A stretch of 64,000 bases of DNA from Cliona cf. orientalis (lineage: Eukaryota; Porifera; Demospongiae; Clionaida; Clionaidae): positions 1,550,001 to 1,614,000 of the forward strand of contig OZ005693.1 of NCBI GenBank assembly GCA_963930775.1, given 5' to 3'. The position numbers and the translations under genes were made by a program. Of this stretch, positions 1 through 64,000 are shown piece after piece. Position 1 is the stretch's first letter. The number at the start of each line of letters is the position of its first letter. Below the pieces are notes generated by a model. The model saw nothing but the letters and a program-made list of their open reading frames with translations. It was not told where the DNA came from and did not search any database.

Positions 1-50
1 GCCATTAATGCAACATAATATCTGTCTATTTATAATAATTTATAATTTAC

Positions 51-285
51 CTTTTTGTAGATCACTGATAGTGACACACAGTCTTTCTTCAACCAAATAT
101 GTGAAATTTGAGCTTTTCCCATCAGTGCAAGCACTGAACTTGTCAGGATAGTCGGAGAAATGAATGTCACCCGACAGCCTTCTGTTGATCACTACTGGTA
201 TTGCGTTTTCATGATCTTGAAGTGATTGCTGCACAAATGCTATCACCAGAACACTGATCAGAATGCTTAAGCACACCAGCTTCAT
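51..285 (-). CDS. SLEVYRG receptor, first exon only; gene runs off the left edge
   Basis: First exon of a receptor of the family that fills the rest of the window. It starts with an ATG at 285 and a hydrophobic signal peptide (about residues 1-22). The family exon-1 signature follows: V-x-N-R-R-L-S-G-D-I, one cysteine, then TYLVEERLCV with the second conserved cysteine. A splice donor (GTAAAT on the minus strand) lies at 50-49 and the exon ends in codon phase 1, as in all sibling genes. Exons 2 onward (rest of ectodomain, TM segment, tail) lie to the left of the window, so the tail type is unknown. It is convergent in family but separated from the next receptor by more than 18 kb. Function is not known; a cell-surface receptor role is inferred from the siblings. 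Confidence 0.75.
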
Positions 286-490
286 CTTTTAGCATACTAT
301 TATTATCTTCGCCATCTATACAATATTATCACTGATCAGAGTTGTCGCACAATGCTAGCACTAGTTTCACTTTCTCTAGAGTACTATATACCTCACAGCA
401 CTGTTGTAGTATATTATAGCCTTATAAGCATCAATAATAGGTAAAGGTCGTTATATGTATCTATGACATTAAATTTTGCAGTAACTACAT

Positions 491-2727
491 TCAAAGTTGT
501 TCAAGTGGTTCTATGGCTAGCAGAGTCAGTCCATTCAGCATGACCTCTCTGATGGCGGTCACCAGGTAGAGACGAGCGTGGATCAATGGAAGGAGGTGTG
601 GCTCCGGAGGCTGTGTGTGTGTGTGTGAGTATAAGTGTGTAGAAACAGTAATTAATAGGGGCTCTCTTATACTTAATTTAAGACTTTACACCAAATAGAC
701 GCTGTACAAGGGAATAACCAGTGAGCTATAGTATACACTTACCATGAGAATTTTGATTCGACTGTAGTAAGAGCTGAACATGCGACTGAACTTGGTCAGG
801 AACTGACAGATCTGCAATGGGTGCATAATTGTGTCACAAGTAGAGCTCATATTATTATATACAATGTCACGTGTATTAGGATTATATATTTTGGGAGCGG
901 GAAGGTACATGTACATGTATACAGATGACAAGTACGCTAGCAGAGATGAGACTTCAACAAATTTATGCGACGACCCTTTACCACATGCATATAATCGACT
1001 CGAGGATTGTTGCTGACCTTTTTCAAAGCCACCTCAATGTGGACTCCGATCCCCTTCTTACTGAGTTTGGCAGCTTCCCGAACCACTGTTGGGTACTGCA
1101 GCACAAAATGAAAGAGCAGCTGCCACTCTTCCTAAACAAGAAACAAACGATAGCCATGACATTGTTTGTACTCGATAACAATAGTAGCCATGTCCATTGT
1201 TTTGTCAACAAGAAGTCATGTACAAATATAATGTCATGTAATTACGGTCAGTGTCTGTTCAGTGTAACGGTTATGATACAATATTCCAGAGGGATCTACC
1301 TAAAGCACAGAAATTTAATCCCCACACCAAAATTGTTATAAATACAAACACTCTTTATGCAGTTTCAATTCACAACTGTCATCTGAGTATGATACTATCT
1401 GCTCATCACAGTTGATTCGTTAGACGGAAAACCCATTACGAGTCACGTTTATTGCTACTGTAATAATGAACCAACTCATTTCCTACACTACTTGTGTACG
1501 TGTCCCATACAGTGATATAGCCAATGAAATGTACATGCATGTACATGTACATGTACATGTAGATAGAAATGTTGAAACGTATGATCTGGTTTCTTTGATC
1601 CAAACATCCCTCGAGTCTATTCTCTAAGTTTCTTGCCCATACTATGCTCCATTAAATTTAATACCCTACACTGCCTAATATGGCTGCTGGTGTGAGAGAG
1701 AGGGAGGGATTGTTTTCAAACTCAAGGTCAATGATCTGCTACGCAAAACATGTTGAAATAAGCAAAATTCAACACTGAAGTAGGTATCGGTGGATGATAA
1801 AAAAACAAGCCGTGGCATGTTTTGACCCTACAAGCAAGCACATACAACTTGATTATTGTGTTCTGAGAACTCCTGCTGTTTAAACAGGAAATTATTAACA
1901 TGTTATTAGCCCACTCCATAATTATGTACACGTCTACACTAGTCTTGTGTAAATGCACCAGTGTTACATACCAGACAGGTTCTTATCAATAATATTATTT
2001 TTACCCGCTACATCAACACTCTTACTCACCTCTTCAATTAAGAGGGAAAAGTCAACTTCACTCAAGTTTGGCAGAGGGGAGTAGATTCCTGAAGTCACAA
2101 TAATAATAATCACTGCTGTACTATAGTGGTTGGCACTCAAGCACATTATGTACACAAGTGAACAATGATATCTCCCCGGTGCATGTATATGTGTGCATCG
2201 AAGGGAAATATTATTCTGCTGTATTGGCTCAGAACCAGAGTGGTCTAACTCACGTAGCACCCCCTCCCCCTCTAGGCCCCTACATAATGAGCTGAGGAAA
2301 AACCATAAATTGAGAGACTTGGTAGGTGGAGTAGAGTGTGCCAATTTTGGTCTTTTTTGGAAAATTTTCACTAGAGCTCAATCTCCATAATAATTATTAT
2401 CAGAGTACACATACATGAATCCATGTACTGTTGGTGCCATGGACTTAATTACCACTTAACTCACCCTTAGCGCATTCTTGCCGAAAGCGAGAGAGAAGGG
2501 AAGCGATCCGGGCGTAGTTGTACATCACAAATGAACCACTGAATCGAATGTCCCCATCGCCCTGCCCAGGAGTGCCACCACGCCCTGCCCCACCCACCTC
2601 AGGCAGCTCTAGTTTGACCTATATACATGTACATGTACATATATTATAATTTGTGTGAAATGGGACAGATAGAGGATGGGGAAGGTCATGGTTTGTATAC
2701 ATGTCATGGGAGAGGGAGAGAGGGAGG

Positions 2728-2787
<60 letters not shown>

Positions 2788-5700
2788 GTGGGAGAGTGAG
2801 AGAGAGAAGATAAAGTTACACACATTTGATGAAGGATCGTTGGATAGGAGTTCAAACTTCACGATGGCCTCTGCCATTGTTGTGGCAATGTTTTGCAGAT
2901 GAGTACCTGCGGAAGGCAGTGAGATAGTTCAGTGGCCCTACCTCTGTTCACAAACATCACCAAGGTGTAAATACCCGACAGCTGTCAATGTCGAAAAAAA
3001 CAATAACTACATACGTGTACGAAAATGGGTACCTTTCGCTCTCTCTCCCAACTTCACAATGTACGCTTCTTTCATTTGCTGAATCCTTAATCTGTAATAA
3101 AGTACACAGAGCGCATCGCACAGTTGCCAAACAAAAATGCTTAAGGGAAAAATAACTTGTAGCTGAATAAACACAAAAAACAAGTATGGAATACTACAAA
3201 CACTAACATTACAAGCTATGGTACAATTATTAAAATACCATGTATGTGTATGCAACAAAATGGACGGAGGGAGTTTATGGTTTGATGATATCCACCTGCT
3301 AGGAACTGAACTAGTGTGTTGTTATTATTAAAACATGAGGAGCAACAGTTACTGCTTGCTCCATGGGCACGTCTGCTTTCACAAAAAACAGCACGAATAA
3401 CAAAACTTCTACAAAAGCCTATCTATAAAATATTACCACGTATCATCCTATAATACAATATCTGTCTAAAAATCCCTTAAATATGCATGTATATTGTACT
3501 TATTCAAGTATAATATAAGCTGTACATGATATTATTATAATATAGGCTTATTATACATGTATATGTACATGCACATGCACACCTACAAGCTTACTCGATA
3601 AGGTCTGAAAGACAGAAGTGAGTGTTTGTTTGTCCAGTTCTGCTCAGGCATGTGACCCCAGCTGTCAGTAAGAGGCACTGCTACATGTACATCGAGAAAT
3701 GGCAGGAGAATCAATAACAAGAACCCAGTAATACATAACAATGAGTTACATCTTCTGTAATAATTAGATGTACACATGTACATGCCTGTAGCTATACATG
3801 TATGCAGCCGAGCGGGGATAAATTTCAGAAATAGTACTTTATAGCGAGTAATAGTGCCATATTATATCATAATATTGTCTTTGAATATTACATGTATGTA
3901 TGTATGAGGCCATTTTCATGAAGACATGAGTCATGGTTTGTGCTCAGTAGCTATATGTATATACATGTATGGAAGGAGTTGAAATTTCAAATCAGGCTAT
4001 AGTCTGTACATGTACAAGTAGTCGAGTACCTGGCTTTTTGGTTGCTGTAGAGTCCTTTGATGGTACACTTCACTGATCAACATGGACTGCTGTGCAACAA
4101 AACTTGCTCGTTGCTTGGCAACGTATACGGTCACATGACCCGCCTCAAGCTTACTACTGCTAGTGCTAGTAGCAGATCTAGACCGAGAGCTCGTGACGGT
4201 GGAGCATACACTGTATCCCCCCATGGCAGCTGTAGAGAGGCAGCCACCGCCATCTGTAACTGCATGGTGAAAGTCAAAACAATCGAGAAGAATTAAAAAA
4301 CAGTGAAACTATAGCTGATCAATTGTGGGCACCACCTTGGATTCTTTGGAGATTCTTGTCATAACCACCCTTTCCTGTAAACAAGCAAAATATAAAAATT
4401 TAATGGTCAAAGTTTGATGTGGTGGATAGCCCCTGAAATCATAGAAATTATTAGAGATGTTACGTTCTGCCTATCTTGTTCTGAATGTGGAGTGTCCGTT
4501 GGGAATGCAAGTATACTGGCTATGAATTTCTTAACATGACCTTGTAGAATTATACACATACCACACCTCCTAAAGAACCAACTTTTGCATGCGTCGACGC
4601 ATGTGCATGTACTTTTCAATAATTGGCTGACATTCAATAGCCTTCCTCAATTATGCTGTAGTTACTTAAAATATCACCCAGAACGTTAGGAAATGCTACA
4701 TACATGTACACGTAGATTAGTGTCATTAATTAGGGTCGTACATGTACCTGATAACCCCAGTTCTTCACTGAGTCCCCTTGCATTGAGCCACATGCTTCTC
4801 CCTGACCTCTCTATGTGCTTTGGTAGTCCACCAACCGCCTCCACAAATTCCCTTTGTGTTGGAGTAGCGACCATTGTTATCACGATGTCATCGGTTGGTA
4901 GCATCGTTTTCAACAAATGCCACACAGGATAACAGGGATCATCGACTTTAATCTAATACAAAATGAAATTGAAAGCTTATTGAATGTTATATGGAGAGGG
5001 GGAGGGCAGATACCTGAGGAATATTGGTATAGCAAGACACAGAGTGACCACAAGTTTCTAGCAATTTTCTCAGCAAGCCGAGTACAAGTAGTGACCGTCC
5101 TTCACTTAAGTCCAACTGATTCAGTGATCTTGTCTTCATAGTAAGTGTTTCTGTCTGTTCTTGATCTTTGAAAGAGGTTGAGCTCAGTGCATCTTTACTG
5201 TGATATTTGGAATGTGCAGTATGTGTGAAACTCTCCTGGGTCACGATCGAATAATGAATGAGATTGACTTGATTATGTTCGGTAGAAGAAGCAACATCAC
5301 TAGCAACTGAAGGCTGCATCCCACCGATGCTACTAGTACTTCCATAGGTGCGGCCCAAAGTGATGACTTCCTCGATGATTGTAGCCAAGATCAAATGTCG
5401 ATTCAGTGAGAGACAGAGCTGTCCTTGAGGGTTGATGGAGAGAGACGAAAAATAAGACGCACTATGTTCATCGTTTGATGCTTGCAACCGTAATAGATCG
5501 TCCAAACTCAGACCCTACATAGATGAATGATTGTCATGGACCATACTTAAACACAGAGATTATAGTAGTCTACTACTAGCTATTATTATTAGTACCTGCT
5601 TGGTAAGGTTTTCTCTCAGGATTCCAGTTGTCTTCCTAGAACAGAAGATCTCTCCATGTGATGTGGACAAACAGCAACTGAAATTGCTTTCCTCCCCGCT

Positions 5701-5793
5701 GTCAGCTCCGGGAGGCCCTAAGTAAGGGCTGATCAGCCCCTCCGCCTTAGAGAAGATCCTATCCGTGACTCTTGCTTGGTTTGGCCACACCAC
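491..5793 (-). CDS. DALRD3: DALRD3, DALR anticodon-binding-domain protein (tRNA m3C cofactor)
   Basis: Exons on the minus strand: 5793-5596, 5514-5014, 4952-4748, 4374-4336, 4253-4030, 3680-3595, 3091-3033, 2906-2824, 2618-2465, 2088-2030, 1131-1018, 811-743, 610-491. All phases match and the joined frame is 637 codons including the stop (human DALRD3 is about 540 residues). Matches to the family include KGGYDKNLQ, IVKFELLSNDP, FVMYNYARIASL (the DALR domain signature), VDFSLL, ICQFLTKFSRMFSSYYSRI and LVTAIREVMLNGL near the C-terminus. In vertebrates DALRD3 binds METTL2 and directs 3-methylcytosine formation in arginine tRNAs. The 5' end is unresolved: the first exon drawn here is open but has no in-frame ATG (its open frame begins at a GTG), so an upstream exon is likely missing. 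The donor of exon 8 is weak. Its 5' end faces adaptor B1 across a short shared promoter. Confidence 0.9.
1532..1561. repeat. CATGTA short tandem repeat
   Basis: Self-complementary hexamer repeat (ACATGT/CATGTA units) inside the large DALRD3 intron at 1132-2029. Shorter copies occur throughout the window (for example 2626-2640 and 3551-3570). No gene seen in this intron. Confidence 0.8.
2708..2810. repeat. (GA)n microsatellite in a DALRD3 intron
   Basis: Nearly pure GA run with two GGTGGGAGAGTGA interruptions. On the minus (coding) strand it is a CT tract filling most of the short intron between DALRD3 exons 2906-2824 and 2618-2465, where it can serve as a long pyrimidine tract. Confidence 0.9.
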
Positions 5794-5912
5794 GTGGTTA
5801 ATTAGCCACGCCCACTTTAATAACGTATCTGTACATAGTGTTCGGGAGTGCTACGGACGCAGGATAAAAGCGAGTTCTCCAAGCTAGCTGAGTCGCCTAT
5901 ATCACTCAGAAG
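5765..5912. promoter_or_regulatory. Shared DALRD3 / B1 promoter with conserved block
   Basis: Short interval between the DALRD3 5' exon (minus) and the B1 start codon (plus). It holds TTTGGCCAC, CACGTGG (E-box), GGTTAATTAGCC and CCACGCCCAC (KLF/Sp-like), then TTTAATAACGTA and a TATA-like GATAAAAG about 50 bp before the B1 ATG. The same block recurs before B2 (7651-7760) and B3 (10751-10890). That points to co-regulation of these adaptors, copied along with the genes. The factor assignments are guesses from motif shape. Confidence 0.6.
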
Positions 5913-7342
5913 ATGACCGGTTGCTCTTACAAGTGTTTTACGGATTTTCTTAAATGTCATGCAGTGGCATTATTTTACGTTGCCATCGCAGTAGTTTCCA
6001 TCTTACTGCTCATCGTTTTTGCACTCGTCGTAACCATCTGCTGCATATGCCGCAGGTCAGTAATCGATTGCGCAGTATCATACCATCCTCCAGTGCTGTA
6101 TAGCTGCACATATTAAAACCTTAGTAGCTATTTTAATTCACGCTCTAACTTTTTGTGTGTGTCTGCACTGATCACTTTAATAGGTTGAAAAGAAGATCAT
6201 ATAATGTTGGATCCAAAGAGGATAAGGAAGATATCAACTTAGGTAACTGATATATAGCTAAACCATTAATAAGTCATTGAATAATACATGAAGCTAATAT
6301 TATGTTTGCAGAGACGAAAGGAGATGGATTCAAGATGACAGAAGTTGGAGGAGAAATATCTGCTGATGGAGAGAAAGATAAGAGCAAAACTAAGGCTAAT
6401 GACCGGGCTGAAGATGCAAAGCTGGAAAACTTTTCTGAAGGTAAAAACTACTATGATCGATGCACTTTGCTAGCTAAAATAATGAATCTATATGATCACC
6501 ACAAGCAAATACACAATGCCATCGGATCATCTTTGGTCAATCACCCCAAGCAAAACATACATTAGCTAAGCACACACAATAACCCCCATTTCACAATCAT
6601 GGTATCTGTATCTGCAGCAATGTATGACACAGTGGAGTGCACTACGGATCAACCATCAACCATCCATCAAACAAAACAAACAATAAATACCGACCCCCAT
6701 ACGATGGATGGAGATAATTATGACATCATCACCCACGTGGAACAGGACGACTCTACTAATGTGGGAAACAAGAACAGCAGTGACACCAAATCCGCCAAAA
6801 AGAGCAAAGAAAAGAAAGCTGAAAAAGAAATTGTAGAGGTGGAGTATTCTGTACCCGACAAATCGTACAAGAAAAAGAAGCAGAATGCTGGGAAAGCAGC
6901 AGGCACAACCTTAGAACAGGGCGCATCATCATCAAAGTCAGGAGGACAATCATCAAGCTTGGAATATAACACTCTACTACATGTGACATCCAGTAACACT
7001 AGCACACAGCGATTGTCGATGCCACCGCCAACTTCATCAGAGTACTCGATTATCACCCAGCAAGACACGGGTAAAAGCAAAAGAAATGGATCAACTGAAA
7101 ATGGACGACGTAGAGGAAGAACAAGTAGCCCACCAGAAGAACCCCCTCCTCCTCTTCCCCCGGCCTTCGTTGACGAGGAGAGCCCTGCAATTACAGGGGG
7201 AATTCAGTCCAGTGCTCAGAGCACAGCAGTAGGTCTTGGAATCAACCCAACAGGGGAGGGATTGCCACTCTATGATGACCCTGACAGCCTTGTAACCTCT
7301 GAACCTCAACAGGAGATGTACATGAATGTTAGCAAGAGATGA
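5913..7342 (+). CDS. B1: LAT-like transmembrane adaptor with tyrosine and SH3 motifs
   Basis: Four exons, 5913-6055, 6184-6242, 6312-6440 and 6618-7342 (phases 2, 1, 1), giving 351 residues. There is no cleavable signal peptide: about 20 N-terminal residues are followed by one TM helix (residues ~20-45) and a juxtamembrane CCIC-RR suited to palmitoylation. The tail carries MYDTVE, NYDIITHVE, VEYSVPD, LEYNTLLHV, EYSIITQ, a PPPPLPPAF proline motif (SH3 ligand), LYDDPDS and a terminal MYMNV (YxN, Grb2-type SH2 ligand). This layout matches LAT/PAG/NTAL-type adaptors in vertebrate lymphocytes, but I see no sequence homology to them, so the likeness is architectural. It likely acts at the plasma membrane as a scaffold phosphorylated by Src-type kinases (inference). 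First of four tandem paralogues. Confidence 0.85.
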
Positions 7343-7792
7343 ATTTTCCGCAATCACTGTTAATTTTTGCTACTGCTGTAATAATAATATTATTGTGTGC
7401 ATTACTGTAGTATAGTGCAGTGTAATGAGTTATTGTTTCCATATAAATTTAGTGTACAATCATGAATACCAAAATTTCACAGTTGGTTATAATAAAATCA
7501 CGATTAGCTAATAGTACTATTATTAGTGAAAGTGAATGTACAATATTAATTTTTGCATTCTTTGGTTACAGCTTCTCTTGCCAGGAGTCCTGGATAAGAT
7601 CCGATCCGTGACTCTTGGCAAGAGGGGTGGCCAAACCAAGCAAGAGTCTTGCTTGGTTTGGCCACCCCTCGTGGTTAATTAGCCACGCCCACTTTAATAA
7701 CGTATCCACGCGTACGCGGATGTGATCGGGATAAAAGTGTGCAGGATTTATAAAAGCTCGTTCTCCAAGCTAGCTCGCCTATCAGTCAGAAG
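7343..7792 (+). promoter_or_regulatory. B1 3' flank and B2 promoter with a 49-bp palindrome
   Basis: After the B1 stop an AT-rich 3' region contains AATAAAA near 7485. The B2 promoter repeats the block of the B1 promoter at 7651-7705 and a TATA-like TTTATAAAAG near 7750. The TTTGGCCACCCCTC element is present twice head to head, forming an inverted repeat at 7622-7670 with 20-bp perfect arms. Confidence 0.6.
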
Positions 7793-9792
7793 ATGGTACC
7801 GAATTGCACTGCACCACTCAATTGTTTTGATGTCTTTCTTTACTGTTATAGAAAGCAAATATTTTACGTTGCCATCGTAGTAGTTTCCATCTTACTGCTC
7901 ATCGTTTTTGCACTCGTCGTAATCATCTGCTGCATATGCCGCAGGTCAGTAATCGATCGCGCAGTATCATACCATCCTCCAGTGCTATATAGCTGCACAT
8001 ATTAAAATCTTAGCATTTTAATTCATGCTCTAACTTTTTCTGTGTGTGTGCACCGATCACCTTAATAGGTTGAAAAGAAGATCATATAATGTCGGATCCA
8101 AAGAGGATAAGGAAGATATCAACTTAGGTAACTGGTATAATAATATAGCTAAACCATTAATAAGTTCTTGAATAATATATGCTTATTGCCATAGTAGAAC
8201 GACGATACCGGGAAATATCACGAGTTCATTGCCGCGTATTGTTACGAGTGCGAAGCACGAGTAACAATGCAAAAGGCAATGAACGAGTGGTATTTCCGAG
8301 GTATCGTCGTTCTACTATGGTGATAAGGTATTTATCGTATATTTAAGAAGCCTATTCTGTACTGGAGCTTTAGTAGTTCGAGCGGTAAAGCTAAGAAGGG
8401 ACTCGGCGGCTTCGTTTAAGTTTTGCCAAGGCGATGACCGCCGTCATTTCAGGCACCGAAGACTAAGGAGTATAGCTAAGTAAGGTAAGGGCAGCGGCAC
8501 CATGGCTCATTTATCTAACTAGGGCAACAAAAATGACTGATAGCAGCAACTCACTTTCTTCTCTGGCGCTCAACGTTCTCTTGAACCATTGTTCAACGTT
8601 TCAACACTGTCAATATGGCGATCATGTGACGAACACGACTGATACGGATTTTGCACGTGACGAACACGACTGATATGGGAAATTATCATACGTGTTTCCA
8701 CCCACGCGTTTCCCATATGTTTGTATTACGGGTCAAAGTTCAATATACGATAATACATATTATATTTGCAGAGATGAAAGGAGATGGATTCAAGATGACA
8801 AAACCTGGAGGAGAAATATCTGCTGACAGAGAGAAAGATAAGAGCAAAACTAAGGCTAATGACTGGGCTGAAGATGCAAAGCTGGAAAACTATTCTGAAG
8901 GTAAACTCTATTATGCACTTTGCTAGCTATATGATCACCACAAGCAAATACATAATCATCTCTGATCAATCACCTCTGGCTTAAGCAAAACATCCATTAG
9001 CTAAGAACACACAATAAACCCCATTAAATTTTTATAGTTGTGGTATCTGTATCTGCAGCAATGTATGACACAGTGGAGTGCACTACGGATCAACCATCAA
9101 CCATCCATCAAACAAAACAAACAAAATTTAATACTGACCCCCATGCAGTGGATGGAGATAATTATGACATCATCACCCACGTGGAACAGGACGACTGTAC
9201 TAATGCAGGAAACAAGAACAGCAGTGACACCAAATCCGCCAACTTGAAGAAGAGCAAAGAAAAGAAAGCAGAAAAAGAAATCGTAGAGGTAGAGTATTCC
9301 GTACCTGACAAATCGTACAAGAAAAAGAAGCAGAACGCTGGAAAAGCAGCAGGCACAACCTTAGAACAGGGCGCATCATCATCAAAGTCAGGAGGGCAGT
9401 CATCAAGCTTGGAATACAACACTCTACTACATGTGACATCCAGTAACACTAGCACACAGCGATTGTCGATGCCACCGCCAACTTCATCAGAGTACTCGAA
9501 TATCACCCAGCAAGACACGGGTAAAAGCAAAAGAAACGGATCAACTGAAAATGGACGACGTAGAGGAAGAACAAGTAGCTCACCAGAAGAACCCCCTCCT
9601 CCTCTTCCCCCGGCCTTCGTTGACGAGGAGAACCCTGCAATTAAAGGGGGAATTCAGTCCAGTGCTCAGAGCACAGCAGTAGGTCTTGGAATCAACCCAA
9701 CAGGGGGAGGATTGCCACTCTATGATGATCCAGACAGCCTTGTAACCGCTGAACCTCAACAGGAGATGTACATGAACGTTGGCAAGAGATGA
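7793..9792 (+). CDS. B2: LAT-like transmembrane adaptor
   Basis: Exons 7793-7944, 8069-8127, 8772-8900 and 9059-9792 give 357 residues with matching phases. It is almost the same protein as B1: short N-terminus, TM helix, CCIC-RR, charged linker KDKSKTKAND, then MYDTVE, NYDIITHVE, EYSVPDK, LEYNTLLHV, EYSNITQ, PPPPLPP, LYDDPDS and MYMNVGKR at the end. EYSII of B1 is EYSNI here, creating a YxN site. Intron 2 is swollen from about 70 to 644 bp by inserted inverted-repeat DNA (8189-8753); the splice sites remain intact. Same expected role as B1. Confidence 0.85.
8189..8320. mobile_element. Foldback (hairpin) element in B2 intron 2
   Basis: Imperfect inverted repeat; the outer 21 bases CCATAGTAGAACGACGATACC at 8189 return as the reverse complement at 8300-8320. 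The centre has GTTACGAGTGCGAAGCACGAG-type symmetry. It is absent from intron 2 of B1 and B4, so it is an insertion. No coding capacity. Confidence 0.75.
8332..8753. mobile_element. Non-autonomous DNA element with TTATCGTATATT termini
   Basis: Begins with TTATCGTATATT at 8332-8343 and ends with its reverse complement at 8742-8753, next to the foldback element. The same intron in B4 goes straight from GAATAATA to TACATATT, marking the insertion. No ORF seen inside. Confidence 0.6.
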
Positions 9793-10069
9793 ATTCTATA
9801 TAGCTAATCCAGCAATCGCTGTTAATCTTTGCTACTGCTGTAATAATAATATTATTATTGTGTGCATTACTGTAGTATAGTGCAATGTAATGAGTTATTC
9901 AAATTTGTTTCCATATAAATTTTACAATAATACTAAAATAAATTTGCACAGTTATTTATAATAAAATCACGATTAGTACTATTAAGTGAAAGTGAATGTG
10001 CAATAATAATTTTACATTCTTTGGTTACAGCTTCTCCTGCCAGGAGTCCTGGATAAGCAGGCATACCAA

Positions 10070-10760
10070 TAGAGCTGTCCTTGTGGGTTGACCGTCAGAG
10101 ACATGATGATGAGAAACAAGACGTACACACTGCGTTCATCGTCCAACCGCAGTAGATCGCCCAAACTTAGTCCCTACATAGGTGAATGACTATCATGGGC
10201 CATATTTAAGCATACACATTTATTCTATAGTAGTCTACTATTATTATAAACAGAATAGCTATTAAACTTGCCTGCTTGGTAAGGTTTTCTCTCAAGATTC
10301 CAGCTGTCTTCCAATCCTAGAACAGAAGATTTCTTCTTGTGATATGGACAAACAACAGTTGAAAATGCTTTTCTCCCCCATCAGCTCCGGGAGGCCCAAG
10401 TGAGGCCAGTCTAGTCTCGTGCCAGCCCCCTTCGTGCACGCGCGAGAAAGGGTCTGGTAAAAAGGGTCGCACTTCCTTGTCCTCGAGGTACGTATATTGC
10501 GGCCCAATCAGGTTGCAGAACCATGGTCACATGACATTAGTGGAATGTAATTATGCGCATATGCGTGCACGGCACGGAAGTGGCGGTTAGTTTCTATTGT
10601 ACGCAAACCTGAATTGCCAATTATTGCATTCCAGCCGGACGCGTAACTGCTACCAGACCCTTTCTCGCGCGTGCATGAAGGGGGCTGGGCACGAGACTAA
10701 GGCCAGTCAGCCCCCCTGCCTGGGAGAAGATCCGATCCGTGACTCTCGCTTCGTTTGGCC
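10070..10760 (-). pseudogene. DALRD3 5'-end fragment, copied upstream of B3
   Basis: Stretches 10070-10175 and 10270-10411 match DALRD3 exon 2 start and exon 1 (5395-5514 and 5596-5720), with small deletions and a shifted frame. The homology resumes after a 288-bp transposon at about 10700. Only the start of the gene is present, so it cannot encode DALRD3. It shows that the unit duplicated to make B3 reached from inside DALRD3 across the shared promoter into the adaptor. Confidence 0.8.
10412..10699. mobile_element. Mutator-like MITE with 9-bp target duplication
   Basis: Terminal inverted repeats of about 45 bp, starting TAGTCTCGTGCCAGCCCCCT and ending with its near reverse complement. The 9-bp sequence AGGCCAGTC flanks it on both sides (10403-10411 and 10700-10708). 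A 9-bp target duplication with long terminal repeats is typical of MULE-type elements. No ORF. It splits the DALRD3 fragment. Confidence 0.75.
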
Positions 10761-10920
10761 ACCCCTCGTGATTAATTAGCCACGCCCACTTTAATAACGT
10801 AGCAGCGGATACGTGATCGGGATAGTAGTCTCGCGAGCCACCAAAACAGAAGGGGCTGGCCGGCTCGCGAGACTAGGATAAAAGCGAGTTTTCCAAGCTA
10901 GCTCGCCTATCACTCAAAAT
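10751..10920 (+). promoter_or_regulatory. B3 promoter with a 50-bp palindromic insert
   Basis: Carries the same block as the B1 and B2 promoters (TTTGGCCACCCCTCGTG, GCCACGCCCAC, AATAACGTA, GATAAAAGCGAG). A small inverted-repeat insert at about 10826-10875 (TAGTCTCGCGAGCC and its reverse complement, the same terminus type as the 10412 element) lies just upstream of the TATA-like GATAAAAG. Confidence 0.55.
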
Positions 10921-12270
10921 ATGGCTCGTGAAAATATCACATGTTTTGATGACTTTCTTCAATGTTATAGAGAGCAAATATTTTACGTTGATATCGTAAA
11001 AGTTTCCATCCTACTGCTCATCGTTATTGCACATGTCGTGGCCATTTGCTGCATATGCCGAAGGTTAGTAATCGACCGCGTAGCTACCGACCATCCTTCA
11101 ATGTTGTACGTATAGCACAGAAATCCTAATATTTAATTATTAAATTTTAGGCTCTTATTTTGTGTGTGTGCACTGATCACTTAGGAAAAGAAGATCCTAT
11201 AATGTTGAATCCAAAAAGGATAGAGAATATATCACCTTAGGTAACTAGCTTAACCTTTAGTACATCACTGATTTAGCTACATGGAGCTAATTTAATTTTT
11301 GCAGAGAAAGAAGGAGATGGATTCAGGATGGAAGAAGTTGATCATGAAGGAGAAATAACTACTGAGGGAGAGAAACTGAACAAGAGCAAAACTAAGGCTA
11401 ATGACTGGGCTGAAGATGCAAAGCTGGAAAACATTTCTGAAGGTAAACTCTATTATGCATTTTTTAAGCTATATGATCATCACAAGCAAATACATAGCTA
11501 ATCATCTCTGATCAATCACCTCTGGCTTAAGCAAAACATCCATAATTTAGCTAAGAACACACAATAAACCCCATTAAATTTTTATAGTTGTGGTATCTGT
11601 ATCTGCAGCAATGTATGACACAGTGGAGTGCACTACGGATCAACCATCAACCATCCATCAAACAAAATTTAATACTGACCCCCATGCAGTGGATGGAGAT
11701 AATTATTATGACATCATCACTCATGTGGAACAGGATGACTGTACTCGTGCGGGAATTAAGAATAGCAGCGACAGTGCAGGTGCTGAGATTGCCAAGGAGA
11801 ACAAAGAAAAGAAAGTAGAAAAAGAAATCGTAGAGGTGGAGTATTCCGTACCTGACAAATCATACAAGAAAAAGAAGCAGAATTCCGGGAAAGCAGCAGG
11901 CACAACCTTAGAACAGGGCGCATCATCATCAAAGTCAGGCACTAGTATGCAGCAATTGTCAATGCCACCGCCAATTTCATCAGAGTACTCAATTATCACC
12001 CAGCAAGACATGGATAAAAGCGAAAGAAACGGGTCAACTGAAAATGGACAACGTAGAGGAAGAACAAGTAGCCCACCAGAAGAACCCCCTCCTCCTCTTC
12101 CCCCGGCCTTCGTTGACGAGGAGAACCCTGCAATTAAAGAGGGAATTCAGTCCAGTGCTCAGAGCACAGCGCTAGCAGTAGGTCTTGGAATCAACCCAAT
12201 AGGGGGAGGATTGCCACTCTATGATGACCCTGACAGCCTTGTAGCCTCTGAACCTCAACAGGAGATGTAA
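10921..12270 (+). CDS. B3: LAT-like adaptor lacking the C-terminal YMNV
   Basis: Exons 10921-11063, 11185-11240, 11305-11442 and 11609-12270 give 332 residues with matching phases. It differs from B1 and B2 in three ways. The TM region reads FYVDIVKVSILLL, with an Asp and a Lys at its outer end, plus a His near the middle. The LEYNTLLHV segment is deleted. One base is missing near the end (GAGATG-TAA-TG instead of GAGATG-TAC-ATG), so translation stops just before the MYMNV motif. It keeps MYDTVE, YYDIITHVE, EYSVPDK, EYSIITQ, PPPPLPP and LYDDPDS. The promoter is intact, so it may be expressed as an adaptor without the Grb2-type site. Confidence 0.8.
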
Positions 12271-12314
12271 TGAACGTTGGTAAGAGATGAATTCTCCAAA
12301 ATCCAGCAATTATT

Positions 12315-12904
12315 CACAGCAAAAACAAATTGATTACACTAATCTAATGTGGGTTGCTTTAGTTGCACTAGTACTGGTACATTAATTCCTATCATAGCTC
12401 CTATAATCCAGTTAATTATAGATACTATCTCAAACTTGCCACAGTTACGTATTACATGAATTTGATAATACTCCTGGGACAAGTGTACGTGCAACTATGC
12501 CTGCCTGTTATTCACAAACTGGCTTTGACATAGTTTAGGCCACTGTTTGTTGTAAACGTGTTTCTGGTCACATCAGAGCTCACTTAGCCATGCGGGCGGG
12601 CGGTTATCATTATTCATTATTCCATTATTTTACCTCAGCATATCCTGTACAATTTGAACATTTCCTGGACAAACCACAGACAGGATGTAATTTTGGTAAT
12701 TGAACTGAGCATGCGCAGTGCCAAATAATGACAATAATGGCCGAAACAGGCGGCCTCTAAAATAGCATGCGGGCGGGTGACCAGAAACACGTTTACAACT
12801 AACACTGGCCTTAGTAATATTATGAGAACTATGATATGGAGGTATAGTGTGTGCAACTGAAGTAACCCACATTAGTTTAATATGATCCACTTGTTTTTAC
12901 AGTG
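12315..12904. mobile_element. Non-autonomous DNA element downstream of B3
   Basis: Ends are imperfect inverted repeats of about 50 bp: CACAGCAAAAACAA...TAATGTGGGTT at the left and its reverse complement at the right. It interrupts the B-type 3' flank between CAGCAATTATT and TTGCTGTTAAT, which are contiguous in the other copies. It hosts a second element at 12538-12810. No ORF of note. Confidence 0.75.
12538..12810. mobile_element. PIF/Harbinger-type MITE nested in the 12315 element
   Basis: Inverted termini GGCCACTGTTTGTTGTAAAC and GTTTACAACTAACACTGGCC, extending to about 34 bp each. TTA is duplicated on both sides (12535-12537 and 12811-12813). GGCC-type ends with a TWA target duplication fit the PIF/Harbinger superfamily. 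Non-coding. Confidence 0.75.
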
Positions 12905-13179
12905 TTGCTGTTAATTTTTGCTACTGCTATAATTATTATTGTGTGTATTACTGTAGTGCAGTGTAATGAGATATTGCTTCCATACATATTTAGTGTAATA
13001 ATACTGAAATAAATTTGTACAGTTGTCTATAATAAAATTACAATTATTAGTACTATTACGTGAAATTGAATGACATTGTGTAATCATAGTTTTGCATTCT
13101 TTGGTTATGACCTCTCCTGCCAGGAATTCTGGATAGTACAAAGGAATTTCAGCCTTCGATGATCTACACGCATTAATAT

Positions 13180-13359
13180 TATTATAAGATCTACTACTTT
13201 CTGGTCAGGCTGTCACGTCAGGACTCACTATCTTATTTTGAATACGTCGTGGTTTTTGCGCATGCCCAATCAAGTCGCTTCGCGCGTGCGCAGTTCAACA
13301 TGCTTATTATTCACCACGCCTACAATTGTAACAGGAACATCGTTGCGAAGTAAAGAAAG
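13180..13359 (+). promoter_or_regulatory. C-type promoter in front of the B4 copy
   Basis: This stretch matches the region before gene C (about 15350-15543), not the B1-B3 promoters. Shared items are TTTCTGGTCAGGCTGTCACG, GTCGCTTCGCGCGTGCGCAG (NRF1-like palindrome), TATTATTCACCACGCC and the final AAAGAAAGATG. So B4 has a promoter and 5' coding end of the C type. Confidence 0.65.
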
Positions 13360-15056
13360 ATGACTGACAGCACCGAAATGACGGACTTTTTTGACGCCTA
13401 CCACTATTATTATACTATGGCCACTCCAAATGAGAACATAGTTTCCCGTCCACCGCCCGCCTCTTTCTGATGCTACCGCTTCGTTTGACCATTATATCCA
13501 TTATTTATGGTTGTAGCTAGCTAGGAGCAATACTGCTTCATGAATTTTGAAGCTAGCAACCAACGGTGATGTGTGTACTTACGTTGCTTTCATGATAATA
13601 ATGCTCCTTCTTGTCAAGGTGCTGCTATCAGCGCACACTAGCTAGCGGTAGCACTGGCTAGCTGTCCATGCTCTCCTTGTATGCACGTGCACAATTGTGG
13701 GATAAAGAATTTTAATTATATTCATTGTGCTCATAATGATATTCATAATAATGGTTAATGGTAATGGGCGCCCGCCCGCATGTAAAATGCAGGAAGCCAG
13801 GACGGGAAACTATATTCTCATTTGGAGTGGCCTAACCATCTGCTGCATATGCCGCAGGTTAGTAATCAATCGCGCAGTATCATACCATCCTCCAGTGCTA
13901 TATAGCTGCACATATTAAAACCTTAGCATTTTAATTCATGCTCTAACTTTTTCTGTGTGTGTGCACCGATCACCTTAATAGGTTGAAAAGAAGATCATAT
14001 AATGTCGGATCCAAAGAGGATAAGGAAGATATCAACTTAGGTAACTGGTATATAGCTAAACCATTAATAAGTCATTGAATAATACATATTATATTTGCAG
14101 AGATGAAAGGAGATGGATTCAAGACAAAAGCTGGAGGAGAAATATCTGCTGACAGAGAGAAAGATAAGAGCAAAACTAAGGCTAATGACTGGGCTGAAGA
14201 TGCAAAGCTGGAAAACTATTCTGAAGGTAAACTCTATATTATGCACTTTGCTAGCTATAATTATGATCATTGCAAGCAAATACACAATCATCTCTGATCA
14301 ATCACCTCTGGCTCAAGCAAAACATCCATTAGCTAAGAACACACAATAGCTAAACCCCATTAAATTTTTATAGTTGTGGTATCTGTATCTGCAGCAATGT
14401 ATGACACAGTGGCCACTACGGATCAACCATCAACCATCCATCAAACAAAACAAACAAAATTTAATACTGACCCCAGTACAATGGATGGAGATAATTATGA
14501 CATCATCACTCATGTGGAACAGGATGACTGTACTTGTACGGGAAACAAGAATAGCAGCGATAGTGCAGGTGTTAAGATTGCCAAGGAGAACAAAGCAGAG
14601 AAGGAAATCGTAGAGGTGGAGTATTCCGTACCTGACAAATCATACAAGAAAAAGAAGCAGAATTCCGGGAAAGCAGCAGGCACAACCTTAGAACAGGGCG
14701 CATCATCAGGCACTAGTACGCAGCGATTGTCGATGCCACCTCCAACTTCATCAGAGTACTTGAATATCACCCAGCAAGATACGGGTAAAAGCAAAAGAAA
14801 CGGGTCAACTGAAAATGGACAACGTAGAGGAAGAACAAGTAGCCCACCAGAAGAACCCCCTCCTCCTCTTCCCCCAGCCTTCGTCGACGAGGAGAACCCT
14901 GCAATTAAAGGGGGAATTCAGTCCAGTGCTCAGAGCACAGCAGCAGGTCTTGGAATCAATCCAACAGGGGGAGGGCTGGCACTCTATGATGACCCTGATA
15001 GCCTTGTAACCTCTGAACCTCAACAGGAGATGTACATGAATGTTGGCAAGAGATGA
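13360..15056 (+). pseudogene. B4: chimeric LAT-like adaptor without a TM segment
   Basis: The first exon starts like gene C (ATG 13360; TEMTDFFDAY) and is cut by a transposon at 13419. After the transposon only the last 25 bp of a B-type exon 1 remain (13833-13857, coding ICCICRR). The TM-coding part is gone. Exons 2-4 (13982-14040, 14101-14226, 14395-15056) are intact B-type with MYDTV, NYDIITHVE, EYSVPDK, EYLNITQ, PPPPLPP, LYDDPDS and MYMNVGKR. A different upstream ATG (13727) opens a frame through the transposon into CCICRR, so a soluble or weakly hydrophobic product cannot be excluded, but a normal membrane adaptor is not encoded. Confidence 0.7.
13419..13832. mobile_element. Harbinger-type MITE at the B4 chimera junction
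   Basis: Inverted termini of about 33 bp, GGCCACTCCAAATGAGAAC... and the reverse complement ending ...TTTGGAGTGGCC. The right flank is TAA, as in intact B-type exon 1 (GTCG-TAACCATC); the left flank is C-type sequence ending TAT, so the two sides do not form a simple target duplication. GC-rich GCCCGCCCGCAT inside resembles the 12538 element. Confidence 0.7.
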
Positions 15057-15543
15057 ATTCTCCAAAATCCAGCAATTATTGCTATTAATTCAGTTTGCTA
15101 TTATTGCGTGCATTACTGTAGTGCAGTGTAATGAGATATTGCTTCCATACAAATTTAGTGTAATAATACTGAAATAAATTTGTACAGTTGTTTATAATAA
15201 AATCAAAATTATTACTATTAAGTGAAAGTGAATGACATTGTGCAATCATAATACTTTTGCATTCTTTGGTTACGACCTCGGTTACGACCTCTCCTGCCAG
15301 GAGTTCTGAACAGTGCAAAGGAACTTCAGCCTCCGATGAGCTACACGCATTAATATTATTATAAGATCTACTACTTTCTGGTCAGGCTGTCACGTCAGGA
15401 CTCACTATCTTGAATAGATCCTTTTATGGATACGGCGTGGTTTTGCGCATGTCGCTTCGCGCGTGCGCAGTTCAAGATGCGTATTATTCACCACGCCTAC
15501 AATTATAGCAGGAACATTGTTGCGAACTAAAGAATAAAGAAAG
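15057..15543 (+). promoter_or_regulatory. B4 3' flank and gene C promoter
   Basis: The first 250 bp match the B-type 3' flanks (GAAATAAATTTG, TTATAATAAAATC). From about 15350 the C promoter begins, with CTTCGCGCGTGCGCAG at about 15455 and no clear TATA box. No gene seen in the interval. Confidence 0.5.
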
Positions 15544-18030
15544 ATGGGATCTGCCACCGACGCCGAATTGGGCTTTTTTGACGCCTTAAACAGCGATGAA
15601 TATTTATACTTGGGTGCAACTTTCTACACTGCCGTAGGAGTTGTGGCCACGCTCGTCATCATTATCATCATCATGGCAATTGGTTACTGCTGCTTTGCAA
15701 GATACCTTGTGAAACGAAACAGGCTAATGAATAGGTATACTATCACCATATTATACTATAGCTCTATCGATGATAATATCCTACCTTCTTCCGCCTTTAA
15801 ATTTGTTTACCGAATGTACAGGAAAGTAAAACTGTTGACATCTCCACAGGAGAATAATGATGATATTATTGAACTTAAAGTGAACAATACTACTCTGAAA
15901 CCAGGTGAGGTAGCTATACTCAGTTTTGAGAGCTGGTCATTTTCAGAATCTTATAATATTATATACCAGTGCAAATAGTCACGGCAGTATCACTGTGTTC
16001 CCAGTTTGATGCACTGGCTATAGTAAATTTGGTGTAGATTAAAGTTACTGTAGCTATCTAGCATTGGAACATGTACCCTCTACAGTTGGTCAATGTGGTA
16101 CGTTAGTTAGCTAACTGGTATATATTAGGTCATGTTTGTTTTTGAGATGAGTATGTGCATACAAGATGTGTACCTGAACTATAGAGCTAGTGTAACGTAT
16201 CAGCGTCCATATCATGTTGCTGACATGCAGGCAGCGTAGAGGAAGACAATGTCAATGAACAACAAACTAAACGACAGCTGCAGCTGTCACAAGAGAATGT
16301 AGCTACTGAGATGAGTAGCCAGGACAACTTGAGGGACACGATTCCACTCATCCAAGAAAAAGTCGACGAAATACCCAATGAGAACAAGACTATAGACCCT
16401 AAGCAAGTGAAAAACATCCCAGAAGGTATATATTATGGGATCCGGAATTGGGCTAAGCTATACTTTACAATGCTACAATCACACATTTATACTAATATGA
16501 AATAGTATGGAACATGTACGTGGCTGTTATGCTGTAATCATATATAGGGCTTTTTGCAACTATAATATACAGGGCCTCCTTGTTTGATAAGAGTAGTCAT
16601 GTGTAGTATGCTCAGTGCATGGCTAATAAATTAAACACCCATGTGTACTTTTAGTGAACGAAAACCAATAATATACACTTGCGTGGTGTACAGAATAAAC
16701 AGATACTTACAATAATGTTTAGTTAGAAGCCTTATACAGGATGACCTACAAGTTGAAACTTTACATCTACATGTCTTGAGCAATTCTGCATTGTATAGTG
16801 AAATATATAGCACTAACATTATCGTGCGGCTCATGCATAATAATATTATCTGATTGCACCAAGTGTGCTACTGCAGGGCAGCTATTGATGATAGATCATC
16901 ACTAATTTGAAGATTTCACACAAGAATACTAATTAAACGTGTATTATGTGATTATAAGAGAGATCCCATTAAATTTGGCCCATTTGTCACACATAAAATT
17001 TTAGCTTATTGCTACACTTGTTGCCAGCTATATAATATAGCTCTCTGAGTTACAATTTTCAACAAGTCCAACATGTTATTGTTGTATAGTGTATAGTAGA
17101 AGTACATACCGTTACACTATAATCTTGTATCTGCTATTGACAGGAATGTATGCCACCGTAAACAACGATGATAAAACAGAGAATGGAGTTGCTCACAATA
17201 TGACTGTCACAGCAGATGTGATGCCACCAATGGTTCATGGTTTTACGGTAAATGACGGAGACTATGCTGAAGTGAAGTGTGACCTTAGTACGTCGTATCC
17301 GTATCCACCTGGTGATAGTGCAAAGGACCGTTCGCGTACTTTACCTAGTACCGCTATGGTTGATATTGACATGGAAAATGAAGATTACAGTCGACTTGTC
17401 CATGACACACAAAAGAACCCACGTCATTCAATGCCACTTTTGTCGGACTATTCCCGAATAGGCGTCGGTGGAGCAAAGTGGCGCAGCTTGGAAACGGAAT
17501 TGGACCAGAATCAGAATCAGAATCAGAATGAGGATCTGTACGCCACACCAAATCCCAAAACCAGGTCGAATCATGATATCATGAACAGTGCTGCATACTG
17601 TGATACTCCCTCCCCACTTCCCACACCAGTAATAGACGATCCTGATAAAATATTGGGAACTCCAGGCAGCCAGGAATCGAGACCATCAAGTCAAAAACAA
17701 GGAAAGGAAAGTGACAAAGAGATGACATTGGACACATCGGCACCGCCAAAGGGAGAGTCACCCCCTCCCCTTCCTCCGCCCTACCTAGACGGGGACCTTG
17801 AGGAAGCCAGCGAGGCTTTGTACGATGAGGCAATTATTGTGAATCACTATCAGAATGTAAGCAGCCGTATTGAGTCGGGAGATGGAAATGTTGATCGCGA
17901 TGGGAAAGGAGGGTTCAGTGGTTATTCAAAACTTGTGGACATTAATGTGGCTAAGGAGAATGCAGGCCTAATGAACACAGGGGATCTCCAGGAGGGCATA
18001 TACGATAGCATTGATCAAGAAGGAGATTAG
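15544..18030 (+). CDS. C: transmembrane adaptor with many tyrosine motifs
   Basis: Exons 15544-15734, 15822-15904, 16231-16425 and 17144-18030; phases match, 451 residues. The roughly 30-residue N-terminus has no clear signal peptide. The TM helix (about residues 28-52) ends in YCCF, then KRNR. The tail contains MYATVNN, DYAEVK, EDYSRLVHD, SDYSRIGV, a QN repeat, LYATPNP, AAYCDTP, PSPLPTP, PPPLPPPYL, LYDEAIIVNHYQNV, GYSKLVDI and IYDSIDQ. These are candidate SH2 and SH3 ligands; YSRL and YSKL are half-ITAM-like, and YQNV is a YxN site. The exon plan is the same as in B1-B3 but the sequence is only distantly similar. Intron 3 is about 720 bp with no other gene visible. Confidence 0.8.
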
Positions 18031-19002
18031 CACTTACACTTATACTCAGTACTTTAATGGAATGAAATGAAATTTGACACAGCTCATGCATAGCTACTGA
18101 GTGAATTATAGTATACATGTAAATTATTATAGCTGACACAGTAATTTCGTTCTCAAGTGAGTGTACATGTAGAATTTATCAACTACAGACTGCACAATGA
18201 TAATAATTATTGTACTGCTTCATAACAAGTTACTTTCCTATAAAAACGATCTACATTAAATTGATCATAAGACCACATGACACACACTGTCAGGTAAACA
18301 ACTGCATGCAATTGCTACATGTCACAAACACATTTCCTCATCATATGCATAATATTATATTATTCCAATTCATACTATACATTATTTACTGATATTATTA
18401 TTATAATAATATTATGGTATATAGGGAAATATTAACTTCCTGTATTATTATAGGAACAGTCATTGTGGCAAGTATTTTGGCTATACAGATAGTGCTAGCT
18501 GAATAGATAATGTCATGCAATTCTATAGGAAGCTCAGTAAAATTAAGCTCAGACATTATTTGCATGACGTTATTATTGTATACCGGTACTATGTATAGTG
18601 TTAATTGTGTATACCATTTCCAGCTGCGCAGTCCATTATACAAGGGTTAGCAGCCCCTCTAATCATTGGAATACTTAATTTTGGTGAATTTACTATTGAC
18701 TGATTCAGAAAGTACATGCAGGTGCACGTTAACGTATATAATGATCATGTAAGTATAATTATATAATTATTATGGCTGCATGTAGTAAACTTCATGTTTT
18801 GCTTCACTAATAGAAGACTGTTTTCAACAACCAGGTACTTTGGGAAACTGTTTCAATTGAATCCAAGTTCAACAGCTGTGCATGATCGCATGTGGCTACG
18901 TACAGCTATAGCTGCAACTCAACAATATACGCCACATGACATACATTAACAGTTACTATAGAGGATAATGAAAGAATAGTTATAAGACAGCTAGCTACAG
19001 CA
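18031..19002. other. Intergenic stretch between C and D1
   Basis: AT-rich DNA with TATTATAATAATATT runs and no convincing exon or repeat element on either strand. Confidence 0.6.
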
Positions 19003-20137
19003 ATGGCTACGTATCTGACTAAAATGCCCCATGGACGACGATACACAAGTTTTATGTTGAAGGCTATAGTGTTTGTCTATGTAATCAGTAGAATAGTATG
19101 CAGTGCAAATGAAGAGATGGGACTCGTGAGAAGAGTCAGAAGACGATTAAGTGAGGATCTCTATTTTTATGATGAATCACAACATGGAAGCTGTGATAGT
19201 GAAAATCGTACTTACTTGGTGGAAGAAAGATGTTGTGTGAATAACACAGAATTGATTAATGGTAACAAAATGAGCTAAACCATTGCAGTTAATATTATTG
19301 TCTTAAATTTGTACAGGCTGTAACTTTGCAATTACCAGTGCTTCTGTATCACAAATTCCAGGCAGACTTTTTGTGCGCATTAGTGAGAATGATTTAGAAA
19401 CTAGTACTATGAGAATATTGCTAACATTTTATGAAAATAGTACTGAAACCAATGCGGTCATTACTCTCAGGGATCCACCGCAACAGAGCTTGCTGTCAAA
19501 TTGTCATGTGTCCAGTTTAGAGGCGTATCGAGGAAAGCAACAGGCAATCAAAATATGTCATAATGGCTTCAATATCAGTAATCAAGGAAACATTGAGGTA
19601 AGTGCATCAGTATTGCCAACTATAACTCCCAAAAACTGGTATCATAATGTAGATTCATATAAGTGATCTGGCATATGATATTAAGGAGCTCAAAGGGGAA
19701 CTATATCGCATGAATCTGTCCTGTTCAGGCGCTATAAGTGGATGTCTCTTCTTTAAGATCATGGGAGATGCTAATCTCACCAACGGTTAGTTGCTGGATC
19801 CTAAATTAATAATATCTCATATGACCCACCCACATACACGTTGTGATACCACACCAATGTTGCAGCAAAGTTTGATGGTCATATACCTGCAGTCAATATA
19901 AGAGGACAACATACTGATAATATCGATGATACCACCGTCAAGAATACTGTAATGGCACGGAGCACTTTACCACCTGCCATGTCCACAGATGCACCTGGTT
20001 CAAGCGCGGCTATCTTAGACTACGCCACCTATGCCATCCTGGCAGTTGCTGGACTTCTGATTCTGCTGTTTATTGCAGCTTTAGTTGGTACAATTCTGTT
20101 CTTCTGTCGTACCAAGGACAAAAAGAGATACAGATAG
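19003..20137 (+). CDS. D1: SLEVYRG receptor with very short tail
   Basis: Exons 19003-19261, 19317-19597, 19653-19785, 19866-20137 (phases 1, 0, 1), 314 residues. Signal peptide around residues 15-35 (three early ATGs; the first is used here). Ectodomain: VRRVRRRLSEDL, TYLVEERCCV, C-N-F-A-I, C-H-V-S-S-L-E-A-Y-R-G-K, GELYRMNLSC, SGCLFFKI. The LPE stretch of the siblings is shortened, and there is an N-linked site NLT. Exon 4 starts AKFDG and encodes a stalk, a TM helix (AILAVAGLLILLFIAALVG) and only about 12 cytoplasmic residues (FCRTKDKKRYR). No tyrosine docking motif is present apart from the Y next to the last residue. Like short-tailed members of vertebrate paired receptors it may need a partner chain or act as a decoy (inference). 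Confidence 0.82.
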
Positions 20138-20368
20138 ATAGATAGCGATTATGGTACTATTATTGTTCGGTATAAAAATTGCTATAGCTAATACTTCAGT
20201 AATATCTAATTGCTATAGTTTCAGTTCAGTTAATTATTTACATGCACTTAACATTGATAACCGATCTCTTGGGGAAAACTGGCAAATTATAACTATAGTA
20301 GCGATGTTATCAGGCACCTAATTGATAGTTAACTAGTTTTGAGTTGGTCACGGCTATTAATTAAAATT

Positions 20369-21608
20369 ATGGCTCTGAGAAAGCTTCTCATGTTTGGGGC
20401 CATGAACCTCATCTTGTCAGTCTATAGGACTAGGGTAGTGTGTATGGATGGCACTGAGACTGAGTTAGCAGTGCCAGTATTAGTTGAAAGACAGCTTGGA
20501 AATGATACTGTTCACTTCAGTTCAGCACGTAACGTCAAATCATGCAACACTGACAACAAATTCACTTATTTGGTGGATGACAGGATATGTGTGAGTAATG
20601 AAGAACTGCTCAATGGTAACCACTCTGGCATGGTTGTATCATTATAATGCCGTACATGCATACTATAGCGTGCATGCTCGATGTCTGTAGAATATTGCGT
20701 GTGTACGGGTAGCTAGCTGTGTGGATAAAGCTCATGTATGGTTTGCTGACAAACATGCAGCTTGCAAGTTTACCATTGCTTCTGACGAGTCAATAACACT
20801 CCAAGATCATACTATTAGAGTTGCTGTGGATTTTTTAGAGAACCAACAAACTAACAACACGGTGACATTACTGACAGCAGTGGGCACAAATTCATCATCT
20901 GTAGCAGTCATAAGAGACAAAGTACATCAACAAGGGGTAAACAGCTGCCACATTGACAGCTTGGAGGTGTATCGTGGCAGGAAAAAGGCAATAGAGATAA
21001 GTCATGATGGATTCTCAATTAACGAGAATGGAAGTATTCAAGTAATGCCCACATCAATGTATGTTTACATGACAATGCACTATTAACTTTTAGATTGATG
21101 AAGCTGGTGTAATGTACAGTATTGACGAGTTCACAGGGGAGTTGTATCGTATGAATGTGACTTGCTCCGAAGATGAAAATCTAGAAAGTGGGTGCCTATT
21201 CCTCAAGATCATTGGAGTGTCTAACGTCAATAAAGGTTAGTCATACACAACTCCGTACAGCATAATACTCTATGATACACAGCTAAATTTGGTGGTATCG
21301 TATCGGGCATCATTCCAACACAAAATGGAAGGATGGAGACTGATGAATCCAATCCATCGAGAATCACTGTCATCGATATTGTCACATACTCCATTTCAGC
21401 AGTAGCTGGGATTCTACTTCTCTTCTTCAGTGTGGTCTTAATTTGCCTAGCCTGTTGCTACTGTAAATGTACATGTTGCACAAAGACTGAAGCCAATACC
21501 AGGAATAGAAGGTCATGCAGATCTTATAATTTGCCCTACACATGTTATCTAAGCAGCATGAACAAATTTGAAGGGTCAAAAACCAGAGTGGCCTATATCG
21601 AAAATTAA
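20369..21608 (+). CDS. D2: SLEVYRG receptor with cysteine-rich juxtamembrane, short tail
   Basis: Exons 20369-20615, 20761-21041, 21094-21235, 21283-21608 (phases 1, 0, 1), 331 residues. The first ATG in frame is 20369, giving a signal peptide MALRKLLMFGAMNLIL. Ectodomain motifs: LVERQLGND, TYLVDDRICV, C-K-F-T-I, C-H-I-D-S-L-E-V-Y-R-G-R, GELYRMNVTC, ESGCLFLKI. Exon 4 has a TM helix followed by a run of cysteines (CLACCYCKCTCC), likely palmitoylated or membrane-proximal. A roughly 45-residue tail has YNLPYTCYL and VAYIEN but no NPxY, YxN or proline motif. Directly follows D1 with about 230 bp between them. Confidence 0.82.
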
Positions 21609-22525
21609 ATTAAATGTGGGGAAATCATCTTTAAAGGAGTAAAAGCTACACTCAGTCTCTGGTTCTGAACCCTTCGCATAGTTACTAAAACTAATACCAT
21701 GGTTATTAATCCTTGGTAATGCTCTTGAGACAAGCCACACGTATACAGCTAGTGGTTGGCTATTACAGTCCCTGCCATGGGACTATTTATTATAATTCCC
21801 ATGTGTTTGGGAATCCTTTATATAAAGTCTATACACACACAGAAAAGCACCACATGAACAAACATCAGATGTTATTCCAAGCAAGCTGAAACGAGAACTA
21901 GATTTATCTTATCTCGTTTCTGGTAAGTAAACAGCAATGGTGATAAAATAGCTCCTTGATTTATGATATGGTTTATATAGATGCTATTGATATCAATTAT
22001 ACTTCGAAGGAAGCTCTTTCATGATCTGAAAGACCTACTCTCTCTGGTTACTAGCTACAAGACATACCTATAGCCAGAATTAAGAATAATATATAGCTGC
22101 CGCATATAGACGTACATTAATTTTATTATCAGCTTGCCATGCATTTTTAATTTGGTGTACACAGCCAATGATTTACTAGACCATTAAAATTAATTTTTAT
22201 ACCATGTAGTCTTCTGTACCATAATATAGTATCTGTACGTCATGATTGTAAGTATTATTATAAATTTTGCATGTCCCTTGAGCTATACACTGAGGTTGCT
22301 TTGTACACTGACAGATCAGGATTTGTGCATACAATGCATTCTGTACCAATTGATCTCGGTTGGGAAATTGCATTTGCTACACATGAGTAATCTGTGAGTG
22401 CACAGGGTTTTCCTTAGCACCATGGATGTTGAAAAAATAATATATCGTGTGTGAATGCATACACTGTGCATGAGGCTGTGGTAAGGAATAGCTATAGATG
22501 CAGAGTGTGAAGCTAGATAATTGGT
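21609..22525. other. Intergenic stretch between D2 and D3
   Basis: No exon, repeat array or transposon ends recognised; AT-rich with scattered TATA-like sequence before D3. Confidence 0.55.
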
Positions 22526-24120
22526 ATGGTAAATAAGAGATCGTTGACGGTAAACTTGGTTATGTGGCTAATGGCAGCCCTAACACTGCATCTGCTTGCA
22601 ATTATGCAAGTAAGTGATGGTACACCTACAGAGGAAGCAGTACCGGTCTCGGTGAACAGACGTCTACAGGAAGCCGATATCTTGACCTTCACTAACTCTT
22701 CACAGCATAGAAATTGCTATGCTGATACTTATCTGGTGGATGAAAGGCGATGTGTCGACAATCAAAGTTTGCATAATGGTACACATTTTATGCTCTATAA
22801 GTAGTGATAATATTAATTATTGCTTGTCACAGTTCATTGTGTGCTATAGCTAGCTATACTACAGTTTGCAGGTTTGCAATTTCTTCACGTCAAGATCTTT
22901 CGTCTTATCAAATCACCCTATTCATTAATGACCAGGAGCAATTTCAAAGTAGTGTAGTGGTGGCAACTTATGAACCACATGGACAATGTTGCTCTCGAGT
23001 GGTTAACAACTCTCTATGTCACATTTCAAGCCTTGAGGTTTACCGTGGGAGGCAGCAAGCAATTCAGATCAGTCACGATGGACTTTCGTTGACTGAAGAT
23101 GGAGCTATAAACGTATGTTTTCAATGACTGTCATTTTGAATTTCAAATAATTAAGCATAATAATTATTTATAGATGAATCAATCTAGCCTGGCATACTCT
23201 GTTATGGAGTATATTGGAGAGCTCTATCGCATGAACCTATCCTGTTCTGGTGGAGGACTACCAGAGAGTGGATGCCTGTTCTTCAAAGTGGGAGGCAGGA
23301 CAAATCTCACCAAAGGTAAGCCTTTCCTTCCTTCCGACTAAAACGTTATCTTTCACCTGCGCACACAATGATTAGCCAAATTTGCTGATAGAGTACCAGG
23401 AACCATTCAGACTCCGGAAGATCACATGATAACCATTACTATAGGAACAGAATCCTCCACAACACACCCGACAACTGACCATGAAATATTCAGCTTTCCA
23501 CAAACCCCTAGTGGTAGTAGTAACAGTACTATAATACCTACGATGCCACATTCATCTACTAGCTATAGCCCCTCGAGCGCTACAGTAGCTACCAATCTCA
23601 CGATCTATGTCATATCAGCTGCGGCTGGTGGAGTAGCCGCTTTGCTATTGGTGGTCATCCTACTGTCCATGGTTCTTGTCTACTGTATCGTAACCAATAA
23701 AAGTAATACTTCAATCACCAATAATAACAACAATGAAGACACTAGAAAGGATCAGGGGTCGGCTCATTGAAATATTTATAGCTAGAACTTTGTGACATAA
23801 GTTATTATGGCTTACATTCTAGGCAATTGGAGCAATCTAATGAAGCAAGCGCCCCACCGTTAAGAAATTTATGGTGTGAGCAGTCAGATATGATGTCAGG
23901 TGAGCTAAAATTGATAACATGCATGTAGTGTTAGTTATTAAATTTTTATTCAGTTATTCCCATCAATTTTCCTATGAGGCAAACAGTTCCATTCCTGACC
24001 GATACCGAACCTGTGTATGCTGAAGTGGAGTTCATGAATGAGGCAGAGTCGCCCGGGGTCCTCTTACCTCCCACCGACTACCATAACAACCCAGCATACA
24101 TGCACATTATGAGATATTAA
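22526..24120 (+). CDS. D3: SLEVYRG receptor with YAEV and NPAY tail
   Basis: Exons 22526-22778, 22865-23112, 23174-23315, 23376-23757, 23823-23899, 23954-24120; all phases agree, 422 residues. Signal peptide, then VSVNRRLQEAD, TYLVDERRCV, C-R-F-A-I, C-H-I-S-S-L-E-V-Y-R-G-R, GELYRMNLSC, LPESGCLFFK and AKFADRVPGT. A Ser/Thr/Pro-rich stalk precedes a TM helix (YVISAAAGGVAALLLVVILL). The tail spans three exons: NNNNNEDTRKDQG, APPLRNLW, then PVYAEVEF and PPTDYHNNPAYMHI near the C-terminus. NPAY is a PTB-domain ligand and an endocytosis signal; YAEV is a possible SH2 ligand. Its last two exons recur without the rest of the gene at 27863 and 33641. Confidence 0.87.
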
Positions 24121-24420
24121 ATATGTACTGCAGTTCAATGAACAGCTAGACAGACACAAGATCATAATTATTGTACAATTATGACTCTACAATACAAATT
24201 CAGTATTTTACAATCATAGCGCCAATAATTGTGGTTATGAATGCAATTATTATCATGCAAATTTTAATATTATAGCCAGTTGAAATAGTGACGTCAATGA
24301 TCAATGGTGTCTCTAAACTAGTGCTAATAATAATATTATAGACTTTACAAATGGGATGTTTTCCAAAATAGGAAAAGCGATTATTACTTAATAGTAGGTC
24401 ATACCATTTACCACATCACT

Positions 24421-25270
24421 ATGAGTGGATACATACCGAATATTTTTGGAGCTATGACTATGGTGACCACATCAGGATCAGGTGCTACTCCTTTGCCATT
24501 TGAGGCTACTCCTTTGCCATTTGAGGTTGGCAGTAGCCTATTCTACGTGGTGGTGGCAGTTGGAAGCATCCTAGTGGTGTTCATCACGTGCATTGTGGTA
24601 CTAGTGCTAGTACTCTCTCTATGCATAGCATGCATTTGTCTCCAGCAAAATCGTGCAAGTACATAATTATTTTCTTATAATAATAAAAATATTATATCAG
24701 CAAAATAATATTATTATAACATCATCATAGACTCTACTCGCCAATTAGAAAATTCTGAAGTGCATAAGAAAAGTGAAATGACTACACTGAGCAAGAAAGA
24801 AAGAGACACATGTATTAACATGCACGTGATTGATAAAGAATTATAGGACATAAAAATTAACAAAATTTAATGTGCATATAATAATTATAAATTTATTTCA
24901 CAGTTGAGGTATCAACTATCCAGCCACGATCCTGTATACCATTGAGAACCCAGCTTATACAACCGCCAGTACTGCAAGACAAGGTGTGAATCATAATAAT
25001 TATGATTGATAGGCTGAATCAGTGTCTAGTGAGCTAGGGTACCTTCCATGCAATTACTGCTGAACATACATGTACATGTAGATCTCTTTGACTATGAAGC
25101 TAATCCAGCTTATACACCGGTAGAAGTTCCTCATCAAAAGCTAGGTAAATTCAGCAAACTGTAACTTAAATATGAAACTGAAATGTTCAATACATTATAT
25201 TATAGGTATTCCTATATACCATGAGATACTGGACCTCAGCAATGATGCTGGTGCTGTAGAAGTACAGTGA
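24421..25270 (+). pseudogene. E1 (block A): NPAY mini-adaptor with a frameshift
   Basis: Exons equivalent to the intact copies: 24421-24658 (N-terminus and TM), 24731-24811, 24904-24983, 25082-25144, 25206-25270. The TM exon reads like E2 but has an 8-residue tandem duplication (ATPLPFEATPLPFE). The third exon is 80 instead of 81 bp (a 2-bp gain and a 3-bp loss), so the NPAY frame is lost (it reads LRTQLIQ) and the next exon reaches a stop. If translated as spliced, it would make a TM protein with a truncated tail. Confidence 0.65.
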
Positions 25271-25691
25271 CTAAAATCACGTACAATCGTGCAAGACTTA
25301 ATACTGTAACACTCGAATACCTACACTATAGATTTTATGAAAAACATGATAATTAAAGTACCATTCCAGTTGTATGCAACACTTACTATATTATCACTAG
25401 AAGAAAGCGTCTATAATAATATTATTATACGTAACTCAAAATTATGCTATATCCAGCTTACATTTCACTTTTAGTATAGTGATAAGTGAATGATGATCAG
25501 CCAGCACATAATATGATACTTTCTCCTTGTTTTTAATTTGCAGTGGTACACACAAGGAAATAGGAAATCAATACTGTGACACTTGTACTAGTTATCACTC
25601 TGAGTCCAAAAATTAATAATATACTATAGTGGGCCTACGCAGCGAAACCATACAAATACGTAATATTGTATTCTCAATTACTATTGATCGT

Positions 25692-26284
25692 CATGTATCA
25701 TAATTGACTCTACTCGCCAAATTGAACTAGAAAATCCTGAAGTGCATAAGAGAACTCGAAATGCCACGGATAAGACTACACTGAGCAAGCAAGAAAGAAA
25801 TACATGCATAAATGAACATAATTATTATTATTATAATTATGTTTCATAAATTTGTTTCACAGTTGAGGTATCAACTATCCAGCCACAATGCTATATGCCA
25901 TTGAGGAGAACCAAGCATATACAGCCACCAGTATACTCTAAGACATGGTGTGGGTCATATGATTGAATCAGTGTCAATCAGGGTTACTACCATGCAATTA
26001 CTGTTGATACATGTAGATCTCTTCAATTATGAAGCTAATCCAGTTTATACACTGGTAAAAGCTCCTCATCAAAGCAAGATTAATTCAGCAAACTGTAATA
26101 ATAATATTAATATTATATTATTGAAACTGAAATGTGTTCAAAATAATATAGGCATTCCTATGTACCATGAGCCTATGATACTGGTGAAGGCTGGAGATGC
26201 TGAGAAGCGTGCAAAGGACCTCAGCGATGATGCTGGTGCTGTTTGCAGTAGAATTACAGTAACCATAATCATACACATAATATA
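25692..26284 (+). pseudogene. Second E-like copy of block A, no TM exon
   Basis: Holds E-type tail exons (25692-25800, 25861-25950, about 26010-26075, 26153-26240: DLFNYEANPVY, GIPMYHEP) but no TM exon upstream. The VEVST exon is shifted in frame. The NPAY motif reads NPVY. A decayed partial copy. Confidence 0.7.
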
Positions 26285-27079
26285 ATGGTGTAAGTATAGC
26301 AAGTAGCTACACTCGAATACCTGCACAGTGACTGTAGATTTATTATGACAAACATGATCAAGTATCATTCCAGTTGTTACTATAATATTATTATTATCAC
26401 CATCATAACTATACACAGTTCAAGGAAAATCATGCCATATACCTAGCTTAAGTTTCACTTTTAACATAGTGATAAGGGAATGATGATCAGCCAGCACCTA
26501 CAATACTTTCTCCTTGTTTTTAATTTGCAGTGGTACACAAGGAAATATCAAATCACTGTGACACTTGTACTATTACTCTGAGTTCAAATACATGTCCTAT
26601 AGTGGGCCTACGTAGCGAGCTTTACATATTTACGATGTGACCTATTCGCTATCAATAACATACCACTTGATTATGAAACTTTGGGAAGGTTTGGTGTTGA
26701 CAAAATACAGCCATGACTGAGAGACTTTGCTGTACACACTATTGATCAAGCTCGTGGGCTAGTAGCTAGCTAGGTTTGCCATTGGAGACCAATGGTGAAA
26801 TACTAGTATAGGCTAAATCATAACCACAGTAAATTTTGTGATGAAAAAACTTCCATAGTGGCAAATGAAAGGTGGTAAACTAATAATTGAGAACTATTCA
26901 GAAAGATAATGATACTTTCTCTAAACTCAGTTTATAGCTACTGATTTAGCTACTCCCAGTTTACTTCATTAATAGCTATGCTTACTAATTAAGAATTAGG
27001 TTCACTGCATGAGGAGTGCCACAAACACTAGCAGTTAACATTGTATTAGCTACACTTGACTTTACCCACAACTACGGAG

Positions 27080-27788
27080 ATGGCGACCACATCAGATACT
27101 ATGCCTTTGCCGCACTTAAGGTTGGTAGTGCCCTGTTCTATGTGGTGGGCGGAGCTGGTAGTACTATGTCGCTTCTCCTCTGTGGCATCTTGATCATGTG
27201 TGTGGCCATTGGCTACCTCGTAGCAAGAAAGAAAGAGACGGTCCTATACAGTAACAGCAACAGTAACACCCGGACCACAGCCAGGAGAACAGAGCCATAA
27301 TGAAGAGGGTCATACCCCCAGTGATCAACAACAGCAGCTGCAAAGCCAGCCACAAGGTATTAATGATGATATATGCACACACTCACGAATGTTTTAAATG
27401 AAACGTGTGATTAATCGTTGCCAGTACCCTCTCTCATTCAGTGAAGCCTCTCAGCAGCAGAATAAGTATGATATTCAGAACCCAAAATATGACGTAATAG
27501 AAGATAGAGGTGAGTTTAATCATAGAATAATATTATGAGCGATCATACCTACTTTCAATTTCAAAAATAGAACACACAATATCATATTATGCTGTGGTGG
27601 ATGAATCACGAGTGTCAAGGCAATATCGTAGACCAAGGTCTGGTCCACCGATTCCGGGAGCAGTCAGAGGCAGGCTAGAACAACCGTCAGAGAGACCTAC
27701 TCAGCAAATGGAGCCAGGAATCGAGACGATATCAGCAACAGCTGGCACACATCAATCATTGGATGCCAGAAGAGCGAATTTGGATAAA
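27080..27788 (+). pseudogene. F fragment of block A
   Basis: Equivalent to F exons 1, 2 and the first 170 bp of exon 3. Exon 1 has a frameshift before the TM segment (CCGCACTTAAGG in place of CCATTTGAGG) and another after LVARKK. Exon 2 lost its first 10 bases. Exon 3 begins well (EHTISYYAVVDESRVSRQ) but ends ANLDK-stop at the block joint. Not expected to make a functional adaptor. Confidence 0.75.
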
Positions 27789-27862
27789 TAGAGGATCAGG
27801 GGTTAGGTTCCTTGAAATATATAGAGAGTTGTGGCATGTTACATCTTGCATTTTGTGTATAG

Positions 27863-28117
27863 ACAATTGGAGAAATCGAATGAAGCAAGTTTCCCACTAT
27901 TAAGAATTTATGGTTGATATCAGGTGAGCTAAAAATACGTAAGTGTTAGTTATATTCAGTTATTCACATCAATTTTCCTATGAGGCAAACAGTTTCATTC
28001 CTGACCGATACCGAACCTGAAGTGGAGTTCACGAATGAGGCGGAGTCCCCCGGTGTCCTCTTACCTCCCACCGACTACCATAACAACCCAGCATACATGC
28101 ACATTATGAGATATTAA
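27863..28117 (+). pseudogene. Orphan D3 tail exons in block B
   Basis: Copies of D3 exons 5 and 6 (27863-27923 and 27960-28117), ending DYHNNPAYMHIMRY-stop, with no ectodomain or TM upstream. Exon 6 lost the nine bases coding VYA. Remnant of the block duplication. Confidence 0.75.
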
Positions 28118-28443
28118 AAATATGTACTACAGTTCAATGGACAGCTAGACAGACACGAGATCATAATTATTGTACAACTATGACTCTACAATACAAATTC
28201 AGTATTAATTTTTACAATCATAGGGCCAATAATTATGGTTATGAATGCAATTATACAAATTATAGCCAGTTGAAATAGTGACGTCAACGATCAATGATAG
28301 CTATCTAGTACTAATAATATTATAATAATTTCCCTATATTATAGACTTTTATATGAAATAAATGGGATGTTTTCCAAAATAGGAAAAGCAGTTATTACTT
28401 AATAGTAGGCCATACCATTTACCACATCACTAGGAGTGGATAC

Positions 28444-29287
28444 ATGCTGAATATGTTTGGAGTTATGACAGACACTACGGAGACCACATCAGGTGCTACT
28501 CCTTTGCCATTTCAGATTGGCAGTGCCCTATTCTACTTGGTGGTGGCGGTTGGAAGCATACTAACATTGCTCATCACGTGCATCATGGTACTAGTGCTAG
28601 TACTCTCTCTATGCATAGGATGCATTTGTCTCCAGCGAAATCGTGCAAGTACATGCATAATTATTTTCTTATAATAATATTATTATTATATCGGCAAATA
28701 ATATTATCATAGACTCTACTCGCCAATTAGAAAATTCTGAAGTGCGCAAGAAAAGTGAAATGACTACGCTGAGCAAGAAAGAAAGAGACACATGTACTAA
28801 CATACAGTGTCACGTTATTGATAAAGAATTATAGGATATAAAAGTTACTAATGAACGTGCATAATAATTATAAATTTGTTTCACAGTTGAGGCATCAACT
28901 ATCCAGCTGCAATCCTATACCATTGAGGAGAACCAAGCTTATACAGCCACCAGTACTGTAAGACAAGGTATGAATTGTATGATTGATAGGCTGAATCAGT
29001 GTCAATCAGGGTACCTGCAATGCAATTATTATTATTGTTGAATATACATGCAGATCCCTTCGACTATGAAGCTAATCCAGCTTATACACTGGTAGAAGCA
29101 CCTCATCAAAAGCAAGGTAAATTCAGTAATTTAAAAATTATAATAGCTAGCCTAGTTGAAACTGAAATGTGTTATAGGCATTCCTATATACCATGAGATA
29201 CTGGTGAAGGCTGGAGATGCTGAGAAGAATACAAAGGACCTCAGCGATGATGCCGGTGCTGTTACAGTAGAACTACAGCAGCCGTAA
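28444..29287 (+). CDS. E2 (block B): mini transmembrane adaptor with NQAY and NPAY
   Basis: Exons 28444-28648, 28713-28793, 28887-28967, 29054-29116, 29178-29287; phase 1 throughout, 179 residues. About 30 N-terminal residues (MLNMFGVMTDTTETTSGATP) lead into a TM helix ending in LCIGCICLQRNR. The tail has a charged segment (SKKERDT), then ENQAYTATST, FDYEANPAYTLVEAP and PIYHEI. NPAY fits PTB-domain binding and clathrin-adaptor sorting; two such sites in a small protein suggest a trafficking or docking role (inference). No signal peptide or ectodomain. Best of several tandem copies, with E3. Confidence 0.75.
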
Positions 29288-30032
29288 TCATACATGTACA
29301 ATGGTGCAAGTATAGCAAGTATGCTCAAATACCTGCGCAGTGACTGTAGATTTTATTATGATAAAAATGATAGAGTACTATATTCCAGTTTTATGCAACA
29401 CTTACGATATTATCACCATAATAGGTATAGCATCATTAGAAGAAGTGTCTATACTATACACAACTCGAGAGCTATATCCAGCTTAAGTTCACTTTTAGTA
29501 TAGTGATAAGTGAATGATGATCAGCCAGCATGCACACACAATACTTTCTCCTTGTTTTTAATTTGCAGTGGTACACACAAGGAAATAGCAAATCAATACT
29601 GTGACACTTGTACTAGTTACCACTCTGAGTCCAAAATTATAGTGGGCCTACGCAGCAAGCTCTTCATATATTATGATATGTTGCATGAGACCTATTCGCT
29701 ATTGATAACATATCAGTTGATTGCAGTGAAACTTTGGGATGGTGAGATACTTAGTCTAGTGTAGACTAAATTATAACTGTGCACAGTAACTGTTAGTAGG
29801 ATAAATTTTGTGATGAAAAAATCAGCACTCTTCTATAGCTAGTGGCGAATGAAAGGAGGTGTGTGAATAATCGCGAACTATTCAGAAAGGTATGATGTTG
29901 TCAATTTCCGCTAATTAAAACTCACTCATATAGCTATACTAATAATAATTATTATTATTATTAATAGCTATACCTACTAAGGAAATTCACTGAGGAGTGC
30001 CACAACAACTGGCAGTTAACGTTGTGTTAAAC

Positions 30033-31396
30033 ATGTCGACGTCGATATCGATTATCATGGAGACCACATCAGGTACTATTCCCTTGCCATTTGAGGTCGG
30101 TATAGTATCCTGCTCTATGCCCAGAATTAAAATGTCACACAACCATAGCTCAAAATAGTGGTGTCAAGATTCAACAATGGCTGATTTGGTATATTAAGTT
30201 GCATTGCTCTATATTAGACTATCTTTTATGTGCAGCAGATATATTATTATTATTAAGATGTTTTCCAAAACAGGAAATGTGTTATTGAAGTTATTATACA
30301 AAAATAGTGGGCCACAATATTAATTTTAGCACATCACTATATATTTATTTCTTCATTGGTGGATACATATTATTACATTCGGAGGATAGTGAATCCCCTT
30401 GCGGAGATATACTTGTCGTTTGTTTAATTTCTCTATTGATTAGCTATGAATAGTTAGTTTTATTCTTAGACGTAGCTAACTTTTATCTAGACTTTTCTTT
30501 GACTTTGTCTATATAATTTATGCTGTAGTCTCATTCTGTTCTCGTTATTGCTCGTTGTACCTTTGGTACACTCCCATAATATGTCTGCATGCATCAGGTA
30601 CTTCAGTTGAAACTGATCACGAGGTTGGCTGCACTGCACTCGAGCTCTCCACAGTGGTTGGGGTTGGATTCATCATAACAGTACTCAACATATGCATCGT
30701 GGTTCTCTCTCTATGCATAGGATGTGCTTGTCTCCAGCGAAACCGTGCAAGTACATTATTATTGTATTCTTAATTCTCAGCAACTATATACTATTGATCG
30801 TTGTATATATCATCATTGACTCTATTCGCCAAATTGAGCTAGGAAATCCTGAAGCGCATATTATTAAGAGAATTCAAAGTGCCACGGATAAAACTACACT
30901 GAGCAAGAAAGAAAGAAATACATGTAACATTATACACAAATGAACATAATATTATTATAATTATGTTTCATAAATTTATTTCACAGTTGAGGTATCAACT
31001 ATCCAGCCACATGCACAATGCTATACTATTGAGGAGAACCAAGCCTATGCAGCCACCAGTGCTGTAAGACAAGGTGTGGGTCATAATATAATGATTCAAT
31101 CAGTGTCAATCAGGGATACCTTCCATGCAATTACTATTGATCATGAACGTACAATGTCATGACATTGTAGATCTCTTCGACTATGAAGCTAATCAAGCAT
31201 ATACAGTGGTTGAAGCACCTCATCAAAAGCAAGGTAAATTCAGCAAGCTGTAATAATATTCATATAGAAACTGAAACGTACTATAGAAATTCCTATATAC
31301 TGTGAGATACTGGTGAAGGCTGAAGATGCTGAGAAGAATACAAAGGATCTCAGCGCTAGCGATGATGCCGGTGCTGTTACAGTAGAACTACAGTAA
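30033..31396 (+). CDS. E-like second gene of block B, two N-terminal exons
   Basis: Proposed exons 30033-30099, 30598-30750, 30987-31073, 31171-31233, 31287-31396; phases agree, 159 residues. The N-terminus is METTSGTIPLPFEVG, then HEVGCTALELSTVVGVGF starts the TM helix, ending LCIGCACLQRNR. Tail: ENQAYAATSA, FDYEANQAYTVVEAP, PIYCEI. Both NPxY sites have become NQAY. The exon corresponding to 28713-28793 lost its acceptor (CATCATTG instead of CATCATAG) and must be skipped for the frame to hold. Could equally be a pseudogene. Confidence 0.45.
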
Positions 31397-31522
31397 CCAT
31401 ACATAATCATACTGTACAATGGTGCAAGTATAGCAAGTACACTCGAATACCTACACAGTGACTGCAGCTGTATAGATTTATTATGACAAACATGATCAAG
31501 TATCATTCCAGTTGTATGCAAC

Positions 31523-32089
31523 CAGGGTTCTATCTAGAAATTTTGGTTTGGGGTGGAAGGGGGTGTGGCACTTTCACGCACAGTCCCCTCCTCCAAACCA
31601 TTAAATAGTAGTTAGACACTGTCTAGGAGGTTTCTGTGTGATTTTGAAGACTGAAGGACTCCATAATATAGAATCCCGAGCGAAGCGAGGGTTCTGGGGT
31701 CTTCTAAATCATACAGAAACCGACTAAACAGTGTCTAACAAGTTTAGATCATATAACTTTGTAGCTATTACTAGAGCCAGAGGGCAAAACTTGTAGGTGA
31801 CTATGAAAATCTTGTAGGTGACTATGAGATATAGATGCCTGTCAGTAGCCAATCAAATTGCATGCTGCAGCTATAATCTAATAGGTATTTGTGGGTTTTA
31901 GGTATAACATGTATACTCTGACATAATTCAGAAGAATGCTATTTACATGTATTTCAAATAGTATACGTTCCCCACCTCCTCCCTCTCCCTCCCTCTCTCT
32001 TTTTTGTCTTGCTACTCTTCTTTGGGGGAGAAGCTGGGTGCTTTGGGGGGGAAGCTTCCCCCCTGCCCCCCCCTATGAATAGAACCCTG
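31523..32089. mobile_element. hAT-like non-autonomous element with 5-bp target duplication
   Basis: Ends CAGGGTTCTAT and ATAGAACCCTG are inverted repeats. GCAAC is duplicated at 31518-31522 and 32090-32094. The empty site is seen in block C near 36905. Inside is a second inverted repeat (GACACTGTCTAGGAGGTTTC at 31615 against its partner ending 31737) around CGAGCGAAGCGAGG. The CAGGG terminus suggests hAT. No transposase. Confidence 0.8.
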
Positions 32090-32094
32090 GCAAC

Positions 32095-32154
32095 ACTTAC
32101 TTTATCACCATCAATAATAATAATATTATTATTATTGATGGTGATAAAGTAAGT
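32095..32154. repeat. Perfect 60-bp palindrome
   Basis: Positions 32095-32124 (ACTTACTTTATCACCATCAA...) are the exact reverse complement of 32125-32154, with no spacer. It lies 5 bp beyond the hAT-like element. Block C has only one arm-like stretch (ACTTACTATATCACCATCAA). Confidence 0.9.
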
Positions 32155-32820
32155 ATTATACACAGTTCGAGCAAAATCATGCCATATCCAGCTTAAGTTT
32201 CACTTTTAACATAGTGATAAGGGAATGATGATCAGCCAGCACATACAATAGCTACTTTCTCCGTGTTTTTAATTTGTAGTGATACACAAGGAAATATCAA
32301 GTCAATACTGTGACACTTGTACTATCACTATGAGTCCAAAATAATTATAGTACTATATAGTGGGCCTACGACGAGCTCTACATATGACATGCTGCACGTG
32401 ACCTATTCGCTATCGATAACATATCAGTTGATTATGAAACTTTGGGAAGGTTTGGTGTTGACAAAATACAGCCATGACTGAGAGACTTAGCTGTACACAC
32501 TGTTGATCAAGCTCGTGGGCTAGTAGCTAGCTAGGTTTGCCATTGGAGACCAACGGTGAAATACTAGTGTAGGCTAAATCATAACCACAGTAAATTTTGT
32601 GAAGAAAAAACTTCCATAGTGGCAAATGAAAGGTGGTAAACTAATAATCGAGAACTATTCAGAAAGATAATGATACCTACTGATTTAGCTACTCCCAGTT
32701 TACTTCATTAATAGCTATACTTACTAATAATTATTAAGAATTAGGTTCACTGAGGAGTGCCGTAAACACTAGCAGTTAACATTGTATTAGCTACACATGA
32801 CTTTACCCACAACTACGGAG

Positions 32821-33554
32821 ATGGTGACCATATCAGATACTACGCCTTTGCCGCACTTAAGGTTGGTAGTGCCCTGTTCTATGTGGTGGGCGGAGCTGGT
32901 AGCATTATGTCGCTTCTCCTCTGTGGCATCTTGATCCTGTGTGTGGCCATTAATTGGCTGCCTTGTAGCAAGAAAGAGACAGTCATACACAGTAATAGCA
33001 ACACCCGGACCCGCACAGCCAGGAGAAAGGAGCCATAACGAAGAGGGGCATACCCCTGATCAACAACAGCAGCTGCAAAGCCAGCCACAAGGTATTTATG
33101 ATACATGCACACACTCACAAAAGTTTCAAACGAAACGAGTGATTTGCGTTGTGCCCTCTCTCATTCAGCTGTGGCAGCCTGATTCTGAAGCCTCTCAGCC
33201 ACAGAATACATATGATATTCAGAACCCAGAATGATAATATATGACATATTAATAGAAGATAGAGGTGATCTTGTTTAAATATTATGTTATTTCATAGAAT
33301 ATTAAGAGTGATCATACCTACTTTCAATTTCAAAAATAGAACACACAATGTCATATGCTATGGTGGATGAATCATGTGTGTCACGGCAACATCGTAGACC
33401 AAGATCTGGACCACCGATTCCGGGAGCAGTCAGAGGCAGGCTAGAACAACCGTCAGAGAGACCTACTCAGCAAATGGAGCCAGGAATCGAGACAATATCT
33501 GCAACAGCTGGCACACATCAATCATTGGATGCCAGAAGAGCGAATTTGGATAAA
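32821..33554 (+). pseudogene. F fragment of block B
   Basis: Same parts as the block A fragment: TM exon with the same CCGCACTTAAGG frameshift, exon 2 with a stop after NPE, exon 3 start VVDESCVSRQHRRPRSG ending at the ANLDK joint. The shared frameshift shows A and B fragments come from one already broken copy. Confidence 0.75.
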
Positions 33555-33640
33555 TAGAGGATCAGGGGTTAGGTTCCTTGAAATACTTAGAGAGTTGTGG
33601 CATGTTACATCTTGTTTTTTGTGTAACTATAATATTATAG

Positions 33641-33917
33641 ACAATTGGAGAAATTGAATGAAGCAAGTTCCCACTATATTAAGAATTTATGGTGTGAACA
33701 GTATGATATCAGGTGAGCTAAAATTGAATGATAACACATAAGTGTTAGTTATATTCATATCAATTTTGCTATGAGGCAAACAGTTCCATTCCTGATCGAT
33801 ACCGAACCTGTGTATGCTGAAGTGGAGTTCATGAATGAGGCGGAGTCCCCCGGGGTCCTCTTACCTCCCACCGACTACCATAACAACCCAGCATACATAC
33901 ACATTATGAGATATTAA
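33641..33917 (+). pseudogene. Orphan D3 tail exons in block C
   Basis: Copies of D3 exons 5 and 6, retaining PVYAEVEF and DYHNNPAYIHIMRY-stop. No ectodomain upstream. Confidence 0.75.
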
Positions 33918-34214
33918 AAATATGTACTGCAGTTCAATGGACAGCTAGACACAAGATCATAATTATTGTACAACTATGACTCTACAATACAAATTCAGTA
34001 TTTTACAATCATAGGGCCAATAATTATGGTTATGAATGCAATTATTGTCATACAAATTTTAATATTATAGCCAGTTAAAATAGTGACGTCAACGATCAAT
34101 GATAGCTATCTAGTACTAATAATATAATTTCCCTATATAGACTTTTATGTGCAACAAATAGGATGTTTCCAAAATAGGAAAAGCGGTTATTACTTAATAG
34201 TAGGCCACATCACT

Positions 34215-35011
34215 ATGAGTGGATACATACCGAATCTGTTTGGAGCTATGACTATGGAGACCACAACAGGTGCCACTCCTTTGCCATTTCAGGTTGGCAC
34301 TCCCCTATTCTACATGGTGGTGGGGGCTGGAAGCATCTTAGTAGTGCTCATCACGTGCATTGTGGTACTCTCTCTATGCATAGGATGCATCTATCTCCAG
34401 CGAAATCGTGCAAGTACATATTTAATTTTATTATGTATTAAATCAGCATTATACATCATCATAGACTCTACTCGCCAGTTAGAAAATTCTGAAGTGCACA
34501 AGAAAAGTGAAATAACTACGCTGAGCAAGAAAGAAAGAGACACATGTACTAACATACATGTGATTGATCAAGTATAGGACATAAAATTAACGAACATTCA
34601 TGTATAAATTTGTTTCACAGTTGAGGCATCGATATTAACTATCCAGCCACAATCCTATACCATTGAGGAGAACCCAGCTTATACAGCCACCAGTACTCTA
34701 AGACAAGGTGTGAATTGTATGACTGACAGGCTGAATCAGTATCAGTCAAGGTTACGTTCCTTCCATTATTGCTGTTGAACATACAATGTCATGTAGATCT
34801 CTTCAACAATGAAGCTAATCCAGCTTATACACTGGTAGAAGCTCCTCATCAAAAGCAAGGTAAATTCAACAAACTGTAATAGTTAGTGCTAATATTGAAA
34901 CTGAAATTTGTTATAGGCATTCCTGTATACCATGAGATACTGGTGAAGGCTGAAGATGCTGAAAAGAATATAAAGGACCTCAGTGATGATGCCAGTGCTG
35001 TAGAATTATAG
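34215..35011 (+). CDS. E3 (block C): mini transmembrane adaptor with two NPAY motifs
   Basis: Exons 34215-34413, 34465-34545, 34621-34707, 34797-34859, 34917-35011; phases agree, 174 residues. N-terminus MSGYIPNLFGAMTMETTTG, TM helix with LCIGCIYLQRNR, then ENPAYTATST, NEANPAYTLVEAP and PVYHEIL. The tail differs from E2 mainly in keeping NPAY where E2 has NQAY. Same inferred role as E2. Confidence 0.75.
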
Positions 35012-35724
35012 TAACTATAATAATCATGTACAATGGCACAAGTAGCAAAACTTGAACATCTGTACACTGGATATTTTATATGATAAAGTCTAGTTTAATG
35101 CAACATTTACTATAATATTATCACCATAATAGGTATAGAAGAAAGTGTCTATACACAACTAGAGAGAAAGTATGCTATATCCATCTTAAGTTTCACTTTA
35201 ACATAGCGATAAGTGAATGATGATCAGCCAGCACACACGATACTTTATCCTTGTTTTTAATTTGCAGTGGTGACACACAAGGAAATAGCATGGGACACCT
35301 CTATACTATAGTTATCACTCTGAGTGGAAAAATATAGTAGGCCTACGCGGCGTGCTCTATACATACAACATGTTGCATGTGACCTATTTGCTATTGATAA
35401 CATATCAGTTGATTGCAGTGAAACTTTGGGAAGGTAAAATACTAATGTAGGCTAAATCATAACTGTGTGCATGGTACAGTAACTGTTAGTATAGGATAAA
35501 TTTTGTGATGAAGAACCAGCATGCTCTTCTATAGCTAGAGACGAATGAAAGAAGGTGTATGAATAATCGCAAACTATTCAGAAAGGTATGATGTTATCAA
35601 TCATATGTTCTTCTAAAGTCACTCACAGTACAATTCTATACTAATCATTAATAGCTATACCTACTAAAGAAGTTCATGCACTGAAGAGTGCCACAACAAC
35701 TCCGTGGCAAACGTCGTGTTAAAC

Positions 35725-36804
35725 ATGACAAGTATGGTGATCACATCAGGTACTATTCCCCTGCCATTTGAGGTGGTAGTGCCCTGTTCTATGCCCAGAA
35801 TTATAATGTCCTGCAACTACATAGCTCAAAATAGTGGTGTCAAGATTCAACAGTGGCCAATTAAGTTGCATTGCTCTATATTAGACTATCGTTTAGCTAT
35901 GTGCAGCAGATATTATTAGCGCGTTTTCCAAAACAGGAAATGTGTTATTATATAAAAATAGCAGGCCACACTATTAATAATTTTAGCACATCACTAATTC
36001 TTGGTGGATACATATTATTATCCCATATCATGTACTTCAGTTGCAACTGATCATGAGGTTGGTTGCACTGCACTCTCCACAGTGGTTGGGGTTGGATTCA
36101 TCATAACAGTGCTCAACATATGCATCGTGGTTCTCTCTCTATGCATAGGATGTGCTTGTCTCCAGCGACACCGTGCAAGTACATAATATTGTTACAGTAT
36201 TCTTAATTCTCAGCTACTACTATTGATTGTTATCATTGACTCTATTCGTCAAATTGAACTAGGAAATCCTGAAGTGCAGAAGAGAATTCGAAATGCCACG
36301 GATAAGACTACACTGAGCAAGGAAGAATGTAACATTATACACAAATGAATACAGTTATTATTGTAATTATGTTTCATAAATTTATTTCACAGTTGAGGTA
36401 TCAACTATCCAACCACAATGCTATACCATTGAGGAGAACCCAGCTTATACAGCCACCAGTACTGTAAGACGAGGTGTGAATCGTATGATTGATAGGCTGA
36501 ATCAGTGTCAATCAGGGTATACCTGCAATGTGCAATTATTGTTGAATATACATGCAGATCTCTTCGACTATGAAGCTAATCCAGCTTATACACTGGTAGA
36601 AGCTCCTCATCAAAAGCAAGGTAAATTCAATAAGCTGTAGCAAGAGTACTCTTGGCTGTAGTAATGTTAATATTGAAACTGAAACGTATTTAATTTATAG
36701 GAATTCCTATATACCATGAGATACTGGTGAAGGCTGAAGATGCTGAGAAGAATACAAAGGATCTCAGCGATGATGCCGGTGCTGTTACAGTAGAACTACA
36801 GTAA
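35725..36804 (+). pseudogene. E-like second gene of block C, phase mismatch
   Basis: Equivalent exons: start at 35725 (MTSMVITSGTIPLPFEV), TM exon 36041-36178, tail exons 36393-36473 (ENPAYTATST), 36558-36620 (FDYEANPAYTLVEAP), 36701-36804. One base is missing at the end of the first exon and the TM-exon acceptor has moved, so no donor restores the phase into the TM exon. The tail exons are intact. Probably broken, or started from an exon I do not see. Confidence 0.5.
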
Positions 36805-37545
36805 CCATGCATAATCATACTGTACAAGCAAGTACACTTGAATACCTACACAGTGACTGTATAGATTTCTTATGACAAACATGATCAAGTATCATTCCAG
36901 TTGTATGCAATACTTACTATATCACCATCAATAATAATTCCATATCCAGCTTAAGTTTCACTTTTAACATCGTGATAAGTGAATGATGATCACCCGGCAC
37001 ATACAATACTTTCTCCTTGTTTTTAATTTGCAGTGGTACACACAAGGAAATAGCAAATCAATACTGTGACACTTGTACTATCACTATGAGTCTGAAATAA
37101 TTATACTACGTATAGTGGACCTACGCGGCGAGCTCTACATATGACATGTTGCATGTGATCTATTCGCTATCAATAACATATCAGTTGATTGTGAAACTTT
37201 GGGAAGGTTTGGTGTTGACAAAATACAGCCACGACTGAGAGACTTACTAGCAGTACACACTGTTGATCAAGCTCGTGGGCTAGTAGCTAGCTAGGTTTGC
37301 CATTGGAGACCAACGGTGAAATACTAGTGTAGGCTAAATCATAATCATAGTTAGTAGGGTAAATTTGTGATGAAAAAAACAGCAATACTCACGTACGTTA
37401 GCTAATCAGAAAAGTATGGTGTTGTCAACTTTCTCTAAACTCCTCTATACTGATTTACTTCATTAATAATAGCTACACCTACTAAAGAAGTTTGCTGAGG
37501 AGTGCCACAGTTAACTAGCTATAGCTAAGGCTCAGTATATTAAAC

Positions 37546-39871
37546 ATGTCTGGTACCGCATCGGGTACTACTCCCCTGCCATTTCAGGTTGGAACTCCTT
37601 TATTCTATGTTGTGGTAGGAGCTGGTAGCATAATGTCCCTTCTGCTCTGTGTCATCTTGATCCTGTGTGTGGCCATTGGCTACCTCGTAGCAAGAAAGAG
37701 ACGGTCGTACACAGTCGCGGCAACACCCGGACCACAGCCTGAAGGAGAACAGAGCCATGACGAAGAGGGGCATACTCCTAATCAACAACAGCAGCTGCAA
37801 AGCCAACCACAAGGTAATGATAGCTACATGCACACACTCACAAAATTTTCAAACAAAACGAGTGATTAATTAACTGTTGTACCCTCTCTCATTCAGTGGC
37901 AGATTCTGAAGCCTCTCAGCAGCAAAATACGTATGATATTCAGAACCCAGAATATGACGTAATAGAAGATAGAGGTGAGTTTAATTGTGACAATTTTATA
38001 GAATAATTATCGTAAAGTGATCATACCAACTTTCAATTTCAAAAATAGAACACACATATGCTGTGGTGGATGAATCACGTGTGTCAAGGCAACATCGTAG
38101 ACCAAGGCCTGGTCCACCGATTCCAGGATCAGTCAGATCTAGAGGCAGGCCAGAACAACCGTCAGAAAGACCTACTCAGCAAATTGAGCCAAGAATCGAG
38201 ACATCATCCACGACACCTGCCACACGTCAGTCACCAGATGCCAGGAGAAGAGCCAATTCGGATAAAGAGACTCACCTCACCAGAGGTGCAGCTGAAGTGC
38301 TCAAACCAAAGAAAAAGCGACCGGCTTCATGGCCGTCCATAAGTGAACCTCGAGTGGTGTTCATAAAACCCTCAAAAACTATCGATCAGGAGCTAAGTAG
38401 GGTTTATGACTCAGTGGCCCTGCCTAAAGCCAAGACGAAAGATCCAGGAGCTGTGGGGGGTATAGAGTACAACAAACTTTCGTACAAAGGGTATCCCAAG
38501 AAGGAAGTGATGTCGCCATCGCTAGACGCACTTCCTCTGTCTTCAATGTACTCACGTTTGAACACTAGCAATGATCCGTTTCAGGCACCAGCTGTCTCGA
38601 AATTATCGGCATCTACCCACAGTGTTCCTGATATTGAGGAGAAACGAGAGGCTACCCCAGCAAACAAAGATACAGGGCCTAAGGAAACTGTTCAACAAGA
38701 GCACGCATTGTCAGAGGACGATGCCATTTTGTCTCCTCTGTACTCCAACGTGAACGGCAATATGCACCCGGTGCTGAGCAAGCAAGACAAGTCGACTCCC
38801 CCCGGCCCCATGTACAGTGTTCCTGACATGAAGAAGAAGAGAGAAGCACGAAAGCTAAAGAGAGAGCACAGCGATCAAAAACTTGAAGTGAGACAGATAC
38901 CTCCTCAATTTGAAAGTGAAGTGCATACCTCAGCAGCAGCTCCTCTATACTCAAATGTAGCGGAAGAAATGAGCAAATTACAATGCCAGTCGTACAATGT
39001 TTTGGATGCAGAAAAGATGTGGGAAAGACGTCAAAATACGAGAGAGATAAGTGAGGAAAGATTGATCACAGAGGGAGCACAGCAAGGGAATGACTTTTCA
39101 GCAGATCCAACATCCCTTCCTCTCTACTCAAATCTAATGGAAGAAAAGATATCAGCACCAACTGCCCCAATTTACAGTGTTCCGGATATGGGCAAGAAAA
39201 AGAAGGAGCGGAAAGCAAAGAATGGCACAGGATCAACAAAGAATTTGGCAGACCAACAGATGTATCCAATGAAAGACCTAGCACAACGAGAGAGATCACT
39301 GACATCGGCCCCTCTGTACTCAAATATGGACATTGAAATGTCAGCTGCTCGAGCACAAGGCATGCAAGATCAGTCGACCCCAATGTACAGCGTCCCCGAT
39401 ATGAACAAGAAAAGACAAGAAAGGCTTGCCCAAATCAAGGAGGGACGACAGCATGTGCAACGAAATGCCTCTTCTCCTTCTCTTCCTCCCATTCCTCCAC
39501 AAAACTTGATCACAGACTCTATACATATGCATCATGGACAGTCGACCACCTTCGATGTCACCAGTGACCTTGCAGAGCCCATGTACCCTCACGTCAGTGT
39601 ACCTTCCTACTTGAAAAAAGTTAAGCCAATGCCAGCAGATGACGCCACGAGTGATGAGGCGGCTCACTTGTACGACTCTCCAAGACGAAACGATATCTAC
39701 AAGCCACTCCCCCTTGAAGGATTCTATGACGTTCCCAGCAGCAAGTCTCACTATGACGTACCGAGTAGTTTATCACTTACTGAAAGAAGTGAGGCTGTCG
39801 ACATGCAGCTGGGGGCAGGAATCAGTTACGAAAATGAACGACAAAACAGAGGCAAGATAGAAAGTCAATGA
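37546..39871 (+). CDS. F: large transmembrane adaptor with PLYSN and YSVPDM repeats
   Basis: Exons 37546-37813, 37897-37974, 38049-39871, phases 1 and 1, 722 residues. N-terminus GTTPLPFQVGTPLFYVVV runs straight into the TM helix and RKRRSY. Tail: IQNPEYDVIED (NPxY), TYAVVDES, VYDSVALPK, IEYNKLSY. Then four to five degenerate repeats of about 70-90 residues combine PLYSN (YxN) with YSVPDM-KKK-R (YxxP), at roughly residues 270-560. Next come PSLPPIPPQ, AEPMYPHVSVPSYLKK, LYDSP, IYKPLP, FYDVPSS and HYDVPSS. YDVP repeats are the Crk SH2 ligands of p130Cas-type scaffolds, and YxN binds Grb2. It is thus a membrane-anchored multi-site docking protein. The TM segment resembles that of receptors D9 and D10. 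Only block C has the full exon 3. Confidence 0.87.
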
Positions 39872-40965
39872 CAGCCCAATAATTATTGTGAATCAGTCAC
39901 TATTTGAAGTTTATGTGTGCTTAAGTGTGTACTTAAAACATGTTTAGTGTAAATAGTTATTGTGCAAGGAGTGTAGATCACTCTTTATCAGATGTTTATC
40001 ATGGATACCCCACTGCTTTTGAGTGATTCATGTTTTGCTGTCCTTTTTGCTTGATATTATTATAAACTATTCTGTCCTTTGTATCTTCCCTTGCATATAA
40101 AAATCACACTGACTACCTGACTGTTGAAATTGAATGGGAAAATTGTGAGCTTATCAACCATTTCATGGTTTATTATATATAGATCAAAAGTATACCTTTA
40201 ACTCTAAGAATAACCATGATTTAAAGGTTACCGTGGACATTAATAATTATAAGCGCCATGATGTCGCGGTCATGCAGTGACGTGACAGGTAGATCGCGCG
40301 GCTAGGCTATGAATTTGCTGTACGCGTATCTGGTGGGCGTAACTACGTATCTAATACGTTGCAGCCGGGCAAAGGGCGAGAATCGTGAGCTAGTGGAGGT
40401 GACTGTGAGGCGGCTAGCCATAAAATCTCTGGAAAAGAGAAACTGGTGCGTATAAACAGGGATTGTATTATCGCACTGAGGTGTTAGCTACAGCACGGGA
40501 GGGGCGGGGCTGGAGAAGCCTGATAGCAATCTCCTTGATTGCCAGCATAGGTGTCAGTGCCAGTAGCAGTGGGTGGGACCATAGTAGAATTCGAAGTAGT
40601 CTAGGCACTGCATTGGCATATGCACTCCCGGAGTACTAGGAATTATATAGTTGTTCACCACCACATTCCGGCCACCAGTCTGACTGTCATCATTTAATCA
40701 TAAACCCCAATTGTCGACGAGTGAATGTTGAGATGTACAGCTAGAAGACACTGATCTGAGCATATTGATTGTTTATGGCTGAGAGAGCAGACTTAATCAA
40801 GATCATGAGATATTAACGATGGGATTTCGGTGATAGTTATTGTAAAGCATGGAGAGATTATCATGATTGCTTATGCTATAATGAATTGATAGCTTAATTT
40901 AGCTTTGCAGGTGAAGTACACTGAGTACAACCTTGTAACTTCAAATCAACTGGCCCTGGAGGAGG
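39872..40965 (+). other. Intergenic stretch with an orphan receptor exon 1 (40309-40451)
   Basis: Mostly noncoding. At 40309 an ATG opens MNLLYAYLVGVTTYLIRCSR, then ELVEVTVRRLA, like a signal peptide plus the V-x-x-R-R-L start of SLEVYRG exon 1, stopping at 40454 after NWCV with a possible donor GTATAA at 40449. No further receptor exons follow before D4, so it is a relic or an upstream alternative first exon. This part is richer in GC than its surroundings. Confidence 0.4.
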
Positions 40966-42474
40966 ATGTTGCAGCAAAGAGATCTCACCTTTAAATCATT
41001 GATAGCTGCCATAGTGGTACTAAAACATGCTGTGGATTGTATAGCAGAGGAAGAGATAACAGAACTGGTCACTAGACGACTTACTGGTGACGTCTACCAT
41101 AACTTAGATGGTTTCTTCAGTGTGTGCAATGTAGAAAACAACTTGACGTATGTGTTCGACGAAAGGAAGTGTGTGGACCAACAACAATTGCTAAATGGTA
41201 GGGAGTTGGGTCTTTCATATAATAAGGTGATGTTTTAATAACTGACTGAATTATAATAATAGGTTGTACTTTTTCAATCGCTCCAAATGAAGAATTTTCA
41301 AGCCCCACAATTATTCTGACGATCACTGATCCACAGAGTACTAATTTGCAGATGACAGCAGAAACATTTAATTCTAGCTCAAGGAAGACAAATGCAGTAA
41401 TAGTTTATCGTGGAACAAATCGCCCTGTGAATGGTTCTCTGTGTGTCATCTCCAACCTTGAAGTATATCGAGGCAGAGATCAAGTTAATGAGATCGAGAG
41501 TGGTGGATTTTCACTATCAGAAAGTGGTATTATTGAGGTAACAGCGATATTAGCCACATGTACCATCAATAAAAATTAATTAATACTGGTGTGATTCCTA
41601 GATCGACAATGCCAGCCTAGCATACAACTTTGAGGAATACCTTGGAGAGATCTATCGCATGAACTTATCCTGTTCTGATGGAGGACTACCAGAGAGTGGA
41701 TGTCTGTTCTTTAAAGTATTAGGAAGAACCAATGTTACAAGTGGTTAGCTAATCATAATTATCGTAGATGTATACATAATACTTAAATTAATGTGTACAG
41801 CAAAATTCAATGATCTTGTGCCAGGGACAGTCTATGGCAGAGAAGGGGATGCCCCTACCACAACGATGTCCATAAGCACTACATCCACAGAGTCCACCAT
41901 CGACACTACCGTCAGCACAAATCAGCAGCCTACTTTGCTCCCTACCACGCTTCAAATGTCCAGTCCCAATACAACAAGTGCTCCTAGCAGCGTTGATAAT
42001 AGGACCTTAATGTACGCCATATATGCCATAGCAGCCATTGGAGTTGTGGCTCTGCTGGTTGTTGTGATCCTACTGTGCGCAGTCATTGCTTTTCTCTTGT
42101 GCCCATCAAGCAAGAATAAAAGGAAAAGGTTAGCCTGTGTATGCTCATAATCAACTATTGCATTCCCCAAGTCAATTTTTCCAATTTCTTTAAATAACAT
42201 TCTTTGTTGCTGTTCTCTATTGTGCAGGGAATCAGTGAACCTAACTGCTTCAAAAAACTTACCAAGTGAAACATCTGACTTGACAGGCAAGTAAAATTAA
42301 TATAGTTTCCACTATAATAATTATTCCTATCTTTGCCATACAGCTACTGCACCTGTGAATATCCCCATAACGCAGCGGGACTTACCCCCTCCTCCGGATC
42401 CTAAGTGGGACACAAACCCAGCATACAATGTAGCAGAACTTAGTACAAGCTGGAATGAAGGATCAAACGTTTGA
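40966..42474 (+). CDS. D4: SLEVYRG receptor with PPPP and NPAY tail, GC-AG intron
   Basis: Exons 40966-41197, 41263-41537, 41602-41743, 41801-42128, 42228-42286, 42344-42474; 388 residues, all phases fit. Signal peptide, LVTRRLTGDV, TYVFDERKCV, C-T-F-S-I, C-V-I-S-N-L-E-V-Y-R-G-R, GEIYRMNLSC, LPESGCLFFK, AKFNDLVPGT. Thr/Ser-rich stalk, TM helix (YAIAAIGVVALLVVVILLCA), KNKRKR stop-transfer. Tail: LPPPPDPKWDTNPAYNVAEL-stop region. The fifth intron begins GCAAGT, a GC-AG intron; any GT donor nearby breaks the frame. NPAY predicts PTB-domain docking. Confidence 0.87.
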
Positions 42475-42710
42475 ATCTGATGACAGTACTAACAGATTCA
42501 TTGCATGAGGACTTAAAATGCATACATGTAAAATTGATGTTCTTTGTACATTGAATTTCATGTCTCTTAACCTACAATTATAATATTATAGCTACATACT
42601 TCATGGTACTCAGTGGCACAATTAAGTTATCTAGCCATTCAAATCGGTTCCTCAATTCCAATTCCTGAATCCTCGATGTCTTTGGAGAGATGGCGTACGG
42701 CATACATATA

Positions 42711-42810
42711 ATATTATGGTGCTAGGAGTACAGATTTCCCCATACAATAACAATGTGTGTGTAATCATAACAATATTATGGGGAAATCTGTACTCCAAAC
42801 ACCATAATAT
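42711..42810. repeat. 100-bp foldback repeat upstream of D5
   Basis: Arms ATATTATGGTG...GGAGTACAGATTTCCCCATA and the reverse complement at 42777-42810 with about 33 bp between; it ends 90 bp before the D5 ATG. Likely a small MITE; the surrounding 42475-42899 has no gene. Confidence 0.75.
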
Positions 42811-42899
42811 ACTGCAGCTTTGAATTGAGTAAAATTTTATGGTATTATTATTAATATGCTATAGTGCTTCATTACAAAGAGTCTTGATTCTATAGCATT

Positions 42900-44378
42900 A
42901 TGGCGGATCCAAAATTAAGAGTGTTCTGGCTGGGAACAATATTTCTCTCTTGTTTTGGCTCTATTGTGTTGGAGACTAATGGAGCTGATTCACAGATTCC
43001 ATGGCCAGTGACGGTCAGCAGAAGGCCTACTGGCGATAGTATCACTTTTAGCTCTGGAGATCAAATATTATGTAACATTGATGACAATCTCACCTATTTG
43101 GTCAGTGAAAGACAGTGTGTGAGGAATCAAGGATTACTAAATGGTATAGCTTCATCAGACTCTGAATGCAAGCCCAGCTTTGCTGAGACTGCATAAAATT
43201 TTTTTAATGCCTGCAGGCTGTATGTTTTCAATTGCTCCAAGTCAGCAGCATTCAAACATCACTCTTACAATACTGATTAGAACTACCAATCAACGAGAAA
43301 CTCTGCTCATGACACCCGAGGAAGGTAGTATTCTAACTGAAGCAGTTGTAGTCCATCGCACTGCTACGCATCAATCGGTGAATAGCTCTTCTTGCTCTAT
43401 TAGTAGTCTTGAGGTCTATCGAGGCAAACGGCAAGCATTTGAGATAGCTCATGATGGATGGTCCTTGACAGATAATGGCACCATCAAGGTAGTTAACATT
43501 GTTCTATGGCCACGATTATGTGTCTTTAATCAATGTATGTAGCTTAATGTGCACCAAATAGAGTACCGTTTAGAAGATTTTGAAGGAGAGCTCTATCGTA
43601 TGAACCTATCCTGTTCTGGTGGAAGATCTAGACAACCGGAGAGTGGGTGCCTGTTCTTCAAAGTGATCGGAATGACTAATGTTACAAAAGGTTGGTCAAG
43701 AGAGCATGAAATTATCGCCTTTACACATGTCGTATACACATGCATTTAGCAAAATTTAATGAAAGTGTACCAGGCACTATTAGAGGCATGGATTTCCTTA
43801 CCACCACTACTACATTATCAAATGGTAACACCAGTTCTAGCTATAGTCACACTACTCCCTCTACTACTGGGACATCAAATATGACGTTGGACCCTAGTGA
43901 TCAGGCCTCTGGACCTGATCTATTCATCTACATCATAGTAGCCGCCACTGGAATAGTGGCACTCTTGTTTGTGGTCGTCCTGCTCTGTATGGTCCTTGTC
44001 TACTGCTGCTCAGTGGACAAGAAGAGAAATCATGGGTAAGTGCATGCATTCATGTCTTTGGTATGCAATTAAGGCAACAGTTCAGTATTTTAATGCCTTG
44101 CAATTGTATTAGTGTGTTTTGGATCTGAGTATGTTATAATCCCATAATACCAAGCTAGAGTAGCTATATAGCTACTCTTGATAATACAGACAAGGATCTG
44201 AAGTAACGGTTGCAACAAATTTGTGGTTTGAACAGCGAGATCTTATAGTACTCAAGTAAGTAAACATAATTAATCGTGTGTGTAACTACGTGAATATTAT
44301 TACTATTAATGATGTTTTGACTCCAGCAATCCCCCTGGGCCTCCCTATGATGCAAACACTCTTGAAACAGTCCAATAG
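42900..44378 (+). CDS. D5: SLEVYRG receptor with short PPYD tail
   Basis: Exons 42900-43143, 43217-43488, 43543-43690, 43750-44035, 44190-44255, 44327-44378; phases 1, 0, 1, 2, 2; 355 residues. Signal peptide, VTVSRRPTGDS, TYLVSERQCV, C-M-F-S-I, C-S-I-S-S-L-E-V-Y-R-G-K, GELYRMNLSC, QPESGCLFFK, AKFNESVPGT. Thr-rich stalk, TM helix (IYIIVAATGIVALLFVVVLL) and CC before VDKKRNHG. The short tail ends PPGPPYDANTLETVQ, one possible phosphotyrosine site. A 5'-truncated copy lies at 46395. Confidence 0.85.
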
Positions 44379-45127
44379 CAACGCTCAGTTTGTGCACGCT
44401 CACACATATGGACTTGGGTCCCATTACGGGATGTTTTAACACACTTACTTACAGTGCCTGGTATAGAAATTTCTATAGACTTATTTTCATGACAGTAGTT
44501 TTCTCATCAATTAACTGTTATTAAATTAATGCTGTGTCCCCTTTGGCGTTTATTTTGAGATTTCACTTTGGGAAGATGATATTTGGTCATGACATTGAAA
44601 TAAATATAATTCAGCTCTCTAAAGAGCATGCATTGTACACAATTATACTATAATGCACTCTGCTCAGACTGTACTTGGCTGTCAACAGTCACGGTAGCAA
44701 TAGCTATACATGACCTTGATGGGCTGTGGCCAGTAAGAGGATCTGGAGCTTTCACAAACATCTGCACAGAGTTAGTAATCTCTCAGTGAGCCACAAAATT
44801 GTTTTGTTCAACCACATCTGTTCCTCTGGGGTAAACAATACCATCCCGTTTCGAAAACAATCATCAACTCACTCACTTGTACATGTAGTGACAGATCAAA
44901 ATATGTTTTGACCACAAACTAATAAAAATAGGACTACTCAGTAGCACAGTAAAGTCAATAACTGTCTTATACTAGTATTATCACTGCAATAGCGATAGCA
45001 ATAACAATTGTCTGGGACGGTAAATGGTTTTAATTGACACGATCACGATCAATTCACATTCCTAGATAGTAGGCAAAGCTGTGTAGATTGATAAAGGGCC
45101 GGCATAATAATAATAATATTATTAGTT

Positions 45128-45953
45128 ATGGCTGTGGAAATGAGCTTGATTGGTAGGGGAGTGAGAGTCATCATATTATTAGTGTCTATTGCTTCAAATC
45201 TGATGCTAGCCAGTGAAATGAACATCCCCGTGGATGTAAACAGACGGTTCGATGGTGATATCTATCAGTACTTAAATTTTCCTCATCAAGTTTGTCAAGA
45301 CAATCTAACATATATAGTCAGCGAAGATAGATGTGTGAATGATGAAGAACTCTTCAATGGTAATTATTAAAACAGACACAGCCAGTATAACATTGTGACT
45401 ATTAATCATTATTAATTAGATTGTGGATTCGGTTTTGTTTCAAGTGAGGCACCATCTAATTTGACAACTGCATTAGTATTCCGTGATCAAAGTGGAAATA
45501 TATTTGAACAACTCAAGATGTTAGTAGATGCATCCTTAACAGATGCAACAGTAACTATTATCAACAGTAAACATCAGTTTGTGAATGGATCACTCTGTCA
45601 AATTGCTAGTCTGGAGGTGTATAGAGGAAGAAATCAAATCATTGAAATCAGCCGTGACGGACTATCTTTGAGTGAGAATGGAATGGTCAAGGTAAAATCA
45701 CACACAATTACTGTATTTGTATATTATGCAAAGCACTAGACTTTCCTTGCAGGTTGATCCTAGCAGCCTATCCTACAACACCAGTGAATACGAGGGAGAG
45801 CTCTATCGCATAAATCTATCCTGTTCTGGAGGAGAACTACCAGAGAGTGGATGTGTATTCTTTAAACTAAGAGGAGCGACTAACCTAACTCATGGTAACT
45901 CATATGCGTGCAGGATTGCTTGTTCTGTCCTAATGTTGATTATCTACATGTAA
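45128..45953 (+). CDS. D6: SLEVYRG ectodomain lacking its TM exon
   Basis: Exons 45128-45359, 45420-45691, 45753-45894 encode signal peptide and full ectodomain (VDVNRRFDGDI, TYIVSEDRCV, C-G-F-G-F, C-Q-I-A-S-L-E-V-Y-R-G-R, GELYRINLSC, LPESGCVFFK). Intron 3 matches that of D7 up to GATTATCTACA and then jumps into the middle of an NPAY tail exon (45961-46087, SQNPAYVPLG...YSQNPAYGIHSN), so the TM exon is deleted. Splicing to the chance acceptor TTTGTAG at 45960 puts the tail out of frame. Read through the intron, the protein ends at 45953 after a short hydrophobic stretch (CSVLMLIIYM). It may be a secreted or pseudogene form. Confidence 0.6.
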
Positions 45954-46249
45954 TTTGTAGTCAAAATCCTGCGTACGTTCCTCTGGGTATACAAGTGGAG
46001 GAAAGCTTTCGAGCAGCTGCAGATGCAACATCTCCCAGTGACTACAGCCAAAATCCAGCTTACGGTATTCACTCAAATCTCAATTGAGAATTGCATGAAC
46101 CTGTAAAACCTAAGAATAATGTCATTAGGTGTTTGAATACATATCTAGTCATCCTTCAAACTCACTGCACAATGTTTGTAATCATAACAATTGTTGTACC
46201 CGGTATTTGTAGTTTACATGTACATAATATTGAAATTTATGCACCATTG

Positions 46250-46366
46250 AGGCCCATTAATTTTTGCCAGTCTGTGGGCATTGACTTAGTAGTGTATGTG
46301 GCAGTGGGAGCAGCTGGCAGAATTGTCGTTCTTTTTATCATCATTTTGATTCTTTGTAGTAGCTAG
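46250..46366 (+). pseudogene. TM-exon relic after the NPAY fragment
   Basis: Encodes IDLVVYVAVGAAGRIVVLFIIILILC, close to the D7 TM helix, with no ectodomain or tail attached. The same relic follows the NPAYGIH exon at 52735 and, on the minus strand, at 62640. Confidence 0.6.
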
Positions 46367-46394
46367 ATAGAATTCTTCCAATAATAATATTATA

Positions 46395-47455
46395 GCCCAG
46401 AGCGGACGCCTGTTCTTTAAAGTGATTGGAATGGTCAGGGTGCACTACATTGTACTACACATCAATTGGTGAATAGCTCTTCCTGCTCTATTAGTAGTCT
46501 TGAGGTCTATCGAGGCAAACAGCAAGCATTTGAGATAGCTCATGATGGATGGTCTTTGACAGATAATGGCACCATCAAGGTAGTTAATATTGTTCTGTGG
46601 CTACGATTATGTGTCTTTAATCAATGTATTAGCTTAATGTGCACCAAATAGAGTACCATTTAGAAGATTTTCAAGGAGAGCTCTATCGTATGAACCTATC
46701 CTGTTCTGATGGAAGATCTAGACAACCGGAGAGTGGGTGCCTGTTCTTTAAAGTGATCGGATTGACTAATGTTACAAAAGGTTGGTCAAGAGAGCATGAA
46801 ATTATCGCCTTTACACACATATCCATACACATTTAGCAAAGTTTAACGAAAGTGTACCAGGCAATAATATTAGAGACATGGATCTCCTTACCACCACTAC
46901 TACATTATCAAATGGTAACACCAGTTCTAGCTATATTCACACTACTCTCTCTACTACTGGGACATCAAATACGATGTTGGACCCTAGTGATCAGGCTTCC
47001 GGACCTGATCTATTCATCTACATCATAGTAGCAGCCACTGGAATAGTGGCACTCTTGTTTGTGGTCATCCTGCTCTGTATGGTCCTTGTCTATTGCTGCT
47101 CAGTGGACAGGAAGAGAAATCATGGGTAAGTAAGTGCATACATTCATGTCCTTGATATGCGATTAAGGCAACAGTTCAGTATTTTAATGCCTTGCAATTG
47201 TATTTGGATCCGAGTATGTTATAATCCCATATTAATACCAAGCTAGAGTATTATACTCTTGATAATACAGACAAGGATCTGGAGTAACGGTTGCAACAAA
47301 TTTGTGGTTTGAACAGCGAGATCTATTGGTACTCAAGTAAGCAAACATGATTAATCATATGCGTACATGAATATTATTACTATTAATGATGTTTTGACTC
47401 CAGCAATCCCCCTGGGCCTCCTTATGATGCAAACACTCTTGAAACAGTCCAATAG
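46395..47455 (+). pseudogene. D5': 5'-truncated copy of D5
   Basis: Lacks exon 1 and the start of exon 2. What remains matches D5: C-S-I-S-S-L-E-V-Y-R-G-K in 46466-46580, exon 3 about 46632-46778, exon 4 from about 46838, exons about 47271-47337 and 47404-47455 (PPGPPYDANTLETVQ-stop). The start at 46395 is a fused scrap of exon 3 (RLFFKVIGM). No signal peptide, so not a working receptor. Confidence 0.8.
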
Positions 47456-48189
47456 CAACGCTCAGTTTGTGCACGCTCACACACATGGATTTGAGTCCCA
47501 TTACAGGATGTTTTAGCACACTTACTTACAGTGCCTGGTATAGAAATTTCTATAGATTTATTTTCATGATAGTAGTTTTCTCATCAATTAACTGTTATTA
47601 AATTAATGCTGTGTCCCCTTTGGCGTTTATTTTGAGATTTCACTTTGGGAAGATGAAATTTGGTCATGACATTGAAATAATTATAATTCAACTCTCTAAA
47701 GAGCATGCATTGTACACAATTATACTATAATGCACTATGCTCAGACTGTACTTGGCTGTCAACAGTCACGGTAGCAATAGCTGTACATGACCTTGATGGA
47801 CTGTGGCCAGTAAGAGGATCTGGAGCTTTCACAAACATCTGTGCAGAGTTAGTAATCTCTCAGTGAGCCACAAAATTGTTTTGTTCAACCACATCTGTTC
47901 CTCTGGGGTAAACAATACCATCCCGTTTCAAAAACAATCATCAACTCACTCACTTGTACATGTAGTGACAGATCAAAATATGTTTTGACCACAAACTAAT
48001 AAAAATAGGACTACTCAGTAGCACAGTAAAGTCAATAACTGTCTTATACTGGTATTATTACTGCAATAGCGATAGCAATAACAATTGTCTGGGACGGTAA
48101 ATGGTTTTAATTGACACGATCATGATCAATTCACATTCCTAGATAGTGAGCAAAGCTGTGTAGATCGATAAAGGGCCGGCATAATTGTT

Positions 48190-50394
48190 ATGGCAGTGGA
48201 AATGAGCTTGATTGGTAGGGGAGTGAGAGTGATCATGTTAGTATCTATTGCATCAAACCTGGTGCTAGCCAGTGAAACAAACGTCCCAGTGGAAGTAAAC
48301 AGACGGTCAGATGGTGATATCTATCGGTACTTAAATTCTTCTCACGAAGTTTGCCATGACAACCTAACGTATCTGGTTAGCGAAGATAGATGCGTGAATG
48401 ATGAAGAACTTTACAATGGTAATTAAACATGCATAGCCAGTATTATATAATAACACTGTGACTATTAATCATTATTCTGATTCATTAGATTGCAGATTTG
48501 GTTTTGTTTCAAGTAAGGCACCATCTAATTTAACAACTGCATTAGCATTTCGTAATCAAAGTGGACATATATTTAAACAACTTAAGATAGTAGATGCATC
48601 CTTAACAGATGCAGCAGTAGCTATTATCAACAGTACACATCAGTTTGTGAATGGATCACTCTGTCAAATTGCCAGTCTGGAGGTGTATAGAGGAAGAGAT
48701 CAAATCATTGAAATCAGCTATGATGGACTATCTTTGAGTGAGAATGGACTGGTTAAGGTAAAATCTCATTGTATATTATATGAAGTGTATAATTTTCTTG
48801 GATAAATCTAGATCGATCGTAATAACCTATCCTACAACACTAGCACTGGTGAATATGATGGTGAGCTCTATCGTATGAATCTATCCTGTTCTGGAGGAGA
48901 ATTACCAGCGAGTGGATGTGTATTCTTTAAACTAAGAGGAACGACTAACCTAACTTATGGTAAATCAATATTATTATGCATGCAATATTGCTTGTTCTGT
49001 CCTAATGTTGATTATCTACACTTTCAGCCAAATTCAACTCGACGGTTAAGCTAGGGTCACTTAACAGTATAAATGCTTCAGAGCAAGACATAAATTTTGA
49101 TGCTACAACGCAATCAGAGACCACTACCTGGACAGATGCAAACAATACTATCAACTCTAATGCAACAGATTTATTGTCGAATACGATTGCTACCCACTTT
49201 GAGTCTGTGGGGAATACTGACTTAGTGGTATACGTAGCAGTGGGAGCAGCCGGCGGGATTGCGATTCTCTTCATCACCATTTTTATTCTTTGCATGTGTG
49301 TTTATCGATTAATGTATGATAGCAGAGAGCCGATCTGTATCCCTGTAACAGTTCAACAGCAAGTGCAGCTTCAAATTCAAGGTAAAAAATTTATCATGAG
49401 TATTAAGTAGTGTCATGCACATACAGTGTTGTATTCATAATCATTACAAGTTTACACAATTTTCTATAGACCACATCCCACAGGGACAGGAAGAGAGCCT
49501 ATACAATAATAATATTCTAGACTCACAGTTCAATGTTGTTGATAATAATTTTGATCAATCGGGTAAATTATCTTCAGTTGAGCACATAATCAGTGTATTC
49601 AGCTATTTTTTACCAAAAATAATGTAGGGCATGCATTTGCAGAAGATCAAGATGTGGAGAGGACAGGGCAGACACAGCCGTCATTTGCACCTGTGAACCA
49701 ACGCCATCAGAAGAGACAGCAACAACGTCAGACAAGTGTTACAGTAGATGCCGGTACATCTACCATCAAGCCAGCGCCTGCTGCAGCAGGGTCTTGTAAT
49801 ATGAGAAGAACCAAATCACAGAAGGATAACCTTGATGTAGTCACGTTTGAGACATTCAAGCCAAAATTGGAAGGGAAACGCTCTATTTCTTGGTCATCTG
49901 CATGGGAAACAACAATGACGACTGCAGCCTCTAGGAGCACCGACTGTGAACTCTATGATACAGTAACACCAGCTGCTAAAGTTAGAGCTCATGAAAGGGA
50001 TCTGGAATTCAGTAAACTTTCCTATCCCGGTTGTCCAATGAAGGACCCTCTTCCATCGTGCACTGATGCCGTATCATCATCATCATCGATGCTCTATGCA
50101 AGTCTCTGTATTGATAGCACCGATTATGGGTCAGTTTATGACGTACCGAAAAAGGAAGCTCTGGCCTATGCCATTCCAGACGTGAAGAAGAAAAGAGGAA
50201 AGAAACAGGAAAGTAAGGACTGGAGTGATGAAGCCACAATTAATCCAGATGAGACGTCAATGCTTAATAATTTCCGCGGACACTATGATACCCCTAAGTG
50301 CAAGTACATAACAGAGAAGGAAATTACTACCAGTAGTAATGTTAGCTCTCTGTACGACCAGCCGAGAATCATTAAACCAAACATTGGAAATTAA
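48190..50394 (+). CDS. D7: SLEVYRG receptor with long YDTV/YDVP scaffold tail
   Basis: Exons 48190-48418, 48489-48757, 48812-48959, 49028-49381, 49470-49562, 49643-50394; all phases fit, 614 residues. Ectodomain nearly like D6: VEVNRRSDGDI, TYLVSEDRCV, C-R-F-G-F, C-Q-I-A-S-L-E-V-Y-R-G-R, GELYRMNLSC, SGCVFFK. Exon 4 adds an Asn/Thr-rich stalk with several N-x-S/T sites and a TM helix (DLVVYVAVGAAGGIAILFIT). Tail: SLYNNN, then ELYDTVTPAAK, LEFSKLSYPG, MLYASL, SVYDVPKKEALAYAIPDVKKKRG, HYDTPK and LYDQP. The ELYDTV...KLSYPG and IPDVKKKR segments match the F adaptor tail (VYDSV...KLSYKG, VPDMKKKR), so receptor and adaptor share a tail module. Confidence 0.88.
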
Positions 50395-50802
50395 GATTGA
50401 CTCCAGTAGGGAATGAGAAATCTTATGGCTAAGTAGATAGAATTCCTCCTATAGCCTAGTTATAGCTGCTATAACATCAGTAAATCACTCGTATACACTT
50501 GTACATGTATTGCTTATCACGTAATAAAGTCAATTGTCAATTATTGAACAAATATGCAAGATTTGTTATAAATGTATCACCTAGTATATCAGGTCAACCG
50601 TCCCAAGGGCTGCTTTTACTATTACTCCTCATTTACTGTACCTTGTGTACAAAACATTCAAACTACAATAATGTTTACTGGGTGGCTTTATTTGGGAATA
50701 TTATTCAGTCAACAATGTCATATCGCTTGTCAGTGAAGCTATAGCTAGGCATATCACAGTTGGAGGTATAGCAAGTGCTTCGATCACTTTGAGAATATTA
50801 GT

Positions 50803-52539
50803 ATGGGTATGTATTGTTTGCCATGTATAATCTTAGTGAGTGTATTGAGTAGCGTTGTACTCAGTGAAGAAGAAAAGTCAATGGTTCAATCAGTTAATAG
50901 ACGACTGAGTGGTGATATCTATAATGTATTCAACTCGACTGTTCACTTTGCTTGTTCCGATGGTGGTAATCTGACCTTCCTGGTCAGTGAGAAAAGGTGT
51001 GTCAATAATGAAGAATTATTTAATGGTGAGTAGATAAGACATTTCAAAGGTTAATAATAATATGCTTATGGTTGTAATTTTTCTATCGCGGCAAGTTCAG
51101 ATTGCAACTTAATCATCTCTGCAATCAAAGAACCTTCTACTCCCAAATTAGCCCTGATTATTGATTACCAGAATGATACTGAGATAGTGGTAGCTACCCC
51201 CTTTAACTCTGATACAGATGCGGTTGTTTACGATAGACATACAGGTCAACCAGTGAACAGTGCTTTCTGTCACATTACTAGTCTTGAGGTATATCGAGGA
51301 AGGAACAAGGCAACTAAAATTAGTCATGGTGGATTCCATTTGAATCAAAGGGGGGCTATTGAGGTGAGGTAGCTAATGAACAACAAACTGGGATGCTTTC
51401 TCGTAATCATTCATTTCAGATAAATCCTCCTCTGGGTTACAGCATTGATGAATACACAGGCGAACTCTATCACATGAACCTATCCTGTAGCAGTTCTGGT
51501 GGAGGACTACCAGAGAGTGGATGCCTGTTCTTTAAAGTGATTGGAATGACTAACACACTGCATGGTCGGGAATGAATAACTATAATTAATGCTTGTCATT
51601 ATAAGTATTGGTTTTGTTTCAACTGCAGCTAAGTTCAATGATATTATACCTGGAACTCTAAGGACCAGATCTAACAACATGCCCCCAGCAACTACATCCA
51701 CACCACAAACCACTGATTCAACACCCTTTGAGGGTGATTTAACGATGCAAACACCCTCAAACTCAAGTACATCGCCACCAATCGATTTTGTTGATAGTAC
51801 ACGTACCAGTACTATTCTTGTGATCATTGTGCCACTTGTGGGAGGTGTGATCATTCTTATCAGTACCGTGATGGTTTGTATCGTGGTTTTATTAAGAAAG
51901 TTTAATGGTCGAAAGAATTCAATTTCAACCATGGTTGCTCGACCACAAAATCAAGGTATTATAATATATTTACTAATTTAGAATAATTGAATCATGCATG
52001 CTCAGATCCAGTCCAGCCTGCATTCATAAAAGTTTAGTATTTGTAAATTCCTAGGCGAGTATTCGAAGTTTCCAAGAGTGCATAGCTATAGAATGTGCTC
52101 TTGCTTCCCGATCACAACCTGGTATAGGCAATTTGCAACATAGTGCCCACTGATTCAATACAGTGTCATTAGCTATAGTTTTCTATCATCTATAGAATCT
52201 GACACCATGAAATCACAACCTAGTGATTGCCAAAGAAACCCAGCATACAGTCACTTTGGTCCTACTGACAGATCACTAGCAGCTTTGCTGTCTGATAATT
52301 ACAGCGAAAACCCAGCCTACAACATTGATGCACAGCCAAGTGCTCCCCAAGAACCAACTTATGAAGTTATTCTATCGGATACAGACAAGATCCCTCAAGG
52401 AGCACAGAATGTAAATTGTAGTCAAAATCCTGCGTACATTCCTCTGGTGGAGGAAAGCTTTCGAATAGCTGCAGATGCAACGTCTCCTGGTGACTACAGC
52501 CAAAATCCAGCTTACGGTATTCACTCAAATCCTAATTGA
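50803..52539 (+). CDS. D8: SLEVYRG receptor with four NPAY motifs
   Basis: Exons 50803-51025, 51101-51363, 51420-51564, 51629-51955, 52196-52539; 433 residues, phases 1, 0, 1, 1. Signal peptide, QSVNRRLSGDI, TFLVSEKRCV, C-N-L-I-I, C-H-I-T-S-L-E-V-Y-R-G-R, GELYHMNLSC, LPESGCLFFK, AKFNDIIPGT. The stalk ends in a TM helix (ILVIIVPLVGGVIILIS). The last exon carries QRNPAYSHFG, SENPAYNIDA, EPTYEVIL, SQNPAYIPLV and SQNPAYGIHS: four NPAY motifs, likely multivalent PTB docking or endocytic signals. The ectodomain is almost that of D9, which has another TM and tail. Confidence 0.87.
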
Positions 52540-52734
52540 GAATTACTTGAACCTTTAATTAAAATCTTGCACAATGTCATTATTACGTATACATAGCTAT
52601 ATTAGGTGTTTGAATACATATCCAGTCATTCTTCAAACTTATTACAACTTATTGCAATTGTAATCATAACAATTTGGTATAAACATACATAATTATTGGA
52701 ATTTATGTCCCATTGCTGCCCATTTTGCCAGTCT

Positions 52735-52835
52735 GTGGTCATTGACTTAGTAGTGTATGTGGCAGTGGGAGCAGCCGGTAGAATTGTCATTCTTTTGGTC
52801 ATCATTTTGATTCTTTGTAGTAGACAGAATTCTTC
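52735..52835 (+). pseudogene. TM-exon relic downstream of D8
   Basis: Encodes VIDLVVYVAVGAAGRIVILL, as at 46250. It lies just 3' of the four-NPAY exon, as in the other two places. The rest of 52540-53246 is noncoding and matches the D8 5' flank (duplication). Confidence 0.6.
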
Positions 52836-53246
52836 CTATAATAATAGCCCAGGTATAGCTGCTATAACATCAGTACTTACTATAGCTAGAAAGTCAGTGA
52901 ATTTCCTACACTTGTGTTGTTTGTCACATAAATTCAATAATTTGCAATAGATGTAGCTACGAGTTGTCATAACTGTCTCACCTAATGAACAAACATGTAT
53001 GATGTGTATTGGGTCCCAAATGCTGCTTTTACTATTAGCTAATCACTGTGTCCTGTGTACAAAATTCACTGCCATTCAATTGCCAAACTGCAGTAATGTT
53101 TACTGGGTGGCTTTATTTGGGAACATTATAATTCTGTTAAGTCAACAATGTCATATCGCTTGCCATGGAGTATGAGACATCAGTGAAGCTATAGCTAGGC
53201 ATATTGCAGCTGGAGGTATAGCTAGTGTCTCAATCACTTCGAGAAT

Positions 53247-54994
53247 ATGAATATGGGTGTGTATTCTTTGCCATGTATAATCTTAGTGAGTGCATTGAGT
53301 AGTGTTACAGGTGAAGAAGAAAACTCAATGGTTCAATCAGTTAATAGACGACTGAGTGGTGATATCTATACTGTATCCAACTCGACTGTTAACTTTGCTT
53401 GTTCCGATGGTGGTAATTTGACCTTCCTGGTCAGTGAGAGAAGGTGTGTCAGTAATGAAGAATTTTTTGATGGTGAGCAGATAAGATATGCAGAAGGTTA
53501 ATATGCTTATTGTTGTAATTCTTCTATCACAGCAAGTTCAGATTGCAACTTAATCATCTCTGCAACCAAAGAACCTTCTACTCCCAGATTAGCCCTGATT
53601 ATCAAAAATGATACTGAGATGATAACAGCAGCTACCCCTTTTACTTCTGAAGCTTCTAATTTAACAGATGCAGTTGTTTATCATAGATCTACTGGTCAAC
53701 CAGTGAGGAGTGCTTTCTGTCACATTACTAGTCTTGAGGTGTATCGAGGAAGGGATGAAGCAACTAAAGTCAGTCACGGTGGATTCCATTTGAATCAAGG
53801 GGGGGCTATTGAGGTGAGGTAGCTAATGGATAACAAACTGGGATGCTTTCTCATAATCATTCGTTTCAGATAAATCCTCCTCTGGGTTACAGTATTGATG
53901 AATACACAGGCGAACTCTATCGCATGAACCTATCCTGTAGCAGTTCTGGTGGAGGACTACCAGAGAGTGGATGCCTGTTCTTTAAAGTGATTGGAATGAC
54001 TAAAACACTGCATGGTCGGGAATGAATAATTATAATTAATGCTTGTCATTAAGTAATGCTATCCAATTGCAGCTAAGTTCAATGATATTGTACCTGGAAC
54101 TCTAGGGACCAAATCTAACAATAATATGCCCCCAACAACTACATCCACACCACCAACCACTAATTCAACACCCTTTGAGGGTGATTTAATGATGCAGCTT
54201 ACTACAACCATCTCAACTATTGGCAGTGACAATATCTTTAAAGTGGGAAGTCCTTTGTTCTACATAGTGATTGGAGCAGGGAGTAGCATACTAATTCTGT
54301 TACTGATTATCCTGACAATGCTTACTGTCATGTGCCTCCTGGTAATCACTAGGGGAAAGTCCTATACTCTTGCTCTAGATGACCAAAGTGGTGACAGCTC
54401 AAGAGAAAGCTCAAACTCAAAAGGTCAAGGTACAGTATTGTGTATGATCTGATCATCTACCCCATATTAATTTTCAGGCACAAGAGTGGCACTGGTGGAG
54501 TCAGTACCTCGGCCAGACCCAGTACATTCCACTGTAGTACCTGGGCAGGATTCTGTTGCAGAAATCGGTAAATTAAAATATATTGAGGCAAGTAGATACT
54601 GATGATTATATCAATGATGTATCTTTCAGTTTCAGAGAATTTGTATGCTGAGATCAGAGAACGCAATGCTTCCTCCCCTTCTCCTCCTCCCCTCCCTCCA
54701 CCACTAATGGCAGATGACCTGATAGATGAAGAAGGAGCTACGATAGAGAGCAACTATCAGGCTAACGTTAGCGTCCCTTCTCATCTAAAATGGGCTTCAA
54801 AGAGAATCAGTAGAGCTGCTGATCACGATCTAGCCTACCTGTATGAGGGACACAATACCGAATTTGAGCTACCGTTTTACCCCAAGCAAGCCGGCGGTGT
54901 CACAGATGTAGCTGGCTCTCTTTACGATGATCCTACAAGCCTCTCACTAACACCAGCACCAGTGAGGGTGCAAGATGGTCGTCAAAGACTATAG
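53247..54994 (+). CDS. D9: SLEVYRG receptor with SH3-ligand and YDDP tail
   Basis: Exons 53247-53472, 53542-53813, 53870-54014, 54073-54429, 54478-54567, 54630-54994; 484 residues, phases fit. A second ATG at 53253 aligns with the D8 start. Ectodomain as D8 with few changes (QSVNRRLSGDI, TFLVSERRCV, SLEVYRGR, GELYRMNLSC). From codon FEGDLMMQ onward exon 4 departs from D8: TM helix PLFYIVIGAGSSILILLLII, RGKSYTLALDD. Tail: NLYAEIRE, SPSPPPLPPPL (SH3 ligand), NYQANVSVPSHLKW, AYLYEGH, LYDDPTSLS. YAEI and YDDP are candidate SH2 ligands. The TM region resembles adaptor F. Confidence 0.88.
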
Positions 54995-55802
54995 AAAAGG
55001 TTGAATTTCCTATAAACTGTACGAGTCATTAGCTACAGAGCCGAGTCAATTTTTCTATAATGTAGTGCTCCCTATAGATCAATATCCTTGGGCACAAAAG
55101 TATAAGAAAATAATCTTACTTTAAAAGAGCTATAGTATAATATTATTATTATATACATGTACAATGATATGATGGAAGAGTTGAAGTGAAAGTGTCACCA
55201 TCACATTATTTCAATCGGTGGCAGGAAACAGCACTGTTATGATAATAAAGTCCACTCTAATATCCAAACATTGACACTGTCTTAGGGCAACACGTTGCAC
55301 CTGGAGCCATGGGCTACCTCATGCAGGCCCATGATTGTGTGTGTACGTGTGTGTACGTGTGTGTATGTGTGCGTGTTTGTGTTTATGTTATGATTGAGGG
55401 ACTTGTTTGGGAAAATAGCTTTTTTTTCCTTGTGGTGATAATCCAGTACGTTCTAGTGATAAGCTATAGCTAGTATAGGCTTTGATCTAAAATTGTCATG
55501 GATGTGCACAATAATATTGAAGACATACGTGTAATGGTGTTATTGGTTTCTCTTTCCTTGTTGAGAAAACTCCCGTCACGTATACGTACCCCAGCTGTGA
55601 TTTCACAAACAGTAGCCATTTATGGTGTTTATCACCATCCCATGACATGATTAGCAGCAAGAAATTTATATTGTGAATTAATTACAATGGAGAAAGTAAA
55701 GATATTGCTTTAAGGATTATATTTCACAGAGACTTCTTGGGAAAATGTTATCTTCATGAATAGTGCTTAATGTTAAGTATGACCGTGTTACATGATATTG
55801 TT
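54995..55802. other. Convergent gap between D9 and D10
   Basis: Shared 3' flank of two genes pointing at each other. Contains a TG-rich microsatellite at 55334-55385 (GTGTGTACGTGTGTGTAC...) and AATAAAG near 55245. No gene seen. Confidence 0.6.
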
Positions 55803-58574
55803 TTAGTCCTTACGCTGGTAAGTGGCACCAACAGGAGGATACTGTCCACCAATTGTGTTGCATCTGCCAGTATTTGCATCACCTGAGTCAGTGAATAGTG
55901 AAAGGGATGGACAGGACGTGGTGGATATCTTATGTGAGGCTGGTGCCATTGCTGCTTCGAATTCACCATTACTTGGCTTCGTAGTCTCTTTTTTCCTTGA
56001 ATTCTTTCTTTCCTTGTCCTTTCTTGTCACTCCACGAGTATCTCTGATATGCACAGGGGGATATTCCATCGGTCGTGCTCCAAAATAGGAAGGTAGTGAC
56101 TGCTTCTTACTAGATGGTTGATGAGAATGTTGCTTACGCTCGGCATCATTTGCTCTGGCTTTCGGAGAGATTGTATTATAAATCTGAACCAACTCGAAAT
56201 TTTCATCTCTTGATTTAGACCTTGAATGCTTTCGTATTCGTTGAGACTCCTGACTCCTGAGTGAGTTAGACATCCAAGAGTTATTAGACTGCCCCTCGTC
56301 GTCAAGGATACGACAAATCGGTTCAGTCTGTTCATGTGTGCTGTGAGTGTCTTGCTCTAATATTGCATATGTATGTTCTGTATCAATATTTCCAGTATTA
56401 TCTTTATTTGGTGAATATCCTCCTTCCTGACTTTGTTCTAATATTGAATATGTATGATCTCTGTCGACCTCTCTAGTACTGTCTTCATTTAGTGGCAATC
56501 CTTCCTCCTGACCTTGTTCTAATATGGCATACATATGCATATGATCACTTTCAGTATTCATTGTTTGCACACAAGCAGCAGTTGACTGTTGCTGTTGACT
56601 TTGCTCTAGAATAGCGACACGTGTATGATCAGACTCTGCATGTATGGTTTTCGCTGTTTGTTTGTGTGTTGACTGTTGCAAGCGGTCCTGCTCTAGTATG
56701 GCATACATGTGCTCAAGATCCACATCCCTCGATTCCAAGCTGGAAAGGGGTAGGGGTGGGCAAGAACAAGAAGAGAGCTTTTGTGAGGATGGCACCATCG
56801 TTGCATGTTCAATGTCACTTTTCTTTCCTTTCTTCTTCACAATTGGGGCGTCGTAAACGGGCATCGACTCATCTAAAGATATTGCATGTGAGGAACCTTT
56901 CCATGTGCTCAATTGCAAAGCCGAATATTCTGGTGCACCACCGCAGCCAAGATAAGCTGGTAGGGACTGTTTCCCATGAAGGCTGGAGTGAGTGAGTTGA
57001 CTATACACCATTCCTCCTGCTTCTCCTTCTTCGGGCGGCTTTGGATTAACAACATCGTAAACCTGCGATAGCTCTAGATCCTCTTTAGAATCAGTTGGTA
57101 AGTGTTGAATATTAGATTCTGGAGGACTCTGGATTGGTGCACTATTGTTATTCCCCTCAGATAATGTTGATCCAATTTGCTCCACTTCAGTTGGGAAGAT
57201 ATGCACTTGATATCGATCTTGTCCTATTCTATAATCACTACCGGCAGTAGTTGTATTCCTTGTAGGATGACACTGGTGTCCATTGTTTGACATCAAAGTG
57301 AGCTCATCCATTATTCCAGCTGTATTTGGCCGTGGACTTTCATAAGGACAAGGCTCAGAATCTATGCCTAATATGAATAGTATTGACGTGAACTATTATG
57401 TAGCAATTGACTTATTATCCTACCTTGCATTATACCATTGTTTGGGGGTAGTGTGGCAGCTACTGTGAATGTGTGTGACTTTCTCTTCCTTTGAATTGAA
57501 AAGCCAATGAGTACACATATTATTATGAAACTGAAAATCAGAACAATAACCCCTCCACCGACACCAATCAGTATGTAGAAGAGGGTATTTCCAATTACTA
57601 AAATGGAGACTGTTGTAGTCGACTCCGCAATATCAGCCATAGTGGCTGATACAGAATCAACTCTTACAGTAGTTATGTTTTCCCCTGTAGACTGTTGTGT
57701 GCCATCATTGGACTGAAATATTCCTGGAACAGTGCCATTAAATTTATCTGAAAAAAATTAATGACAAATCAACTTAAAGAGCCAGTAGATGCATGTACTA
57801 ACATGGCTTCTTACCTATTACTGTACTAGTGTCTCCTTCAACTTTAAAAAACAGGCATCCACTCTCTGGTAGTCCTCCACCAGAACAGGATATATTCATA
57901 CGATAGAGCTCTCCCATATAATCTTCAGTCTCATAGGCTAGCTGATGACCATGGATCTGAACATTATTTGAATCAATCAGCATCATTAAACGTAACTATT
58001 ATCATCTAACCTCAATGGTACCATTGTCACTGAGAGATAATCCCTGATGGCCTATCTCAATGGCTTGCTCCCTTCCTCGATATACCTCCAGGCTGGAGAT
58101 TTGACAAAAGCTGCTGTTTACACTTCGATTGGTTCCATTGAAGCCAAGTATTAGTACATGCTTCTTGAAAATAATATCATCTATAGTGGTAATTGCTGAA
58201 TGTTGACTGTCAATAGCAGCAGCAGTAGGTATGAGGGATGCAAAGTTTATAGGAACAACAGCAACCCTGCATCCTATAATATATTTGATACAATGATTGT
58301 ATACATCAGATATCATTGGATTACCAGAAAAGATCTCTTCATCTGATGCACACTGCTTCTCATTCACTAGATAGTTAGGTTTATCACCACACTGTATGCT
58401 TACTGTGTCAGTAGTATTTGAATTTAGACTATACAAGTCAGTAGAGCTCCGTCTAATAACCCATACGGTAAAATTGGCTTCTGCTTGTACTGAAGCGCAC
58501 AAACTCAGCAAAGCCACAAATGCTAAACTGAGCTTCCTACTAGCTACAACTGAATCAGCAATAGCCTTTGCCAT
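55803..58574 (-). CDS. D10: SLEVYRG receptor with YAILEQ repeat tail
   Basis: Minus-strand exons 58574-58325, 58273-58011, 57956-57815, 57747-57424, 57367-55803; 847 residues, all phases fit. Signal peptide, WVIRRSSTDLY, NYLVNEKQCA, G-C-R-V-A, C-Q-I-S-S-L-E-V-Y-R-G-R, GELYRMNISC, LPESGCLFFK, DKFNGTVPGI. TM helix TLFYILIGVGGGVIVLIFSF. The tail of over 500 residues has QVYDVVNPKP, MVYSQLTH, EYSALQL and PVYDAPIVKKKGKK. Then six spaced units carry (H)MYAILEQ, RVAILEQ, MYAILEQ, TYSILEQ and TYAILEQ, separated by 20-40 acidic, Gln-rich residues. QIYNTISPK and further motifs follow. YAIL and YSIL fit YxxL/I ITAM/ITIM-like sites. The VYDVV...YSQLT segment matches the F and D7 tail module. Confidence 0.88.
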
Positions 58575-59397
58575 GGCAGTGCTAGAAGTTTGACTCTGAG
58601 TCTACAGTCTATATAGCTACATGACATGTGATCTCATTGACTGTGTCCTTATCTACAATACTGAAACAGTATAATCGCAGATCTACACAGTGTACTCTTA
58701 GTGGCCTCTGAGTAAACAATAACACTCACTCTGTATGTATAATAACTACAGACAGTGTTATCATAATTATTATACGGTATATATAATATAGTACGGCATT
58801 CAAGAATAATTAGAAGGAGTGTACGTACTCAAATGTCAACAAACATAATAGACGTATACCAAGGTCAGCCTCGATCTTCATAATAATTATTAGCTATTCT
58901 ACTTGATCTGAGTGTTGATGCCTATACGGCACGTGTACATAAACAACTGCCACAGCTAGGTGCATGTGTGATAACTTTTATTCTGTTATCCAGCCATTCC
59001 GGCTGGAATCAACTTCAATTAATTTGAATGAGTTAGCTAGCTACTGATAATAATTTAGTGTATGCAAACGATGAAAATCCAATAGCTAATACAATTGAAC
59101 AACTGAAATTTTGGCCAATACTTCATTGTGTACTGCATAAACATATCACAAGAGCGCATAAGAACTACTCTTGCATATCAGTATGCATGAATATCATAAT
59201 ACGATAATGTTTCTCTGAACTGGACATTAGATAAGCCATTTTGAAAGCAATCCAATTCACAACGTCACACGGTATATACCCAAAACTGTTTTGAAAAATC
59301 ATATAGTTGTTCATTTTTAGCTAATGAAGTTGAAAGTATATCTTTCTCTTGTACACCAGCTGTCATTGGTTTGCAGTTTCTGACTCACACACATTGC
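58575..59397. other. Gap between D10 and D11
   Basis: 5' flank of D10 and 3' flank of D11; AT-rich. No exon, palindrome or element ends recognised. Confidence 0.5.
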
Positions 59398-61602
59398 TCA
59401 AAATGGGACAGACATATACAACTGTTCTGAACTGCCTTGGACAGATACAGCATTGTCCCGATCATAATGAGTAGGCACAGGTTTCAAGGTGGGTGATGGA
59501 CTCCGTCTGGTGAGGCAAGGCCCGTACTCTCCATCTAATTTTACTTCTTTGAACTCAGTAACCATCTCTTCCGACGGTGTGGCTTCTTGAGTTGGTGATT
59601 CCAGTGATGGTCCCTGTTTTGATGATTTAGATGTCATATCTGACAGTGTGAGTTGCTTTGTTATGACATTGTGCTTCACTCTCCTGACTAATAAGCCAGC
59701 AACTACACCTAATACTACCGTCACAATAAGAAATAACAACACCCCACCTACTGCTATGTAAACAATATCGGGTGATAAAGTTACTGTAGTTGTAGTAAAA
59801 GTTTTCATGATTTTAGTGGTTGATACAGAATCAACTACTGTTATGTATATTCCCCTGTAGGATCAGTAGACTGTTGTGCAGTGTCACTATCAGGTTGAAT
59901 TGTTCCAGGCACTATGCCATCAAATTTGTCTAAAAATGACAAATTTGATTCATCTTAAAGAGCTCAAGCCAGCAGATGCATGTCCAGTAACATGGCTTCT
60001 TACCTTCTACAGTACTGGTGCTTCCTGCTACTTTAAAGAACAGGCATCCACTCTCTGGTAGTCCTCCACCAGAACAGGATAGGTTCATACGATAGAGCTC
60101 TCCCGTATAATCTTCAGTCTCGTAGGCTAGCTGAAGATCATGGATCTGAACAGTCACTAATTTTCAATCAATCAGCATCATTAATTTAACTATTATCATC
60201 TTACCTCAATGCTACCATTGTCACCAAGAAAGAATCCCCGATGGCTTATCTCAATGGCTTGCTCCCTTCCTCGATACACCTCCAGACTGGAGATATTACA
60301 AAAGCTGTTGTTCACACTTTGATTGGTTCCATTGAAGCCAAGTATTAATATAGAGTAGGGTTGGCATATTTCGGACAGCTAAGAAAAGACAGCGTTATAT
60401 CACAGACAAACGAGCAGCACTAGATCGCGACTATGCAACCACAGATAGGCCCAAACACCACCTACTAAACGAGCCCTTAACCATGGCCCCACCTACTTTC
60501 GTTCGTGCAGGGCGTGTGCACAAAGTACCGCTGGTTCTGGAGGTAGAGAGCGGACAGTGTCGACCATTACCGGACAAAGGTGAAAGAAAATACATAAAAA
60601 ATCGCGGCTGCGGTCATCAATATATGACACATAAATGGCATCAAATGCATCACGAACAACATCCTTCTTACATCCTGCCTTTAGATTTGAAGATTCATCC
60701 AAAAATTGTGAAATAATTCATGAATACATAAAGTAATGCAATATATGCATTGTCCAGAAACTACCTCTGAAAGTTCTTTACAAAAATAATCTGGTTTATG
60801 CTTACAATAAGGTCAAAAAATTCCGGAAAAAATTCTAAAAATTCTCCATACATTCTAGTATGCACATACCAAATGAAAAAATAATTCATCAAAAATTGAT
60901 GCCACTGTACCATAGTAATAATATTCATAAATCTTAGCTACCATGAAAAACCAGCTTCTTGAAGAAAATACGAAAAAGTTGCAACTGTTTAGAGCAGCAT
61001 TGTGCAGCTTCTGTGTGAATGCACACCACAAGAAATGAAATATAGGTAGTACTTACATGGCCCCTACCTCATGGCAAATGGTGAAAGATTACGTAATACC
61101 GTTGGCCGCATAAACGCAATTATGTGCGAGGCGTCCAGTAACTGCCTCCGTCCGATAATACCCTACCCTACTCTACGCTTCTTAAAACTATCATCTATGG
61201 TGATAATTGCTGAATATTGACTGTCAATAACAGCAATAGGTATGAGGGATGTAGAGTTTATAGGAATAACAATAACACCGCATCCTATAATATTATTACA
61301 TAATACATCGAACAATAATATCATAATATCATTGGATTCATATACATACCAGAAATGAGCTCTTCATCAGATGCACACTGCTTCTCATTTACTAGATAGT
61401 TAGGTTTAGTACCACAATTGTCTAGTGTGACAGTATTATTTGAATTCAGACTGTACAAATCAGTAGTTCTCCGTCTACTAACTGATACAGTAAAATTGGC
61501 CTCTGCTTGTACTGAAGTGCACAAACTCAGTAATGCCACTAACACTACGCTAAGCTTCCTCTTACTAGTAGCTCCAACCAAATCAGATGTGGCCTTCGCC
61601 AT
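59398..61602 (-). pseudogene. D11: SLEVYRG receptor with transposon in exon 2 and a frameshift
   Basis: Minus-strand parts: exon 1 61602-61350, exon 2 split by a transposon (61284-61172 and 60378-60205), exon 3 60145-60004, exon 4 and tail 59929-59398. Ectodomain is close to D10 (VSRRRTTDLY, NYLVNEKQCA, SLEVYRGR, GELYRMNLSC). The transposon could be spliced out in frame (see findings). In exon 4, before the TM segment, the sequence GGGGAATATACATAA shifts the frame to a stop relative to D10; the TM (IVYIAVGGVLLFLIVTVVLG) and tail (VKLDGEYGP, EQLYMSVPF) then lie in another frame. If the shift is real the gene encodes at most a soluble ectodomain. Confidence 0.65.
60353..61173. mobile_element. 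TA-flanked DNA element inside D11 exon 2
   Basis: Ends GAGTAGGGTTGGCATATTTC and the reverse complement of GAGTAGGGTAGGGTATTATC are imperfect inverted repeats of about 25 bp. TA is duplicated at 60351-60352 and 61174-61175, as for Tc1/mariner-like insertions; removing the element and one TA rejoins an open frame matching D10. Internal ORFs are short and show no transposase motif. Confidence 0.75.
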
Positions 61603-62346
61603 GTTTAATTTTCTGCGTAAGTTAATATTATTATAGCAGCTAGTTATTACCAATAATAATATTATTGTAGTTACTATGCTTAATACTGAGTCTGCATAAA
61701 CAATGCCATGTACCTAATAGTACATGAGTACAATCATGTAATCTTCCTCACATGCAGGAAAAGTTAGTATGTTGATGTTCTAATCAAACAATAATAATCT
61801 GAGTGTATGAATCACGATCATGCGGTCAACAGTAAGCTGTCACAATTAGTATTGTGTAGTATATGAATATTGTATGTGTGAAGATTAGTTTTACACAATT
61901 CCATGCAAGGAATTGCATTTAATACTTAGAACACGGATCAGTTTGAATGCTAGAATCTGATGTATATGAACTATTATGATTGTATGCATATATTATGCTC
62001 AGTGCCATAATATTATAAAGGGTAAAAGAAGCAACGAAATTATTGATAGTGAGAGGTATCGTCCCCCACCCCAAACCATCCCTCCCCCCTTATGAAAGGT
62101 GAAGGCCACCCTGCCCCCTTTCTCTTATCCTCCTTCATTGTACACGTACTGGGTCATTATCTCCATGACAACAGTACACAAAGGTAGACTTGCCACACTG
62201 CAATCATTTATATCAATCTGTTTCCTCTTTCGATATGACTTTATCGATCATCACACTTTTCATCATTGGGAAAAATGAGCTGTTGACAGAATTCACATAC
62301 TTAGCTGCAATAATTAATGCATGCAACTACCAGGCCCTATTGAATA

Positions 62347-62560
62347 ATGCATGGATCAGCTAAAGATCAAAGAAAGTGTTGGCTTATGCTCTTGCTAATT
62401 GTTTGCAAAGTGTGTTTGCCCATCTCAGTTCAAGTAGTTGCCTTGAGTGGTAATGAGTCTAGAATAGTAGAGAGGGTTAGTAGAAAATTGAACAAGGATA
62501 ATATTATATATTTCTTCAGTAACGGTTCAAACATTAACTGTGGGGATAAAAACACATACA
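62347..62560 (+). pseudogene. Exon-1 fragment of a SLEVYRG receptor
   Basis: ATG at 62347, hydrophobic segment (WLMLLLIVCKVCLPISVQVV), VERVSRKLNKDN, then C-G-D-K-N-T-Y where siblings continue L-V-x-E-x-x-C-V; here it departs after TYT. No exon 2 or 3 follows on the plus strand. A truncated gene start. Confidence 0.6.
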
Positions 62561-62639
62561 CAGGAAATTCACTAACTTTCTACATAGCTAAGTACTGATG
62601 TTGCAGCAGCTAGCTATACCTGGGCTATATTATATAGGA

Positions 62640-62760
62640 AGAATTCTGTGTACTACAAAGAATCAAAATGATGATAAAAAGAATGCCAATTCTGCCGGCT
62701 GCTCCCACTGCCATGTACACAACTAAGTCAATGCCCACAGACTGGCAAAATGGGCAGCAA
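62640..62760 (-). pseudogene. TM-exon relic 3' of D13
   Basis: Minus strand encodes IDLVVYMAVGAAGRIGILFI, third copy of the relic at 46250 and 52735, again directly 3' of the NPAYGIH tail exon. Confidence 0.6.
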
Positions 62761-62936
62761 TGCCACGGTGCATAAATTCCAATATAATTATGTGCGTGTA
62801 AACTACAAATACCAGGTATTACAATTGTTACATTGTGCAATGAGTTTGAAGGATGACTGGATACATATTCAAACACCTAATATATTATAATAATGACATT
62901 GCGCAAAGTTTTTACACTGAGGTTCAAGTAGCTAAT

Positions 62937-64000
62937 TCTCAATTAGGATTTGAGTGAATACCATAAGCTGGGTTTTGGCTGTAGTCACCGGGTGATGTTG
63001 CATCTGCAGCTGCTTGAAAGCTTTCCTCCACATGTACACCCAGATGAATGTATGCAGGATTTTGACTACAAGTTACATTCTGAGGGATCCTGTCTATTTC
63101 TGATGGAATAACTTCATAAGTTGCAGGGGCGTACCTTAGTTGTTTCCTCGTTGCCCGGAAACCCCCCTTGGCAGTCAGATCAGCATTATCTTAGTATGAC
63201 TTAGCTGCTATAGGAAACCCCCTTGGTTTCCAGATTTCATCTGCAGGCACTAAAATCTCTTAAAACTTAGTTTAGAACTCTCCTCTGGTGTTTTTCCTTG
63301 TGTTTCTTTGCTAAAATCTTCGAGAATCTGGCAAACTGTTACTAAAACATGCTAAACGGCGATCATTAATTAGAGTGCGTGGCCCAAAAAGTGGGCGTGG
63401 TCGCTAAATTTTTCGCGCGCGCTTCGCGCGCAACTATTAAGAAACCCCCTGTATCAAATCCTGGGTACGCCCCTGAGTTGGTTCTTGGGGAGCACTTGGT
63501 TGTGCATCAATGTTGTAGGCTGGATTTTCGCTGCAACTACCAGACAGCAAAGCTGCTGGTGAACTGTCAGTAGGACCAAAGCGACCATATGCTGGGTTTC
63601 TTTGGTAATCATGGGATGTCATTTCCGACAGTTGTTTTGTTACGACATTGTGCTTCACTCTCCTGACTAATAAGCCAGCAACTACACCTAATACTATCAT
63701 CACAATAAGAAAGAACAACACTCCACCCACTGCTGTGTAAACAATATCGGGTGATGGCATTGCAGCATGCGTAGTAACTGTTGTAGAAAAGGTCGTCATG
63801 ATTTTTGTTGATGTTATCATAGAATCTGAAAATGTGTTGGTATTTGTTATAGCATTATCACTCTGAGCAGACACTGTTAGTGTTCCTAGCACAGTGTTGT
63901 TGAATTTATCTAAATTTATGAGGATGATCAAATTGGCATCAATTATTGTGGCATTAATTGAATACCTATTATTGTGCTGGTATATCCTCCCACTTTAAAG
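62937..64000 (-). CDS. D13: SLEVYRG receptor, 3' part; tail split by a transposon; runs off right edge
   Basis: Exon 3 end at 64000-63966 (FKVGGYTSTII), exon 4 from 63909: DKFNNTVLGT, stalk, TM helix IVYTAVGGVLFFLIVMIVLG, RRVKHNVV. In the same exon follow YQRNPAYGRFG and SENPAYNIDA. A 352-bp element then interrupts the exon after QEPT, adding a stop 13 residues on. The rest of the tail (SQNPAYIHLG, SQNPAYGIHS, ending 62937) is intact beyond it. The TM part is like D11 and the tail like D8, a mosaic. Ectodomain exons 1-2 lie outside the window. Confidence 0.7.
63124..63475. mobile_element. hAT-like MITE inside the D13 tail exon
   Basis: Inverted ends CAGGGGCGTACC and GGTACGCCCCTG; AGTTG duplicated at 63119-63123 and 63476-63480, the same 5-bp size as at the 31523 element. 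Contains CGCGCGCTTCGCGCGC. No transposase; non-autonomous. Confidence 0.8.

Follow-up and report, generated by a model that had tools for sequence, protein, structure and literature searches.

A paired-receptor-like gene array in a sponge: one ectodomain family, different predicted docking tails and stand-alone adaptors

Accounts of paired receptors usually concern vertebrates and Ig or lectin domains, with a receptor that has an ITIM tail set against one that has a charged transmembrane (TM) segment and an ITAM adaptor. LAT and p130Cas are docking proteins with many YxN (Grb2-type) and YxxP (Crk-type) sites, together with proline runs. In CED-1, Draper and MEGF10, NPxY and YxxL occur in one tail and are read by PTB domains, and NPxY tails feed clathrin and PTB adaptors of the GULP/CED-6 kind.

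The locus described here, from the demosponge Cliona cf. orientalis (a sequence-only reading had called the animal sponge-like, correctly), resembles the vertebrate KIR, LILR, Siglec and CEACAM families in that the genes are clustered and carry near-identical ectodomains on different tails. A further likeness is sequence exchange between genes, as is reported for SIGLEC11/16 (PMC5701461). The array differs from the vertebrate families in that its ectodomain has no Ig or C-type lectin match in Pfam, with no homology found, and in that NPxY arrays or YxxP/YxxL scaffolds make up its tails, where the vertebrate pair sets an ITIM tail against a charged TM with ITAM adaptor. The sequence-only reading likened the organisation to that of vertebrate paired receptors. 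This stands for the features by which paired receptors are recognised, namely linked genes and closely related ectodomains with different tails, but a strict likeness to ITAM/ITIM pairs is not supported, there being no canonical ITAM (YxxL/I-x6-12-YxxL/I) in 15 tail open reading frames (ORFs). Compared with CED-1, Draper and MEGF10, the NPxY plus YxxL tail is alike, as are PTB domains as its presumed readers, but the ectodomain is unrelated, with no EGF match in Pfam among the members scanned.

The window is the whole stretch of 64,000 nucleotides that was analysed, and its features are listed in Table 1. Per-exon profile searches placed ectodomain exons at 30 loci within 113 kb of chromosome 5 (C5, approximately 1.54–1.66 Mb), with two further loci on chromosome 7. 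The array overruns the window by approximately 7.8 kb leftward and 41 kb rightward. Eleven loci with exons 1, 2 and 3 lie wholly inside the window, two more straddle its edges (one per end, both on the minus strand), and two are fragments, one without exon 1 and the other with exon 1 only (profile match 62386–62559). The exon phases are constant across the array: phase 1 between exons 1 and 2, phase 0 between exons 2 and 3, and phase 1 between exons 3 and 4. Both results agree with the earlier count of at least nine receptor genes sharing a three-exon ectodomain. The tail types named earlier are likewise all present: no clear motif (19 and 20 kb), one NPAY (22.6 and 41 kb), four NPAY (51 kb), PPPLPPP plus YxxP (53 kb), the YDVP scaffold (48 kb) and YAILEQ repeats (58 kb, minus strand).

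Table 1. Positions of receptor and adaptor features in the window (e1–e4, exons 1–4)
Feature	Position	Strand	Details
Receptor exon 1, 4xNPAY tail	49–285	-	other exons left of window, to C5:1548701
Stand-alone TM adaptor 1	5892–7339	+	TM ORF 5892–6113, tail ORF 6566–7339; tail motifs YDTV, YSVPDKSYKKKK, YNTL, PPPPLPP, YDDP, YMNV
Stand-alone TM adaptor 2	7754–9789	+	TM 7754–8002, tail 9028–9789
Stand-alone TM adaptor 3	10882–12267	+	TM 10882–11112, tail 11578–12267
Stand-alone adaptor 4	13706–15053	+	tail 14364–15053; TM ORF appears shortened
Stand-alone TM adaptor 5	15538–18027	+	TM 15538–15975; tail ~17101–18027, 16 Tyr, SPPPLPPP
Receptor, short tail without clear motif	19024–20134	+	ORFs and exon profile search; e2 19319–19597, e3 19668–19787, e4/TM ORF 19847–20134
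Receptor, short tail without clear motif	20369–21605	+	ORFs and exon profile search
Receptor, tail YAEV and one NPAY	22562–24117	+	tail exon assigned by position
Tandem stand-alone TM adaptor exons and small NPAY/NPVY tail exons	24334–37866	+	TM ORF starts 24334, 27013, 28357, 30480, 32766, 34128, 35998, 37525
616-aa scaffold tail exon of 37.5 kb adaptor	38021–39868	+	ORF
Receptor, tail PPPPDP and one NPAY	40966–42471	+	ORFs and exon profile search
Receptor, e1–e4 clear, no tail exon assigned	42900–44036	+	ORFs and exon profile search
Chimeric-looking receptor: 48 kb-like ectodomain, then two NPAY	45140–46084	+	no stalk/TM exon found
Headless copy of 43 kb receptor	46380–47126	+	part of e2, e3, e4
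Receptor, YDTV/YDVP/YAIPDVKKK scaffold tail	48202–50391	+	tail ORF 49582–50391
Receptor, 4xNPAY and TYEVI tail	50809–52536	+	ORFs and exon profile search
4xNPAY tail cassette	52195–52558	+	recurs on chromosomes 5, 7 and 14
Receptor, PPPLPPP and YxxP tail	53253–54991	+	ectodomain 86% identical to 51 kb gene
Receptor, 529-aa tail ORF	55806–58574	-	four intact YAILEQ/YSILEQ repeats and YxxP
Receptor, tail ending LYMSV	59401–61602	-	exon 2 matched only in second half
Exon 1 fragment	62347–62559	+	profile search
Receptor 3' part	62942–64000	-	ORFs and exon profile search; e1/e2 right of window; e4/TM and 2 NPAY 63440–63994, then 2 NPAY 62942–63190
Exon 1 match starts	19057, 20399, 22565, 40993, 42930, 45167, 48226, 50824, 53274	+	profile search
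Exon 1 match starts	58526, 61548	-	profile search

Automated readings of exons 1 to 3 were free of stops at 25 of 31 loci (30 on chromosome 5, one on chromosome 7), two of the 25 having a doubtful exon 2 acceptor. Reading was unsuccessful at five of the 30 chromosome 5 loci, which, together with the fragments, points to possible decay of some of the array. A public protein of 303 residues (P0126) runs through the predicted junctions of exons 1 to 4, TM and tail. Because the automated gene finder over-extended tails and cut TM segments, the tails are given here as ORFs and should not be read as finished gene models. Searches of the window for Rfam families and tRNAs found none.

The ectodomain consists of around 190 residues with six conserved cysteines, encoded by three exons. 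Its conserved part runs from the middle of exon 2 through exon 3, and the first half of exon 2 is variable. No credible match was obtained in Pfam (typed and aligned members) or in the PDB (by sequence and by profile). When 21 members were scanned against Pfam, seven families appeared at E ≤ 1, each in one member and with a best E of 0.021; Ig and C-type lectin were absent among them. A match to the SRCR domain (one of the 21 members, E 0.081) was taken as chance. As judged from these searches, the ectodomain appears to be an unclassified domain, outside the known Pfam and PDB domains. That it might be an ordinary single-copy known domain, which would have told against the sequence-only reading, is countered by the same searches and by its many copies. 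Alignment queries found at least 220 relatives in public contigs, all of them unnamed or hypothetical proteins, whereas a single full-length query confirmed no homologue among 249 candidates; the exon 2 alignment, scanned against GTDB genomes and IMG/VR, also confirmed none. The family is not described in the titles and abstract openings of open-licence literature among the matches listed, which is a weak indication. For four array genes, an identical exon 2 occurs among the proteins of a single public contig of 665,185 bases. That contig may derive from the same sequencing data as this assembly.

DNA identity stops at or inside the stalk/TM exon in all three pairs of genes examined. For the receptors at 50.8 and 53.3 kb, it is 0.86–0.99 in nine of ten bins (0.65 in the other), introns included, and drops to 0.33–0.43 past 51.75 kb, the shared exon 4 DNA ending at 54196 (equivalent to 51749). 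Each of the seven groups of close ectodomains contains an NPxY-tail gene together with a gene of a different tail type. This is matched by 621 of 20,000 shuffles (3%), a modest statistic whose tail classes were assigned by eye once the loci were known. The abrupt ends of identity and the mixed groups uphold the earlier view that one ectodomain is joined to different tails. In nine of the ten pairs among five 4xNPAY genes, the tails are 80–86% identical and the ectodomains 43–61%. Considered jointly, the four tail classes cluster to some degree when mapped to a tree of 29 ectodomains: they need 12 changes against a shuffled mean of 14.5, and 8 of 200 shuffles give as few. This clustering stems mainly from classes M and O, and exchange is thus not free for every tail.

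The 15 tail ORFs contain 8 NPxY (shuffle mean 0.6), 24 YxxP (11.5) and 41 YxxL/I (15.2), counts reached in none of 500 shuffles but not independent, since four adaptor tails are near-copies. The ITIM pattern [ILVS]xYxx[ILV] occurs 14 times (shuffle mean 6.2, 0 of 500 shuffles), six of these within the four near-copies. NPxY and YxxP are short motifs, and their partners are putative. Candidate readers in the genome are 103 SH2 and 6 PTB exon matches. An 80-residue kinase N-lobe probe had only one match in C5:1520001-1684000, at C5:1,681,792-1,681,998 and outside the array, and none in 20 kb around the chromosome 7 copies. The array receptors appear to be single-pass and kinase-less, with no kinase found in the ectodomain family.

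TM proteins without an ectodomain lie at approximately 5.9–18.0 kb and 24.3–39.9 kb of the window. The sequence-only reading gave them tails related to those of the receptors, and this holds for part of them. At 24–40 kb the adaptors appear to be related to receptors by TM or tail sequence: the 37.5 kb adaptor has a TM exon (37540–37866) that matches receptor TM exons including those at 54.2 and 57.4 kb (E 1.2e-7, 1.6e-7 and 2.8e-5, whole genome), and the 38 kb tail is 30.6% identical to the 48 kb receptor tail over 170 residues (E 1e-8, database of 29 sequences) and is also related to a receptor tail at C5:1617 kb. This tail alternates YSNV/YSNL/YSNM with YSVPDM-KKK, also contains YDVP, and has no Pfam match at E ≤ 10. 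The adaptors at 5.9–15 kb are four paralogues, all in the window, that match only each other in a genome search, and the tail of adaptor 5 (17 kb) matches only itself in the genomic stretches searched. These match no receptor, so that at 6–18 kb the relationship is one of motifs. A LAT-type layout fits the adaptors, with a short ectodomain, one TM (by hydrophobicity only) and several Tyr motifs of the SH2-binding type. The likeness to LAT and p130Cas, drawn from motifs, extends to the many YxN/YxxP sites and the proline runs. Unlike those proteins, some of the sponge adaptors have TM or tail sequence in common with receptors nearby.

We think it probable that the array is an independently evolved, paired-receptor-like phosphotyrosine system, with one ectodomain for recognition and interchangeable docking tails. 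The unclassified ectodomain would recognise ligands, and the tails would read out binding. The same or a similar ligand would lead either to an NPxY route, by way of PTB-domain, endocytic or phagocytic adaptors, or to an SH2/SH3 scaffold route (YxxP, YxN, YxxL, PPPLPP), and the stand-alone adaptors would join via related TM segments and so enlarge the scaffold. Other kinases of the sponge, either receptor or Src-type tyrosine kinases, would supply the phosphate, because no kinase was found in the receptor family. The array would in this way work like vertebrate paired receptors. It would then be a concrete, sequence-defined candidate for how a sponge discriminates microbes, symbionts or other sponges, and it would provide defined genes and breakpoints for direct tests of tail exchange. 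The immune or self/non-self role proposed in the sequence-only reading is only a candidate function.

The receptors might instead serve endocytic or phagocytic uptake, by which the sponge captures particles, feeds or acquires algal symbionts, and not opposing signals. The commonest tail is an NPxY array (12 of 29 genes, labelled N), PTB exons are present in the genome, and a Cliona species is studied for Symbiodinium uptake (PMC4144087). We regard this as rather doubtful, as the long YxxP/YxN/PPPLPP tails and the stand-alone adaptors resemble signalling scaffolds and not uptake signals. It is less likely still that haplotype-variable receptors here determine whether sponge tissue fuses or is rejected. 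One large cluster with variable and conserved halves would suit such an allorecognition locus, as would the copy-number turnover suggested by the fragments and the spread of nearest-gene identity in the 120 public relatives among the matches listed (4 identical, 4 at 86–92%, 101 at 40–80%), but these relatives may simply be other species, and variable exon 2 has no excess of amino-acid change (pooled dN/dS 0.64). No clear positive selection was found, pooled dN/dS being below 1 throughout and variable exon 2 exceeding 1.3 in two of nine pairs.

Selection also bears on whether this is an ordinary lineage-specific tandem expansion, its tails differing by neutral shuffling with no paired logic. 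On the ectodomain tree the NPxY label needs 10 changes, and 396 of 500 shuffles need no more. Its lack of clustering beyond random, which fits the paired-receptor-like reading too, is in line with neutral shuffling, and the fragments, the failed readings and a mixed-group statistic of only 3% point the same way. However, pooled dN/dS is below 1 on ectodomains (exon 1, 0.37; conserved part, 0.31) and tails (NPAY tails, 0.36; four adaptor tails, 0.29), the Tyr columns are nearly invariant (5 of 6 in NPAY tails, 8 of 8 in adaptor tails), and the same tail contrast recurs in every group of close ectodomains; we therefore hold neutral shuffling to be unlikely. Tail swaps produced by misjoins or collapsed haplotypes are very improbable. 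The assembly had 201 misjoins or missing joins corrected and a primary k-mer completeness of 60.5% (PMC12639293), which leaves room for error, but the recurrence of mixed tails in seven groups, along with introns that have diverged and splice sites that keep their phase, argues against an artefact, as do the four identical exons 2 on the public contig, with the reservation about its origin given above.

The paired-receptor-like reading gains a wider setting from the 4xNPAY tail, copies of which are exon-length DNA matches, 78–83% identical. At three loci besides the array, on chromosomes 7 and 14, it adjoins unrelated ectodomains. The chromosome 7 gene (C7:3.441–3.447 Mb) has it between TM and kinase exons. 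On chromosome 14, a third receptor copy (88% identical) has a tyrosine kinase (Pfam PF07714, E 7e-17) in place of the cassette, and the identity of the copies falls near it. This tail thus appears, as a new observation, to be an exon-sized cassette that reaches beyond the ectodomain family and replaces a kinase in another receptor family. Sponge receptor tyrosine kinases share with the array not only NPxY near the TM (by eye) but the cassette itself on chromosome 7, and on chromosome 14 one ectodomain comes with kinase or cassette; the window receptors differ from them in their ectodomains and in having no kinase found. As unrelated receptors at other genomic loci also carry this tail, there may be a mix-and-match form of paired receptors peculiar to sponges. 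More tentatively, and with some doubt on our part, there could be a genome-wide combinatorial receptor code, in which 4xNPAY/TYEVI, YSxPD-KKK/YxN scaffold and kinase cassettes are recombined among unrelated sponge-specific ectodomain families. Each ectodomain would retain an NPxY form beside one with a scaffold or kinase, so that an early animal lineage would have invented paired receptors independently, receptor kinases making up one half of a pair and docking-only receptors the other. If the paired-receptor-like reading is true, such organisation arises repeatedly, here with an unclassified ectodomain and a tail cassette common to receptor-kinase genes. The gene at the one kinase match in the probed stretch of chromosome 5 carries another ectodomain.

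The shared ectodomain on different tails described in the sequence-only reading is borne out, in an array larger than was noted there. Genome-wide searches covered 216.8 Mb of the assembly in 149 contigs; the figures given in PMC12639293 for the published Cliona cf. orientalis assembly, odCliOrie1.1, are 217.17 Mb and 307 scaffolds. Exon-wise profiles located 30 ectodomain loci on chromosome 5 (C5:1,542,245-1,655,161), each with exons 1, 2 and 3 (e1-e3) in a fixed order, two further loci at C7:7.066-7.075 Mb, and ectodomain fragments. Exon 2 of the receptor gene at 43 kb in the window has at least 31 matches genome-wide, these 31 all lying in the C5 array and this C7 region. Exon 1 encodes a signal peptide (judged by eye) and about 50 residues, exon 2 about 90 and exon 3 about 45-50, and the splice phases are identical from locus to locus. 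Of 31 loci spliced automatically (30 on chromosome 5, one on chromosome 7), 25 could be read from e1 to e3 with no stop. The readings at C5 1636381 and 1638970 depend on doubtful exon 2 acceptors, and part of the six failures may be misreading instead of gene damage.

Among 21 aligned members, four cysteines are invariant (C30, C45, C110 and C164, first-row numbering) and two more, C55 and C176, nearly so. Exon 3 and the latter half of exon 2 are conserved (SSLEVYRGR, GELYRMNLSC, ESGCLFFKV); exon 2 is variable in its first half.

For the ectodomain, no Pfam family scored above its cut-off, sequence comparison with the PDB gave no match, and no homology was found among the other families tested. 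Relatives come from sequence collections: 297 of 510 candidate proteins matched the exon 2 alignment at E<=10. The best 120 of these (sources ena, jgi, ncbi and lgn) all have E<=1.3e-18 and no Pfam domain; four match this genome exactly, and the others are 40-92% identical to the nearest gene here, with four of the 120 at 86-92%. At E<=0.001, the e1-e3 alignment matched 114 proteins out of 1000 candidates. The distinct relatives listed from both alignments number at least 220, the fullest name among them being 'hypothetical protein', and we infer that most originate from sponge samples. One protein, P0126 (303 residues; source lgn, which we take to be Logan), reads through e1-e2-e3, stalk, transmembrane segment (TM) and tail to a C-terminal IYDDLDF, with the start of exon 1 missing. 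It joins at the predicted junctions LLD/ECEF, LVE/VDNDT and LTS/GKFDC, and backs the exon model independently; it is possibly a transcript.

The tails of 29 chromosome 5 genes were classified by reading ORFs. Twelve have NPxY only (N; these include the 45 kb gene, which has no TM exon), nine a YxxP/YxxL/proline scaffold (S), five both (M), and three no clear motif or an unresolved tail (O). On a maximum likelihood tree of the ectodomains, in which 11 of 26 forks are open, nine end branches are long and 10 branches are starred, N requires 10 changes (as few in 396/500 shuffles), S seven (160/500), M three (17/500) and O two (44/500). By these counts, N and S are near-random on the tree, and M and O clustered. 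All labels jointly require 12 changes (minimum possible 3, shuffled mean 14.5), a value as low in 8/200 shuffles. All seven close-ectodomain groups (20 genes) contain both N and non-N genes, as in 621 of 20,000 label shuffles, and at C5:1615.8-1628.4 kb N and S genes plainly alternate.

Tails have been exchanged between receptors, with identity breakpoints in all three gene pairs examined. The genes at 50.8 and 53.3 kb are 86% identical in ectodomain residues. Their DNA identity in 100-base bins is 0.86-0.99 in nine of the first ten bins (0.65 in one) and only 0.33-0.43 from about 51.75 kb onward; the drop lies within exon 4, the stalk/TM exon, shortly upstream of the TM, and the BLAST match stops at 51749/54196. 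The 1633/1550 kb pair breaks inside the threonine-rich stalk, and the 48/45 kb pair close to the e3-e4 border. Five genes with a 4xNPAY tail (taking the partial ectodomain of the 1543 kb gene and the second unit of the six-NPAY 1545 kb tail) have tails 80-86% identical in 10/10 pairs and ectodomains 43-61% identical in 9/10.

The 4xNPAY/TYEVI exon of the 50.8 kb receptor (window 52195-52558) has 12 genome matches, nine of them on C5. The copies on C7 and C14 (see table) sit behind TM exons with other ectodomains, for which Pfam gives no match above cut-off; the one on chromosome 14 is matched at 69 places in the genome (E<=0.001). A third chromosome 14 copy, 88% identical, carries juxtamembrane and tyrosine-kinase exons in place of the cassette (PF07714, E 7.3e-17). 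Some 1.4-1.5 kb in, close to the cassette start of copy 1, its DNA identity to copies 1 and 2 drops to 0.35-0.4, and in neither of those copies do the 4 kb or so after the cassette contain a kinase or juxtamembrane match. In the chromosome 7 kinase gene the cassette closes with a stop codon, so that two alternative forms are possible, the cassette being a possible alternative last exon.

Positions of cassette copies, the chromosome 7 kinase gene and a recurrent tail motif
Feature	Position	Protein identity	Pfam
Off-array 4xNPAY cassette copies	C7:3443148; C14:1873380; C14:1898572	76-79%	
Receptor tyrosine kinase gene with 4xNPAY exon between TM and kinase exons	C7:3,441,000-3,447,000 (-)		PF07714
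Y-S/A-x-P-D followed by Lys/Arg run	tails at 9.3, 38.8-39.5 and 50.2 kb (window); C5:1619 kb; C16:2.468 Mb		

The 69 places matched by the chromosome 14 ectodomain belong to a second large ectodomain family (FQVWRP...QPGDVLGFY), for which Pfam again gives nothing above cut-off. Its members, on C7, C10, C14, C6, C16, C18 and others, mostly form tandem clusters, and those few whose tails were read close with NPAY cassettes, a kinase or NxAY-type repeats. A receptor tyrosine kinase also lies at C5:1,680,000-1,688,400 (-), some 25 kb beyond the right end of the array; its ectodomain has repeated PGDxLGL units, and NPAYGGK and QNPVYGG segments follow TM-like stretches. Directly downstream of three NPAY exons (46.1-46.4, 52.7-52.9 and 62.6-62.9 (-) kb) there is a TM-like fragment, IDLVVY.AVGAAGRI. 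It is similar to the 48 kb receptor's TM (52712-52817 and 49186-49292 are 78% identical), as if tail and flank were copied as a block.

Five proteins at 5.9-18 kb have a TM and no ectodomain, and so do the members of the repeated array between 24 and 40 kb. The earlier claim that these stand-alone adaptors have related tails holds for the 38 kb tail, the scaffold tail of the 37.5 kb adaptor, which is related, in a database of 29 sequences, to the tails of the receptors at 48 kb (E 1e-8) and 1617 kb (E 6e-5). For the 5.9-18 kb adaptors the likeness to receptor tails is in motifs only, with no sequence kinship: four are near-copies whose genome matches are limited to one another, and the tail of the fifth has no relative in the genome stretches compared. 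The TM exon of the 24-40 kb array matches receptor TM exons of the cluster and one C16 gene (E 3.4e-5), whose tail likewise has YSMPDKSKKKDK and SPPPPMLPP. Y-S/A-x-P-D followed by a Lys/Arg run (YSVPDMKKK and similar) recurs on receptors and adaptors.

Motif counts in 15 tail ORFs, inflated by near-copy tails, exceed those in all 500 shuffles for NPxY (8, shuffle mean 0.6), YxxP (24, 11.5), YxxL/I (41, 15.2), ITIM-like (14, 6.2) and proline runs (13, 1.5); YxN (14, 7.1) was reached in 4/500. The same ORFs contain no ITAM, and ITSM, PPxY and class I/II SH3 patterns are at chance level. Pooled over nine close pairs, some genes occurring in more than one, dN/dS is below 1 throughout: 0.50 for the signal peptide, 0.37 for e1, 0.64 for the variable part of e2 and 0.31 for the conserved part. 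Values scatter by pair and part: in variable e2 the value is about 1.4 for two pairs and 1.2 for another, and e1 of the 50.8/53.3 kb pair gives 2.0, resting on eight changes. Tail dN/dS is 0.36 for eight NPAY tails and 0.29 for four adaptor tails; tyrosine columns are invariant in 5/6 cases (other columns 51/104) and 8/8 (185/227), respectively. On average, ectodomains and tails are kept by selection.

The structural part of the earlier interpretation, modular genes with tail exchange, thus stands as observed. In its working the array is a candidate paired-receptor-like system, as judged from sequence; it differs from paired receptors in that Pfam gives no Ig or C-type-lectin match for its ectodomain. 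Similar ligands would arrive at both tail types and be read out differently by each, and other receptors would provide the tyrosine kinases. The role of the array may lie in immunity, relations with symbionts, feeding or allorecognition.

The expected readers of these motifs are PTB or endocytic adaptors for NPxY, SH2 domains of the Crk type for YxxP and of the Grb2 type for YxN, and SH3 or EVH1/WW-type domains for PPPLPP. SH2 and PTB readers are present in the genome, with 103 and 6 exon matches. Runs of SH2 matches at C7:1.89-2.14 Mb (in most cases within open frames some 230-430 residues long) and C19:5.40-5.52 Mb suggest that SH2 genes there are tandemly expanded.
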